Source of the DNA: Halichondria panicea
Lineage: Eukaryota > Porifera > Demospongiae > Suberitida > Halichondriidae
Length of the DNA stretch: 64,000 nucleotides
Direction: 5' to 3'
NCBI RefSeq assembly: GCF_963675165.1
Contig: NC_087379.1
Span: 1,678,201-1,742,200, forward strand
Part shown: positions 1 to 64,000 of the stretch, one piece after another
How the letters are laid out: every line of letters begins with the position of its first letter
Position numbering within the stretch: the first letter of the stretch is position 1
The notes under the pieces: model-generated
What the model was told of the DNA's origin: nothing
Databases searched by the model: none
What the model saw: only the letters and a program-made list of their open reading frames with translations
Program-made: the position numbers and the translations under genes

Positions 1-214
1 CTAAGCAGCTTAGTTGACCAGAGTGCAGCTTTTAAAGGCCACACATACTTCCATCGAGGCAGCAGCAAGGCATAAAATCGATGGTTAGTTTGTGCACAGC
101 CATTGACCCACGCCCGGCCGAGCGCCCATCTCAACATGCGCAACAAGACATAGCCACTTCATTGGGGGCGGCGATAACATCAAGCTAATTAATTTTGGTG
201 GGTTGGGCTCAGAT
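1..214. repeat. Interspersed repeat, left part
   Basis: This stretch closely matches 53069-53250: both contain 'cagcttttaaaggc', 'catcgaggcagcagca' and 'gccattgacccacgccc'-like blocks in the same order. The match resumes after the inserted element at 215-1402 ('caaactaaagtgatgg'), so it is one repeat split by a later insertion. No gene is seen in it. Confidence 0.6.
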
Positions 215-1402
215 CATAGATATTGTACACTCCGTGGATGTGAAACACTTTTCCGCCCACTACCAAAAGTCCTGAAACACTCATTGCAACGGATGACACG
301 GACGAAGTATCCGGAATTCCTTATAGTATACGGAATCTACTGCATGGATACAATAATAACAGTAACTACGTGTGAGTCAGTGATTGGATAACTGAAGCTC
401 CCAGTCCAAGTTCTTCCAGTGCTAACTGATTCTCTGCGCAGGGAGAGCCAAGAGAGATGTTCATGAATGAAAGTGGAAATGCAGAAATCATATTGGAACC
501 TGACAACTCTAGATCTAGCTACATGTACACTGCTGACTTAATTTTTGTGATGACATTGTATATAGCACAGCATGTATGCACACAGAATATTATATAGGCA
601 GGCATCCATGCATGGAGATAGACCTTTAATAGACAACTAAATGGACAACTAAAACTGATTTAAAGTTGAAGGAGGATTCTTCTTTGTAATGCATTACCTA
701 AATTAAAAAAGTATGTTAGAATGCACATAATAATTTACTCCGGCCGCTGTACGATCATGTATGCATTATCATCATACAGTACATTTGTATGAATAAACAT
801 GTTCACCACAAAAAGACACGCTTTCCTGAAATAACAAAACATTTACTGAGGGTCAAAATAGATTCTCCCGGTATAAGGACATCTATATTATTGAATGACC
901 ACATCATTTAAGTGATGGAGCTTTTTGTTGGCAAGATCGCCTAACCACAAGATAGGTACTGTTGAACACCTAATCTTGACCTATCATTCAGTTTGCTGCT
1001 AGCCGTATACATTTCCTTAAGTGCTGAACACATTCTCCCGGTACTTCACTTCATAGACTAACAGGAAAGCAAAGCGAAATGTTCCAACTATAAACCCAAC
1101 CAAAGATCGCCTAACCACAAACTTGTCACCTAGTAAGTTACAGAAAAAAATGAGCTCCAAAAGGCTATCCACTAATAATGCAGGCTCAATATACATGCTC
1201 TATGATAGACTTACCTCCCACCTACGAGTACAGCAGACCTTCTCCTCAACTGAAGCCACAAGTGCGCAGCTGTGCAAGAAAAACAACACTAAAAGTGGCC
1301 ATTTCTGCAGCTGGGTGCCGTTGCAGTGAGTGAACACGAATACTCCGTAATCTACCCGTATACTACCTACGTTTCACATCCACGGAGTGTACAGTATCTA
1401 TG
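215..1402. mobile_element. 1.2-kb inverted-repeat element with 7-bp target duplication
   Basis: The ends are about 30-bp inverted repeats (CATAGATA...TATCTATG, then 'tgtacactccgtggatgtg' and its reverse complement at 1373-1391). It is flanked by the direct 7-mer ctcagat at 208-214 and 1403-1409. It interrupts an older repeat whose halves lie on either side. No transposase reading frame is seen, so it is non-autonomous. The CATAG terminus and 7-bp duplication match elements at 31368 and 51522; the interior differs. Confidence 0.75.
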
Positions 1403-1432
1403 CTCAGATGCAAACTAAAGTGATGGAACTGT

Positions 1433-1650
1433 AGTCGAGCGCCGCCGCCCTCCTTGAAGGAGGTCGGGAATCAAGCCTATCCACAGTTTTGTTCTGGCCT
1501 GTTACGCAATAGTATCATGAATATCATTTATTCTATGTGGGATTTGGAGCTGGTGGAATTGTTGGATTTCCAACAACAGAACAAAACTGTGGATAGGCTT
1601 GATTCCTGACCTCCTTCCGGGCAACGGTAGAGGGCGGCGGCGCCCGACTA
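1433..1650. mobile_element. Fold-back MITE, Mutator-like, 10-bp target duplication
   Basis: A GC-rich inverted repeat (agtcg...cgact; arms include 'aatcaagcctatccacag') flanked by the direct 10-mer atggaactgt at 1423-1432 and 1651-1660. A second member lies in opposite orientation at 6938-7292. Long arms plus a 10-bp duplication are typical of Mutator-like MITEs; that assignment is inferred. Confidence 0.8.
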
Positions 1651-1673
1651 ATGGAACTGTTCCAGGTTCCAGT

Positions 1674-2108
1674 AGTCTGGCCCCAGACCACTCCCTTGCA
1701 CGTGATCTGACATGTGCTAGGGAGAGGGTCTGGCATTTAATTTAGAGTCACTTTTCTTGGTTCAGATGTCAAAATTTGACATCTCCAATCAGATTCGCAA
1801 GAATGCAATTAAACTGTCACATGATTCCACTTCACAGAGGAGGTTGATAGTACTTGACCTTTGTCATTTTTAAAACTATGCCAGTAGGCAATGGCTAACT
1901 TAAATTCCTGTATACATCAACTAAAAATGTTATTTCAAGTACAGAGAATCTTTCAAATCTCACTAAATCTGTATAGGAGTAGAGATAATAGCCAGCCAGT
2001 TTTAGCATCGTAACCACGCCCATTTCCGACACGCCCACTTTTGACTGTCTGAAAACCAAGAAAAGTGACTCTGTTTGCCAGACTCTCTCCCCCGGGAGGA
2101 GTCTGGCC
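1674..2108. mobile_element. Fold-back element
   Basis: Inverted arms share 'agagtcacttttcttggtt' (1744-1762) and its reverse complement (about 2050-2070), with outer 'agtctggcc' on both sides. There is no coding capacity and the target duplication is not clear. Confidence 0.55.
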
Positions 2109-2149
2109 TCGAGACTTAGGTTCCAGATTGTGTGCGATTGACCTGGAAA

Positions 2150-2805
2150 GGGTTACAGGGATTTGAGGAGTTCTTGCAACTGTAATGTCGAGAGCGGAAG
2201 TACCTGTCACGTGAACAGTTACGTAATTATGGCTCATTTCAAACCAATTTTTCTCCAATAAAGCCTTTAGGCCTGTTTATTTTGGGGGAAATCGACCTAG
2301 AGGCTTAGTCTCGAATACCCGCCTCAACCTAAAAGCTTGAGGCGGGTATTCGAGACTACAGGGAGGCTTTGCTCTGCATATAATTATCTGCAAGCCTTTG
2401 CACCACAGCTAAAGCTATTTGAGCCCAATCGTGAGCTTACTACTATTAGTCTGTCACACAAACTGTGTATCCAGCTGGAGCTAGCCTAAGAGAGATTTTA
2501 CTGAGACTAGTGATACACTTTCAACAGCTTACGGGCAGGCTGGGGCAAGTAGTAGCTCACAAAACTAATAGAATCTCAAGGATAGCTTCAGCTGACAACC
2601 TGCTGTGGTGCAAAGCCTTTACCAAAGGCTCTTAGCTTTCTGATGTAAGTCGATGTTTTCCCAGTTTAACAAAAATGAATAGGCTCTATTGGAGAAAAAT
2701 TGGTTTGGAATGAGCCAAAATTCAATCTTGTTACCAAGGTTCACGTGACAGGTACTTCCGCTCTCGACATTACAGTTAAGAACACCTCAAATCCCTGTAT
2801 GTGCC
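2150..2805. mobile_element. Nested fold-back element, about 650 bp
   Basis: Long imperfect arms: the block 'cgagagcggaagtacctgtc' near 2190-2210 recurs as reverse complement near 2750-2770, and 'aaccaatttttctccaat' (2241-2258) recurs inverted near 2690. A second inverted pair ('gcaccacagc', 2400/2610) lies inside, so the unit folds at two levels. No gene is seen. Confidence 0.6.
2307..2357. repeat. Perfect 21-bp palindrome with 9-nt loop
   Basis: Arms 2307-2327 and 2337-2357 are exact reverse complements (agtctcgaatacccgcctcaa is the first arm in 21 bases, of which the core is tcgaatacccgcctc). It sits in the centre of the fold-back element at 2150-2805. The 21-bp stem could form a cruciform or an RNA hairpin; no function is known. 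Confidence 0.8.
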
Positions 2806-3232
2806 AAGACGGAATTCAGTCTTGGCCAATCAGATTGCAAAAGTCCAGTCAGGTGATGAACTTGGAGGCAGCAAAGAACTGCACTTTGCTAAACGCATTT
2901 GGATAATCATTACGATGCATTACGCATGGTAAACACTTCGTATGTACATAGAAGCTGCTGCGAAGCATAAGCAAGCCAAGCAGGGGTCCTTTGGCAAGAT
3001 TCAAATAGAGAGAGATGCCTTCGCTTGAAGATTTGTACATTTATAATTATTAATTAACAATTAGCAAATACGTGTGGGCGTAAGATCACAAATTTAATTA
3101 CATTCCATTGGTTTTGTGAGCAATCAACATTCCATTTTGAATTGACTTCATGACAAGAGTGCTCAGACGGTGTTCCAAAGGAACGGCGGCTGATTCATGA
3201 GACTAAGCTTGTGCACTAAGCTTGTGCATGCA

Positions 3233-3450
3233 TGGCTTAGCGATTTCATTATGTGGTTTCACACATCCGTCCTCTAACCACTAACCACTTATCAATGCAA
3301 ACAGTGCACAAGTATAACTCATGTATCGTGGTGCTCTAAGTGGCTGATAAGTGTTTGTAGTAAGTTGTGAAACCACACAGTTGCAAGGCTTAGCTATTAT
3401 GTGGTTTTACACATCCGTCCTCTAACCACTAACCACTTATCAATGCAAAC
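3233..3450. repeat. Direct and inverted repeats upstream of KK1
   Basis: A block of about 50 bp ('acacatccgtcctctaacca', 'ctaaccacttatcaatgcaa') occurs at about 3260-3302 and 3408-3449, with an inverted relative at 3340-3380. It is probably a small degraded fold-back element. It lies just 5' of the KK1 leader. Confidence 0.5.
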
Positions 3451-3539
3451 ATGCAGCCACTTGACTGCTGCACAACACAAGTAGCTCAAGCAGTGTAATT
3501 TACCAGACGATGATATATCGGCTGGTCCACGAGAATACA

Positions 3540-3589
3540 CTCTGCTCTCTCTGTAAATTTACCTCTGATCAAGCTTTCTATATATACAG
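3540..3589 (+). other. KK1 untranslated leader exon (3' end)
   Basis: The sequence 'aagctttctatatatacag' followed by gtaagat (3590) is a splice donor. The acceptor 'ttcccacag' ends at 3671, and ATG follows 11 bases later at 3683. The same leader core occurs before KK2 (ends 11376), KK3 (21877) and KK4 (30024), which supports a real noncoding first exon. The transcription start is not visible; the 5' limit is arbitrary. Confidence 0.65.
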
Positions 3590-3682
3590 GTAAGATAAAT
3601 TGCTTGAATACCATTTTAATTGGGCTTAGATATCCAGCTGGATTGCCTATTTAATATTGCTATTCCCACAGTAACGAAGACA

Positions 3683-5008
3683 ATGGCTGTAAATCCACAA
3701 GCTTTCGAGCAGTTCACTCTGAGACAAATTCGCATCACTGAGAATGAGTTGGGACATGGTTCTTACGCTGTTGTCATGGAGCTAGAGTATCGAGGACTGA
3801 AATGTGCCGGCAAGAAGCTTTACCGAGTTCTCTACGAGACTGGAATCGGGCATGCAGCACGAAGGTATCTGGAGGAGTGTCACCTGCTCAGTCAAACTAG
3901 GCACCCCAACATTGTTCAGTTTCTGGGAGTCTGTTTTGAGGAAGGCTCTCAGTTCCCCATCCTAGTCATGGAATTCCTCCCCACCAACTTGACCAGCTGT
4001 CTCGAGCGCTACGGTATTCTCCCCGATGAGATCAACTTCTCCATCCTCCATGATGTCTCACTGGGCCTGGTCCACCTCCATGGCCAAACACCAGTCATTG
4101 TGCACAGAGACCTCTCAGCCAACAATGTCCTCTTGTCCACCAATATGACGGCCAAGATATCCGATCTGGGAGTTGCTCGAATATTGAACCTCACCCCCCT
4201 TCAAGTGAGTCGAATGACGGAGACCCCTGGTACCCCAGCGTACATGCCCCCCGAAGTGATGGTTGCCAACCCCCACTACGACACCAGTGTGGATGTGTTC
4301 TCCTTTGGAATCATGATGATTCACACCTTCACAGCAGAGTGGCCACTACCAAGTATCGGCCAGACACGAATCGATCCTGTTAATCCTGACAGACTGATAC
4401 CAGTGACAGAAGCTGAACGACGTGAAGAGTTTCTTCGGAAGATTCCACCAGACCACCCTCTGATGGACCTCATCATGCGCTGTCTCAGCAACAACCCTCA
4501 GCGAAGGCCTAGAGCAGCGGAGATAGTGGGTCGGATGGTTGGTGTGGTACTTGAACACCCTCCCTCCTTTGAGAACAGAGTGGAGATGCTCCAGCGAGTG
4601 AGTGCTCTACTGACAGAGAATAGGGAGCTTGAGGAGGAGTTTGTGAGGAAGGACTCGGCAATCCAGGAGAAAGCAGGAGAGAATGAGGCACTGGCGGAGG
4701 AAAAAAGACGACAAGAGGAAGAAAGTGAAAACACTGTCGAGCGTATGCAGTTGGTGCACTCTGTTGAAGCCGAACAACATCAAGCTATCATTGAAAATCT
4801 TAAAGGCCAGTTGATTTTCAATCAGGACATGATGGCTAAACTAGAAACTCAATATATACAACTCACTGAAGAGGTGGAGCAACAAATTGCTCACAAAGAT
4901 TTGATGCTTGCCTCTAAGGATTCTTACCTTCAGAAGAAGGAAGCCACCATTCAGAGTTTAAACGACCAGCTCACCAAAACCAGAGACTACCTGACCAGCA
5001 AACCACAG
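3683..5008 (+). CDS. KK1 exon 2: TKL-like protein kinase and coiled coil
   Basis: Codes for 442 residues, spliced in phase 0 to the kelch exon at 5901 (746 aa in total). Residues about 16-290 form a protein kinase: glycine loop GHGSYAVV (24-31), Lys44 in CAGKKL, Glu64/65 in RYLEEC, catalytic loop HRDLSANN (141-148, Asp143), metal-binding DLG (161-163) instead of DFG, and PPE (189-191) in place of APE. HRDLSANN and the overall pattern suggest a tyrosine-kinase-like (TKL) Ser/Thr kinase; substrate is unknown. Residues about 292-442 are charged, heptad-like coiled coil, likely for oligomerisation. The start is the ATG 11 nt after the acceptor at 3671; an upstream in-frame ATG (3620) lies in the intron. 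The exon ends CAG|gtgagc. No signal peptide or membrane segment, so probably intracellular. First of four near-identical tandem copies. Confidence 0.9.
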
Positions 5009-5900
5009 GTGAGCTCATCAACACTGTACCACTAAGTGCACACATCTAAAATATCCTTTTTCTTATTTTATCGCCACCCTAATTAATAGAAGTGCCAAGT
5101 CTGTTCCAATTGATTTTTTTTGCATTGTCTCGGTATGAAAATTGCCCTGTACATTATAGTGGCTTGTGTTCGGGGAAGGGCTATGTGTATTAACAATGGT
5201 GTACTCGTTATGTTCTTACGGTATACCATAGAATAAAGAATTGGAAGGAAGTGGTGCACGTGACCATTTAATACACAGAGGCCTCGAAAACTATCCGCTT
5301 TTCGTCATATTTTTGCCGGGTAATTCGCTCGTAATAAGAAAGCTGTGTTTCCCCGAGACATCATCCCTTCAGCAATTACGCCTTATTCTGTGAGCCACGT
5401 GTGGTACTAGCTAATGACTAACAACACCCAGTAAAAGGAAACATACACAGTAGAGTTATAAGCTTCAAAGTGATATTTTAGGGTCTTTGATTGCTAAACG
5501 TGTATATATATAAGCATCTTGGTAAAATAGGTATAGATCTTTAAATAGAAGTGAGCTGCACAGAATAAGCACATCTATTTATTCTCCACAGTGTGTAGAA
5601 ATATAGGCATCAGCTTGGCTACCTCGCAAACCACGCCACTTACAGATGCTTGGCTAAAGACAGCCTCTATTGAACCGCGGGGAAGAGCGGATGTTCATTC
5701 AAGGGTACTTTCGTTTCCAATCCCTCTATCCTTTATCTCTGGGTATAATTATTATACTAAGCACCTCTAATATAATCTATCTATATAAGCGTCAAATTAG
5801 TTCGTATTTGTATCCAAATATATATTTTTTACCGCTATAAAAAATAACTTTGTATCAGAACTCTGTCATCTGGCAATGCCGTATTCTCCAGTCCCTACAG
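5009..5900 (+). other. KK1 intron 2, with retained-intron stop at 5033-5035
   Basis: Starts gtgagc and ends 'gtccctacag'. The first 27 nt stay in frame and code for VSSSTLYH then TAA, identical in all four copies. Retention or lack of splicing would therefore give a kinase/coiled-coil protein without kelch. A transposon fills 5227-5741; nothing else is seen. Confidence 0.75.
5227..5741. mobile_element. CATAG-family element in KK1 intron
   Basis: The left end CATAGAATAAAG and right end ATCTCTG are weak inverted repeats. The interior (e.g. 'tttttgccgggtaa', 'ccgagacatcatc') matches the element at 31368-31883. The flanks ggtatac (5220-5226) and ggtataa (5742-5748) are a 6/7 match, consistent with the family's 7-bp duplication. 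Confidence 0.65.
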
Positions 5901-6815
5901 GTTCAGTTATCCTACAGTCAGTGCTCTGAGGCTCCAGTAGAGATGTATGGTGGACTAGCGGTAACCATCAATGGCAAGGTCTACTATGGTGGAGGAAACT
6001 GTGATGACGATGATGGCATATACTGTGTCCACTGTTACGATCCGCCACAAGATGTCTGGTTAACTCTGCCTAGACTTCCTGTACACTATGTTGGTCTAGG
6101 GGAGGTCAAAGGTGAACTGGTAGCAGTTGGCGGTGTGGATTCATCCCGCTCTATATCCAATGTAGTACATGTGTTTGACAAAGGAAGAAACTGGAAACGG
6201 ACGATCCCACCCATGCCCACAGCGAGGTATTCAGCAGCATTTGTTAGTCTCCCAACACATCTGGTCGTAGCAGGAGGTCTGTTAGACTCTGGTGACTACA
6301 CTGATAATGTTGAGATCTACAACATCAGCACCTCCCAGTGGAGTGAGACAGACAGACTACAGTATGCTTGTTTTGGCCCAAGAGGAATTGTCTACAACAA
6401 CACAGTGTACCTAATGGGGGGACGTGTTGGCAAGAATCTAAACAAGGTGTGTGCTGCTCAAGTCGACAAGCTCATCTCAGCAGACCGACAGGATAATGGG
6501 AGTGCCAACAAAGCCGACTCTGTCTGGAATACACTATCCAACACACCGTCTTACCAGCCCTCCCCTGTAACGATATCCGACACCCTCTTTGCTGTTATTG
6601 GAAAGGATAGTGAAAATAAAACCACTCAAAAGATCTACGCCTACTCATCCTCGATGGACTCCTGGCTCTACATTGGTGATCTACCATCTCCTATAGCATA
6701 CGCTGCCACTGTGTCACTGTCTCCAACAGAGTGCCTTGTAATCGGAGGACTGAACAATGAATGTGAAAGACAATCAACTGTGCATAAAATTAAAAGTGCA
6801 ACAACCATTTCTTGA
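5901..6815 (+). CDS. KK1 exon 3: kelch beta-propeller, C-terminal
   Basis: Codes for 304 residues, starting GTT CAG after the acceptor 'gtccctacag' (5900) in the same phase as the kinase exon's CAG end. Six kelch-type blades are recognisable by their glycine pairs: YYGGG, VAVGG, VVAGG, YLMGG, AVIGK (degenerate in this copy; GG in the other three) and LVIGG. Kelch propellers bind partner proteins, so this part probably recruits or senses a ligand for the kinase. Blade 1 holds an acidic run (CDDDDG) whose length differs in every copy. Stop TGA at 6813-6815. The ATG at 5850 upstream is intronic. Confidence 0.88.
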   Translation, partial: VQLSYSQCSEAPVEMYGGLAVTINGKVYYGGGNCDDDDGIYCVHCYDPPQDVWLTLPRLPVHYVGLGEVKGELVAVGGVDSSRSISNVVHVFDKGRNWKRTIPPMPTARYSAAFVSLPTHLVVAGGLLDSGDYTDNVEIYNISTSQWSETDRLQYACFGPRGIVYNNTVYLMGGRVGKNLNKVCAAQVDKLISADRQDNGSANKADSVWNTLSNTPSYQPSPVTISDTLFAVIGKDSENKTTQKIYAYSSSMDSWLYIGDLPSPIAYAATVSLSPTECLVIGGLNNECERQSTVHKIKSATTIS

Positions 6816-6937
6816 GTGTTTTGGTTTGTATAGCTCAAATGTTTATGATAATTGTTGAAATAATCATAATCATGTTGCATAGATACTTGCATGGTACACG
6901 ATAGAGGTTACCATGCATGCAGTGCATCATACAACGT

Positions 6938-7292
6938 AGTCGGGCGCCGCCGCCCTCTACCGTTGCCCGGAAGGAGGTCGGGAATCAAGCCTATCCACAG
7001 TTTTGTTCTGTTGTGTTGGAATTCCAACAATTCCACCAGCTCCAATCAGATTGCAGTATCTCAAGGGGATTGATCACACCCACTCAACTGTACCACGTGT
7101 GAATTTTACACACGTTGGATTGACTGAGAGGCGAGGCCAACACCCACTTTAATAAATTATATTCATCGCTATTGGTTAGCACCCACATAGAATGAATGAT
7201 ATTTCATGATACTATTGCGTAACAGGCCAGAACAAAACTGTTGATGAACTTGATTCCCGACCTCCTTCAAGGAGGGCGGTGACGCTCGACTA
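6938..7292. mobile_element. Fold-back MITE, second member of the 1433-1650 family
   Basis: The ends 'agtcgggcgccgccgccctc' and 'gctcgact' are inverted. The direct 10-mer catacaacgt flanks it at 6928-6937 and 7293-7302, and it is reversed relative to 1433-1650. It lies between the KK1 stop and the 3' end of the CWF19L1 copy. Confidence 0.82.
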
Positions 7293-7416
7293 CATACAAC
7301 GTACCATGCAGCCCTTCCCCCTTAATTATCATTGGACAACAAACACAAAACGTCAATTATACAAAAGTAAAAGTGAAAATAAACTTGATCATCGTTGTCA
7401 GTTGTAAGTTGTGAAA

Positions 7417-7951
7417 TCATGATTCAAAGTTCTTCCTCATTTCTAGAGCAACTTTCGTCTTCTCGTCCTTTGTCGCAAGACACAACTTCCAGTTGATCTG
7501 ATTGGGCAGATTCAGAACGAGAGGATCAGCCAACACCTCCCTGCAGCCGATATTGCAACCAATAAAAGCATTCAACATGTCATTAATCGGTTTTTAATTA
7601 CCTTCCAAATTGGAGAGAGAAACGCCCGTACGTATTGTTCCAGGAACTAGAACAGTTTGTGTGTTCACTCGATAGGTATGATGACAGATTTGTGGAAGAG
7701 ACATTTGCTGAGTATGCAATAGAAAGGTTAGAGGTGTGCATTGTCGGTGTGACGAGACTCACGGATATGTTCTTACCTACTCACTTGAGAGTGCTGTTTA
7801 CCTCATGAGCTCACAGTAGTAGAAACATACTATAACCTATATTCAGTGATCTGGTTGTTTGTCTGCGTGAGTTGGTGAGGAAATGGTCTTGTGAACATAT
7901 TTCCCCCATCATCAAATTCTGCCAGGATTTATGAAACACCAGTGTACGCAA

Positions 7952-8012
<61 letters not shown>

Positions 8013-8017
8013 TGGGA

Positions 8018-8050
<33 letters not shown>

Positions 8051-11000
8051 GGGTGGGGTGTGTGTGTGTGTGGGGGAGCGGTGTGTGTAGCAAAACTAAC
8101 TAGCAATGTGTTACCTCTGAGAGTGGTGTTTCCCTGGGCACAGTCTCAAGCCACACCCCCATACTCCACCCATAATCTATGAAGGCTTGTCTCAGAGCAT
8201 CAGATGGAATCTTGGTCACTGGAATAACCTACAGTGACCACCATTACCATCACACACTAACCATACACAACTATCAGTCAACACATCTACCATACACACA
8301 CTAACATGTACCGTATTTATACAATGTTTCCACATAATTATGTAAGTTTGCGAATGCTAATGGCTTCACATATACAATTTCAAATACCTATAATATTGTA
8401 TGACATTATGATCTTTGCTAGATGGTCTCTTTCTAAATCGTTTAAATTGATTTCACAGAATTCAAGTTATGGCAGCTGAGTGAAAGACTCCTGAATCATT
8501 AATAAAACAGAGAAATCGCATTACAACTTCCCCTCAAAACATTGTAGCCTAATCTCAACACACCAACCATACAGTATCAATCACATCACATGATAATACG
8601 GCCTTGACGGTACTGACCTGTAGTTGAAGATGTTGTGATTTGTAGTTTCTCTCGAAGATGACACACAACTGATCTTTGCTGTTGAAGTACTTCCTCAGAG
8701 CACTCTTAAACTTTCCAAGCTCCTCCAAAACCTCCTACAGTAATAGAGCACGGGTCATACAGTGTACATGCATGATATATGGTATAGTGATCTCTGCTTA
8801 CACAGTGGGCATACCAACAGTGGCTGTACTAAAGAGGTGGTCTGCTAACACAGGTCCAAACACATGCTATGGAGACTTTGGGGCCCATTAACCTGGCTGT
8901 ATTATAGAGGGTGGTCTGCTTACAGGCTGACCACTACAGACTGCTAAATAGTACACACAGAGCATGGAAACATACTCTCCACAATACAAACAATGACTAT
9001 ACACACACAGCAGTGGTACACACAGCACATGAACTCACTGGTGGTGCGTCAGTGGAGGCTGCATAGTGACCGATGGGTAGGACCAGCACATGCTCTGGTA
9101 CAATCCCACCCTTGGATAAAGCCAGGTACGTCTATATAGGGTATACAATACAAACTGTTAGTGGTCTGCTATTTGTGAGCTACATTGTATTTTGTATGTG
9201 CAGTATTAGCAAGTACAACACACTCTATCTCACATGATCTCCGATGGAGACCACGAGATGTTTCTCCACCTCCTTGCCCCCCAGACAGAACCAGCACGGC
9301 CCCCTGGGCTGGGGAGGGGGTCGTCTCTTTGCAGGAGGTCCTCCGTCCTGTTGTCTCTTCTGTTTGCGATGAGCTGAATCAAGAGCTCTCTGATCAAAGA
9401 AGAAGTTAGGCCCAGCCTCCTCTTGAGACTCCCTCTGCACAGTGTGTGGGAGTAGGTACACAATAAACTTTGACCTCTGCAAACATAGTGGATTAAAACT
9501 ACAACACAAATGGTGATATCTAGAGATAGGACTCTCAGAGTGCTACATAACGCAAGTCTTTGTTTGGAAAATTGGACAATCAATACACATGTATATTGTC
9601 CCTTCAACGATGGCTAGACATTATGGGATAATAGTTTTTTTTTACCAAAGATTTGACTAGTTCAGTGTAGGGACAGTTGGTGGCAGTGGGTGGTTGCTGA
9701 GTCAGTTCTTTCTCGTCCATGGAGCTCATGGGTGTGACAGAGAATGCATACAGGTACTGCAGGTATGAAGATGATGTCATCATTAATAACATGTAATACT
9801 AATGGGACTAGAATGATTTCAACTCACTCTTTTCTTCTTGTCTGGATTTCCCACTTGAGCCAAAGTTAAGAATCGTGTCACATGATGTGGCTTGCCTTGA
9901 AGGATTTTATGATTCCTGCATGAAATGAAGCACAATACAGTTAGCATCAAAAGTTGTGGAGGTATTACTGTGTAGGGATTTAAAGATGAGGATATGTAAC
10001 ATGTACGTATAATTATAATTAAGCGTTAAATGAAGTATCTTTGAACGGTCAAAACTTAACCGTTGGTCAAATCACATTGAAAAATTTAACATACCATCTG
10101 AACAGACTTCAAAAAATTAGATAACAGAACTCTGTTAAAGGAGCAAACTCAAGTACTCTAATATTACAGGAATGGACGTACTGTACCTGTACGGTATTCT
10201 CTCATAGAAGGTTTGGTGTAGAGCTGCAAAAATGGTAGCGTGGCTTGAGACACATGGCCAGTTTACTCAGAGGCTTTGCCCCCGCTGCACTCAGGTCCAG
10301 TCCGTCCTGCATGAGCATAAGGTATTATTAAGGTATTGGTCCATCCTACAATAACTGGGAGCTAGGTCTCATAGGAGTCACTGTGAACTTGTCCACTGCC
10401 CCGGGCCAATCAGAGGTGAGGAGAATGTCCACTCCACGGTAGCCCTCTCCACTGCACTGACCCTCCAGCCAGGACACATCAGAGTCAGTGAAATATGGTC
10501 GCTAGAGGGAGAAACAAAAACTAGTTCAACAACTTCTCCAGGTGATTGGGAAGAGAACTGACCAATTGATTATCTCCCTTGTTTTGATGCAGATAGGTCC
10601 TCCCCTGGTAGCTCCCACTGAGATAGGCCACCCTCAGACCACTGGATGCACTGTACACTCCACGCTGACCTGTAATGGAGTGTGACTCATGTGTGTACTG
10701 ATAGAGTGGTTAACAACATGCATACACTGTACCTAGACATGTGACATTGGGGCAAAGCTCTCCTCCATCACGTGACAAGTCTCCATAGAACTAGCCATGC
10801 TCAGTCCAACACGAGCCAAGGATGAACGTTGGTAGAGGCACTGTGCATGGGGGTGTAATAAATGTCAGAGAAAGGTGATTTAATATCGTTTAATTACCTG
10901 TTTCCACCCCCTCCCGATACTTGCTCCACTCCTTCTGGCAGTCAGAGCTAAAGAAAGATCCAACACACAACAGCAGCTACATAAAGGGACAATAAATGCA

Positions 11001-11199
11001 CTGGCACTGCAGTGAGTGTGTGCATCCATTGTATGTAGCTACCTCAAAGTCTTTGTTCTTGGAGAGGATGCTCTGGACTCTGCTAAACAGTTGCTTGAAG
11101 TGACCCTCCACATCTCCACACACCAGACTGAGTGAGGGGGAGAAGGAGATCTAGGTGAGTACACTTGCACTAGACCTAGCTAGCTCCTTACATTTTCAT
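7417..11199 (-). pseudogene. CWF19L1: CWF19L1 homologue, copy A (16 exons, three lesions)
   Basis: CWF19-like 1 (yeast Drn1) binds the lariat-debranching enzyme; it has an N-terminal metallophosphatase-like fold and two C-terminal CwfJ domains. Exons from 5' to 3' (minus strand): 11199-11192, 11127-11043, 10976-10898, 10840-10733, 10669-10563, 10501-10382, 10306-10187, 9915-9828, 9756-9646, 9476-9234, 9131-9039, 8734-8618, 8228-8115, 7952-7837, 7646-7602, 7540-7417. All have GT/AG borders and compatible phases (the 7837 and 7646 borders are less certain). Landmarks: MKILVCGDVEG start, [68 protein letters not shown] (HIT-like HLQLQ), FSLQFGREVLA. Lesions: in-frame TAG at 10791-10793 (exon 4), one extra A in exon 7 after KPRYHF, and TAA at 7929-7931 (exon 14). 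Head-to-head with KK2. Confidence 0.88.
7953..8086. repeat. (TG)n microsatellite
   Basis: A nearly pure TG run followed by interrupted TG/GGG sequence. On the minus strand it is the pyrimidine/CA tract leading into the acceptor of CWF19L1 copy A exon 14, so reading frames through it are not genes. Confidence 0.9.
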
Positions 11200-11376
11200 C
11201 CTTGACTTGCATGGTGGTACCGCGGGTAAGTTCTATTCACAAACCTTGTACTCTGCCTTGTACTAGAGGTCTACAAGCCATACCCTTTTGCTTGCAACAA
11301 AGAAGAGGGCGGATCTGTTGACCTTTTCATTTTCGTTCTTCACCTCTAGATCTATCAAGCTTTCTATACAGTACAG
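11200..11376. promoter_or_regulatory. Shared head-to-head promoter region, CWF19L1-A / KK2, with KK2 leader
   Basis: Only 177 bp separate the CWF19L1-A start codon (11199, minus) from the KK2 leader donor (cag|gtacgt at 11376/11377). The matching interval 21688-21877 has the same layout and shares a 'tttgcttgca...caaagaag...ggcg' block plus 'atcaagctttctatacag'. This fits a bidirectional promoter duplicated with both genes. KK2 intron 1 runs 11377-13960. Confidence 0.6.
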
Positions 11377-11428
11377 GTACGTAAGATCAACTGAATAATA
11401 ATTATAATACCATAATTGCATGTGCTCC

Positions 11429-11520
11429 TGTAAGCCTGAACCTCACTGTCTGTATTTACTGAGGCTCAGGCTTACAGAAAAACAAAAGCCTTACAGACTG
11501 TAAGGCTTTTGTTTTTCTAT
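11429..11520. repeat. Nested hairpins in KK2 intron 1
   Basis: Two adjacent inverted repeats: 'cctgtaagcctgaacctcac' against '...gaggctcaggcttacag', then 'aaaaacaaaagccttacag' against 'ctgtaaggcttttgttttt'. A shorter relative of the same segment lies at 21895-21950 in KK3 intron 1. Confidence 0.65.
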
Positions 11521-11626
11521 TTATACTTTGCAAATGAATATAAGTATTATGTCTACACATAATATTATACCTAAGACCTCGATTTAAAGCGACACTTTTT
11601 AATAACTAGTGTTCAAGCTGGCGCTT

Positions 11627-12517
11627 TATGGAACGCCGTTTGTGACAAAATTCAGGCAGAATCTGATAGGCGTGTGCATCCAATATAAAATCGATTTTTG
11701 AAGATCGATTTTTAATAATCGATTTCTTACATTTGATTTTCGATTTACACGTGAACGATCTTTGACAATCGATCTGAAATTGGATTTTTGATAATCGATT
11801 ATTGAAATTCGATTTTTGAAAATCGATTAGATACTAGCCTCGAATCCAGGCCGATTAAAATGGATTCAAGGCTACAGTTAGGCCGCCCTTGAAACTCAAA
11901 ACATGCACAAACTCCTTCTCCGCGGCCTGGAATCAAAACTTGGCTTGGTTAGCTATCTCACATGATAGACTATAACGCAAAAGCGAAACATTATTGTTTT
12001 TTGGAACCATTAAAAAGGAGGGCCATAGCTAAGTCACAGTTAATTTTAGAACTGTTCAGTTGGTGCTATCTTATTTAGTTCCTTCGTGCACCCATTTTTG
12101 TATGCTTTCTCGCCAGCACTGTTTTATTTGGCCATCTTGTGTGTGCTTAGAGAAAGAGCTGAGAAAGAGTTTGGTGATTCCAGATAGAATAGAAGTCATG
12201 AATAGTGGCTTCTTCAATGCAAAATTTCTCTAAGGATAGTCTCACGTGATACAGCTTTAGACAGGGCCCCCCAGCCCACCTTCAGAGCAGTTCTAAAATC
12301 GATTATCAAAAATCAAATTTCAATAATCGATTATCAAAAATCGATTATCGAATTTCAAAAATCGATTGTCAGATCGATCGTCAAACATCGTTCACGTGTA
12401 AATCGAAAATCAACTGTAAAAAATCGATTATTAAAAATCGATCTTCAAAAATCGATTTTATATTGGATGCACACGCCTATCACATTCTGCCTGAATTTTG
12501 TCACAAACGGCGTTCCA
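11627..12517. mobile_element. Fold-back element with long ATCGATTTTT-rich arms
   Basis: The ends are TATGGAACGCCGTTTGTGAC and its reverse complement. Arms of more than 200 bp are built from repeated 'atcgatttttgaa'-like units. The direct ggcgct flanks it on both sides. Related sequence at 37440-37465 ('aagctggcgttgtgctaatg') lacks it, giving an apparent empty site. A small 'agcctcgaatccaggcc' hairpin lies inside (11837-11873). Confidence 0.75.
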
Positions 12518-13235
12518 TAGGCGCTGTGCTAATGCCTCTCGCCATGATTTGCTTTCGCTCAAAAGTATAGAAGAGGAAGTATAGAAGATCTAGAGGAAGT
12601 ATAGAAGAGGAAGTATAGAAGAGGAAAAGTGTATAAAATAATCTGTCTAAAACTGACTTGCAGAAGAAAGCAGTCAAAAGGTTGGTTTGTGGCTTTAATA
12701 CCTGGACCTCAACAAAGAGAAGAAAATTGATTCAGATTCTGCCAGGATCTGGGGTTCAAAATGGATTCTCTTACACGTGGTATTGAGCGCGCATGCGCAT
12801 TAGATCTACATCCAGGAATAGGGGTGTGTCTGCAAGTTCAATAATGGCTACTTAAATAGCTAGCTTCTTTAGCAGCTCTTTCTAACTCTTGTAGCTAACA
12901 AAAAGCTAGCGCTTAAGTGCAAGGCTAACTTATAAGTTGAATAGAAAGTTTGTGCGAACTGATGATGCTATGAAGGATTCTGAAGAGACTGCAACAGCCT
13001 TCAATATGCAATGTGAGTCAAACTAGCCGAGAAAGAAGCTTTAGTTTGCTAATCCACGAATCAAAATCCAAGAGAACGTGGCTAGAAGCCTATAGAAGCT
13101 GTTAGTTTTCGTTGCATTGCAACCGTTGAGCAGTTATAGCTGGAATACACACACAGACAGACAGACAGACCAAAGATGTAGGAGGGACAGACACACATAT
13201 CCCTCATGCGGCTACGCCTCGAGGCATAATTACAA
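12518..13235. repeat. Interspersed repeat ending in GCCTCGAGGCATAAT, copy 1
   Basis: About 700 bp shared with 36835-37155 and 37440-38425 in KK4 intron 2, including 'agctaacaaaaagctagcg', 'gaagagactgcaacagcc', 'aagagaacgtggctagaagc' and the terminal 'ggctacgcctcgaggcataa'. A shorter relative is at 16085-16280 and an inverted one at 41417-41600. No coding capacity seen. Confidence 0.7.
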
Positions 13236-13535
13236 AGCCAGAGGTTGCTTCTTTTGGAGATTGAAAAATTATATTGGAGTCAGTGTTGCATATTTAGATG
13301 GTCCCATCTAATTGGAGGTAACTTTACAGAGTCTAATTGCCTCAATTTCAGGCAACTTAAAAACACTGATTTTCCAGTAGGCTACAATCGAGGCTAGGGA
13401 GTGGCTACATTTACCTCTATAGAGCGCAAGTAATTGTCAACGCAGCTGTCGCTATTTTTAGAGGTCCTGGGTGTCGCATATTTGGAGGGTCGCCTTAAAT
13501 CGAAGTCTTACGGTAGCCAAAAGGAACTTGGCTTC

Positions 13536-13904
13536 CAGTGGCATAGCCAGGGGGTGGCAAAGGGGGCAAATGCCCCCCCTTTTTCTGGATCTCTACTACT
13601 CTGCTCAAGTTATTGTATCTGATTATCTTGCTGAGCACTCCCTTTCTTCGGAATCTTGCTGCAGTTAGCTAGCTAGTAGGCAAGCAAAACGATTTAGTCT
13701 CTAAAACTGTGAGCTATTCTGGTCTAAATCTATAGACAGTTCTTGTTCTTTGCTAAACTAGCTTCAATAAAACATCAGGCCACACCCAACTAATAGAGAA
13801 GTCAATCATGATGTCATAATTAAGAGGCGTGGCTTCCAGTCAAAATTTCGGCATTGCGCGGCTGATAAGTTTGCCCCCTCTTCCAAAAAATCCTGGCTAC
13901 GCTC
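13536..13904. mobile_element. hAT-like element in KK2 intron 1
   Basis: Starts cagtggcatagccagggggt and ends 'tcctggctacgctc'. It is flanked by ttggcttc (13528-13535) and ctggcttc (13905-13912), a 7/8 match. Related copies are at 27093-27440 and 52348-52690. An 8-bp duplication and CAGTGGCGTAGCC-type ends are typical of hAT elements. Non-autonomous. Confidence 0.8.
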
Positions 13905-13971
13905 CTGGCTTCTATAGCTGGATTACCTATTTAATATTGCATGCTTTTCTATTCACACAGTAACGAAGACA

Positions 13972-15582
13972 ATGGCTGTAGATCCACAAGCTTTCGAGCA
14001 GTTCACTCTGAGACAAGTTCGCATCACTGAGAATGAGTTTGGACGAGGTTCCTACGCTGTTGTCATGGAGCTAGAGTATCGAGGACTGAAATGTGCCGGC
14101 AAGAAGCTTCACCGAGTTCTCTACGAGACTGGAATCGGGCATGCAGCACGAAGGTATCTGGAGGAGTGTCGCCTGCTCAGTCAAACTAGGCACCCCAACA
14201 TTGTCCAGTTTCTGGGAGTCTGTTTTGAGGAAGGCTCTCAGTTCCCCATCCTAGTCATGGAGTTCCTCCCCACCAACTTGACCAGCTGTCTCGAGCGCTA
14301 CGGTATTCTCCCCGATGAGATCAACTTCTCCATCCTCCATGACGTCTCACTGGGCCTGGTCTACCTCCATGGCCAAACACCAGTCATTGTGCACAGAGAC
14401 CTCTCAGCCAACAATGTCCTCTTGTCCACCAACATGACGGCCAAGATATCCGATCTAGGGGTTGCTCGAATATTGAACCTGACCCCGAGTCGAATGACGG
14501 AGACCCCTGGCACCCAAGCGTACATGCCCCCCGAAGCGATGATTGCCAACCCCCACTATGACACCAGTGTGGATGTGTTCTCCTTTGGGGTCATGATGAT
14601 TCACACCTTCACAGCACAGTGGCCAAAACTAAATATCGGCCCCAACAGAATCGATCCTACCAATCCCAATGGTCTGATACCAGTGACGGAAGCTGAACGA
14701 CGCGAAGAGTTTCTTCAAAAAATTCCCCCAGAACACCCTCTGATGGACCTCATCATGCGCTGTCTCAGCAACAACCCTCAGCAAAGGCCTAGAGCAGCGG
14801 AGATAGTGGGTCGGATGGTGGGTGTGGCACTTGAACACCCTCCCTCCTTTGAGAACAGAGTGGAGATGCTCCAGCGAGTGAGTGCCCTACTGACAGAGAA
14901 GAGGGAGCTTGAGGAGGAGGTTGTGAGGAAGGACTCGGCAATCCAGGAGAAAGTAGGAGAGAACGAGGCACTGGCGGAGGAGAAAAGACGACAAGAAGAA
15001 GAAAGTGAAAACACTGTCGAGCGTATGCAGTTGGTGCACTCTGTGGAAACTGATCAGTTTAAATTGGAAAACGAAGATCTTAAAGGTCAACTCGAAGCTA
15101 AAGAGACTATTGTTAACACGAAAGATGAATTTATTATTTCAAGAAATGCTAGGATAGTGGAATTAGAAACTCGATGTAAGCAACTCACTGAAGAGGTGGA
15201 GCAACAAATTGCCAACGTCAACTACACTCAAAACGAGCTTGTATCTAAAGCTACGAAAATAGCTCAACTGGAAACAAATCTGGAACAGGAGCAAGCTTGT
15301 TTAGCTGACAAAAACTCTATTATTGCTCACAAAAATTTGACTATTGCTGACAATCAAAACGAACTGGTATCAAATGCTCTGAAAATTACTCAACTGGAAA
15401 CAAATGTCACCAATCTCACTGCACAAGTGGAACAAGAGCAAGCTTTTTTAGCTGACATTATTGCTCACAGAGAATCGATGCTTGCCTCCAAGGACACTTC
15501 CCTTCAGAAGAATAAAACCACCATTCAGAGTTTAAACAACCGACTCACCAAAACTAGAGACTACCTGACCAGCAAACCACAG
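13972..15582 (+). CDS. KK2 exon 2: TKL-like protein kinase and long coiled coil
   Basis: Codes for 537 residues, joined in phase 0 to 16331 (843 aa in total, the longest copy). ATG follows the acceptor 'attcacacag' (13960) by 11 nt. The kinase domain has glycine loop GRGSYAVV, Lys in CAGKKL, HRDLSANN and DLG. Compared with KK1 it lacks three residues of the activation segment (LTPSRMTE against LTPLQVSRMTE) and has the alternative lip GTQAYMPPEAM. The coiled coil is about 95 residues longer than in KK1 and contains an internal tandem duplication: NELVSKATKIAQLETN and NELVSNALKITQLETN. The exon ends CAG|gtgagc at 15582; read-through gives VSSSTLYH and a stop at 15609. All catalytic residues are present, so an active kinase is likely. 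Confidence 0.9.
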
Positions 15583-15612
15583 GTGAGCTCATCAACACTG
15601 TACCACTAAGTG

Positions 15613-15752
15613 CAGTGGCAATGGAAGACCTGGAGCCCCCCCCCATATTATAAGTAGAGATGACTTATCAAAGCTGTACTATGTAGGTAGCCTTACTCAA
15701 AAAACTACAGCTCCCCCCCCCCCCCATTGAGAAATTGCTTCCTACGCCACTG
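15613..15752. mobile_element. Short element in KK2 intron 2
   Basis: Begins cagtggcaatgg and ends 'cctacgccactg', an inverted pair resembling the hAT-like termini elsewhere here. It interrupts 'taagtgca...catctaaa', which is continuous after KK1, KK3 and KK4. It contains a C-run (15712-15725). Confidence 0.6.
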
Positions 15753-16084
15753 CATCTAAACATGACTATCATATCTCTTATTGTATCACCACTCTAATAG
15801 AAGTAACTAACTGTTTAATGTTCCAATCGATCGCCAAGTACATATAGAATGGAAGTTGTTGTACATACTAACGTTCCACCAAGGTGTTTTGAAAATCATT
15901 TTTGCGATGCCTCGGCAATAAGAATCAATTGGCTACCGTATAATTTGTGAATATATTATGTTGCAGTATGATAATCACCATTATATAAATAACCCGAATA
16001 ATTTGTGTCCCACAGGATCGATTAATTTGCTGCTATGGTAATATATTCCAAATGTCCTTAATTACTATAGCTACGCAATCATAA

Positions 16085-16280
16085 AATGAATGTCTTCCAA
16101 CGAAGCATTATTTTGCAAATCCACGAATTAAAATCCAAGAAAACATGACTAGAAGCCTGTATAATAGAAACTCTTACTTGCACTTGATTCATCCTTGAGC
16201 AGTTATAGCAGTCTACACACACAGACACACAAACACACTACCGTATATACCTCGCTTGCGCATGCGCACCGAGGCATAAT
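16085..16280. repeat. Interspersed repeat ending ACCGAGGCATAAT
   Basis: Matches the 3' part of the repeat at 12518-13235 ('aatccacgaattaaaatcca', 'ttgagcagttatagc', 'cgaggcataat'). It lies immediately 5' of the kelch exon of KK2. Confidence 0.6.
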
Positions 16281-16330
16281 CACATGCAACACACAAGTTA
16301 TTGACTCTCTGTATTCTCCAGTACCTACAG

Positions 16331-17251
16331 GTTCAGTTGTCCTGCAGTCAGTGCTCTGAGGCTCCAGTTAAGATGTTTGGTGGACTAGCGGTAACCATCA
16401 ATGGCAAGGTCTATTATGGTGGAGGAGTCTGTGATGACGATGATGACGAGTACTGTGTCCACTGTTACGATTCGCTACAAGACGTCTGGTCAACTCTGCC
16501 CAGACTTCCTGTATGCTATTTTGATCTAGGAGAGGTAAACGGTCAACTGGTAGTAGTTGGTGGTAAGGATTCATCCGGCTCTAGATCCAATGTGGTACAT
16601 GTGTTTAACAAAGGAAGGAACTGGAAACAGACGATCCCACCCATGCCCACAGCGAGGATTTCACCAGCAGTCGTTAGTCTCCCAACACATCTTGTCGTAG
16701 CAGGAGGTGTGGTCTCTGGTGACTACACTGATAATGTTGAGATCTACAACATCAGCACCTCCCAGTGGAGCGAGACAGACAGACTACCGTATGCTTGTTG
16801 TGACCAAAGAGGAATTGTCTACAACAACACAGTGTACCTAATGGGGGGGGGATCTGACGGTAAGCATCTAAACAAGGTGTTAGCTGCTCAAGTTGACAAG
16901 CTCATCTCAGCAGAGCGACAGGATGATGGGAGTGCCAACAAAGCCGACTCGGTCTGGAATACAATATCCAACACACCGTCTTATTACCCCTCCCCTGTAA
17001 CGATATCCGACACCCTCTTTACTATTGGTGGAAAAGATAGTGGTGAAGCCACTCAAAGGATCTACGCCTACTCAACCTCGATGGACTCCTGGCTCTATGT
17101 TGATGATCTACCATCTCCTATAGCATACGCTGCCACTGTGTCACTGTCTCCAACACAGTGCCTTATGATTGGGGGACGTAACAATGAAGGACAAAAACAA
17201 TCTACCGTCTATAAAATTAGTAACGCAGGCGCAGCAACTATTTTGGCTTAA
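16331..17251 (+). CDS. KK2 exon 3: kelch beta-propeller, C-terminal
   Basis: Codes for 306 residues, entered in phase 0 after the acceptor 'gtacctacag' (16330). Six blades with glycine pairs YYGGG, VVVGG, VVAGG, YLMGGG, FTIGG and LMIGG. Blade 1 carries CDDDDDEYC. Loop residues differ from the other copies (e.g. CYFDLGEVNGQLVVVGGKD), while blade cores are nearly identical. Stop TAA at 17249-17251. Intron 2 is only 748 bp here. Confidence 0.88.
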   Translation, partial: VQLSCSQCSEAPVKMFGGLAVTINGKVYYGGGVCDDDDDEYCVHCYDSLQDVWSTLPRLPVCYFDLGEVNGQLVVVGGKDSSGSRSNVVHVFNKGRNWKQTIPPMPTARISPAVVSLPTHLVVAGGVVSGDYTDNVEIYNISTSQWSETDRLPYACCDQRGIVYNNTVYLMGGGSDGKHLNKVLAAQVDKLISAERQDDGSANKADSVWNTISNTPSYYPSPVTISDTLFTIGGKDSGEATQRIYAYSTSMDSWLYVDDLPSPIAYAATVSLSPTQCLMIGGRNNEGQKQSTVYKISNAGAATILA

Positions 17252-18310
17252 GATTAATGTTCAAGGATAAAAATTGTCTTAAAAGATTGATGAAATGTTT
17301 ACATTGCATGAACAGAAGCACGTTAATTGTGACAATCGGCTTCATGCAGTAGTCTCATGAATCCTCCGCCACGTACAGAGAGTCCGGCTGATCATGAGAC
17401 TAGGGCTTCAGCAGATTGCAAAGTCATTATACCCATTTTGATCTACATTACCCATTGAACTACATAATTATATATACTTGCATGCTGACAGATTATCAGT
17501 CTAATCACACAACCATTTTTTCACATAAATATTGCTTGTATCATAATTATTATCATAATGACAATACAATACATATTTAAATCATAGATACTATAAAATA
17601 CTGTAATTTATAGTATCTATGGTTAAATCGGAAATAGTAATCTACAGAAGTGAAGGTGAAAGCGAGACTGGATAAAATTAATCAATGGGAAGTCAAATTT
17701 CTTCCTCATTTCTAGAGCAGCTTTTGTCTCCTCGTCCTTTGTTGCCAGACACGACTTCCAGTTGATCCGATTGGGCAAATTCAGAACGAGAGGAGCAGCC
17801 AACACCTCCCTGCAGCCGATATTGCAACCAATAAAAGCATTCAACATGTCATTAATTGGTTTTTAATTACCTTCCAAATTGGAGAGAGAAACGTCCGTAC
17901 GTATTGTTCCAGGAACTAGAACAGTTTGTGTGTTCACTCGATAGGTATGATGACAGATTTGTGGAAGAGACATTTGCTGAGTATGCAATAGAAAGGTTAG
18001 AGGTGTGCATTGTCGGTGTGACGAGACTCACGGATATGTTCTTACCTACTCACTTGAGAGTGCTGTTTACCTCATGAGCTCAAAGTAGTAGAAACATACT
18101 ATAACCTATATTCAGTGATCTGGTTGTTTGTCTGCGTAAGTTGGTGAGAAAATGGTCTTGTGAACACATTTTTCCCATCATCAAACTCTGCCAGGAAGTA
18201 TGGGACACCAGTGTATGCAAGCTGTGTGTGTGTATGTATGTGTGTGGGAGGGGGGAGGGAGTGTGTGTAGCAGATTCTGGCAAAGAGAAGTATCGATCAC
18301 TAAAAGGCTT

Positions 18311-18896
18311 AGCCTCGATTCCAAGCAGCATTAAAATACGGCCTGGTACCTATTGCATGGGTGATAGTGCGTGCGCATGCGCTTCAAAATTACAATATGG
18401 GTAGTCGTACTACGAACGTAAAATCTTAGTAATTAAATTATACCGTTTACTAAGAATAATAACGTTTCTTTATCTCCATGACTGAGTTCTGTGAAGCTGT
18501 GGCTTATGTATTGGTCTAGAAGCCTTGAACACTAATTTAAAGACAGAAGAGGCTCTCATCTACTATATCTAGGATGGTCCTATAGCCGGGTTGTCTTCAC
18601 ACGTAGCAGTTAAGAGGCACCATACACTTCCCATAGCCTGTACAGATCCAAGCTAAGACATCCTGACTATCCTGACCATACAACCGTCATAAAGGTAGAT
18701 GAGAGCCTCTTCTGACTTTAGACTAGTGTGAAAGCCTTCTGAAACAACGCAATACTAAGCTGATGTACATAGATAGAAAATAGATGAGAGAAAAAAAGGA
18801 GGATTCCCCAGATTCTGGTGAATAAACTAACGCATGCGCACTATCACCATGCAATAGGTACCAGGCCGTATTTTAATCGGCCTGGAATCGAGGCTG
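18311..18896. mobile_element. Fold-back element with AGCCTCGATTCC ends, 10-bp target duplication
   Basis: Arms of about 75 bp: agcctcgattcc...'tacggcctggtacctattgc' at the left, the reverse complement at 18832-18895. The direct taaaaggctt flanks it (18301-18310, 18897-18906). It is absent from the same intron of CWF19L1 copy A. The interior includes inverted 'agaggctctcatctac' blocks. Mutator-like by its 10-bp duplication. Confidence 0.8.
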
Positions 18897-19783
18897 TAAA
18901 AGGCTTAGAGAATGGTACGTAGAACATGGTACAGCTATGATGTGTGTGTGTTACGTACCTCTGAGGGTGGTGTTTCCCTGGGCACAGTCTCAAGCCACAC
19001 CCCCATACTCCACCCATAATCTATGAAGGCTTGTCTCAGAGCATCAGATGGAATCTTGGTCACTGGAATAACCTACAGTGACCACCATTACCATCACACA
19101 CTAACCATACACAACTATCAGTCAACACATCTACCATACACACACTAACATGTACCGTATTTATACAATGTTTCCACATAATTATGTAAGTTTGCGAATG
19201 CTAATGGCTTCACAAATACGATTTCAAAGACCTATATTGTATGACACCACAATCTTTGCTACATGGCCTCTTCTAAAATCCTAAAACCGTTGAAATTAAA
19301 GTCAAGTTATGGCAGCTGAAAGAGTCCCTGAACCATTGAATGATTATAAAGTGATTTGTTTCCCCTCAAAACCTTGTAGCCTAATCTCAACACACCAACC
19401 ATACAGTATCAATCACATCACATGATAATACGGCCTTGACGGTACTGACCTGTAGTTGAAGATGTTGTGATTTGTAGTTTCTCTCGAAGATGACACACGA
19501 CTGATCTTTGCTGTTGAAGTACTTCCTCAGAGCACTCTTAAACTTTCCAAGCTCCTCCAAAACCTCCTACAGTAATAGAGCACAGGTAATACAGTGTACA
19601 TGCATGATATATGGTATAGTGATCTCTGCTTACAGAGTGGGCAGACCAACAGTGGCTGTACTAAAGAGGTGGTCTGCTAACACAGGTCCAAACACATGCT
19701 ATGGAGACTTTGGGGCCCATTGACCTGGCTGTATTTATAGAGGGTGGCCTGCTTACAGGCTGACCACTACAAACTGCTAAATA

Positions 19784-20043
19784 CCGTATAGCGGGTATAT
19801 TTCGAGGGTATAAATTTTCGCGGATGGACCATTACAAAGGATTTCGCGGATTTTATTTTCGTGGTCTGAGTTCCAGCCTTTTGGCGCATGCGCACATCAA
19901 CATGCAGCTGTACCTCCACACCCGTTAGCCTCGAATCCAGGCCTAGCCTATAACGGTGAGGCACCTCTTATTGTCGATAGATGTGGTCAATAATACTGAA
20001 CACGCGCGAACATTTATACCCTCGAAATATACCCGCTATACGG
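19784..20043. mobile_element. TA-flanked MITE (CCGTATAGCGGG ends), filled site
   Basis: Inverted ends ccgtatagcgggtatatttc and its complement, TA on both sides (19782-19783, 20044-20045). The corresponding intron in copy A reads 'ctgctaaatagtacacac' with a single TA, the exact empty site. It is Tc1/mariner-like by TA duplication. It contains a nested 'agcctcgaatccaggcc' hairpin half. Confidence 0.88.
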
Positions 20044-20406
20044 TAGTACACACAGAGCATGGAAACATACTCTCCACAATACAAACAATGACTATACACA
20101 CACAGCAGTGGTACACACAGCACATGAACTCACTGGTGGTGCGTCAGTGGAGGCTGCATAGTGACCGATGGGTAGGACCAGCACATGCTCTGGTACCATC
20201 CCACCCTTGGATAAAGCCAGGTACGTCTATATAGGGTATACAATACAAACTGTTAGTGGTCTGCTATTTGTGAGCTACATTGGAGGGATATGAATAGCAA
20301 ATGAAGATAAAAATTAATTAATACAGATAGCATCAAAAGTTTTGGAGGTATTACTGCGCATGTGTAGAAGATGAGTACATGTAGTTATGTACGTATAATT
20401 ATACTA

Positions 20407-20590
20407 CCGTATAGCTGGTTATTTTCGAGGATTGACCCAGAAAAACGAAAATTTAGTGTCTCGAAATTGGTTTACATCCAGTACTGGAACCTCTTTACTG
20501 TAGGGTGTGGTCATTTGAACCACTATCATCGAAAATGTTTTGTTTGGGCAATCTGTGAAAATTTAATGCCTCGAATAACCCGCTATACGG
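20407..20590. mobile_element. TA-flanked MITE, second member
   Basis: Ends ccgtatagctggttattttc and 'aataacccgctatacgg', TA on both sides. Copy A (near 10010-10022) has only AT-rich sequence in its place. Confidence 0.8.
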
Positions 20591-21687
20591 TATAATATAA
20601 GCGTTAAATGAAATATTCTAATCAAAACTCTATTTACAGAGCGGACTCCAGTACTCCAATATTACAGGGATGGACGCACTGTACCTGTACGGTATTCTCT
20701 CAAAGAAGGTTTGGTGTAGAGCTGCAAAATGGTAGCGTGGCTTGAGACACATGGCCAGTTTACTCAGAGGCTTTGCCCCCACTGCACTCAGGTCCAGTCC
20801 GTCCTGCATGAGCATAAGGTATTATTAAGGTACTGGTCCATCCTACAATAACTGGGAGCTAGGTCTCACAGGAGCCACTGTGAACTTGTCCACTGCCCCG
20901 GGCCAATCAGAGGTGAGGAGAATGTCCACTCCACGGTAGCCCTCTCCACTGCACTGACCCTCCAGCCAGGACACATCAGAGTCAGTGAAATATGGTCGCT
21001 AGAGGGAGAAACAAAAACTAGTTCAACAACTTCTCCAGGTGATTGGGAAGAGAACTGACCAATAGATTATCTCCCTTGTCTTGATGTTGATAGGTCCTCC
21101 CCTGGTAGCTCCCACTGAGATAGGCCACCCTCAGACCACTGGATGCACTGTACACTCCACGCTGACCTGTAATGGAGTGTGACTCATGTGTGTACTGATA
21201 GAGTGGTTAACAACATGCATACACTGTACCTAGACATGTGACATTGGGGCAAAGCTCTCCTCCATCACGTGACAAGTCTCCATAGAACTAGCCATGCTCA
21301 GTCCAACACGGGCCAAGGATGAACGTCGGTAGAGGCACTGTGCATGGGGGTGTAATAAATGTCAGAGGAAGGTGATTTAATATCGTTTAATTACCTGTTT
21401 CCACCCCCTCCCGATACTTGCTCCACTCCTCCTGGCAGTCAGAGCTAAAGAAAGATCCAACACACAACAGCAGCTACATAAAGGGACAATAAATGCACTG
21501 GCACTGCAGTGAGTGTGTGCATCCATTGTATGTAGCTACCTCAAAGTCTTTGTTCTTGGAGAGGATGCTCTGGACTCTGCTAAACAGTTGCTTGAAGTGA
21601 CCCTCCACATCTCCACACACCAGACTGAGTGAGGGGGAGAAGGAGATCTAGGTGAGTACACTTACACTAGAGCTTTTACATTTTCAT

Positions 21688-21877
21688 CCTCTTTTTCATC
21701 CTTGACTGGGTGGTATTCTAAATAATGCACTACACATTGAAATACCAGCCACACCCCCTTTGCTTGCACAAAGAAGGAGGCGTATCTCGATCACCTTTTT
21801 GTTTTGTTGGCCGCTACAGCTAGCTCTCTCTGTTGCTTCACCTCCAGCTGCTTTATCAAGCTTTCTATACAGCACAG
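21688..21877. promoter_or_regulatory. Shared head-to-head promoter region, CWF19L1-B / KK3, with KK3 leader
   Basis: 190 bp separate the CWF19L1-B ATG (21687, minus) and the KK3 leader donor (cag|gtaaga at 21877/21878). It corresponds to 11200-11376. KK3 intron 1 is short (21878-22039), with the acceptor 'ttaacacag'. Confidence 0.6.
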
Positions 21878-22050
21878 GTAAGATCAATGTGTCCTATAAA
21901 CCTGAGCCTCACTGCAGATCTGTACTGTAAGGCTTTGTTTTGCTATTAATTAATAATAATTAATTAATCACTTTTTTATTACTTTGGCTTCTATATCCAG
22001 CTGAATTCCCTATTAATATTCTTTTTTCTATTAACACAGTAACGAATACA

Positions 22051-23555
22051 ATGGCTGTAAATCCACAAGCTTTCGAGCAGTTCACTCTGAGACAAATTCA
22101 CATCACTGAGAATGAATTTGGACGAGGTTCCTACGCTGTTGTCATGGAGCTAGAGTATCAAGGACTGAAATGTGCCGGCAAGAAGCTTTACCGAGTTCTC
22201 TACGAGACTGGAATCGGGCATGCAGCACGAAGGTATCTGGAGGAGTGTCACCTGCTCAGTCAAACTAGGCACCCCAACATTGTCCAGTTTCTGGGAGTCT
22301 GTTTTGAGGAAGGCTCTCAGTTCCCCATCCTAGTCATGGAGTTCCTCCCCACCAACTTGACCAGCTGTCTCGAGCGCTATGGTATTCTCCCCGATGAGAT
22401 CAACTTCTCCATCCTCCATGACGTCTCACTGGGCCTGGTCTACCTCCATGGCCAAACACCAGTCATTGTGCACAGAGACCTCTCAGCCAACAATGTCCTC
22501 TTATCTACCAACATGACGGCCAAGATATCCGATCTGGGGGTTGCTCGAATATTGAACCTGACTCCCCTTCAAGTGAGTCGAATGACGGAGACCCCTGGCA
22601 CCCCAGCGTACATGCCCCCCGAAGTGATGGTTGCCAACCCCCACTACAACACCAGTGTGGATGTGTTCTCCTTTGGGATCATGGTGATTCACACCTTCAC
22701 AGCAGAGTGGCCACTACCAAGTATCGGCCCCACCAGAATCGATCTCCTGCTAATCCTGACAGACTGATACCAGTGACGGAAGCTGAACGACGTGAAGAGT
22801 TTCTTCGAAAAATTACCCCAGACCACCCTCTGATGGACTTCATCATGCGCTGTCTCAGCAACAACTCTCAGCAAAGGCCTAGAGCAGCGGAGATAGTGGG
22901 TCGGATGGTGGGTGTGGCACTTAAACACCCTCCCTCCTTTGAGAACAGAGTGGAGATGCTCCAGCGAGTGAGTGCCCTACTGACAGAGAAGAGGGAGCTT
23001 GAGGAGGAGGTTGTGAGGAAGGACTCGGCAATCCAGGAGAAAGCAGGAGAGATCGAGGCACTGGCGGAGGAGAAAAGACGACAAGAGGAAGAAAGTGAAA
23101 ACACTGTCGAGCGTATGCAGTTGGTGCACTCTGTGGAAACTGATCAGTTTAAATTGGAGATTGAAGATTTTAAATGTCAACTCGAAGATAAAGAGATAAT
23201 TTTTAACATGAAAGATACTACAATCGCTAGGTTAGAAACTCGATGTAAGCAACTCACTGAAGAGGTGGAGCAACAAATTGCCAACGTCAACTACACTCAC
23301 AACGAGCTTGTATCTAAAGCTACGAAAATAGCTCAACTGGAAACAGATGTCACCAATCTCGCTGCACAAGTGGAACAGAAGCAAGCTCGTTTAGCTGACC
23401 AAAACACTATTATCGTTCACAAAGATTTTACTATTGCTGACAAAGATTCGATGCTTGCCTCCAAGGACACTTACCTTCAGAAAAATAAAACTACCATTCA
23501 CAGTTTAAACGACCAACTCACCAAAACTAGAGACTACATGACCAGCAAACCACAG
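22051..23555 (+). pseudogene. KK3 exon 2: kinase and coiled coil, 2-bp frameshift
   Basis: Same gene as KK1, but two extra bases near 22744-22747 (gatctcctgc against gatcctgt) shift the frame after residue 230 and give TGA at 22765-22767. The first frame keeps the whole N-lobe, HRDLSANN, DLG and PPE but loses the last helices of the C-lobe. The downstream frame stays fully open to the donor at 23555, with the conserved RCLSNN and the coiled coil, and the kelch exon is intact, so the lesion is young or an assembly error. The length without the shift would be about 501 residues. Read-through tail VSSSTLYH is conserved (stop 23580-23582). Confidence 0.8.
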
Positions 23556-23850
23556 GTGAGCTCATCAACACTGTACCACTAAGTGCACACATCTAAAATA
23601 ATTATGATACCCTCATAATAATTATTATGATTATCACCACCCTAATAGAAGTACCAAGTACAAATCTTACTGTTCCAATACAGCACCATATTCTTTTTGC
23701 GATGCCTCGGTAATTGTTGTTGTGTAGTGTGGCTTGTAATAATGGCATGGTAATACAATTACTCTTAGTGTAGCCATCTGTATTGTATGCTAATCACTAC
23801 TCCGAATCATAAGCGCCAATAGCCAATAATATAGGGCTATATTTAGTGGT

Positions 23851-24128
23851 TCAAGGTTACCATAGTATAACTATACCTTATAGTGGGTATTTTTCATTGG
23901 TTCATATGCCTATTTAAAATTTTCATATTCGTACAGCTCAGGATAGTGACGTTGAACATAATTATTGTGCCAGAAAAATTTTGCTGTTTAAATTTTCATA
24001 TGAGCTCTACTGATAATTATGAAAAGTACAAACATTTTCACCATACGAAAATAACCCTCTATATACGATATTTGTGTCGAGCCTACAGGATGCTTATAAT
24101 ATATTATTTGTTGCTATGGTAACCTTGA
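23851..24128. mobile_element. TA-type MITE remnant inside a larger inverted repeat
   Basis: Inner ends 'accttatagtgggtattttt' and 'aaaataaccctctatatacg'; outer inverted pair caaggttaccatag / ctatggtaaccttg. Lies in KK3 intron 2. Confidence 0.5.
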
Positions 24129-24149
24129 CCTAATAGCCCTCTTGTCTGA

Positions 24150-24912
24150 TAGACTCGCAAGCCACTCCCTTTTCTCTGATTGGACGGGGGCGGGAGAAAA
24201 GGGACTGGTGACTCTGGGACACATTTTGTGTCTCTACCAGAATTTGGGTAGAGATTATTCATTGATTTTTCCACGTGATCCAAAAATTGCGTGAGGTTAA
24301 GTAGAATTGCGTAGCCTGCAAAAGTGATCGCGGGCTTCTTAGCTACAGTTTAAGAATGGATGCTAGTGCTAGAAAAGAGAAGATGATGGAGTAATAACAT
24401 CATCAGGCATTCAGCTAGGATATAGTCATCTAAGACACCAGCAGAGATTAGCTTGTTTTAGTTTTACGTGATGAGAACTGGCAGCCGAAAGTCATTGGTT
24501 GCCTAAAGCTTTTAATAACCTGTACAATACAAGACAGATAATGGCAGACGGCAGCAGTTGAATTGAGAGTAGTCAGACTTGTACAAGCTGTCTTAAATCG
24601 CTGCCACTCCTCGGTTCAAAGAAGGACTGCCAAGATTTCTACGTTCATCAGCTGTTCCATGCTAATCCACAAGTTGTGGCACAACAGACACTGGTACAAG
24701 GATCTATAAAATCAAAAGGCTGGCTAGATAGATCTGTATACTTGTCTTCTGTGTGTCTTTAGCTTTTGACGCATCAGAATAAATTGGATAATTTGCACGT
24801 GACATTAATATTTAATAGCATTCCTGATTTTCACAAGCTGTAGCCCAGAGTCACCAGTCCCTTTTCTCCCGCCCCCGTCCAATCAGAGAAAAGGGAGTGG
24901 CTTGCGAGTCTA
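24150..24912. mobile_element. Fold-back element, about 70-bp arms, 9-bp target duplication
   Basis: Starts tagactcgcaagccactccc and ends with its complement. The arms extend through 'gacgggggcgggagaaaagg' and 'gtgactctggg'. The direct cttgtctga flanks it at 24141-24149 and 24913-24921. It sits in KK3 intron 2, 100 bp from the kelch acceptor. Mutator-like by arm length and 9-bp duplication. Confidence 0.85.
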
Positions 24913-25014
24913 CTTGTCTGAGTGAACCTTACATTGATTCCCTGTTATTAGATATGCCCCTAATCACATGCAACACACAAGTTATTGACTCTCTGTATTC
25001 TCCAGTCCCTACAG

Positions 25015-26004
25015 GTTCAGTTGTCCTACAGTCAGTGCTCTGAGGCTCCAGTGAAGATGTCTCGTGGGCGAGCAATAACCATCAATGGCAAGGTCTACTA
25101 TGGTGGAGGAGTCTGTGATGATGAGTACTGTGTCCACTGTTACGATCCGCCACAAGACGTCTGGTCAACTCTGCCCAGCCTTCCTGTACGCTATTTTGGT
25201 CTAGTGGAGGTCAAAGGTGAACTGGTAGCAGTTGGCGGTATGGATTCATCATTCTCTAGATCCAACGTGGTACATGTGTTTAACAAAGGAAGAAACTGGA
25301 AACGGACGATCCCACCCATGCCCACAGCGAGGGATTCACCAGCAGTCGTTAGTCTCCCAACGCATCTGGTCGTAGCAGGAGGTGATGTGGCCTCTGGTGG
25401 CTACACTGATAATGTTGAGATCTACAACATCAGCACCTCCCAGTGGAGTGAGACAGACAGACTACCGTATGCTTGTCGTGGCCTAAGAGGAATTGTCTAC
25501 AACAACACAGTGTACCTAATGGGGGGATTTGACCTCTTTATTCTAAACAAGGTGTGTGCTGCTCAAGTCGACAAGCTCATCTCAGCAGACCGACAGGATG
25601 ATAGGAGTGCCAACAAAGCCGACTCTGTCTGGAATACAATATCCAACACACCGTCTTACCGGCCCTCCCCTGTAACGATATCCGACACCCTCTTTGCTGT
25701 TGGTGGAATGGATAGTGAACGTAAAGCCACTCAAATAATCTACGCCTACTCATCCTCGATGGACTCCTGGCTCTACGTTGGTGATCTACCATCTCCTATA
25801 GCACACGCTGCCACTGTGTCAATGTCTCCAACAGAGTGCCTTATGATTGGGGGAGAAAACAATAATGAAGAAGATCAATCTACTGTGTATAAAATGAGAA
25901 CCACAACAACTATTTCTTATTTATATTATGGTATGATATTTTGTATGACTCAAATCAAACTCTGGACTCAAATGTTGATAACAGATGAAAGGTTTTGTGT
26001 GTAA
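25015..26004 (+). CDS. KK3 exon 3: kelch beta-propeller, C-terminal
   Basis: Codes for 329 residues from GTT CAG after the acceptor at 25014, in phase with the coiled-coil frame of the upstream exon. Six blades: YYGGG, VAVGG, VVAGG, YLMGG, FAVGG, LMIGG. It has the shortest acidic run (CDDEYC) and a tail about 25 residues longer than the other copies because the usual stop is lost (ends ERFCV, TAA 26002-26004). Translation would need the frameshift upstream to be bypassed. Confidence 0.8.
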   Translation, partial: VQLSYSQCSEAPVKMSRGRAITINGKVYYGGGVCDDEYCVHCYDPPQDVWSTLPSLPVRYFGLVEVKGELVAVGGMDSSFSRSNVVHVFNKGRNWKRTIPPMPTARDSPAVVSLPTHLVVAGGDVASGGYTDNVEIYNISTSQWSETDRLPYACRGLRGIVYNNTVYLMGGFDLFILNKVCAAQVDKLISADRQDDRSANKADSVWNTISNTPSYRPSPVTISDTLFAVGGMDSERKATQIIYAYSSSMDSWLYVGDLPSPIAHAATVSMSPTECLMIGGENNNEEDQSTVYKMRTTTTISYLYYGMIFCMTQIKLWTQMLITDERFCV

Positions 26005-26044
26005 CCAGCCCCTCCCCCTTAGATTATTGCAATGTCAGCATAAA

Positions 26045-27652
26045 CGACCCTCTTCCACATACGTGTACAGCTCAATGGTTCTCCTGATGAAGACACTAAC
26101 TGTTCTCCTGGCCGGCTGGTGTCCTGTGCCCTGTCAGCGTTATTCTCCAGTGCTGCTGGTCTCCTGGAGGGACTCTACTGTGGCAGAGAGAGCTGCTATG
26201 ACGGTCAGTCCCTACACTCACTATTGACAGAGTGTGTGTGGTTGGAGTTGTGGATTATTAGATCTGGCTAGCTAGTTCAATGCATATAAATCATTTTAGA
26301 GCTGACTAGAGATGCTGTGATTTGTAGAAACAGGTGTATCAGTATAATTATCTGTATGAGCCGTTTCTACCTATCATCCAGGCCAACACCTAACTCGACT
26401 AGCTGATAATTATTCTCGTTCCCTACATGCAGTTCTTCAAGTGGACAAAGATGTCACAGCTGTAAGTACGTGGTGGAGCTATTGACTGTGCTTACACACT
26501 GTTGCTTGGTTATAGGCTGAGATGAGGAGAGCCTATCGACACCTGGCACTGGAGTACCATCCTGACAAGAACAAGGTAACAGAGGGAGGGTTGGTTAGTC
26601 TCAGTAGATATACAGCTAGTCCTAAACCATCACAAAATGCTTTATAAGATTATCTAATGTAATGGTGCCATAGTAAAGTGAATTGCACAGTGTAGACACA
26701 TTGTATGTACCCCCTCCCCTCATGAAATGAATACTATACTCTCCATTTCTTTGTGTACCCCTAATACCTCACTCCCCCCTCCAGGCTGAGGGCTCTAGGG
26801 GTTCCAGCTCATCAGCACGACCTACGAGATACTGAAGGAGGAGGAGGAGAGAGCAAATGACTACATGCTTGAGAACCCTGGTAGGCAGGGCTAGGGGGTA
26901 GTTATTACTCACTACCTACTAGTAACTAGAGACACTTCCCCTGCAATTGGTGATAACTTTACCATGGCTACTCTAATGGCAGTTCTCTGTTTGCCTGTTA
27001 ATTGGATAGTTATGCTAATGGAGTTGTTATATAGAGAGATGCATTCTTAGGAAGTAAATAGTTGCTATAATAGTATCATTCATATTGTACGCCAGTAGCG
27101 TAGCCAGGGGGTGGCAAAGGGTCTACTACTCTGCTCAAGTTATTGTATCTGATTATCTTGCTGAGCATGCACTCCCTTTTTTCGGAATCTTGCTGCAGTT
27201 AGCTAGCTAGTAGGCAAGAAAAACGATTTAGTCTCTAAACTGTGAGCTATTCTGGTCTAAATCTATAGACAGTTGTTTTTTTAAACTAGCTTCTTCTATG
27301 CAAATAAAACATCAGGCCACACACTAAATAGAGAAGTCAATTGTGACATCATAATTAAGAGGCGTGGCTTCCAGTCAAAATTTCGGCGATGCGCGGCTGA
27401 TAAGTTGTGCCCCCTCTTCCAAAAAATCCTGGCTACGCTCTTGTACGCCCACCACACACTCACACGATAAGTTACTGCCCCCTCACAGAGCAAGTGTACC
27501 GTCACTACTATCACTACTACCGTCGTCGAGTGAACCCCCAGGTGGACATCTGAGTGGTTGTGGGTGTGGCCATCAGCGTCATCTCTCTGGTCCAGTACCT
27601 CGACTGGTGGCACTCATACAATACAGCCATCACTGCAGCTCAGAATGCCAAG
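26045..27652 (+). pseudogene. DNAJC25: DNAJC25-like J-protein, broken 5' fragment
   Basis: Five exons resemble the ER membrane J-protein DNAJC25: exon 1 to 26203 (GLLEGLYCGRESCYD), 26433-26461 (VLQVDKDVTA), 26516-26575 (AEMRRAYRHLALEYHPDKNK, with the HPD motif), 26785-26880 (QLISTTYEILKEEEERAN), 27489-27652 (YRHYYHYYRRRVNPQVDI, then a hydrophobic segment and WWHSYNTA). Lesions: a signal-peptide-like start (MVLLMKTLTVLLAGWC) in a different frame from the rest of exon 1, a frameshift in exon 4, and TGA at 27551-27553 at the R of the conserved VDxR. The rest of the gene is absent. A hAT-like element sits in intron 4. Confidence 0.8.
27093..27440. mobile_element. hAT-like element with perfect 8-bp target duplication
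   Basis: Starts cagtagcgtagccagggggt, ends 'tcctggctacgctc', flanked by ttgtacgc at 27085-27092 and 27441-27448. The interior matches 13536-13904 ('tctactactctgctcaagtt', 'gaggcgtggcttccagtc'). Confidence 0.88.
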
Positions 27653-27715
27653 GTCAGACTAGTTTGCAATGCTTGTGTACTGATTGTTATGAGTGGGCGG
27701 TGTAATTAGGTTATA

Positions 27716-28186
27716 CAGTGGAACCTCCATTAATAACCACCTCCAAAGAGCAACCACACGCTATATAACGGCCAAGAGCTCAGGTCCGGATTGAAACTAC
27801 AATGACTTCAATGTAAAGCAACCTCTCAGGAGCGACCACCTCTCTACTCCGTATAACGGGCAGCTTTCTAGTCCCCAACAAGCTTTAGCAATAGAAAATA
27901 ACCTCCCAGAACGGACAGCCACACCCAGAATTAGCAGAAATTTATTGCTGAGATAGCATTATTTTGCACAATTGTGAAAACCTGGCTGTATAGCTTGTCT
28001 CTACAGCCTTTTCAAAGCTTGTATGAGCTAAAGAAGCAGTTTGCAAAGCCCCAAGATTCATTTGCAGCAAGAAATGACTCATAGAAAATACGTAGCTGGC
28101 AATCGAAACCTCCCAAGGAAGACCACCTCTCTATAACGGCCAAAAGGCTGTTCCCCAATGGTGTCCGTTTTATGGAGGTTCCACTG
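27716..28186. mobile_element. Pogo/Tigger-like MITE with TA target site
   Basis: Ends CAGTGGAACCTCCAT and ATGGAGGTTCCACTG, flanked by TA. The interior has repeated 'ctataacggcc' and 'accacctctc' blocks in both orientations. The CAGTGGAACCTCC-type terminus is known for pogo-class Tc1/mariner elements. No transposase. Confidence 0.85.
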
Positions 28187-28583
28187 TAGTGTTAGTAAGA
28201 TTGTTACTGTGTCCACTCTAAAACTACAGCCTCATTTATAACAGAGCATTGTTAGTTGTGCATCCTCTTAATGTTGCAGTGGTTGTTCCATTCTGATACA
28301 CCTTGAGTAGAAATATTGCTGACAATAATAAGAATGTGATCGACATACACATATATAATGCATGTCATGCATATACAGTGTAGTTTGTTAACGGACACTC
28401 CCCCCCCCCACACACACACACAGGTAGAAGATGCTTGTGCAACGTACTATGAAAGTGCCAGCCCCATAAGAAGGACTGGGAGAAATCATTACTCTCAGCA
28501 AACACTCGTACAGATGGTCCCTCTATAATTATATAACTGTCACTGATCATGCATCATTCATTATTAATTTTATCTCCCCAGTC

Positions 28584-29037
28584 ATATTTCGAGGGTATAA
28601 ATGTTCGCGGTTTTTTCGCGGATTGTGCCTGTACTGCGAAAATTTATACCCACGAAAATTATATCTTATTGAATAGTAGACGTGTTCAGTATTATTGACC
28701 ACACCTATTCGACAATAAGAGGAAAGAAAAAAGGAATCAAGAGACAAGGATCCCGGTATATATAGCCAGCTAGCTTGCTCTACGTCTATGCCCAGATTGT
28801 TTTGTACTGGTGGTATCCCCTGACCATGGCCTACACAGCAAATTAACGTTCTGCTACAGGTGGACCGATTCTATTATTTTATACAGGCCAGGCCTAGATT
28901 CAAGGCTAACGGTGTGGAGGTTACTGCATGCATGCACCAAAAGGCTGGAACTTAGACCACGAAAATAAAATCCGCGAAATCCTTTGTAGAGATCCATGCG
29001 CGAAAATGTATACCCTCGAAATATACCCGCTATACGG
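28584..29037. mobile_element. TA-type MITE (CCGCTATACGG end), left end eroded
   Basis: The right end 'ctcgaaatatacccgctata'+cgg is followed by TA. The left side begins 'atatttcgagggtataaatg', missing the outer bases. The inner sequence matches the element at 19784-20043 ('accacgaaaataaaatccgc' and its relatives). Confidence 0.7.
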
Positions 29038-29145
29038 TATATCTGTAAAAATATTTATATAATTATATACTAAAGCTTCAGCCCATTGCTGAAAATTATA
29101 ATCCAATTATGACCATCATAATTACACAAGTATCAGAGCCGGAGG

Positions 29146-29214
29146 TAGCCTCGATCCCAGGCCGAGTTGTTCACCTAACCGTTATAAAAGCGAAAACTCG
29201 GCCTGAGATCGAGG
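29146..29214. repeat. AGCCTCGATCCCAGGCC hairpin
   Basis: Minimal inverted repeat: agcctcgatcccaggccgag against 'ctcggcctgagatcgaggct'. Its terminus is shared with the fold-backs at 18311-18896 and 59637-60180, so it is likely a minimal deletion product of that family. A further partial one is at 29748-29806. Confidence 0.65.
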
Positions 29215-29989
29215 CTAAATCTAGCCTCCTTCACCCGCCTTTGAAAGAAGAGGCCTGCTATCGACTGCTTGCGCATGCGCCAAATTATTGGATTTTTTCC
29301 TCGTAAATATTCCTATAATACTTGATACATCAGAGAAAATATCCTAAAAGTCATACACAGAGCTATATAGCTAGCTAGCTAGAGACAGAGCTGTGTAGGT
29401 TTGTTGTACTGCTATTTTCTTCTGATAGAATCAGTAGCAGTAGTATAGTAGACTTTCACCAAAGTTAGTGTTAAATGGGCGTGGCCTGTCCATATAGGCT
29501 CTTATCAGCCGTCACTCCTTTCAGACGATCGTCATCCACACTGTTGCAGGCTGTGAGTCTTTTGTTAACATAGCAGGCTAAGGGTAGCTATCAGAGAATG
29601 CTATCCGATGGGCTAGAAACCTTCAATCAAACTTTCTATCTACTTCCTTCAATCCACTTCCTTTCGTTGTGATGTCATAGTTTTACTGAGCATAAAACGA
29701 TGTTATCCAAGCCCCCAGATACCTGGGGGGATATTAGCGCATGCGCAAGCAGTCGATACCAGGCCCACTTCCCTAGTGGGAAGTGCGGCCTGGGATCGAG
29801 GCTAGGCTAAATCTGACACTGATCCTGCGCGGTACTACTACGTCTATTACCAGCACCTTTGTCAGTAACGATTATTACCAAACTTCATTTTTAATGAGAA
29901 AAGTGGTCAGATTTTGGCCTGACCAGTTCTGCCGGCCCTGAGTAATACAATAATGTTGCGCATGCGCAAGCAGTCAGAGCTTTAAGCTG

Positions 29990-30024
29990 TGTCAAACTTC
30001 ACCAAGACCAAGCTTTCTTTACAG
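29990..30024 (+). other. KK4 untranslated leader exon (3' end)
   Basis: 'ccaagctttctttacag' followed by gtaagt at 30025. It corresponds to the leaders of the other three copies. Intron 1 runs 30025-32558 (2.5 kb), with the acceptor 'tattcacacag'. No CWF19L1 copy lies upstream here. Confidence 0.55.
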
Positions 30025-31179
30025 GTAAGTTTATATAATATAAATGATGGTCCTGCAACTAATAATGCTTTACATTCCATGCATGCATGCATGCATGCAA
30101 AAAAAGCTGAAGAATGAGGGGGGGATATATCTTTCATTGAGTGTGGCACGAATTGCCATGTATTAACTACCTTGAAATCATTTGCTGCCTATAGAAACCA
30201 GCATAGAAACCACTTGCTGCATAGATGTAAATACTTTGGTATAGTTTTTTTCTGTTTTTGGTGGCTGAACTGCATGCATATTATAATAATGCTGTCTAGT
30301 AAATGTCTATAGTGTCACTATACTGATATAAAAGTAATGATTTGAAGTATATGGGTGGAGGTGGCCTCCGGTCTCAAAAGGTCACTTTTCCCCAGCTTAT
30401 ACAAAATAGACCAGAGTGTGTATACACAAATCCAAATTTTATGCGTAACGCTCTACACTTTTACTGGTGTGTTTCAAAGAGTCTGTAAACTCAAGTAATG
30501 GGTTCATTAAATAATTGTTTATGTTCACTCCATAGTAAACATTATTTTATGAGCTAAAACTATAGGTCTTGAGCATAAATTTGCAGTTTTACTGACCAGA
30601 ATGCAGCTATATATAGCAACATTTCGCTCACTTTAGAAATTGCTGATCTATTCAAGGTTCCTTATTTGTATAATTATTGTTTCTTGTTGGTATAGTGACC
30701 TATAATTACAGTGAACCAATTTTAACAGTGTCGTATGTTACTGACCAACCACTAACTTTAAAGAGACTACACCGTTTTTCTTTGTCTATAGCATGTTTTA
30801 AAATTAATTATCTGGTGTATTGTTAGGGTATTTTGTTTCGCCCCCGCGATATTTATGGAGTATGAATATCATTGTCACTATGTTTTTAGTGTAGCATCAG
30901 ACAAGTTGTACTGGAGTGTTCTTGCGTCAATTTTTAGCATGGATAAACCTGGGAATCTTCAACTGAGGGCTTTATCCAATTAAAGAAAGGTAGGGGCAGG
31001 GTCAGACAAAGAGAACTTTTGAAAAAAGTCAATCTGGTTGGAGCTAGCCTCGACTCCAGCCCCCTTTCTCAGCGGCCTGGAATTGAGGCTAGGTTGGAGC
31101 TAGCCTCGATCCTGTTTATCGGAAGATCAAACGTATTTTTAGATACTTACCGTCTACTCTTAGCTTTTACTCTCCCGTA

Positions 31180-32199
31180 CAGGGCCGTAGACAGCGGGGG
31201 GGGGGGGCAGGGGGGGCAGTGCAGCATTCTAGATCTGCCAAATTACTGATCTGCACATGCATGCCCTAGTCTGGGGGCCAGACCTAATAGCTCGGGGAAA
31301 AATCAAGAGAGCTAGGCTCTTTCTCTCTTCCCCTCCCCCCTCTTGAGAAAAGGTCTGGCCCCCAGACCATAGATTGAAGAGTTAGAGGGATAGGAAACGG
31401 TTGGTATCTCGATTAACATCCGCGCTACTCTGCGGTTTAATCGAGGCCATCACAACAATATCTATTTCTACACTCAGTGCATAATAAACTACAAGTAACT
31501 GTGCTTAGTCCTTGCAACTCACTTATATTTCAAGGTCTATACCTATTGTAGTAGTCATAACCAGCACGCTTACACGTTACATGTTCCAATAGCTCTAAAA
31601 CAGCCTTGGGAACATATAACTTTATTGGAAAGTCTCTTTTTACTGGGTGTGGTCAGTCATTAGCAAGTACTACACTTGGCTCATGGACTAGGCGTGTTAT
31701 AAGTTGCTGAAAGAGATGATGTCTCGAGGAAACACAGCTTTGGGAGTTACCCGGCAAAAATGTGGTTAATAACCTCGTTCATAGAGCTTAGCGCGGATAA
31801 TTTTCGAGGCTCTACTGCAGATTCAATGTAAAATCATCACGTGCACCACTCCGTTTCCTATCCCTCTAACTCTTCAATCTATGCCCAGACTAATGCATGC
31901 CCAATGCTTAGAATGATGTCATGAAATTGAGATGTGGGCAGGGCTATCTGATGCGCATGCTGACTGTTGAGAACGAGTGATGACCTTTTTTTAGGTAAAA
32001 TCTAAGCTCCACTGCGCCTCTGGAAGCAGGAGTATCTTTCTAGCTAAAGCTACCTTGTTTTAGTTGGTCTAAGTTGTGCCACAGCAAGTTGGAAGTTGCC
32101 ATACTCGGAGGATATGAAATAACAATTGACCTTTTTTTTTAGGAAAAATTTTCAGCTATTATTTTGCCACCCCTGCAAACCTAAGCTATCTACGGCCCT
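31180..32199. mobile_element. 1-kb element with AGGGCCGTAGA ends, carrying a nested insertion
   Basis: The ends agggccgtag(a) and 'tctacggccct' are inverted; the flanks show a weak tcccgta/tccgta repeat. A G-run (31194-31207) lies near the left end. Another element (31368-31883) sits inside it. A similar GGGCCGTAG terminus occurs at 42052-42596. Confidence 0.6.
31368..31883. mobile_element. CATAG-family element, 7-bp target duplication
   Basis: Arms catagattgaagagttagag...gggataggaaacgg are near-perfect inverted repeats of about 34 bp. The direct cccagac flanks it (31361-31367, 31884-31890). It is inserted into an older 'agtctgggggccagacc' hairpin inside the 31180-32199 element. The interior matches 5227-5741. 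Confidence 0.85.
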
Positions 32200-32569
32200 T
32201 CCGTATGAAGTTTTACAACGAATATCTCTTCATCTGGCCCTCTGGAAGGTACTTAGCTACATATAGATACCAATAAAGCTTGCTGAAAGTACTTACTGCT
32301 CTTATAAATTGACGCAAAAAATAGTCTATATATACTTGCGGTTTTGATGCCCACTTTTCTCATTCATGAATCTTTATAATCATGGCATTCTGGCATTCTT
32401 ACACAAAACAATAGAAGTAGAGAGTTGATAATCATACAATATAAGTACAGCAGACTTCTTTGAACCTGCAAAAGAGAAAAAGCTAGCTGACAGAATTAAA
32501 CTCATGAATATTCATGAGTGATCACAATACCCTAACCTTAATATTGCTATTCACACAGTAACGAAGACA

Positions 32570-34135
32570 ATGGCTGTAAATCCACAAGCTTTCGAACAGT
32601 TTACTCTGAGACAAATTCGCATCACTGAGAATGAGTTTGGACGAGGTTCCTACGCTGTTGTCATGGAGCTAGAGTATCGAGGACTGAAATGTGCTGGCAA
32701 AAAGCTTTACCGAGTTCTCTATGAGACTGGAATCGGGCATGCAGCACGAAGGTATCTGGAGGAGTGTCACCTGCTCAGTCAAACTAGGCACCCCAACATA
32801 GTCCAGTTTCTGGGAGTCTGTTTTGAAGAAGGCTCTCAGTTCCCTATCCTAGTCATGGAGTTCCTCCCCACCAACTTGACCAGCTGTCTCGAGCGCTACG
32901 GTATTCTCCCCGATGAGATAAACTTCTCTATCCTCCATGACGTCTCACTGGGCCTGGTCTACCTCCATGGCCAAACACCAGTCATTGTGCACAGAGACCT
33001 CTCAGCCAACAATGTCCTCTTGTCCACTAACATGACAGCCAAGATATCTGATCTGGGGGTTGCTCGAATATTGAATCTGACCCCCCTTCAAGTGAGTCGA
33101 ATGACAGAGACCCCTGGCACCCCAGCGTACATGCCCCCCGAAGTGATGATTGCCAACCCCCACTACGACACCAGTGTGGATGTGTTCTCCTTTGGGATCA
33201 TGATGATTCACACCTTCACAGCAGAGTGGCCACTACCAAGTATCGGCCAGACACGAATTGATCCTGCTAATCCCAATGGTCTGATACCAGTGACGGAAGC
33301 TGAAAGACGTGAAGAGTTTCTTCGAAAGATTCCCCCAGACCACCCTCTGATGGACCTCATCATGCGCTGTCTCAGCAACAACCCTCAGCGAAGGCCTAGA
33401 GCAGCGGAGATAGTGGGTCGGATGGTGGGTGTGGTACTTGAACACCCTCCCTCCTTTGAGAACAGAGTGGAGATGCTCCAGCGAGTGAGTGCCCTACTGA
33501 CAGAGAAGAGGGAGCTTGAGGAAGAGGTTGTGAGGAAGGACTCGGCTATCCAGGAGAAAGCAGGAGAGATCGAGGCACTGGCGGAGGAGAAAAGACGACA
33601 AGAGGAAGAAAGTGAAAACACTGTCGAGCGTATGCAGTTGGTGCACTCTGTGGAAACTGATAAACTAGTAACTGAACACAGTGTAGAGATAGAGGATCTC
33701 AGAGTTGCATTGGAGTTTAAAGAATCATTGGCTCCCACGTGCACAAAAGATGCACTGGTGAATTCTAAAGATACTACCATCGCTAGGTTAGAAACTCGAT
33801 GTAAGCAACTCACTGAAGAGAGGAAGCAACAAATTGCCAACACTAACAACGAGCTTGTATCTAAAGTTACGAAAATAGCTCAACTGGAAACAGATGTCAC
33901 CAATCTCACTGCACAAGTGGAACAAGAGATAGCAGACAAAAACTATCTTATCACCTACAAAGATTTGACTATTGCTGACAAAAACTCCACTATTTTTGCT
34001 AAAGATTTGATTATCACTAACAAAGATTTGATGCTTGCCTCCAAGGACACTTCTCTTCAGAAGCATAAAACCACCATTCAGAGTTTAAATGACCAACTTA
34101 CCAAAACCAGAGACTACCTGACCAGCAAACCACAG
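32570..34135 (+). CDS. KK4 exon 2: TKL-like protein kinase and coiled coil
   Basis: Codes for 522 residues, phase 0 to 38576 (825 aa in total). ATG is 11 nt after the acceptor at 32558. The kinase motifs are GRGSYAVV, CAGKKL, HRDLSANN, SDLG and MPPE, all intact. The proximal coiled coil is like the other copies up to MQLVHSVET, then diverges (its own segment includes DLRVALEFKESLAPTCTKD) and ends in repeated 'xxADKN/AKDL' heptads. The last 30 residues (TIQSLNDQLTKTRDYLTSKPQ region) are again the same as in the other copies. Donor CAG|gtgagc; read-through tail VSSSTLYH with stop at 34160-34162. Confidence 0.9.
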
Positions 34136-34208
34136 GTGAGCTCATCAACACTGTACCACTAAGTGCACACATCTAATTTATATCGCTACTCCAATAGAAG
34201 TGCCAAGT

Positions 34209-34478
34209 CAGTGGCGTAGGCAGAGGGGGGCTGACGGGGCTAGAGCACCCCCATTTGTGTTTCATTAACTCCAAACCAATCTATTCTGCACTGTACTGCA
34301 TGATTGTGTATAGTTACTAGAATGGAAATGTGGGCAGGGTCATCTACTGCGCATGCTTACTGCTGATGAAAAGTGATGACCTTTTTTTTAGGTGAAATTC
34401 CAAGCTATTCAGCGCCTGCTCTGGCCCTGCTCAATGGATTTGAGCCCTGCCCTTCCCAAAATCCTGGCTACGCCACTG
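34209..34478. mobile_element. CAGTGGCGTAGG-ended element
   Basis: Starts cagtggcgtaggcag and ends 'tcctggctacgccactg'. The flanks share caagt(c). Sequence at 37171-37190 ('gtgccaagtctaaagctta') looks like the uninterrupted site. hAT-like termini; the duplication is shorter than 8 bp as far as can be read. Confidence 0.65.
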
Positions 34479-34639
34479 CAAGTCTAAAGCTCATAATGAA
34501 TTGATGGCCATGCATGACAACTGTGTTGTATTGCAGCGTGTAATCCAGGCTATGTGATTCTTGTTAGTGTGTCACTTACTTCCATTGTAGTGAGCCACAG
34601 GCATATCTCCTATTGCCACCCTAACTAGTGTTCAATCTG

Positions 34640-34686
34640 CACTGTAAAAACAAATGGGTTATTTCAACCAATTTGTTTTTACAGTG
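34640..34686. repeat. 47-bp hairpin element
   Basis: cactgtaaaaacaaatgggt...accaatttgtttttacagtg with a 7-nt loop. The surrounding repeat ('actagtgttcaa...gctgt(g)ctaatgcctctcgcc') is continuous at 37434-37470, so the hairpin is an insertion. Confidence 0.7.
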
Positions 34687-35126
34687 TGGCGCTGTACTAA
34701 TGCCTCTCGCCATGTTTTTGCTTTCGCTGAAAAGTATTAGAGTTTTATATTAGTTTCTATTTTATATTAAAGTTAGCTTATCTATATAAAGTCGCTGAGA
34801 AGAAAAGACTTATTTACATGCATCTATTGTTGTATTATGTGGCTTACTAGGACCTCAAGAAAGAAGAAAATTGATTCTTCCAGGATCTGTAGTTCAGTGT
34901 ATATAATGTCTAAGAAGAAAAGACCTGTGTACATGCACATTGTTATCTATGGTAGTGTTTTGTGGCTTACCAGGCCTTCAAGATAAAGATGATTCTGCCA
35001 GGAGGATCTGGATCTGGATCTGGATATTATTTCTCACACATGGGGGAATGAGCGCGCATGCGCATTACATTCACAGGAATAATTAAAGGGTGTATCCAAA
35101 GAGATCAATTTCACAAATGCTACAGA

Positions 35127-35755
35127 GTTTTTCAGGTTGCTTGCAACAATTAATTGTGGAAATTTAACTCACGTGATGTTTTGCTCACGTGCCTTATGCC
35201 TTAATTAGCTTATAAGAGTGGGTGGGAGAGAAATGACAGCAAAAAACAGCAGAAGTTGTTCAGTGTTCATACAAATGAAGAGTGATAATCTGACACTGTA
35301 ATGCTGTGCAATATATTTTGTCAAATTCGTACAGGTTCGTCTAGACTTTTTAAAGACAGATCCTCAGAAAATACTCAACTCAGCAGTAAAACAGAAGAAT
35401 TGGGAGCCAGCCTACAGGATTCTAGGATTGCAGTATATATTAAATTTTGTTGGAGAGCATATAGGATTTCTCCAGCATACACACAATTCTTTAATAATAA
35501 TTATTGTATGTATGCTGGTAAATTATGCTCTCCAGCAAGTAATACTACACTACAGATCTAAGATCCCACTCACTTCTTCTCTGAGGGTCTAGCAACTTAA
35601 AGTCTAGTACAAAGCTTTGAATGTGTGTTGTTCAGCTAGCTACAATCTAGCTACAATGCCTGCCCCTCCCACTTTAATTTTGACTTATAAGGCTGAGGCA
35701 CGTGAGCAAAACACACGTGAGTCAAATTTCCACAATGCAAGCAACCTGAAAAACT
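35127..35755. mobile_element. Fold-back element, about 100-bp arms
   Basis: The left arm gtttttcaggttgcttgcaa...'tttgctcacgtgcctta' matches the right arm in reverse complement (35640-35755). An inner hairpin lies at 35463-35545 ('ctccagcatacac' / 'gtatgctggta', 'ctctccagc'). No transposase seen. Confidence 0.7.
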
Positions 35756-36834
35756 ATGTTCTGCTAGCTAGCTGTTTTAATGGTGATATTAACAGGAACG
35801 TTTCCATATGCTGACTTGGCACTTTCTAATTATGATCGCCCTCTATATATTTTCTTGTGCTATCAGGAGCACAAGAGTGCTCCCTGGCCCTCTGGAGTGC
35901 CCCTGGTGCTATCAAGAGCCTTATAAATTTATTGTATGTAAGCCAATCCTATTAAATACATCATGGCTGAGTTAGTGGTTCATAATTATGGTTTCAGTAT
36001 TGATCATCTTGCATGTTGGAGGAGGCATGCATAAACATTTGAAACACATGCTTTGCTTCCAAGTTTCATTGATTACCACAGTCATGGTACAGAGACTATT
36101 AATGCACATTCGATGTAAACTTGTAACAGAAATTATGTTCAGGGAAGTGAAGTGAAGTGAAAAGTTATCATGTATAGTGAGGCTGCATGTATCCCACGTT
36201 TCTTCCTCTGGAAACTCTCAGCTGAAAAGTGATAATTGTTATTAGAATAAAAAAAAAGCTGCTTACTTTTTTATTGAGATGCATCACTGGCAGCCATAAC
36301 CCTTCTGTCTCCAGCCCTATATAGCGATAGAAAAAGACATTCGGCTATAGGATAGTCATACCACGCTCCAAACAGGTATAAACCAAGAAGATGCTCACGA
36401 GTTCATGCTGGCAATTCTTGACATAATCAACAGCCACCTACATACAGTACACTACTACCTGTAGTTGTATAGAAGCAAGTATTGATAAAGTGTAGTAATA
36501 ATCAGACTGAGGTTCCTCCTTTTTATATACCTTTTACCTTCTTACAAGTAGATGAGTCTGGTCCACAGTAGTGTATATGCATGAGTCTAGTCTCTGGAAG
36601 AATCATTGACATGAGCCGCGCCGCTCTGCCTCACTAGAACCAAGAGTTTATGATAGATAAACTCTTCCTAGAACTACATGTAGCCAGCTGATTTAAAATT
36701 GCATATAGAGTGCTGAGTCAGCAACAAAATAATAGTGTCAATATTCGTTGAGTCAGCATATGGAAACCTTCCTGTTAATATCATCATTCCCTGTTATTAT
36801 CGCCTTTCTTTTTAACAGATATTTTCTGAGTATT

Positions 36835-38425
36835 GTAGCTAACAAAAAGCTAGCGTTTTAGTGCAAGGCTAACTCATATGTTGAATAGAAAGTTTGTGCG
36901 GACAGATGATGCTATGAAAGATTCTGAAGAGACTGCAACAGCCGTCAATGTGAGTCAAACTAGCCATAACTCGAGAAAGAAGCTTTAGTTTGCTAATCCA
37001 CGAATCAATATCCAAGAGAACGTGGCTAGAAGCCTATAGAAGCTGTTAGCTTTCGTCGCATTGCAACCGTTGAGCAGTTACAGCTGGAACAGACACACAG
37101 ACCACACACAGTCAGCTTTACCGTATCCCTCTTGCGGCTACGCCTCGAGGCATAATAAAAGCTAGTGCCAAGTCTAAAGCTTACTGTTATTGAACGCCAA
37201 ATCATTTTATTTGTAATGCTTGTGTAATTAGAATGACAGTTGTTGTGTATTATTATGTGGCTTATAATCTATGTGTACAATACAGTCATAGCTATGCGTA
37301 CACGTACATGTATAACGTGTACAATTATTTCTATAGTATAATTAGCCATGTACGTGAATTTCACCACTCCAATATAAGAGCCAAATTAGAATAATTAATT
37401 TGTGTCCCACAGGATCGATAACTGATAATAACTAGTGTTCAAGCTGGCGTTGTGCTAATGCCTCTCGCCATGATTTGCTTTCGCTCAAAAGTATAGAAGA
37501 GGAAAAAGTGTATAAAATAATCTGTCTAAAATGATTTGCATCTATTCAATTGTATAATTATGGTATCATTGTTGTGTTTTGTGGCTGCTTATATATACCA
37601 GGATCTTAAGGATCTAGGAAGCAACAAAGAAGAAGATTTTGTTTTCAATTAATTATAAGCGGAAGTGCATAATTTTACTAATTATTTCATAAAGTTAGCT
37701 TATCTATATAAAGTCACTGAGAAGAAAAGACTTATTACATGCATCTATTGTTGTATTATGTGGCTTTAATACTAGAACCTCAAGAAAGAAGAAAATTGAT
37801 TCTTCCAGGATCTGTACTTCAGTGTATAATTATAATATCTAAGAAGAAAAGACTTGTGTACATGCATATTGTTATCTATATTGTTATATAGTAGTGTTTT
37901 GTGGCTTACCAGGCCCTCAAGAAAAATATAATTCTGCCAGGAGGATCTGGATCTGGATCCTTGGATATCACACGTGGGGAATGAGCGCGCATGCGCATTA
38001 CATCCACAAGAATAATTAAAGGGTGTGTCCAAAGAGATCAATGGCTACTGCTAGCTAGCTGTTTTAACAGGTATTTTCTGAGTCTTGTAGCTAACAAAAA
38101 GCTAGCGCTTTAGTGCAAGGCTAACTTATATGTTGAATAGAAAGTTTGTGTGGACAGATGATGCTATGAAAGATTCTGAAGAGACTGCAACAGCCTTCAA
38201 TGTGAGTCAAACTAGCCATAACTCGAGAAAGAAGCTTTAGTTTGCTAATCCACGAATCAAAATCCAAGAGAACGTGGCTAGAAGCCTATAGAAGCTGTTA
38301 GTTTTCGTCGCACTGCAACCGTTGAGCAGTTACAGCTGGAACAGACACACACACACACAGACAGACAGACACACACACAGTCAGCTTTACCGTATCCCTT
38401 GTGCGGCTACGCCTCGAGGCATAAT
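36835..38425. repeat. Two further copies of the GCCTCGAGGCATAAT repeat
   Basis: 36835-37160 and 37440-38425 both end 'ggctacgcctcgaggcataa'. The second is more complete and resembles 12520-13235 end to end, including 'gagcgcgcatgcgcatta'. A CA/GACA microsatellite precedes each end. Confidence 0.7.
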
Positions 38426-38575
38426 AATTTTTTTAGTAACCTTGTAACATTATCATCTGGCGTTAATATGTGATTAGGGTTACATTTCAAATGCCCTTAA
38501 TTACTAGCTACACAATCATAAATGTCTTCCATTACACACAAGTTATTGACTCTCTGTATTCTCCAGTCCCTACAG

Positions 38576-39487
38576 GTTCAGTTGTCCTACAGTCAGTGCT
38601 CTGAGGCTCCAGTGAAGACGTCTGGTGGGCAAGCGGTAACCATCAATGGCAAAGTCTACTATGGTGGAGGAGGCTGTGATGATGATGATGACAACTACTG
38701 TGTCTACTGTTACGATCCGCCACAAGACGTCTGGTCAACTCTGCCAAGATTTCCTGTACGATATTTTGGTCTAGGGGAGGTCAAAGGTGAACTGGTAGCA
38801 GTTGGCGGTGTGGATTTATCCCGCTCTACATCCAATGTAGTACATGTGTTTAACAAAGGAAGGAACTGGAAACGTACGATCCCACCCATGCCCACAGCGA
38901 GGTTTTCATTAGCAGTCGTTAGTCTCCAAACACATCTGATTGTAGTAGGAGGTGATGTGGGCTCTGGTGACTACACTGATAATGTTGAGATCTACAACAT
39001 CAGCACCTCCCAGTGGAGCGAGACAGACAGACTACCGTATGCTTGTATTGGCCAAAGAGGAATTGTCTACAACAACACAGTGTACCTAATGGGGGGATCT
39101 GACGGCAAGAATCTAAACAAGGTGTGTGCTGCTCAAGTCGACAAGCTCATCTCAGCAGACCGACAGGATGATGGGAGTGCCAACAAAGCCGACTCTGTCT
39201 GGAATACAGTATCCAACACACCGTCTTACCGGCCCTCCCCTGTAACGATATTCGATACCCTCTTTGCTGTTGGTGGAAAGGATAGTGGTGAAGCCACTCA
39301 AAGGATTTACCCCTACTCATCCTCGATGGACTCCTGGCTCTACGTTGGTGATCTACCATCTCCTATAGCATACGCTGCCACTGTGCCACTGTCTCCAACA
39401 CAGTGCCTTATTATTGGGGGAATGAACAAAGAAAGAGAAAGACAATCGACCGTCTATAAAATTAGTATCACAAAAACTGTTTTTTGA
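38576..39487 (+). CDS. KK4 exon 3: kelch beta-propeller, C-terminal
   Basis: Codes for 303 residues from GTT CAG after the acceptor at 38575. Six blades: YYGGGG, VAVGG, VVGGD, YLMGG, FAVGG, LIIGG. Blade 1 holds CDDDDDNYC. Stop TGA at 39485-39487. An in-frame ATG at 38522 is intronic, as the phase-0 splice to the kinase exon is conserved in all copies. Confidence 0.88.
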   Translation, partial: VQLSYSQCSEAPVKTSGGQAVTINGKVYYGGGGCDDDDDNYCVYCYDPPQDVWSTLPRFPVRYFGLGEVKGELVAVGGVDLSRSTSNVVHVFNKGRNWKRTIPPMPTARFSLAVVSLQTHLIVVGGDVGSGDYTDNVEIYNISTSQWSETDRLPYACIGQRGIVYNNTVYLMGGSDGKNLNKVCAAQVDKLISADRQDDGSANKADSVWNTVSNTPSYRPSPVTIFDTLFAVGGKDSGEATQRIYPYSSSMDSWLYVGDLPSPIAYAATVPLSPTQCLIIGGMNKERERQSTVYKISITKTVF

Positions 39488-40258
39488 GTGTACTGATATA
39501 ATTACTAGGAGCATGCAGAGCATGTTTGGGGCGAGCGAGCAATATGTGTTTGTTGTACAGTGCATGATGTGGTAATTTAAGTTTATTTATCGAATGAAAT
39601 GAAATTAGTAACAGTGATTGTGTAACAGTGAATAAAAACCGAGTAGTCTGATGCAGTGGGTTAGATACGACTTCCCTGTGCCAGTTGTATACCCGTGACA
39701 ATTATTCTGAGTGGTGTAGGGTTATTGTGCTCTTTGACTGTGGTGTAACATCAAGATTCAAGGTGAAACATATGTATGAGTGAAAGTTCAGCATGAAAGA
39801 GCTGGCTATACAAACTAACATGAGGAGCAAGGTTAGGAGCAAGGAGATATTATGACTTCTTGCTGGACCCAAATTACATGATAGTATACTGTGAACAATC
39901 CTTACCGGGTAAGTAAGTTACTCTGATCTGAGCTGGTCTGACCTGCCATAGTGCTGTATTGTCTAAAGGTGCATGTGCAACTTCAGAAGTCTCCACCTGA
40001 GCTGCATGCTCTGACCTGTCGTAGTGACTGGTCTAGATCTCTGTTTTGTCCTGTTGAGCTAGCAGGTTTATTATCACAAAAACACAACACTTGTAAGTGA
40101 AACATGGCAAGTAAGCTGCTGTGACCTCCTGCAGGCGTGCCTGTGTGATCTTAGGCTCAGAAGGTCCCCATCTGAGCTGCTCTAACCTGCATGCTGTAGG
40201 CGTGCTTGTAGCCTCAAGAGTCTCTGTGTCTTGTCTGAGCCCCTTCGTTCCTGAGTGT
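39488..40258. other. Interval after KK4 with degenerate direct repeats
   Basis: From about 39905 to 40240 three loose copies of a roughly 110-bp unit can be followed ('ctgagctg..ctgacctg', 'gtaagt(a)ag', 'aagtctcc' blocks). No coding region is recognised. Confidence 0.4.
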
Positions 40259-40270
40259 AGCTAGCTCTTG

Positions 40271-40436
40271 CCAGATCTTCGAAGTCATCCTTCAACGGCC
40301 ATCTTGCTGCTTCCGTGGACCTCACCATTGCGGACTCCAACCTCTCTGTCTAAATTCTGAATAATAATAATATTATAGCTTCACATTACCCTGCCATATC
40401 TATATTTCAGCCTCAGTCACGCATTCATTACATGTT

Positions 40437-40468
<32 letters not shown>
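40271..40468 (+). mobile_element. Retroposed sequence with poly(A) and 12-bp target duplication
   Basis: A 28-29-base A tract ends at 40468. The 12-mer agctagctcttg occurs directly before (40259-40270) and after (40468-40479) the unit. A 3' poly(A) plus a direct repeat of this length is the mark of LINE-driven retroposition. The body (about 170 bp) has no recognised identity; it could be a SINE or an mRNA fragment. AGCTAGCT is common here, so a chance repeat is possible. Confidence 0.6.
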
Positions 40469-40473
<5 letters not shown>

Positions 40474-40574
40474 CTCTTGTGCCCATGCGCAGCTTTCACG
40501 TAAAAGTTGGTAAAGGGTCACGAGTACAAAAAACAAATATCGTGCCGGTCCATGACACACACACACACACACAC

Positions 40575-41340
40575 CAGAGATACAAAAGAAAGGGGATTGG
40601 AAACGAAATTTTTACGAAATTTTTGCGTGAAGCATTCCGTGTTATAGGGCGTGGCTAAAACTACAAAGGATTATATTTATAGTCAGCATGCTCATTACCA
40701 GTCTTGACTGCTCTACAATGTGCTGTACATAGAAACAGTGAAATTGATCATTTTTAATGTTGATTTTTCTAAAAAGTAAAGAGAATTTAGCTCTAAAAAG
40801 TCGACTAAGCCATGCAGCCACTATTACTAGACAAATAAATGCTATGCAAGAAGAAATAGCCTTTACTATGAAGTCGTAGGAGGGACAGGCCCGTGGCGTG
40901 TCTAAAAGTATACTAAAGCAGTTTGAAGGACTATACTGCAAACGTTTATGAACAGTACAGCTTATTTATAGCATGAAGCCATTCTATGTAGCACTTAGAT
41001 ACATAATAACCAAGTCAAGCAATGTCCTTTGCTGTTTTAACTTCACAGGAGGGACAGAGAAAAGTTGACATAGAGTAATTCAAGCTAAACTCAAAAAAAT
41101 TGGAAACAGAGTAAAGACAACGGACTTAGAGCTTGTCAGTGGTATAAGCTTACTTCTCTCAAGTATCTCCCAGGCCCTGAGTGATCTCTAGTGGATAGGA
41201 GAGCTAGAAACCAGGGATACAAAACTTTTCCATGTAATTATTTGCGAGCGCAATAATTACACGGAGTGCTTCACCGGATGTCAGTCCTTTTACATAGGGC
41301 GTGGGCGGTCGTTTCCAATCCCCTTTCTTTTGTATCTCTG
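40575..41340. mobile_element. CATAG-related element with CAGAGATAC ends
   Basis: cagagatacaaaagaaaggg...attggaaacga and its reverse complement form the ends. It lies within a CA repeat, so the cacacac flanks are compatible with a 7-bp duplication but not decisive. The 'aaagaaaggg(g)attggaaacg' arm is shared with the element at 51522-52308. Confidence 0.7.
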
Positions 41341-41416
41341 CACACACACACACACACACACACACAGACAAAATTGCAACGTTCATCACTAGGAAGGGAC
41401 TCGCTTCGCTCGCCCC

Positions 41417-41600
41417 AATTATGCCTCGGTGCGCATGCGCAAGCGAGGTATACGTAGTGTGTTTGTGTGTCTGTGTTGTGTGTGTGTGTGTAGACTATTT
41501 CAGCTGCTCAAGGATCAATAAAGTGCAAGTAAGAGTTTCTATAGGCTTCTAGTCATGTTTTCTTGGCATGCTATTTGTGGATTTGCAAAATAAAGCTTCG
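41417..41600. repeat. Inverted copy of the CGAGGCATAAT repeat
   Basis: Starts 'attatgcctcggtgcgcatg' and runs through 'ctgctcaaggatcaataaag' and 'ctataggcttctagtcatgt'. It is the reverse complement of 16085-16280. Confidence 0.65.
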
Positions 41601-42051
41601 TTCTTGAGTTATGCCTAGTTTTGCTTACTTGGAATGCCATTGCAGCCTTTTCAGAAGAGTCCGTAGCAAAACTTGTTTACCGAGTGTTGCTACTCTACTT
41701 AGTAGTTAGCTATAGCTTTGCACTAGAACACTAGCTATTGGTAGCTGCAAGAGTGAGAAGAGAGCTGCAAGGCTCTGCTGACTTGCCAGCCATTAATTTT
41801 AACGTTTGGCTTAGATAGTTTTTAACAACAATCATGGTCGATCATTACCCACTATTTGCATGTACAATGCAGCAAATTAAAATTAAAAATGTTCATCGTG
41901 ATAATCAATGTGTGTATAAAAGCTAGCTAGTAGTTTTAATGTTATATAGCTTTGGCACCTCCACCGAGGCATCAGCACCCGCGGTGCTTTCATTATTATG
42001 GCTCAAATGTTAGATAAAAATTTGGAAACATAATTATGTTTGCATTGAATT

Positions 42052-42596
42052 CAGGGCCGTAGCCACCAGTCAGGTTAGTTAGGTTTCAACCTGACCACTT
42101 TTTCCGAGGTGAATAGGCAATGGTCGTCATTACAGTAAACACATAATGGACCAAAATAATGTGCAGTGAACTTCTTCTGCAGTGCAAAACATGCAAGCAT
42201 GCTAGAACTATAATTTTATAAGTGATCAAGACTATTAGTCTATAAGTGATGCATGCTATCATTGCTATGACGAGAGAGAATCACTTCCAAGTCTTCCAGA
42301 CCAAGCTCACAATCCAGCTAGTTTTTCCCCAAGCGATCATTTGGAAAGTCCAAACCAGTTCTGTGGTCTTGCCAAATAAAACTTTGCTGTTTCTCCATCA
42401 TGATGAGAATCAAGATGTTGTGTTCTGTAACATTATTTTGTGTTAGGGCTAAGCTTTAAACCTAAACAGAATCTACAGTCAGTAGACAAGGGGCGTAACC
42501 AACGATACCGGAAGTGGGCGTGTACTCGGAAAAGTCACCGCGCTATGCGCGCCGATTTGTAACCTGACCACTCTAAAGTTGGTGGCTACGGCCCTG
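42052..42596. mobile_element. Element with CAGGGCCGTAGCCACC ends
   Basis: cagggccgtagccacc and 'ggtggctacggccctg' are perfect 16-bp inverted termini. Inner 'ttaggtttcaacctgacca' and 'gtaacctgaccactctaaag' are related. No matching target duplication was found. Confidence 0.7.
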
Positions 42597-42867
42597 CATT
42601 GCATGAACAGAAGCATGTCTATAATGATTGCATCGGATGGGCTTCAGTAGATTGAACTAAACTCGCATGCATGCTTACATAATGATAATTATCCATCAGT
42701 CTGACAAAATTAATAGTTTTTTTAATCATAGCTTGTATCATATCGTAATCACTATGACAACACAAAACGTTATTATAACACGAGAAAATCATTGCATGGA
42801 AATATCTACTGAAGTGAAGACTGGAAAAATTAATCACAACGTTGTCAGCAGTGAAATCAAATGGTTC

Positions 42868-44010
42868 AAATATTTTCCAGAGCAGCTTTCGTCTCCTCGT
42901 TTTTTGTTGCCAGACACGACTTCCAGTTGATCCGATTGGGCAGATTCAGAACGAGAGGAGATAGCAGCCAAGACCTCCCTGCAGCCAATATTGCAACCAA
43001 TAAAAGCATTCAACATGTCATTAATTATAATTGGTTTTTAATTACATTCCATATTGGAGAGAGAAACGTCCATACGTATTGTTCCAGGAACTAGAACAGT
43101 TTGTGTGTTCACTCGATAGGTATGATGACAGATTTGTGGAAGAGACATTTGCTGAGTATGCAATAGAAAGGTTATAGAGGTGTGCATTGTCGGTGTGACG
43201 AGACTCACGGATATGTTCTTACCTATACGTACTCACTTGAGAGTGCTGCTTCACAGAACTCAGTCATGGAGATAAAGAAACGTTATATTATTCTTAGTAA
43301 ACGGTATAATTTAATTCCTAAGATTTTACGTTCGTAGTACGACTACCCATATTCTGGATAATTTTGAAGCGCATGTGCACGCACTATCACCCATGCAATA
43401 GGTACCAGGCCGTATTTTAATATTGCTTGGAATCGAGGCTAAGCCTTTTAGTGATCGATACTTCTCTTTGCCAGAATCTGCTACACACACTCCCTCCCCC
43501 CTCCCACACACATATATACATACACACACACAGCTTGCGTATACACTGGTGTCCCATACTTCCTGGCAGAGTTTTATGATGGGAAAAATGTGTTCACAAG
43601 ATCATTTTCTCACCAATTGCCACTTACGCAGACTAACAACCAGATCACTGAATATAGGTTATAGTATGTTTCTACTACTTTGAGCTCATGAGGTAAGCTG
43701 TGGCTTATGTATTGGTCTAGAAGCCTTGAACACTAATTTAATTAAAGACAGAAGAGGCTCTCATCTACTACGTCTAGGATGGTCCTATAGCCAGATTGTC
43801 TTAACAAGTAGCAGTTAAGAGCTGGGCACCATACACTTCCCATAGCCTGTACAGATCCAAGGTAAGACATCCTGACTATATCCTGACCATACAACCGTCA
43901 TAAAGGTAGATGAGAGCCTCTTCTGACTTTAGACTAGTGTGAAAGCCTTCTGAAACAACGCAATACTAAGCTGATGTACATAGATAGAAAATAGATGAGA
44001 GAAACATTAA
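42868..44010 (-). pseudogene. CWF19L1: CWF19L1 copy C, 3' fragment with internal inversion
   Basis: Exon 16 (acceptor at 42979, exon from 42978 down) and exon 15 are on the minus strand as in copies A and B, but exon 16 is frameshifted (REVLAAIS instead of REVLAAPLVL) and the exon 15 donor is mutated. Exon 14 lies on the opposite strand at 43534-43657, inside an inverted block (about 43249-43696). After 43697 the order matches copy B again, following part of the fold-back element of 18311-18896, then similarity stops near 44010. Exons 1-13 are absent. Confidence 0.78.
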
Positions 44011-44548
44011 TTTTCGCTATCTTCTGGTGAAATTATTGCGACTAGAATACATAATTATAATCCGCAAGTGGCTACAATATAACTTAATTATAGGAACAAC
44101 TGTGAGTTTTTTGCATTTGACTTGTATACGCTCGGATCGAGGTATGCTTTCTCGTTCAACATCAGATGCCAGTATTGGTTCCAGTTTTTCATTTCTTAAC
44201 AGTCTCTACATGTATATACTTGATTTTTTGTATTCTAACAAACTTGTGCCGTACATTCATGGAAGCGATTCGTAACAACCAAAATTAAAAGATGACATCT
44301 TATATATAGTAGGAGTGCTGATACTTCCACAAGCTTTAGCAATTAGTCGTTATCTACCAGCATTAAGTTTGTACTGTTTCTATAACACATGCATGATGCA
44401 TTATTTTTGTTGACTTTTACAATAATTAATCCACAATTAAAACAATTAAAATCCAATGGGCACATTAATTTTTAATTAAGTGATCGGTTTGCTGTGATAA
44501 CAGGTCTGTCTATACATTTAATTATTAGACACAGTACATGTACAAGGG
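44011..44548. other. AT-rich interval 3' of BBS2
   Basis: No gene or clear repeat was recognised. It probably includes the BBS2 3' untranslated region and the boundary of the CWF19L1-C duplication. Confidence 0.4.
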
Positions 44549-46752
44549 CTAGTTAGCACCAGATCTCATGATCTTGAACAGTGTCTCCACCTCTTTGTTC
44601 TTTATGGCAGTCCTACAGCCCGAGATCACTTTAGCCTTAGGGCGACCGACTGCAGGTGGATGGGATGGAAAATATAGTTAATGAGTTTTATATGGAACAT
44701 CGAAGCAAGCATAGCTAATTAGGTATAGTAATGTAGTACATCAATCGAATCAACATTTTCATTTGAGTATTAAGGTAAAGAGCATACGTTTTGTTTAATT
44801 CAATCGAGTGACGTACATACGATCCAATACAACATACAAACACATACACACAAACAGAAAAGTTTTCTTGCTATAGTGTGGGGCTTGTTTCTTTTTTTTA
44901 CTTGCCCATCAAATCAAAAGTAACAGCACTACATAATTTATTCTTCAGGTATTTTAGCAACACGTACATGTACATTGTATAGTGGTATTGGACCCACCTC
45001 TCAACTTCCCAGCTTTCTGGATGGCCTGGTTGACTATCTTGAGGCATTCCAGCAGCTCCATGTGATTATTGGAGCGTATCTTGTAGCCGGTTACAATGTC
45101 CTTGTTCAGATCGTACAGCTGCATGTACGCCTTCTTCATGTTGGTCCTGCAGAGCAGCAAACACCAGTCAAGAAGGGCACATGAGTACCATGTCATGGAA
45201 TTGTACTTGTAACTATTGTGTCATTTGAATTCAATTTCTCATATAAAACGCTTTTTAGTAACGCTACGTTACCGCTGGGACATAGGAATGCAATTAAATA
45301 GAGGTTGTCGCCTGCATGGACATTACACTCAACAACTAAATTGCATGTACCAAAATCTACTTCACAAATCAATAGTTCAGCTGTAATGTATGTACAATAG
45401 ATAGATACGTACAAATGTATACAGCTTACGCCCACACTACACCCACTCACATATCGTTCATCATCCTCGCGTCCTCTGCCCTCACCACCAGGTTACGTAT
45501 CACGCCCGAGTTGTCGGCCATCTCAGCCGTGAGTCTCTGTCGTACCTTGTGGTACTCGTCCACCTGTGACAACACACTACGCAGCTCCTCCATGTGCTTG
45601 GGGAACTCGGCCACCACTTCCAGATCCTGCAGGGAAAAGAAAGGGATTGAGGGATCATCATAAGTTTGAGAGGCCATAACTTATGTTGCTTTTTTATATT
45701 TAATAGCTCTTTGATAGTTTTAAAACATTTGAGTTAAAACTAATCTCGTGACTTATTGCAAAAGTAGCTAGACATGTAGACGCATTGTCACGGTGACAAA
45801 GCACTGCAACTCAGCATACAATATAAACTACTCACTCACCTCAATTCCTAAATAGGTGGCCAGAGATTGAATGATGTCACCGGCCAGGTCCATATCGTCA
45901 GTGTGAAGGGTGGTCTGTAGAATAACATAATACCAGGAGCATATACGTATGTCTACACAGTAAAAAATGAAGTGCGGTGGGAACACTAAAACGGTCGCAT
46001 AATTATAGCACACTTTTTTTTTACAGTCTATACACTCTGGAGACGATGTGACGGGCCACAGTGTGTGTGTGTGTATGTCATGTGACACTGACCTTGCCGA
46101 TCTGAGCAGGGTCCATGGTCATGAGGAGGGGGCTGTTGGTACGCAGTGAGAGGTACGCAACGGAGAGAGTGGGCGTGGTCACTGCATCGTCACCAGGGGC
46201 GTACATGAAGCTGTCATCAATCCATGACTTTAGCTACAAGTGGAAAAGGTCATAATGTAATTGATTTGCACAAACCATTATGGGATGTACATGTATCAAG
46301 TATATATAGAGATGCTCCCATGAGTTTCTTCACGTCAAACTTAGCTATACTAATCTCAACCATAACTTGTGCACTTAATTGAAGTTATGTTTACCTGCTT
46401 GTATTTTTCCAAAAACCCGCAACTTTGTGGATGTGGTATTCATATTTAATTATCTAATTATCTAAACATTCATCTATATAGTCTACATGTACATACTTAC
46501 TCTGTCCAGTCTCTCAGAGAGGTTAAAAGTCACTGTGCCAATTGGACGGGGCTGTATGTCGACACTGCAGGGGATGTACAAGGAGAATCTCGGTAGAGGG
46601 CGGGAAGCCTCAAAAACGTGGTATTGAGTGCTTGAGACTTGACCCACAAATACTTTCACGTTTAGTTCCACTGGAGTGTCTTTCTGGGGGAAGAGGGGTA
46701 CCTTGATTGTGTTGCTCAGTTTGGAGGGAGGGGGGTGCCTGTGTGTGTGTGT

Positions 46753-46790
<38 letters not shown>

Positions 46791-47150
46791 GGTGTGTAGG
46801 TGGTGAAATATCTGCCTATATCGGTTAAGGCCATTGAACAGAACACATGCAGCTATAGCCTTGCAATTACACACAATCATGTACATACAATATTGGTAAA
46901 GTATACAATTGGTACACAGCTGCACACTCACACGACATGGCTCTCCCCCTCAAACAATCCTTCGGCAAAGACTATCACTGAGCGGATAATTGTGTCTGTA
47001 GGGGAGGAGGGCAATATGGACCATACACATAATTATGGGGGTAGAGGTATATCTCGCTAAATTAAAACACATCAATCAGTAACACGTACATCACATGATT
47101 CACTAGCGACACTCACCATTGCTGGTAACGACAGCGAGTTCTATGTGAGG
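44549..47150 (-). CDS. BBS2: BBS2 homologue, C-terminal half (5' truncated)
   Basis: BBS2 is a BBSome subunit that carries membrane cargo in cilia. Eight exons on the minus strand: 47150-47117, 46995-46932, 46738-46501, 46233-46093, 45914-45840, 45626-45451, 45146-44998, 44649-44549. All have GT/AG borders and phases that join without a break (978 nt, 325 aa and TAG). Landmarks: [123 protein letters not shown]. The family is about 720 aa; the N-terminal propeller exons are not found 5' of 47150, where (TG)n and an unrelated zinc-finger fragment begin. So this is either a truncated duplicate or a gene whose 5' part lies elsewhere. No lesion is seen in what remains. Confidence 0.88.
46739..46792. 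repeat. (TG)n microsatellite at a BBS2 acceptor
   Basis: A TG run that on the minus strand provides the CA/pyrimidine tract before BBS2 exon 46738-46501. A second run (47151-47245) similarly precedes exon 47150-47117. Confidence 0.85.
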
Positions 47151-47530
47151 CTGTGTGTGTGTGGGTGGGGGTGAGGGAGAGTATGTGTGTGTGTGTGTGT
47201 GTGTGTGTGGAGGGGGGTGGGGGGAGAGTGTGTGTGTGTGTGGGTGCATGGGAAAGGGGGGGTTGCATGACCATTATAGTATAAACCTAAACAGTCTTAT
47301 CGTGTGATTCTGAACAGAAAACCCCAGCACACATGTAGATAGCTACAGTCACATGTGCATGCAGACAGAATATAGTTTAACCAATGTTTTTACATCAGGA
47401 AAAACAGGACAAAAGTACCTTTCTACTCACACAAGTTACTCAACAAATTCATACAAATTAATCTGCTATTAATTATTAGTTCTGCTATATTTTCCACAAT
47501 GTTTAGTTCGGTTGCTTCATGCATGGAGAC

Positions 47531-47702
47531 TCAGTGGCGACCTTTAGCCCCGGCAAAGACTCTGTTTGCTTTACACACGGGACATTTTGGGCTGGCTCGG
47601 CACTTCACACAAACACTGTGCGAACACTCGTATATACACATCTTTGTAGGAAAGAGCATGTTTCCCACATTTGTCGCAATTTTCAAATCCGTTAGTTGGC
47701 AT
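47531..47702 (-). pseudogene. RING-like zinc-finger fragment with frameshift
   Basis: From ATG (47702-47700): MPTNGFENCDKCGKHALSYK, then one extra base shifts the frame. The +1 frame continues MCIYECSHSVCVKCRAS with KCPVCKANRVFAGAKGRH and stops at 47533-47531. The spacing C-x2-C ... C-x-H-x2-C-x2-C ... C-x2-C suits a RING finger. The length of 172 nt is 3n+1. It may be a pseudogene, a sequencing error or a spliced small protein. Confidence 0.55.
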
Positions 47703-48128
47703 TATCTCGACTTTTAGACATGGTCTCTTCGTAAGTATATTGAGTTGTGAGTATAGAGTCCAGTCCTTTGATGACAGCTATATTATTAATAGTAGAGACA
47801 CACGCTTTTATAGCCATGTATCGATAAGGACTTGATCACTTTCACTTTTACCTAGAATATTAACTGGCAAAAAAACTGTCCAATAAATAAAGCCATTTCC
47901 GGGTTTCAATAAAGGTTACTATGTCAACTGCAATCACAACAAATCAACATGCAGTGATCCATTAATCAACTGTCAGCTTTTGAGAGCGGCTTTGTACATT
48001 ACAACAGATTGTATACGGAAGTGTAATAAGAAAACAATAATTTACATGATAGCGGTTTAATGCATGCAGCTGTCAATCAATTAAGGTGCATTATACAGAG
48101 ATGTGCCCACAAATACTAACCATGCATA

Positions 48129-48342
48129 CCAGTATAGTGGGTAATTTTTGGGGGACAAAATATTCGTGGTTCAGCAATAATTTTTTATTGAGACATTTCG
48201 TGGGAATATTTTCGTGGTTGCTGCTTGCACTGCAGGTAAAGGTAGGCAAGGTCGCTTCATTCGTGGGTAAAATATTTGTGGTCAGACCTTCAATCATAAA
48301 AACCACGAATATTTTGCCCCACGAAAATTACCCGCTATATGG
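48129..48342. mobile_element. TA-flanked MITE (CCAGTATAGTGGG / CCCGCTATATGG)
   Basis: Inverted ends with TA on both sides (48127-48128, 48343-48344). The interior arms share 'ttcgtggt' and 'ccccacgaaaatta'. It lies upstream of the first LRAT gene, between it and the RING fragment. Confidence 0.75.
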
Positions 48343-48559
48343 TAGCCCGTCCGTTTAAAACATAAAAGAGGAAAGTTTGTGAGTTGAATTGAGACTGCAT
48401 GCATGATTGATAATAGTCACACTTCTGATTATGTAACCATCTCCTTGTTTCCTTGTTCCTATAGCTATAGCAACAATGGCATAGTGAAGCTAATTTTCAC
48501 AGTTCACAAATTCTATATAAAGACACACCAAATGTGGAGGTTGGGTACAATTAACCACC

Positions 48560-48827
48560 ACGCACTCGTAGTAATCTGACACTCGTAGTAATCTGATAAG
48601 AGACATCACGCTGGTGTATAGTTACGGGGGTATCCAGGGGAATGATACTATAACACTCTAAAAACAACTATGACGCCATTCTACTAGTGTAGGGTAGTGA
48701 ACAATGGATTTTTCCCTGAGGCAATGCAGCGACTATAAAACAGCAACAATCAACCAGTGCAATAAAACAGTCAAGGAAACAATTAATACAAGAATCATCG
48801 CAATCAAATCAGGATTTACATTGAAAG
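48560..48827 (+). promoter_or_regulatory. Promoter of LRAT gene 1, TATA box 48734-48740
   Basis: TATAAAA lies 94 bp before the ATG in 'gactataaaacagcaa', matching the TATA at 50410 upstream of gene 2. Blocks 'ggtgtatagttacggg', 'tatccagg' and 'atgacgccattctac' are conserved between the two promoters. The start site is not determined. Confidence 0.6.
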
Positions 48828-49460
48828 ATGGAAGAGCACAATTCCACTAACGAGTACAACTTTGAACTCCGAAAGAGATCTCCCAGCTGCCCTATGAGCG
48901 AGGATGACTCAGCTCGTAGAGTACACTTTGCCAGTCATCTAAAGCGACGGAGAAACCTGAAACCAGGCGACCATATCTACGTGTACCGAGCCCTCCATTT
49001 ATACCAGCACCACGGTATCTACACGGGGGAGGAGGGAGAAGGAGAGGTCATTCACGTCAACGGACACAAGTTCAGCAAGACTTCGGCTACTGTCACCTCC
49101 AGCAGTTTATCAGAGTTCCTTAATGGTGGACTTCTGCATCTGGTCTCCTATAACGATCCACGCACAAACTTTAAGATACGAGGAACTTGTCACACGAGTC
49201 GCAGCAGATCAGCTGAAGATGTGGTGAGAACGGCAAAAGAATTCTTAAGCAACCCAGAGAGCTGGGGCACATACAATTTAGTTTATCGAAACTGTGAAAC
49301 TTTTTCCTACCGCTGCAAAACAGGGACGGAACCTTTGATTGGTAACAACGCTATCAACAATCAGGCTAGAGATCGCTCGGCAACCAACAGAGTACAAGGC
49401 ACAGGACCAATGGGATATTTACTAGCTCCATTTGTGAATACAGACGAGGAAGGAGATTGA
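48828..49460 (+). CDS. LRAT-domain acyltransferase-like protein 1
   Basis: 210 aa, one open exon. An LRAT (NlpC/P60-type) domain spans residues about 44-165: LKPGDHIYVYR (44-54), QHHGIYTG with His62, EVIHVNGH with second His76, and RNCETFSY with Cys156, the expected catalytic His-His-Cys set. In the family the Cys takes an acyl group from phospholipid and transfers it to retinol, an amine or another lipid; the substrate here is unknown. The N-terminus is basic (HLKRRRN, 37-43) after an acidic EDD. No membrane helix, unlike vertebrate LRAT/HRASLS, so it may be soluble or bound by its basic patch. 78% or more of the core is shared with the next gene. Confidence 0.85.
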   Translation: MEEHNSTNEYNFELRKRSPSCPMSEDDSARRVHFASHLKRRRNLKPGDHIYVYRALHLYQHHGIYTGEEGEGEVIHVNGHKFSKTSATVTSSSLSEFLNGGLLHLVSYNDPRTNFKIRGTCHTSRSRSAEDVVRTAKEFLSNPESWGTYNLVYRNCETFSYRCKTGTEPLIGNNAINNQARDRSATNRVQGTGPMGYLLAPFVNTDEEGD

Positions 49461-50279
49461 GAATTCTATAGCTATTATAATTATATAATGTCACACACAT
49501 TCCTACATCAGCATCACATGACTTGTATCAACCTGCATATAATGTTCAACATCAATAATATATCAATTTAATATTCCAAAACTGTTAATTTTCAGTGTGC
49601 AGTAGTAACCCACAAGTTATGGCCACCGTAATTAAGCTTAGTTAATACAATCAATGACGTACAACGTAAAATACATAAACGTAGAAGATATAGTATGAAG
49701 TAGACGATTGGACAACAGAACCACCAAACAATACATAATTATGTGAATACTATACACTCAGATATTTACACGTACTAAAAATGGCTGCAAAGTTACGAAA
49801 CTATCCACCTAGCCATATATCCGTTATAATGATATAGACGTATCAATAGAAGTTGCTATGTCCACTGTATATAGTATAACCAATGTATATATAGACAACA
49901 AATCAACAGTGATGCAGTTAATCAACTGTCAGCTTCTCTATTGTTGATCTTTTATGTTGGTGGTAAAGAAGTGTACAGTTTTGTACATTGAGATATAAGT
50001 GACTGCCGGATGTACACCATGCATCACCAACACAAAAGACAACAATCACTCATGTGATAGTTTAATGCCAACAGCTACATCGATTATGGTGCAGCTGTCA
50101 ATCAAAGTACGTACATTATGTAACATTTCCTCGCTCTATATCAACAATGAGGTATAGTGAAAGTTTAATTGCACAGTTCACATGCATGCAGTTCGCAATT
50201 TTATTAATCAAGATACACAACATGTGGAGGTCAGGAACAATTAATCACCCATGCATAGAAATAATTATAGATAGGAGAC
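49461..50279. other. Spacer between LRAT genes 1 and 2
   Basis: AT-rich. Parts recur next to the other LRAT genes: 'attggacaacaraaccacca' (49710, 56070, 63440) and 'tcacagttcac'-type blocks (50173, also 48500, 56465, 58940). So the duplicated unit includes long flanks. No gene is seen. Confidence 0.5.
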
Positions 50280-50493
50280 ATCAGGCTGGTGTATAGTTAC
50301 GGGAGTATCCAGGAGGTAGAATGTTAATGCTCTAAAATCAACTATATGACGCCATTCTACAATAGTATAGCATAGTGAACCATGGACTTTCCCAGAGGAA
50401 AGCAGCAACTATAAAACAGCAATCAATAACAACCATACCAGGAAAATTATCGCATACAAGAACCACTGCAATCAAATCAAGGTTCATTGAACG
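50280..50493 (+). promoter_or_regulatory. Promoter of LRAT gene 2, TATA box 50410-50416
   Basis: TATAAAA in 'caactataaaacagcaa', 84 bp before the ATG. The upstream blocks are as in gene 1 (ggtgtatagttacggg, atgacgccattctac). Confidence 0.6.
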
Positions 50494-51141
50494 ATGGAAC
50501 AGCTCCGTTTAACTGAGTGCACCGGTGGACTCGGAGAGAGGTCTCGCAGCTGTCCTACATTGAATGAAGAAGACGACTCGGCTAGTAGAGTACACTTTGT
50601 CAGTCATCTAAAGCGACGGAGAAACCTGAAACCAGGCGACCATATCTACGTGTACCGAGTCCTCCATTTATACCAGCACCATGGCATCTACACAGGGGAG
50701 GAGGAAGAAGGAGAGGTTATTCACATCAACGGACACAAGTTCAGCAAGACTTCGGCTACTGTCACCTCCAGCAGTTTATCTGAGTTCCTTAATGGTGGAC
50801 TGCTACATCTGGTCTCCTATAACGATCCTCGCACAAACTTCAAGATACGAGGAACTAGTCACACGAGTCCCAGCAGATCAGCTGAAGATGTGGTGAGTAC
50901 AGCAAAGGAATTCTTAAGCAACCCAGATAGCTGGGGCACATACAATTTAGTGAATCGAAACTGTGAAACTTTTTCCTACTATTGCAAAACTTTATGCATG
51001 CATGGGGCAGAAGATTTGATCAACAATAAACCTCGGGAACGCTCGGCAACAAACAGAGTCCAAAGTACGGGACCATTGGCCAGATGTATATTACCTCGTG
51101 CAGACAATTTAAACAAGGGCAAAAAAGATACAGTTGGATAA
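50494..51141 (+). CDS. LRAT-domain acyltransferase-like protein 2
   Basis: 215 aa, close paralogue of gene 1. LRAT domain: LKPGDHIYVYR, QHHGIYTG (His63), EVIHINGH (His77), NRNCETFSYYC (Cys157). All three catalytic residues are kept. The N- and C-termini differ from gene 1, and the tail is basic (LNKGKKDTVG). The same HLKRRRN patch precedes the domain. Stop TAA at 51139-51141. Confidence 0.85.
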   Translation: MEQLRLTECTGGLGERSRSCPTLNEEDDSASRVHFVSHLKRRRNLKPGDHIYVYRVLHLYQHHGIYTGEEEEGEVIHINGHKFSKTSATVTSSSLSEFLNGGLLHLVSYNDPRTNFKIRGTSHTSPSRSAEDVVSTAKEFLSNPDSWGTYNLVNRNCETFSYYCKTLCMHGAEDLINNKPRERSATNRVQSTGPLARCILPRADNLNKGKKDTVG

Positions 51142-51279
51142 TGAGCCCATCACATGACTTTGTATTATATGAACCTTTCCTTTGCTATAATTGTATAATG
51201 TCAATATTGTTTTGTTGTGCTGCTCATGATCTAAAGCTACAATCTATACTTGAGGTAAAATCAAAAAGAGAACCTTGGA

Positions 51280-51480
51280 TCCTTTTTGAAAGGCGCAAAA
51301 CCTTGATTAGCTGACTACATGCAGCAGTCAGTCCTAAAGTTCAAAAGAGCATACATGCAGGCACAGTTTAAAAATTCCCTTGTAGACCATGCATGCAGCG
51401 GATATGACATTGTGAGCGCTGCCTACAACACTCAGATGAGTGGGAGAAGAATGATTTCTTCAAATTATGGTCGTTCAGCG
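51280..51480 (+). pseudogene. LRAT-domain relic
   Basis: Nucleotide similarity to 57100-57250 of the LRAT gene at 56665 ('gtcctaaagttcaa(a/g)agagc', 'aaattcccttgtagacca', 'actcagatgagtgggagaag'), broken by small insertions such as 'catgcatgcag'. It represents the middle of the domain (LVLKFKRAGTVQK...DEWEK region). No intact frame remains and the NCE motif is lost. Confidence 0.75.
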
Positions 51481-51521
51481 AGGCCTAAAAAGAATTTATA
51501 TAGAGAAACTGTAGCTACAAC

Positions 51522-52308
51522 CATAGATATATAGACGAAAAGAAAGGGATTGGAAACGCCTATCTGGCCAATGTATTAGAGGCTAGTTACGGTCACATGA
51601 CAAGAAACTCTATATTGGAGATGTGAAATTCCGTGCAGGGGAGGTTAAATGTAGAGAAATTAACTCTTCTGCCACTGCAAGCTCATAGCAACGACGAAAG
51701 GTATACATGGCTCATATCCAGGTATTAAAGTAATACCAAAAATAAATGTCATATTCCTAGCTGTTATACTAGCATAAACAATTAGAAAACACATTAACCG
51801 CTACTCATGCTAACTTAGAAGTCACTGTGGAGGAACGGAAACATGATAGAGAAAATTTACTACAAGGAAAGTTATTTTACCAATTATTATAATAGAATGC
51901 CAGCATTGATGGTTATTCCCTTTCTATTAAATATGGGCTTTCATATAATGCAGGATTCAGTAAGTAATAGACTCGCAAAAGTGAGATAATTATAGGAACA
52001 AAACCTTAAAATGTACTGTTTTGACCACAAATCCAAGCATATGCAACTGCCTGCAGTGAACACACTAGAACATCAGCTGGAGCTATCTGGGAAACCATGT
52101 GGATGCTAGAAGCCCAGTGTATACCTGGATTTCCCCCTGTAGAGATCAGCTGAAGAGAAAATTGGGCAGAGCTCAACCAGTGCATATATTCTGGAGCGTA
52201 ACAATTAAGCCTACTGAAGGTGTGAATTAAGCCTACTGAAGGTGTGACGTCACACATTGCAATGGATTACGTGAGGCGCTTCCAATCCCTTTCTATTCGT
52301 TTATCTAT
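51522..52308. mobile_element. CATAG-family element, 7-bp target duplication
   Basis: Ends CATAGATATATAGACG and CGTTTATCTATG; arms contain 'aaagaaagggattggaaacg' and its complement. The direct ctacaac flanks it (51515-51521, 52309-52316 region, after a G). Non-autonomous. Confidence 0.75.
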
Positions 52309-52347
52309 GCTACAACACACAAAATTAATGGTCATTATATGATTAAA

Positions 52348-52690
52348 CAGTGGCGTAGCCAGGGGGTGGCAAAGGGGCCTCCCTTTCTGGAGCTCTACTA
52401 CTCAGCTTAGGTTAGTGTACTTTGATTATCTAGCTGAACACTCCAAATATTGCAGCAGTTAAAATTATAGCTATAGCTAGGCAAACAAAATGATACACTC
52501 CCTGAACTGTGAGCTAAATCTATGGATTAGTTCTTGTTCAGTCTTACCTAAACTAGAACATCAGGCCACACCCAACTATGTAGAGAAGTTAGTTATAACG
52601 TCATTAATAAGAGGCGTGGCATTCGGTAAAAATTTCGTCGCTTGGCGATCACTTTTTGCCCCCTCCGTTTCAAAATTCCTCTTATCCCTT
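52348..52690. mobile_element. hAT-like element, right end eroded
   Basis: Starts cagtggcgtagccagggggt, with interior similar to 13536-13904 and 27093-27440 ('gctctactactc', 'aagaggcgtggcat'). The right terminus no longer shows 'ggctacgc'. Confidence 0.7.
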
Positions 52691-53068
52691 TACCGGTGAA
52701 ATTGTTGTAAATAATACAACTACAAAGGAGCATGCTATCAACTTGTCAATATTGATCAATGTTGATATTGGATTGTGTGGTAGATTGGAGAGTGTCATGA
52801 ATGCGATTATCCTTTGAAGTTTAATTGCTAAGCTGTTGAATTAGCTGACACTTGAAACTGGATTGGCTCTGGAAGCACTATTGATTTTGTGCTCTTTTTT
52901 TTTTTCCTGCTGATCTTAACTGCTTAGTCTCCAGTTCAGCCTTTGTCTGTGGCTAGCTACTGCTCCTATCTAGATCTACACCACCTTTAAAGATGCTAAG
53001 TTATACTTCTTCAGACACAACTCATCTTTTGTGTGTCCTACTGTATCCCTTTACCAGTCAAATTTAAG

Positions 53069-53250
53069 GGTATAGACCAGCTACAGCTTTTAAAGGCGAC
53101 ACATACTACCATCGAGGCAGCAGCAGGGCATAATCAACTGGTTAGTGTGTGTGTGTGTGTGTGTGTGTACACAACCATTGATCCACGCCCATCTTCTAAG
53201 CCAAGTGTTCGTTGGGGGGCGGCGATCAAATCAAGCTAAGTTGGTGAGTT
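53069..53250. repeat. Interspersed repeat, second copy of 1-214
   Basis: Shares 'cagcttttaaaggc', 'catcgaggcagcagca', 'cacgcccatct' and 'aatcaagctaa' with the start of the window. It contains a (TG)10 run. It lies 5' of the first double-domain LRAT gene. Confidence 0.6.
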
Positions 53251-53574
53251 GGGCCATAGGTTGGGTCGGCCGACCACAAATTCAAACTAAAGTGATGACC
53301 CTTTTCCCCACGGTTGCGAAGGACCTGGAAAGGGTTAACAAATACAATATACTACAAGTAGCTAAACCAATTCATGGCTATGTATGGAGAGTACCAATCA
53401 CAACATATAAACCAAAAAGTTTATCAGAGAAGGGACTGTCCCTGGGGAGTACCCTATGTGGCCCACCATGCACTATCAAGATAATGGGTATACCTTTATA
53501 AGGAACCATTGTGTTCCTGGGTACCCTTAGTTGAAGAGTCAACATAATTATACAGAGCATTTTTACTCAAAACA

Positions 53575-54603
53575 ATGGCTGACTCACAAGACAGAGTGCA
53601 GGTTTGGAATCAGAAAATTGAGAGAGATGAAGTGAAAGCTGGTGATCACATATACGTCCATGAAGCTGGAGGCATCTTTAACAAGCATGGAATTGTCATA
53701 TGGCAAGATAATGAAGATATAATTGTAGCCTACTACAACGAAGAGTCCAATTCTATCGATACATACTCATTGGAAAACTTTGCAGATGGAAATTGCATTC
53801 GGTTGTATGTGTATGGGGTTTCAAAGATAAGGAAACAATTTACGCGGAGAGGAAGTTGTTCAATAAGGAGATGCCCGTTACCTCAAGAGGTGGTGCAGAA
53901 TGTACTCTACTACGTTAATCACCTAGATGAAGTTCAATTCAAGACTTTTCGAAACCAAAGCGAATCTTTTGCCACAGCGTGCACTAGTCGTACATCACTA
54001 GTTGTTAAGAATCCAGAGTTTCCCGAGACAGATGATTCTTCTCTCAGAGTGAAATATTTTACTCACAGAATTCAGCAAGACGACCTAAAACCAGGAGACC
54101 ACATCTATGCTTACAGAAAGTTGAGAATCTATGCCCATCACGGTATCTACATCGGCAAAAACAAGTCGGGAATACACATTGTAATCCACTTCACCGGAGA
54201 TCCAGGGACCAAGAAATCAAAGTCCTCGGCTAAAATAAGGAGATCAAGTCTGGACGACTTTTTAGATGGAGCACATCTGAGACTCGTATCTTACGACGAT
54301 GGCCCGTCATTTATTAAAAGAAGCGGTATATCACAATTTGTGGAGAGTCTGCCAGCTTCTGAAGTGGTAGGAATGGCTGAGACCTTCGCTATGGATCCTG
54401 ATACATGGGAGGACTACAACTTTTTCACTAACAACTGTGAACATTTTTGTATCTTTTGCAAGACTGGAAAAAAAGTTAAACTTGCTTATGCTACCTTTGA
54501 AGGCATTATGGATCAAACTCATAACATGTGGGTGTTTCCTGTTGCGTTTGCATACAACACACTAGACATGCTATCAGAAGCGATTACATCACCAATGAGA
54601 TGA
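53575..54603 (+). CDS. Double LRAT-domain protein 1 (inactive + active domain)
   Basis: 342 aa. Domain 1 (about 20-140): KAGDHIYVHEAGG, NKHGIVIW with His38 kept, but the second His is Tyr53 (IVAYY) and the Cys motif reads NQSESF with Ser129, so it is very likely catalytically dead. Domain 2 (about 171-300): LKPGDHIYAYR, AHHGIYIG (His189), IVIHFTG (His205) and NNCEHFCIFC (Cys288), fully intact. The C-terminus has a short hydrophobic stretch (MWVFPVAFAY, 318-327). The head-to-tail arrangement suggests that domain 1 regulates domain 2 or binds its substrate (inference). The start context is caaaacaATGG. Single exon. Confidence 0.85.
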   Translation: MADSQDRVQVWNQKIERDEVKAGDHIYVHEAGGIFNKHGIVIWQDNEDIIVAYYNEESNSIDTYSLENFADGNCIRLYVYGVSKIRKQFTRRGSCSIRRCPLPQEVVQNVLYYVNHLDEVQFKTFRNQSESFATACTSRTSLVVKNPEFPETDDSSLRVKYFTHRIQQDDLKPGDHIYAYRKLRIYAHHGIYIGKNKSGIHIVIHFTGDPGTKKSKSSAKIRRSSLDDFLDGAHLRLVSYDDGPSFIKRSGISQFVESLPASEVVGMAETFAMDPDTWEDYNFFTNNCEHFCIFCKTGKKVKLAYATFEGIMDQTHNMWVFPVAFAYNTLDMLSEAITSPMR

Positions 54604-54889
54604 ACAACAACATATGTATGTGTGTTACTAGCTAGTAGAATTCGTATGATGTATAATTATTGTAATTACTGCATTTAAAGTTTGTTTGTTTGTATCACAT
54701 TCGGACCAGTAATTGCATGTCATCAAGCGCTGCAATTGCATGTGGATTGTTTTCAAATAATGGCCGCGGCTAAAATGCAACGAAAACATCATAACGATGT
54801 ACTGCAAGTAAGAATAGATGAGTAAGTTTTAAGGTCTACTTAGATAGATTCACCAGGAAGAAATATAGCACACTAACATGCAGAAGAAA

Positions 54890-55010
54890 TGGTATAGCTA
54901 AAGATACAAGAAGCCATTGCAAAAAATCCCACAGCATGATGAGAGTATAACCTGTTCACTAACAACAGCGAGTCTTGTGATTACTGCAGGACACGAAAAG
55001 AAGTTAGCAG
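54890..55010 (+). pseudogene. LRAT-domain relic with NNSES motif
   Basis: One frame reads YNLFTNNSESCDYCRTRKEV (54949-55008), matching YNFFTNNCEHFCIFCKTGKK of the gene just upstream, with the nucleophile Cys changed to Ser. The remainder of the domain is absent or unrecognisable. Confidence 0.7.
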
Positions 55011-55151
55011 GTGAAGGAACCGAGGTCAAGTACAAACAGACCTCTTCATTGCAGCTACTCTTATATAGATACAGCGGACCCCCGGGGGGTAGTCTGTTTA
55101 TCAGACATGCATGCACTAACTAAAGACACAAAGCCAAAGAGAAAAAAAGTG

Positions 55152-55452
55152 AAGGCCACCATACACCAGGCAACTTTAATTCAGGCAATTTGTTGCCTAT
55201 ATATACAACCAACTGTTGCCTTCAAATTTGCAAGCAACAAGCAGCAAATATACTTATATACCCTTATGTACCCAAACAAAAATAGCGGATAAATAAATTA
55301 TGACAGCATAATGGTTTAGTATAATAATTAAATATCTTTTGATCTTCAGGTCATATAATTATTGCCTGAAGTTATCAACTTCATGCAGGCAACAGATTGC
55401 AAAGCAATTTTGTACGAATTTCCTGAAAGTTGTCTGGTGTATGGTGGCCTTT
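55152..55452. mobile_element. Fold-back MITE
   Basis: Left 'aaggccaccatacaccaggc' and right 'gtctggtgtatggtggcctt' are inverted; inner 'attcaggcaa' / 'ttgcctgaag' also pair. No coding capacity. Confidence 0.7.
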
Positions 55453-56664
55453 AGTGAAATGGAAGGAAAGCCAAAAACTGTCACACGCTACCACTGTATG
55501 TCCCTGCATGGTTGCCCAGAACCCCCCCCCCAGGAGATTCCTGAGAAAAATTGTAATGCAGAGTTATTTATACTTACTAAAGTTACAGGTCATAATTATA
55601 TACAAAATCACTCCACACCTTCATTGTATATGAACCTAAACTTTGTATGTGTATGCCCATTTGTAATCTTGCCAAGTCAGTGTACTGACCAATCATGCTG
55701 AGATAGACTATAATAATTATGATATTGGTGATCAGTGCCACAAATGCATTCCCCTGGGTAACTCCCATCAAAACAAGAGCTACCTACGTAGTATATCAAT
55801 CAACAAAAACCAATGGAAATTCCCTTATAATATAGATAACTATAGTGCTCCCCACACAAAAAAAGAAAGCGGGCGTTCCCACTCAGCCTCTAAACATTAA
55901 TTTTGGCCCAAAAAACTGGCTAACTATACATCTGCGGTCAGCTTTCCGTGCACCTTTTTAGCTGATGATCATGTCCTACGTATTTAATTAAACAACCTAT
56001 ATGGGGCAGGGCCGGGCCAGATGTAAAAATTTCGTAGAGAATCAATTAAGACAGTGATTGATAATTGGACAACAAAATCACCACACAACACACACAATAA
56101 TTAGTAGACCCAGGACTCTCAGTTTGTTTGCATAGTTAAATAAAAGCCACCTATAGTATCCGTTAGATGTATCAATAAACGTTGCTATATCAACTGTAAC
56201 CACATGCAGACAGTAACAGTGTAGACAATAAATCAACAGTAAAACGTATAATGCAGTTCAATAGCTACTTTTTAAAAACAGTTTTGTACATTTAGATGTA
56301 AGTGCAACTATTATGAATGCATAACTATGGAGACCACTAACATGAAATGATAGTTTAATGCTAACTGCAGTTATGCTGACATCGAAATGGTGCAGCTGTC
56401 AAAGTACGTACATTATGTAACCATTTCCTTGCTCTATCAACAATAAGGTAGTGAAAGTTCATCTGCACAGTTCACAAATCTATATTAAGACACACCAAGT
56501 ATGGAAGTTGTGAATGATCCCTTCAAAATATTTGTCCTATAATGAATATTAATTGCATGGTATGAGAAGAATCACTCACCACAAAGGTCACTTCCTGGGA
56601 GACTCCCTGCAAGCATGCATTATAATAGATCAAGATTTATAGGACTACACACTATAATAAGAAA
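55453..56664. other. Spacer before LRAT gene 56665
   Basis: A run of C (55522-55531). From about 56060 it contains the conserved LRAT flank blocks ('attggacaacaaaatcacca', 'tcaatagctact', 'atgtaaccatttccttgctc', 'gcacagttcacaa'), so the promoter of the gene at 56665 probably lies in 56060-56660, though the TATAAAA of genes 1 and 2 is not obvious. No convincing gene at 55339-55701. Confidence 0.45.
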
Positions 56665-57378
56665 ATGGCAGCGGCTGTACAAGAAGGGGAGAATGTACAA
56701 GAGAGAGTTAAATTTACCAGCCATGCGGTCCAGCGTGAAGACTTGAAGCCAGGTGACCACATCTACGTCTATAGAAAGCTAGGGATGTACGCACATCACG
56801 GTATCTACGCTGGCAAGAACAAAACAGGAGAACAAATGGTGATTCATTTTGTTGACACGGGCACGTCAAAGCTAAAAGTTTCTGCATTTTCAAGACAGCA
56901 GCCAACAGACCCAACAGAAGTAGACTTCGCGGATGTAACAGAACCAACAAAAGTTGACTCTGCGGATGCAACAGAACAAGAATCGACAGACTCCACGCAA
57001 ACAACTATCACCAATCCATTGGCTATGAACAGTGCGGATTTGACAGAGGCTTTACCGGGTAAAATCGAAAAGAGAACATTAGATCGTTTTTTGAAAGGAG
57101 CAAAACCTCGATTAGTTGACTACAGTGTGGATGAGTTAGTCCTAAAGTTCAAGAGAGCAGGCACAGTTCAAAAATTGCCTTGTAGACCAGCGGATGACGT
57201 TGTGAGTACTGCAGAGTACTACCTAGAACACTCAGATGAGTGGGAGAAGCCCTATGATTTATTTACAAACAACTGTGAGAAGTTTTGCATATACTGTACG
57301 ACAGGAGTTGACGATATAAGTTTGTACAATGATCAGAACAAAGGTGCTATTGCGAAAATTATGAAAAAAATTCTATAG
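56665..57378 (+). CDS. LRAT-domain protein with acidic Thr/Asp-rich insert
   Basis: 237 aa. LRAT domain 27-215: DLKPGDHIYVYRKLG, AHHGIYAG (His45), MVIHFVDTG (His61), TNNCEKFCIYC (Cys204), so the catalytic set is complete. Between the second His and the Cys lies an insert of about 55 residues (78-132) made of imperfect repeats of D-P/A-T-E-x-V-D-x-A-D, rich in Thr, Asp and Glu; it replaces a shorter loop in the sister genes and is probably disordered. Ends KIMKKIL, a short basic/hydrophobic tail. Stop TAG at 57376-57378. Confidence 0.83.
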   Translation: MAAAVQEGENVQERVKFTSHAVQREDLKPGDHIYVYRKLGMYAHHGIYAGKNKTGEQMVIHFVDTGTSKLKVSAFSRQQPTDPTEVDFADVTEPTKVDSADATEQESTDSTQTTITNPLAMNSADLTEALPGKIEKRTLDRFLKGAKPRLVDYSVDELVLKFKRAGTVQKLPCRPADDVVSTAEYYLEHSDEWEKPYDLFTNNCEKFCIYCTTGVDDISLYNDQNKGAIAKIMKKIL

Positions 57379-57892
57379 TATATACAGTCCTTCAGCGGTC
57401 TTTTGGCAACATCAGTTGAAAGCCTTACAGAAAGAGACATCATTATTATATAAAGTGTGGACACTCAATTAATATATAGGAACTGTATTTCAAAGCAAGT
57501 ACATGCTGTTTTTACGTTTGGTTAAAGCTATGAATAAATGATGCACTTCCCAATGATTATTATGCACCCACCCACTCAATCGACCACTATAATTATACTA
57601 CAGAACTACTCTGAGTGTGTCTCTACACGCCAAGAAAAGTGGACGAGGTTTAAAAATGTTTATGTGTCCTATATTATACGTTGTTATAATTATGCATGTG
57701 CTAAAAACTATGTGAATGGTGAAACACAAGCAGCCTCAGGGTACCTACGTAATACATACAATGGAGTGCAGCATTACCACATCCCATTGAGCCAGAATTA
57801 CGCACGTACAGTACACGTGTATGGTTACGCACAATGCTATATGTATAATTATAGCTAGAGCACTAAAGTGCAAACCCTCGGCTCACACACAC
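57379..57892. other. 3' flank of LRAT gene 56665
   Basis: The part 57440-57535 ('ggaactgtatttcaaa', 'acgtttggtt') recurs at 60990-61105 without its gene. The reading frame at 57538-57858 shows no family signature. No gene is assigned. Confidence 0.45.
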
Positions 57893-57899
57893 TCACACA

Positions 57900-57994
<95 letters not shown>
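57893..57994. repeat. (AC)n microsatellite
   Basis: About 100 bp of nearly pure AC with one G interruption. Frames through it are low-complexity and not genes. Confidence 0.95.
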
Positions 57995-57996
<2 letters not shown>

Positions 57997-58659
57997 AGAG
58001 GCAGTGCTGGAACAAAACTGGCCGGAAATATAACTCTTACACGTAGGTGACATGAAACCAGAAGAGAGATATACAATTATAAATGCAGTGCATGCATGTA
58101 GTGTGTATGACTGAGTTGCATGTCTAGCTCAGTAACTCGGGGCAAATAACAGACTGGAGGCATGCTGAAACATTATTTTGAGAACAGAGTTTCAGTGGTA
58201 CATGAGACATTGCACTGTGGACTAGGATCACAGCAAAGAAGCCTTCCAAGACAACTAACCATAATAATTACTCAATTCTAGCTTTCTATTTTAGTGACCC
58301 TTTACCATTATTCCTGGTACGGGATCACTTCAGCTGCAAATGAATAAAGACCGCGTGCATGTAGCTAGCTCAATGAGCTTCTTAGCCCTTTTATTAGACA
58401 ACAAAATTTAAAATCAAAAAATCTGCCACTGTCAATACTAAGGTACTGTAAACGCGGCGCTAAGGCATCTATAGGTGAGTTTGCACACACACAACAAACC
58501 AACAGACTATTATACGCTGGCCTCGGGTTAATAAGGACCACTAAGTCACAAGATATCGCACCAGCAGAGGGGACTGTCCCTATGCGGATAAAGTGTGAAT
58601 GCTACAAAAACTGCATGTCCAATAAGTCACCTATAGCATTTCCGAGCCATCTATAATTA

Positions 58660-58990
58660 TATATAGCATTTCCGTAGACGTATCAACTGCATGTATAGAA
58701 ACAAAGTAATCAACAGTAAAACATTTATTCTGACGCTGTCAATCAACTGTACTAGCTACTGTATCGAGAGCAGTTTTATAATTATAAGTTCAATCAAACA
58801 GACATACCATCAACATGAAAGACACTAAGAAATCGAATAGCCAACAACTACATCGATTATGGTGCAGCTGCCAATCAAGGTACGTACATTATACAACATC
58901 TCCTTGCTCTATCAACAATGAGGTAAGAAAAGTTAATCTGCACAGTTCACATTAATACTTAAGAAGCACCACATGTGAAATCACTCGATG
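58660..58990 (+). other. Orphan LRAT-type 5' flank
   Basis: Contains the blocks found upstream of the LRAT genes in the same order ('gacgtatcaa', 'acagtaaaac', 'gtgcagctgccaatcaa', 'tccttgctctatcaacaatg', 'tgcacagttcacat'), but no LRAT frame follows; transposons occupy 59060-60924. Together with the orphan 3' flank at 60985 it marks a lost copy. Confidence 0.65.
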
Positions 58991-59059
58991 TATAATTATA
59001 GTAATTATAAAAAACTCAAAATTATTGCTTATTAAATATCAGCCTAATCATTTTCTGTA

Positions 59060-59634
59060 ACTGCCCTTTGCAGCTCACTTGGAAGTTTGGGGCAAATACA
59101 ATACTATAGAGCAAGGGACAAAGTTTAAATTTTGGAACAGAAGATTCAGATCTTTATGTGGATATATAGATCTTGCTATACCTAGTCAGTATTCAGCATA
59201 AACTACTAGTTGGGTAACCATGTCCTTATCAGAGGAGTTAAGTGGCGTATTATATGTATGTGGCAGAGAATTTGAGGCATCAGGCTGTTTCACAGTCAAC
59301 AATTTATCTAAACCACCAGGCAGTGTATACCATTATCAAGCTACCCCTAGAGCCCATACTTTCCAAACATGACGAATATCTACTGGTCCATGCGATTATT
59401 TGCAGAAAATCCCTGTGTGAAATCAGAAAGAAGCTGAACAAGGTCATGCACTGGGGTTACAGAATCTACATTAAAGCTAGCTACACTCTAAGACAAAACT
59501 GAAGATCTGGTCTACAAATTTTCTGCAATTTTTGTCCCTTGGTCTAATACAACACTGTAGTATTGTGGTTTCCTGTTACACTTATCTTAAGTGGTTTTTT
59601 GCTATTTGCCCCAAACTGAGCTGCAAAGGGCAGT
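59060..59634. mobile_element. Inverted-repeat element (ACTGCCCTTTGCAGCTCA ends)
   Basis: The ends actgccctttgcagctca and its complement continue into 'gtttggggcaaat(a)' and 'tatttgccccaaac'. The inner 'caagggacaaa' / 'tttgtcccttg' also pair. The frame at 59242-59502 has no recognised domain. It directly abuts the next element. Confidence 0.75.
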
Positions 59635-59636
59635 AC

Positions 59637-60180
59637 TAGCCTCGTTCCCAGGCCGATCCGTCTCCAATTGAATGCTAGGTCGACTCCTAGGCCTGGTATT
59701 GATTGTATCTGGGCGTGGTTGGAATTTACTCAAACGAGCGAATTCCTAAGCGACCACATCAAGGTGTTTAGCTAGCTAGCTACCTGTGACTCGACTATGG
59801 AGACTTCAGTTCTGGATTTCGATGGACAAGGGGAGCGCTGGTCCTACCAAGCTTGTAGTCCATCAAAAATGGTAGCAGAGAGACTTGCCATACCCTGTTG
59901 GGAACCACACAAACACATCCCTTCCCTCAGGCAGGAGCTTGAGGGCCTGGGCCTGTTCCTTCAAGAGAGTATAAGGCCTTCTTGCTTCATGCAAGACAGG
60001 GCATAAGCTATTGCTCCATCGAAATCTAGGAATTCGCTCGTTTGAGCGAATTCCAACCACGCCCAGATACAATCAATACCAGGCCTAGGAGTCGACCTAG
60101 CGTTCAAGAGAGTAAGGCCTTCTTGCTTCGTGCAAGACAGGGCATAAGCTATTGACGGATCGGCCTGGGAACGAGGCTAG
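59637..60180. mobile_element. AGCCTCG fold-back element carrying a helicase gene fragment
   Basis: Ends ctagcctcgttcccaggccg and its complement. The second-level arms contain 'cctaggcctggtattgattg' and 'gggcgtggttggaattt' with complements at 60045-60095. The centre holds a RecQ-like coding fragment (next feature) and a direct duplicate of 'aggccttcttgcttc(a/g)tgcaa' (59981, 60118). No transposase. A captured host fragment inside long arms resembles a Pack-MULE. Confidence 0.75.
59863..59970 (-). pseudogene. RecQ-like helicase fragment (Walker A)
   Basis: The minus frame reads TLLKEQAQALKLLPEGRD then VFVWFPTGYGKSLCYH and a stop. The Q-motif-like EQAQAL, GRDVF and Walker A PTGYGKS are those of RecQ-family DNA helicases, where Lys binds ATP phosphate. 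Only about 35 residues remain. Confidence 0.75.
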
Positions 60181-60249
60181 TTTAGCTTGTAATCTTACTA
60201 CTTCCTACCACGGGTGCGCATGCAGGTATGCATCAGGAACGATCGAGGC

Positions 60250-60924
60250 TATAGACCCATTGCAGTGACGTAATTAATAATGATGTCATTGGAATGTCAG
60301 CCATTTTGAGGTACCAGCAGCAGACTTTTACATACAATGAACACGATTTGGCTAGTATTTAGCACCAAAAAGATACCCTTTGTAGAAGGTTATTTATCTT
60401 CAAAACAAGACCAAGGTGGCAAGAAGAAGTACCTGAACAAGCTAGATATCATTATTGTGCTAGATCCTTCAAAATGCGGCTGAAAACAAGGAGTGAAAAG
60501 ATGGCTCTGTACTAGTGGAAATGTGCACATTGCAATGACATAGAGTTATTTTCAAGTTTATGTGTGTTAGCTATTATTTAGCTATATGATTTGTGACATG
60601 TGTGTGCAAGTATGAACTGAATTGAACATTCTATGAAAAAGTTACAGGAACAGCAAAACTGCTGAAAATACACAAGCCATTCTCCATGTCTCAGGCTGCT
60701 CAGCTCTAATTGTTTGTCTCTTTGACTTGGGATGACACTTGGGAGTCAGTAGAAGTTCTTGTCTTTATCCCTACTACTAGGATTTCCACAATATAATAAA
60801 TACAAAAATCACTATTTTTACCTGTAAACTGCACAAATCTGTTTGATGTGGTACCCCAAATGGCGGCTATCATCGAAATATCAAAGCGTGACGTCATAAC
60901 CACACCCACTGCAATGGGTCTATA
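60250..60924. mobile_element. Inverted-repeat element (TATAGACCCATTGCAGTG ends)
   Basis: 18-bp perfect ends: tatagacccattgcagtg and its complement at 60907-60924; arms continue with 'gtgacgt' and 'ccattttgaggtacc' / 'ggtaccccaaatgg'. No transposase. TA at both tips could be the target duplication. Confidence 0.75.
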
Positions 60925-60984
60925 GGAATGCATGCATACAGATACCAGTTTTCCCTAAGAACAAAGGGGTTCTTTCAAAAGGTT

Positions 60985-61110
60985 TGAAATACCTAAAGAG
61001 AAAATAGACTGGATTCTAGAGACAGTAAAGTGTTGACACTCCATTGATAAGGAACTGTATTTCAAAATAGCTACAGCACACATCGATTAAATAATTACGT
61101 TTGGATATAC
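60985..61110 (+). other. Orphan LRAT-type 3' flank
   Basis: Matches 57440-57535 downstream of the gene at 56665 ('tgacactc', 'ggaactgtatttcaaa', 'attacgtttgg', 'ctatgaa'). No LRAT coding sequence precedes it. Confidence 0.6.
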
Positions 61111-61245
61111 TATGAAGTCATGTCTACCAGTGGGTCAATTAGGCTGCTATAGCCCATAGACCCATGACCACTAATTGCTACAATAGTCCTTTCCACACAA
61201 CGGTAGAAGGAATTTAATTAGAGTTAATTAGCTTTTCCAGCAGTA

Positions 61246-61797
61246 TGGGGGACGGAAGTGCTGCTGTCACGCCCACTTTTACTATCAACTGTGCATGAAA
61301 ATGATCATTTTAGTTGCAACTGCATTCTGTACTGCCATGTGCTTGATCTATTTATGCAAGACTGCATGCAAAATTGAAGTTTAGCTATTGAATAATCCAA
61401 GAGTGATTGTTAGCAAGCGCTCAGGAGAGGAGCTACAGCCCACAGAAAACAAGCAGATAAGACAGTAATCCAACCAGTAAGAGTGATTTTTCTGCAACAA
61501 ATCCTGCCTATACCTTAGCTTACTGCATACTGTAGCTATACAGACAGTATTACTGCAAGTTGCCACTCTTGTTTTGTTCACAGAAGGTTGGATTTACTGT
61601 CATAACTGCTTGTTTTCTGTGGGCTGTAGCTCCTTTCCTGAGCGCTTGCTAACAATCACTCGTGCAATAGCTAAAACTTCAATTTTGCATGCAGTCTTGC
61701 ATAAATAGATCAAGCACATGGCAGTACAGAATGCAGTTGCGTCATTTTCATGCATATTGATAGTAAAATGGGCGTGGCAACAGCACTTCCGTCCCCC
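61246..61797. mobile_element. Large fold-back, about 220-bp arms
   Basis: The left arm 61246-61475 and right arm 61586-61797 are reverse complements of high identity over their whole length (e.g. 'gacggaagtgctg', 'gtactgccatgtgcttgatc', 'agcgctcagga(g/a)aggagct'). The loop is about 110 bp. The tips gggggacgg / ccgtccccc. The RNA would form a very long hairpin. Confidence 0.85.
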
Positions 61798-61993
61798 AGT
61801 GAGTCATTGTGGAAACTAATCACAATGTCAGCACATTCCATTGAGTTAAGTAAAAAGGTCTATTGCCAATAATCTGACTTGTGGCAAGAATTCTGATTTT
61901 AGTGTGGACCAGATTCTCCTCTTAGCTAGACATCTATACAGCACAGCACTAAAGGTATCTATACAGTGCTCACAAGACATAGTACATACAAAA

Positions 61994-62905
61994 ATGGAGG
62001 GAGCAGGAGTGAGAGCTGGTAACCACATATACATCCATCATGAAGCTGGAGGCATCTTTAACAAACATGGAATTGTTTACAAGAACGATGAAGAAGGTGC
62101 AAGTGTGGCCTACTATGAGAAAAGTTTGGATTCAATTGTTGCGTGCTCACTGGAAAACTTTGCAAATGGAAATCCTATTTCGCTGTATCACTATGGGGTG
62201 TCATACCTTTGGAACTTGATGGCACAGAAAGGAAGTTGCTCAACAAGAAGATACGTACTATCACGTCAAGAGGTGGTGCAGAATGTATTCTACTACAATA
62301 AGCACCTGGATGAAGTTCAAATCACTCATCAAAACCGAAGCGAATGTTTTGCCACAGCATGCACTAGTCGTACACCACTAGTTGTTGAGAATCCAGTGTT
62401 TCCCGCGACAGATGATTCTATCTTCAGAGTGTATCATTTGAGTCACACAATTCACCCAAACCACTTGAAACCAGGAGACCATATCTATGCCTACAGAAAG
62501 TTGAGAGTATATTCCCATCACGGTATCTACATCGGCAGGAACAACTCAGGAGTACACATTGTAATCCATTTCACCGGAGCTCCGGGGACTTATAAATCAA
62601 AGTCCACGGCTAAAATAAGAAGAGCAAGTCTGGACGAATTCTTAGATGGGGCCGACCTGCAATTGGTATCCTACCACGAAAACGCAGTGGAACAACCTGG
62701 AATATCACACGCACGAAAGAGTCAGCCAGCTGCTGAAGTAATAAAAATGGCTGAGTACTATTCTATGAATCCTGATACATGGGGAGACTACCACCTTTTT
62801 AATAACAATTGCGAACATTTTTCCATCTTTTGCAAGACCGGAGAATTTGTTGGTATCAACAGTGACATTCAAGATCAAACTAAAAGCTCGTGTACCATTC
62901 AATGA
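61994..62905 (+). CDS. Double LRAT-domain protein 2 with CTIQ C-terminus
   Basis: 303 aa from ATG 61994, chosen because it aligns with the start of the 53575 paralogue; an upstream in-frame ATG at 61904 would add 30 residues. Domain 1 (about 7-130): RAGNHIYIHH, NKHGIVYK (His25), but VAYY (Tyr40) and NRSECF (Ser116) replace the second His and the Cys, as in the paralogue. Domain 2 (about 158-285): LKPGDHIYAYR, SHHGIYIG (His176), IVIHFTG (His192), NNCEHFSIFC (Cys273), intact. The last four residues CTIQ have the form of a CaaX prenylation box; the paralogue lacks it. Confidence 0.85.
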   Translation: MEGAGVRAGNHIYIHHEAGGIFNKHGIVYKNDEEGASVAYYEKSLDSIVACSLENFANGNPISLYHYGVSYLWNLMAQKGSCSTRRYVLSRQEVVQNVFYYNKHLDEVQITHQNRSECFATACTSRTPLVVENPVFPATDDSIFRVYHLSHTIHPNHLKPGDHIYAYRKLRVYSHHGIYIGRNNSGVHIVIHFTGAPGTYKSKSTAKIRRASLDEFLDGADLQLVSYHENAVEQPGISHARKSQPAAEVIKMAEYYSMNPDTWGDYHLFNNNCEHFSIFCKTGEFVGINSDIQDQTKSSCTIQ

Positions 62906-62999
62906 ACAATGCTCTACGCTGCACACAAAAGTACTGTTAAACATTGTAGTGAATACGTGCATGCACATGTGTGTTAAAATTAAGCAATGAAAACACTGC

Positions 63000-63110
63000 A
63001 GGTGCTTATGCCTCGGTGGAGATGCCAAAGCTACATAACATAAAGCTACTAATAGCTTTTATTGCATGCAAACTCAAATAGTGGGTAATGATCGACCATG
63101 ATTATTATAT
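63000..63110. repeat. Repeat shared with 41840-42000 in inverse orientation
   Basis: 'gcctcggtggagatgccaaa', 'agtgggtaatgatcgaccat' recur as reverse complement at 41838-41980. Probably a dispersed element; its ends are not defined. Confidence 0.55.
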
Positions 63111-63164
63111 CAAGTTGAAGCAAATTAATTAGTATACATGTTTGAACCTTTGAAGGTCAATTTC

Positions 63165-63480
63165 AGATGAGGAATTAAGGAGATTGAGAATTCTAAAGCT
63201 ATACAGAGACACGATCCAACATCCTACGTACGTATTATACAGCATCACATGACTTGTATCATCAACCCACGTATAATCAATCTACTCAATATCATCATAA
63301 TTTAACGAAGGGAACATTATTTTGTACAGTAACTTGCTCAAGTAACTTTCTCAAGATGGCCAACATTAGCTTGCATGCATGGTAATGGTAATGATCTCCC
63401 ATCAACTATAATGTATACAGTATACAATGTAGAATATAAAGTATAGACAATTGGACAACAAAACCACCACACTAGCTATA
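63165..63480 (+). pseudogene. Relic: 3' end and downstream flank of an LRAT gene
   Basis: 'aaggagattgagaattcta(a)agct' matches the stop-codon region of LRAT gene 1 (49450-49475: GAAGGAGATTGA then gaattctat). The following 'cagcatcacatgacttgtat' and 'acaattggacaacaaaacca' also match 49515-49720. No coding part precedes it. Confidence 0.65.
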
Positions 63481-64000
63481 ATAGTACTTTACCAGGGATG
63501 CTCCCACACTGGTCGGTGGTGGTTGATACTAACCACCACTAGACAAAAAAGAACTACCACTTAGGCCCTATACAGGTACATGTACATAAACGAGCGTGTG
63601 AGTCTGAGGTTTAAAAATAGCCACTATTCCAAAAATGTTGGGCACATCACTGACTTATACTTATAGAGGGGTACTTTAGACTAAAATTTGTTGGATTACT
63701 TCATGGCCATAAAACACATCAGTATAAGGCTCTTGTGTATCCCATTGATAATAGCCATAAACACATACATAAGAGTATGCTACATAAATAAGGATCACAA
63801 TGATCACAACAATTATGTCTCCATTAGAGGGGACTGTCCATGCATGGGGGGGGGGGGGGGGGAGTACCTATTATAGCTATTAATCAGTCAGTATAATTAT
63901 GTATACATACATGTAATAGTTAGACACTGTTTTGGAGGTGTCTATGGGATTTAGAAGCCCAAAGGCACTGATCCCGGGTGTAGCGAAGGTACTACAAGTG
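63481..64000. other. End of window, no gene recognised
   Basis: Contains a G-run of about 17 (63846-63862) and short repeats ('ggggactgtcc', also at 53430 and 58565). The frame at 63688-63876 shows no signature. Confidence 0.4.

Follow-up and report, generated by a model that had tools for sequence, protein, structure and literature searches.

A family of kinase, coiled-coil and kelch fusion genes with diversified propeller pockets in the sponge Halichondria panicea: candidate cytosolic recognition proteins

It remains an open question how animals that lack antibodies distinguish friend from foe, and an acute one in sponges with their dense microbial communities. The window analysed here, a 64,000-nucleotide stretch of the Halichondria panicea genome, holds four gene copies in which a protein kinase, a coiled coil and kelch repeats appear to be joined, and we ask whether each is truly one gene, how far the family extends, and what its kelch part might recognise.

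Gene organization in the window

All four copies lie on the plus strand. In copy 1 the kinase and coiled-coil exon is an open frame at 3683..5008, and the kelch exon occupies 5901..6815 (or starts at 5892 if a tandem acceptor 9 nt upstream, assigned by analogy with RefSeq, is used). The kinase and coiled-coil exon of copy 2 (13972..15582) is reproduced exactly in RefSeq protein P0003; its kelch exon extends over 16322..17251 with the RefSeq acceptor, or from 16331 with the acceptor of the preliminary description. In copy 3 the kinase and coiled-coil exon (22051..23555) is disrupted near 22745 by 2 nt that are extra relative to the other three copies, and the frame from the ATG at 22051 is lost; its kelch exon (25015..26004) has a C-terminal run-on of about 25–28 codons beyond the usual end. 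Copy 4 has a 522 amino acid kinase and coiled-coil exon (32570..34135), a GT...AG intron (34136..38575) and a kelch exon frame (38576..39487) recognized by Pfam Kelch_1.

The donor AAACCACAG/GTGAGC (exon ends 5008, 15582, 23555 and 34135) and the acceptor CTACAG/GTT (exon starts 5901, 16331, 25015 and 38576) are present in all four copies, GT/AG ends bound all four kinase/kelch joins, and each of the four kelch exons is in phase 0. The phase-0 joins proposed earlier read through in copies 1, 2 and 4, where a single frame runs from the ATG (3683, 13972 and 32570) across the join to the stop (747, 844 and 826 codons, stop included), but in copy 3 phase 0 is valid only locally because the 2-nt insertion breaks the upstream frame. 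The exon plan suggested in the preliminary description, an untranslated leader followed by these two exons, is evident in the joins and in an acceptor-like ACAG 11 nt 5' of the ATG, both found in 4/4 copies; over the 400 nt read, the leader donor ACAGGTAAGAT was found in two of the four, copies 1 and 3. The copies do form a tandem family as had been claimed, but the frameshift in copy 3 was overlooked and the four are a small part of a much larger family (below).

Predicted fusion proteins

RefSeq protein P0003 corresponds to copy 2 and is identical to both of its exons (16331–17248 exactly, with YLQ before it). Its join is 15582/16322 rather than the 15582/16331 first proposed, since it uses an AG 9 nt upstream that adds the three residues YLQ. 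At the same position P0001, P0002 and P0004 have SLQ and P0005 has nothing; the annotation thus draws on two acceptors in tandem. The kinase-kelch fusion itself is supported: RefSeq models join the exons, copy 2 exactly, and the kinase HRD motif precedes the kelch GG motifs in all 12 of the proteins in alignment A1 (P0001–P0005, P0037, P0038, P0045, P0047, P0048, P0055 and P0057). Both domains also lie within one predicted protein from ENA assemblies (for example P0037, P0038 and P0055), and kinase-kelch proteins are also predicted from the sponge Geodia barretti. Chance splice sites are ruled out by genome-wide pattern counts with backward controls; when 3 mismatches at most are allowed, the donor 21-mer is matched 62 times (2 for the backward pattern) and the acceptor 23-mer 52 times (0 for the backward pattern).

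The kinase and the coiled coil

A Pfam search of copies 1 and 4 returned both of the expected domains, Pkinase at 6e-41 and 2e-40 (profile positions 4–258 of 263) and Kelch_1 at 1e-21 and 1e-24, respectively. Among the matches of these two copies at E 0.01 there is no BTB, BACK, NACHT or NB-ARC domain, and Pfam finds no Death domain in them. All 19 intact genes examined carry the motifs CAGKK, HRDLSANN, SDLG and MPPE; the family kinase keeps the catalytic lysine, HRD, DFG-type (here DLG in place of DFG) and PE motifs. The nearest solved kinases are CTR1 and TNNI3K, followed by WNK close behind, plant receptor kinases, TAK1 and RIPK2; on these matches the earlier label "TKL-like" fits the top two and is provisional, WNK being so near. 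A coiled coil of about 130–240 residues separates kinase from kelch, and visual inspection of the three intact proteins of the window showed neither a membrane segment nor a signal peptide. The product of an intact gene is apparently one cytosolic protein.

The kelch propeller and its twelve variable sites

The kelch part is predicted to form a six-bladed closed propeller. P0001 has six GG motifs, 27 of 31 ten-residue blocks of the predicted kelch structure have pLDDT values of 82–93 (the kinase part was modelled with low confidence), and the top Foldseek matches of the kelch model are the kelch domains of NS1-BP and KEAP1. The copies vary most at two positions in each blade, twelve in total, which in the copy 4 kelch exon (38576..39487) are residues 17, 33, 62, 79, 110, 127, 158, 175, 219, 235, 266 and 283. 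Eight of the twelve can be aligned with KEAP1, where each lies within or next to the ligand pocket, at positions that we take to be G364, R380, N414, S431, I461, F478, S508 and Y525. The available text of PMC6891428 names Asn414, Ile461, Phe478, Ser508 and Tyr525 as KEAP1 ligand contacts. Nearly every copy has its own pocket, with 18 of 19 and 23 of 24 twelve-residue strings distinct. In three further protein groups entropy over the twelve sites also peaks at zero shift, although three of the 12 sites are invariant in a group of five ENA proteins and site 17 is almost invariant in the other two groups.

Amino acid replacements are in excess at these repeat-periodic pocket codons. In pairwise comparisons of 19 genes dN/dS is 0.25 for the kinase, 0.41 for the coil and 0.91 for kelch, and it is 0.99 for kelch in 24 exons of the C1/C6 set. 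The ratio at the twelve sites is 2.6 and 5.1 (contig C3 and C1/C6 sets, the C1/C6 sites of this comparison having been read off the data) against 0.76 and 0.79 elsewhere. A tree-based test of C1/C6 at alignment-mapped sites gives N 178 and S 11, a ratio of 3.48 (p 1.3e-6), against 0.81 and 0.89 at other kelch sites and 0.26 in the kinase. The tree-based excess in C3 is modest (1.66, p 0.011), and its value is circular because the C3 sites were chosen after C3 variability had been seen. Selection seems to have pushed the pocket sites of the copies apart, as expected if each receptor recognises a different target, and the sensor-like propeller of the preliminary description gains weight from the twelve sites, their amino acid changes and the KEAP1 alignment.

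Arrays and related modules

On contig C3, to which the window belongs, 51 of the 55 donors are paired with a downstream acceptor and none of the 51 acceptors is unpaired; the spacing between pattern starts is 213–4463 (median 863). When divergent arrays are added the matches to the kelch-exon start total 222. Type-2 kelch starts number 170, and two additional kinds of kinase motif occur 112 and 47 times. Among 100 listed type-2 kelch starts (100 of the 170 kelch places, set against 100 of the 112 and 47 of the 47 kinase places), 75 have a listed kinase motif less than 5 kb upstream on the same strand and 25 have none within 5 kb upstream, while 14 have one less than 5 kb downstream.

In this genome related kelch exons are also preceded by modules of other kinds: Death-like plus kinase, a different kinase-coil type, or an N-terminal type that is not a kinase. 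The variable kelch exon therefore has the look of a recognition cassette that has been combined with different signalling modules. Locus L038 has a Death domain called by Pfam (3.5e-14) ahead of its kinase and kelch ORFs. For the HRDLCGDN type a Death domain could not be established: Pfam makes no call in L035, one of 18 proteins of a mixed set, not all of that type, has Death at E 0.17, and the sole PDB match of the Death-like N-terminus is FADD (E 1.4). Pfam found no kinase in ten RefSeq kelch proteins chosen for having no precomputed kinase domain; the N-terminus of one of these, P0279, resembles the end of a kinase. A promoter scan, an AATAAA search and an Rfam scan gave nothing informative.

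Comparison with known systems

KEAP1 is a BTB-BACK ubiquitin adaptor. The sponge proteins share its six-bladed kelch fold, with KEAP1 among both the best sequence and the best Foldseek matches, but copies 1 and 4 have no Pfam BTB or BACK and carry a kinase N-terminal to kelch. Points in common with the RIPK/IRAK kinases are a match to solved RIPK2 and, in L038, a Death domain upstream of the kinase ORF; Pfam finds no such domain in copies 1 and 4, however, and RIPK and IRAK proteins are not known to carry kelch. Dictyostelium Roco11 has a TKL kinase and kelch in one protein, together with a Roc-COR GTPase. That the domain order is unknown elsewhere, as might have been supposed, is rejected because single proteins of actinobacteria (Mycobacterium, Hoyosella) also place kelch-type repeats after a kinase. 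The named kinase-bearing matches are 24–29% identical across the kelch query, and P0121, P0122 and P0142, the three proteins of bacterial type that were inspected, differ in that their kinase is of the HRDxKPxN type and their GG blade motifs are more numerous. Fungal HNWD NLRs such as HET-D and HET-E of Podospora likewise have a β-propeller sensor in which, according to the available text of PMC12222747, a few codons per repeat at the interaction surface are hypervariable and under diversifying selection; there, however, WD40 is joined to NACHT and a HET effector rather than kelch to a kinase, and the repeats inside one gene are kept alike by concerted evolution.

Possible function

On balance these are probably cytosolic recognition kinases whose kelch pocket has been diversified to bind many targets, and a role in defence or self-recognition, suggested earlier, may be inferred. 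The central pocket of the propeller would bind a variable short peptide or protein of microbial, parasite or non-self sponge origin, the coil would form dimers or higher oligomers, ligand binding would gather the kinase domains, and their mutual phosphorylation might set off an innate or allorecognition response resembling that of RIPK/IRAK kinases. More tentatively, they may belong to an undescribed demosponge innate recognition system in which more than 200 germline loci carry a kelch "antigen-pocket" exon with twelve hypervariable residues, exon-shuffled onto kinase-coil, Death-like-kinase and non-kinase modules to give each sponge many cytosolic receptors of different specificities. If so, this large kinase-linked repertoire, diversified at its pocket, would add a new molecular class to the recognition receptors of animals, with a defined set of residues for testing, and would be an independent animal parallel to the fungal propeller NLRs.

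A rather unlikely alternative, which overlaps with recognition kinases in general, is that the targets are conspecific sponges or gametes rather than microbes. The large clustered arrays and near-unique pocket strings would suit this, as would the fungal WD40 NLRs with hypervariable propeller codons, which are allorecognition genes (PMC12222747, available text), but inspection by eye of the three intact joined proteins revealed no secretion signal. It is also unlikely that the pocket senses no trigger and simply recruits proteins for phosphorylation, its diversity reflecting many or fast-changing substrates, possibly proteins of invaders. KLHL kelch domains recruit ubiquitylation substrates in this way, kinases and E3 ligases alike can modify proteins bound to a docking domain, and the eight alignable sites are in or beside the KEAP1 ligand pocket; against this, the long coil between pocket and kinase would suit oligomerisation better than close docking, and related kelch exons also occur on proteins with no recognised kinase.

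A neutral birth-and-death array, expanded by unequal crossing over with loops free to vary, would account for the tandem arrays, for the broken copies that occur in the family and for two kelch exons (C3 1008082 and 1030129) with equal scores and equal pocket strings, but it is improbable given the tree-based excess at the mapped C1/C6 sites beside the low ratios at other kelch sites and in the kinase. That a kinase gene and an adjacent kelch gene were duplicated together is very improbable, since conserved donors and acceptors alternate strictly with phase-0 joins, and the RefSeq joins and the single predicted proteins elsewhere disfavour separate genes, even though some RefSeq models, P0021 (510 aa, ending two residues beyond the join) and P0031 (455 aa), consist of the kinase exon only.

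Reports of kelch proteins in sponges

Among the open-access papers searched, none on a kinase-kelch family of sponges came up, and none linking Halichondria panicea with kelch. The main text of PMC12345144, as available, mentions kelch 0 times, and in the available part of PMC6993872 kelch is named in a figure legend on Eph-like proteins. According to the available text of PMC6208332, two sponges each down-regulate one gene with a kelch motif after exposure to microbial patterns; these genes would at most be putative members of the kinase-kelch family.

Gene structure of the window copies

The four plus-strand copies in the window had been proposed to share an untranslated leader, a kinase/coiled-coil exon and a kelch exon, with phase-0 joins at 5008/5901, 15582/16331, 23555/25015 and 34135/38576. 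The donor and acceptor dinucleotides and their flanking bases are as the preliminary description gave them in all four copies, and copies 1, 2 and 4 read through from the ATG across the join to a stop. Through-reading fails in copy 3, which has two additional bases near 22745 relative to the other three and whose kelch end also runs on. This copy could be broken, an allelic variant or the product of an assembly error. The untranslated leader is visible in part only. RefSeq protein P0003 ("dst1-like isoform X2 [Halichondria panicea]") contains both exons of copy 2, identical throughout. Three residues (SLQ or YLQ) are present at the join in RefSeq P0001-P0004 and absent from P0005, and their retention implies an acceptor 9 nt upstream. 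Residues 1–40 of P0004 form a hydrophobic stretch that by eye resembles a translated leader exon; the model may be misannotated there, or the gene may have a second start site.

Intergenic stretches are also duplicated within the window, at 96–99% identity and about 10.3–10.8 kb apart (10229-10528 and 20726-21025; 8528-8827 and 19360-19659; 7424-7723 and 17693-17992); since these lie between genes, the duplicated unit takes in DNA beyond the listed exons. Next to the kinase-kelch genes, at 48831-62902, five ORFs that encode LRAT domains (lecithin retinol acyltransferase-type, PF04970), all on the plus strand, make up a second tandem cluster.

Kinase and kelch in a single protein

Both domains are predicted in the ENA proteins P0037 (832 aa), P0038, P0045, P0047, P0048 and P0055 (623–662 aa), and P0057 (889 aa). 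By eye these predictions are probably single open frames, because the ENA proteins P0039 and P0041 continue beyond the donor into the apparent intron and P0057 has extra residues there. Further kinase-kelch proteins are found at about 26–35% kelch identity, including P0347 of Geodia barretti (order Tetractinellida; 54% of the kelch part covered); H. panicea is a demosponge of the order Suberitida. The RefSeq models P0021 and P0031, which are kinase only, count against a fusion. The predicted kinase-kelch fusion is shown both by annotation and by homologues.

From the N-terminus, the window proteins consist of a kinase of about 300 aa, a coil and a kelch part. The structure model of P0003 has long helices at 296–533 and a well-modelled kelch part (pLDDT 82–93 in 27 of 31 ten-residue blocks), with a poor kinase part and an overall mean of 63.4; its top Foldseek matches are the kelch domains of NS1-BP and KEAP1. 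In 19 genes, the part of the first coding exon that lies beyond residue 300 spans 128 to 237 residues.

Other N-terminal modules also occur. Pfam detects no kinase in any of ten RefSeq kelch proteins chosen for having no precomputed kinase domain; among the five whose sequences were read, P0241, P0243, P0250 and P0258 have a common N-terminal module that by eye reads like a CARD. The N-terminus of P0279 appears by eye to be the tail end of a kinase. At locus L038 (331-6694, one strand) a 782-aa ORF without a Pfam match is followed by a Death-domain ORF (Pfam 3.5e-14), then by a kinase ORF and last by a kelch exon; their order and strand suggest that they could possibly form one very large receptor gene.

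Size and layout of the family

On the window's contig C3 (8,483,533 bases of a 131 Mb genome) there are 55 donors (21-base pattern) and 51 acceptors (23-base pattern) at two mismatches or fewer, a count that omits six donors with three mismatches and the donor and acceptor on contig C16. For 51 of the 55 donors the next same-strand acceptor downstream precedes the next donor, leaving zero acceptors unpaired; the spacing between pattern starts is 213–4463 (median 863). More divergent pairs lie on contigs C17, C10 and C11 and elsewhere on C3. In C3 860001-1060000, which was read completely, all but one of the 18 exact donors are followed by an acceptor, and 15 were taken as intact kinase plus kelch; the other three have an in-frame stop, a start not recovered with the motif used, and no kelch exon, respectively. 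The kelch exons at C3 1008082-1008981 and 1030129-1031028 have the same kelch score and pocket string, which suggests a recent segmental duplication.

A second kelch set comprises 170 kelch-exon starts found by pattern, giving 222 in total (52 + 170 acceptor-type matches), a count of pattern matches and not of intact genes. Among 100 listed of the 170, C1 carries 78 at 15.48–17.39 Mb and three more around 11.0 Mb, and C6 carries 19; a kinase motif is listed less than 5 kb upstream for 75 and less than 5 kb downstream for 14. The two kinase motif types have 112 and 47 matches. The arrays at C1 15.5–17.4 Mb and C6 0.0–1.2 Mb are very large, with one kelch exon type behind varied N-terminal modules (two kinase types and one without a recognised kinase). 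As judged from sequence, the catalytic motifs are conserved and the family is expanded.

Diversification of the kelch exon

Nineteen intact C3-type genes (15 from C3 860001-1060000, three from the window and one on C16; frameshifted copy 3 excluded) have mean pairwise dN/dS values, which ignore gene conversion, of 0.25 (kinase), 0.41 (coil) and 0.91 (kelch), despite 49% invariant kelch sites. Twelve sites (17, 33, 62, 79, 110, 127, 158, 175, 219, 235, 266 and 283, numbered on copy 4) form six pairs, the two members of a pair being 16–17 residues apart, with one site per blade ahead of a strand and one immediately after GG, and all are within the 25 most variable of 303. Their dN/dS is 2.6 (bootstrap 2.1–3.5) versus 0.76 elsewhere; because this data set also served to select the sites, independent checks matter. 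Tree-based counts, which presuppose a single tree, give 1.66 at these sites (p 0.011), 0.81 elsewhere and 0.26 for the kinase.

In 24 C1/C6 kelch exons, about 31–34% identical to those of the window, whole-exon dN/dS is 0.99. At the sites mapped from C3 by alignment, 11 of 12 of which coincide with those read off C1 variability, the tree-based ratio is 3.48 (N 178, S 11; binomial p 1.3e-6) and 0.89 elsewhere. Three further homologue groups, of 5, 14 and 13 proteins (12, 12 and 11 of the 12 sites alignable), were compared by variability: mean entropy is 1.02, 2.02 and 2.40 at the mapped sites versus 0.26, 0.69 and 0.99 elsewhere. No shift of the sites by -8 to +8 equals zero shift, and 0 of 20,000 random site sets came up to the observed mean in each group. 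The exceptions are three of 12 sites constant in the 5-protein group, and site 17, nearly invariant in the other two. Distinct twelve-residue strings number 18 in the 19 C3-type genes and 23 in the 24 C1/C6 exons. These comparisons of predicted exons show diversification concentrated at specific kelch sites.

The alignment to KEAP1 chain 1zgk takes in eight of these positions; the four in the final two blades (219, 235, 266, 283) lie outside it. Read by hand, it places sites 17, 33, 62, 79, 110, 127, 158 and 175 at KEAP1 G364, R380, N414, S431, I461, F478, S508 and Y525; R380 belongs to the KEAP1 pocket. The KEAP1 numbering used here agrees with Ile461-Gly462 in the accessible portion of PMC6891428. 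The ligand contacts named in that portion are Asn414, Ile461, Phe478, Ser508 and Tyr525, and also Ser363, which adjoins 364; S431 is not among them (PMC6891428).

Possible mechanism and parallels

The kelch propeller would bind a ligand, the protein would oligomerise, and the kinase would be activated and then engage a signalling pathway; the biological role may be that of a recognition system. RefSeq labels individual sponge proteins WNK1-like, dst1-like or OSR1-like, with the kelch unmentioned, or uncharacterized. The open-access literature searched yielded no description of sponge kinase-kelch proteins as a family. The order kinase then kelch is already known from actinobacterial records. 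In their logic, the fungal HNWD receptors come closest; the sponge family does not belong to theirs. As described in the available text of PMC12222747, diversifying selection acts on four codons per HNWD WD40 repeat, which lie on the predicted surface of the propeller.
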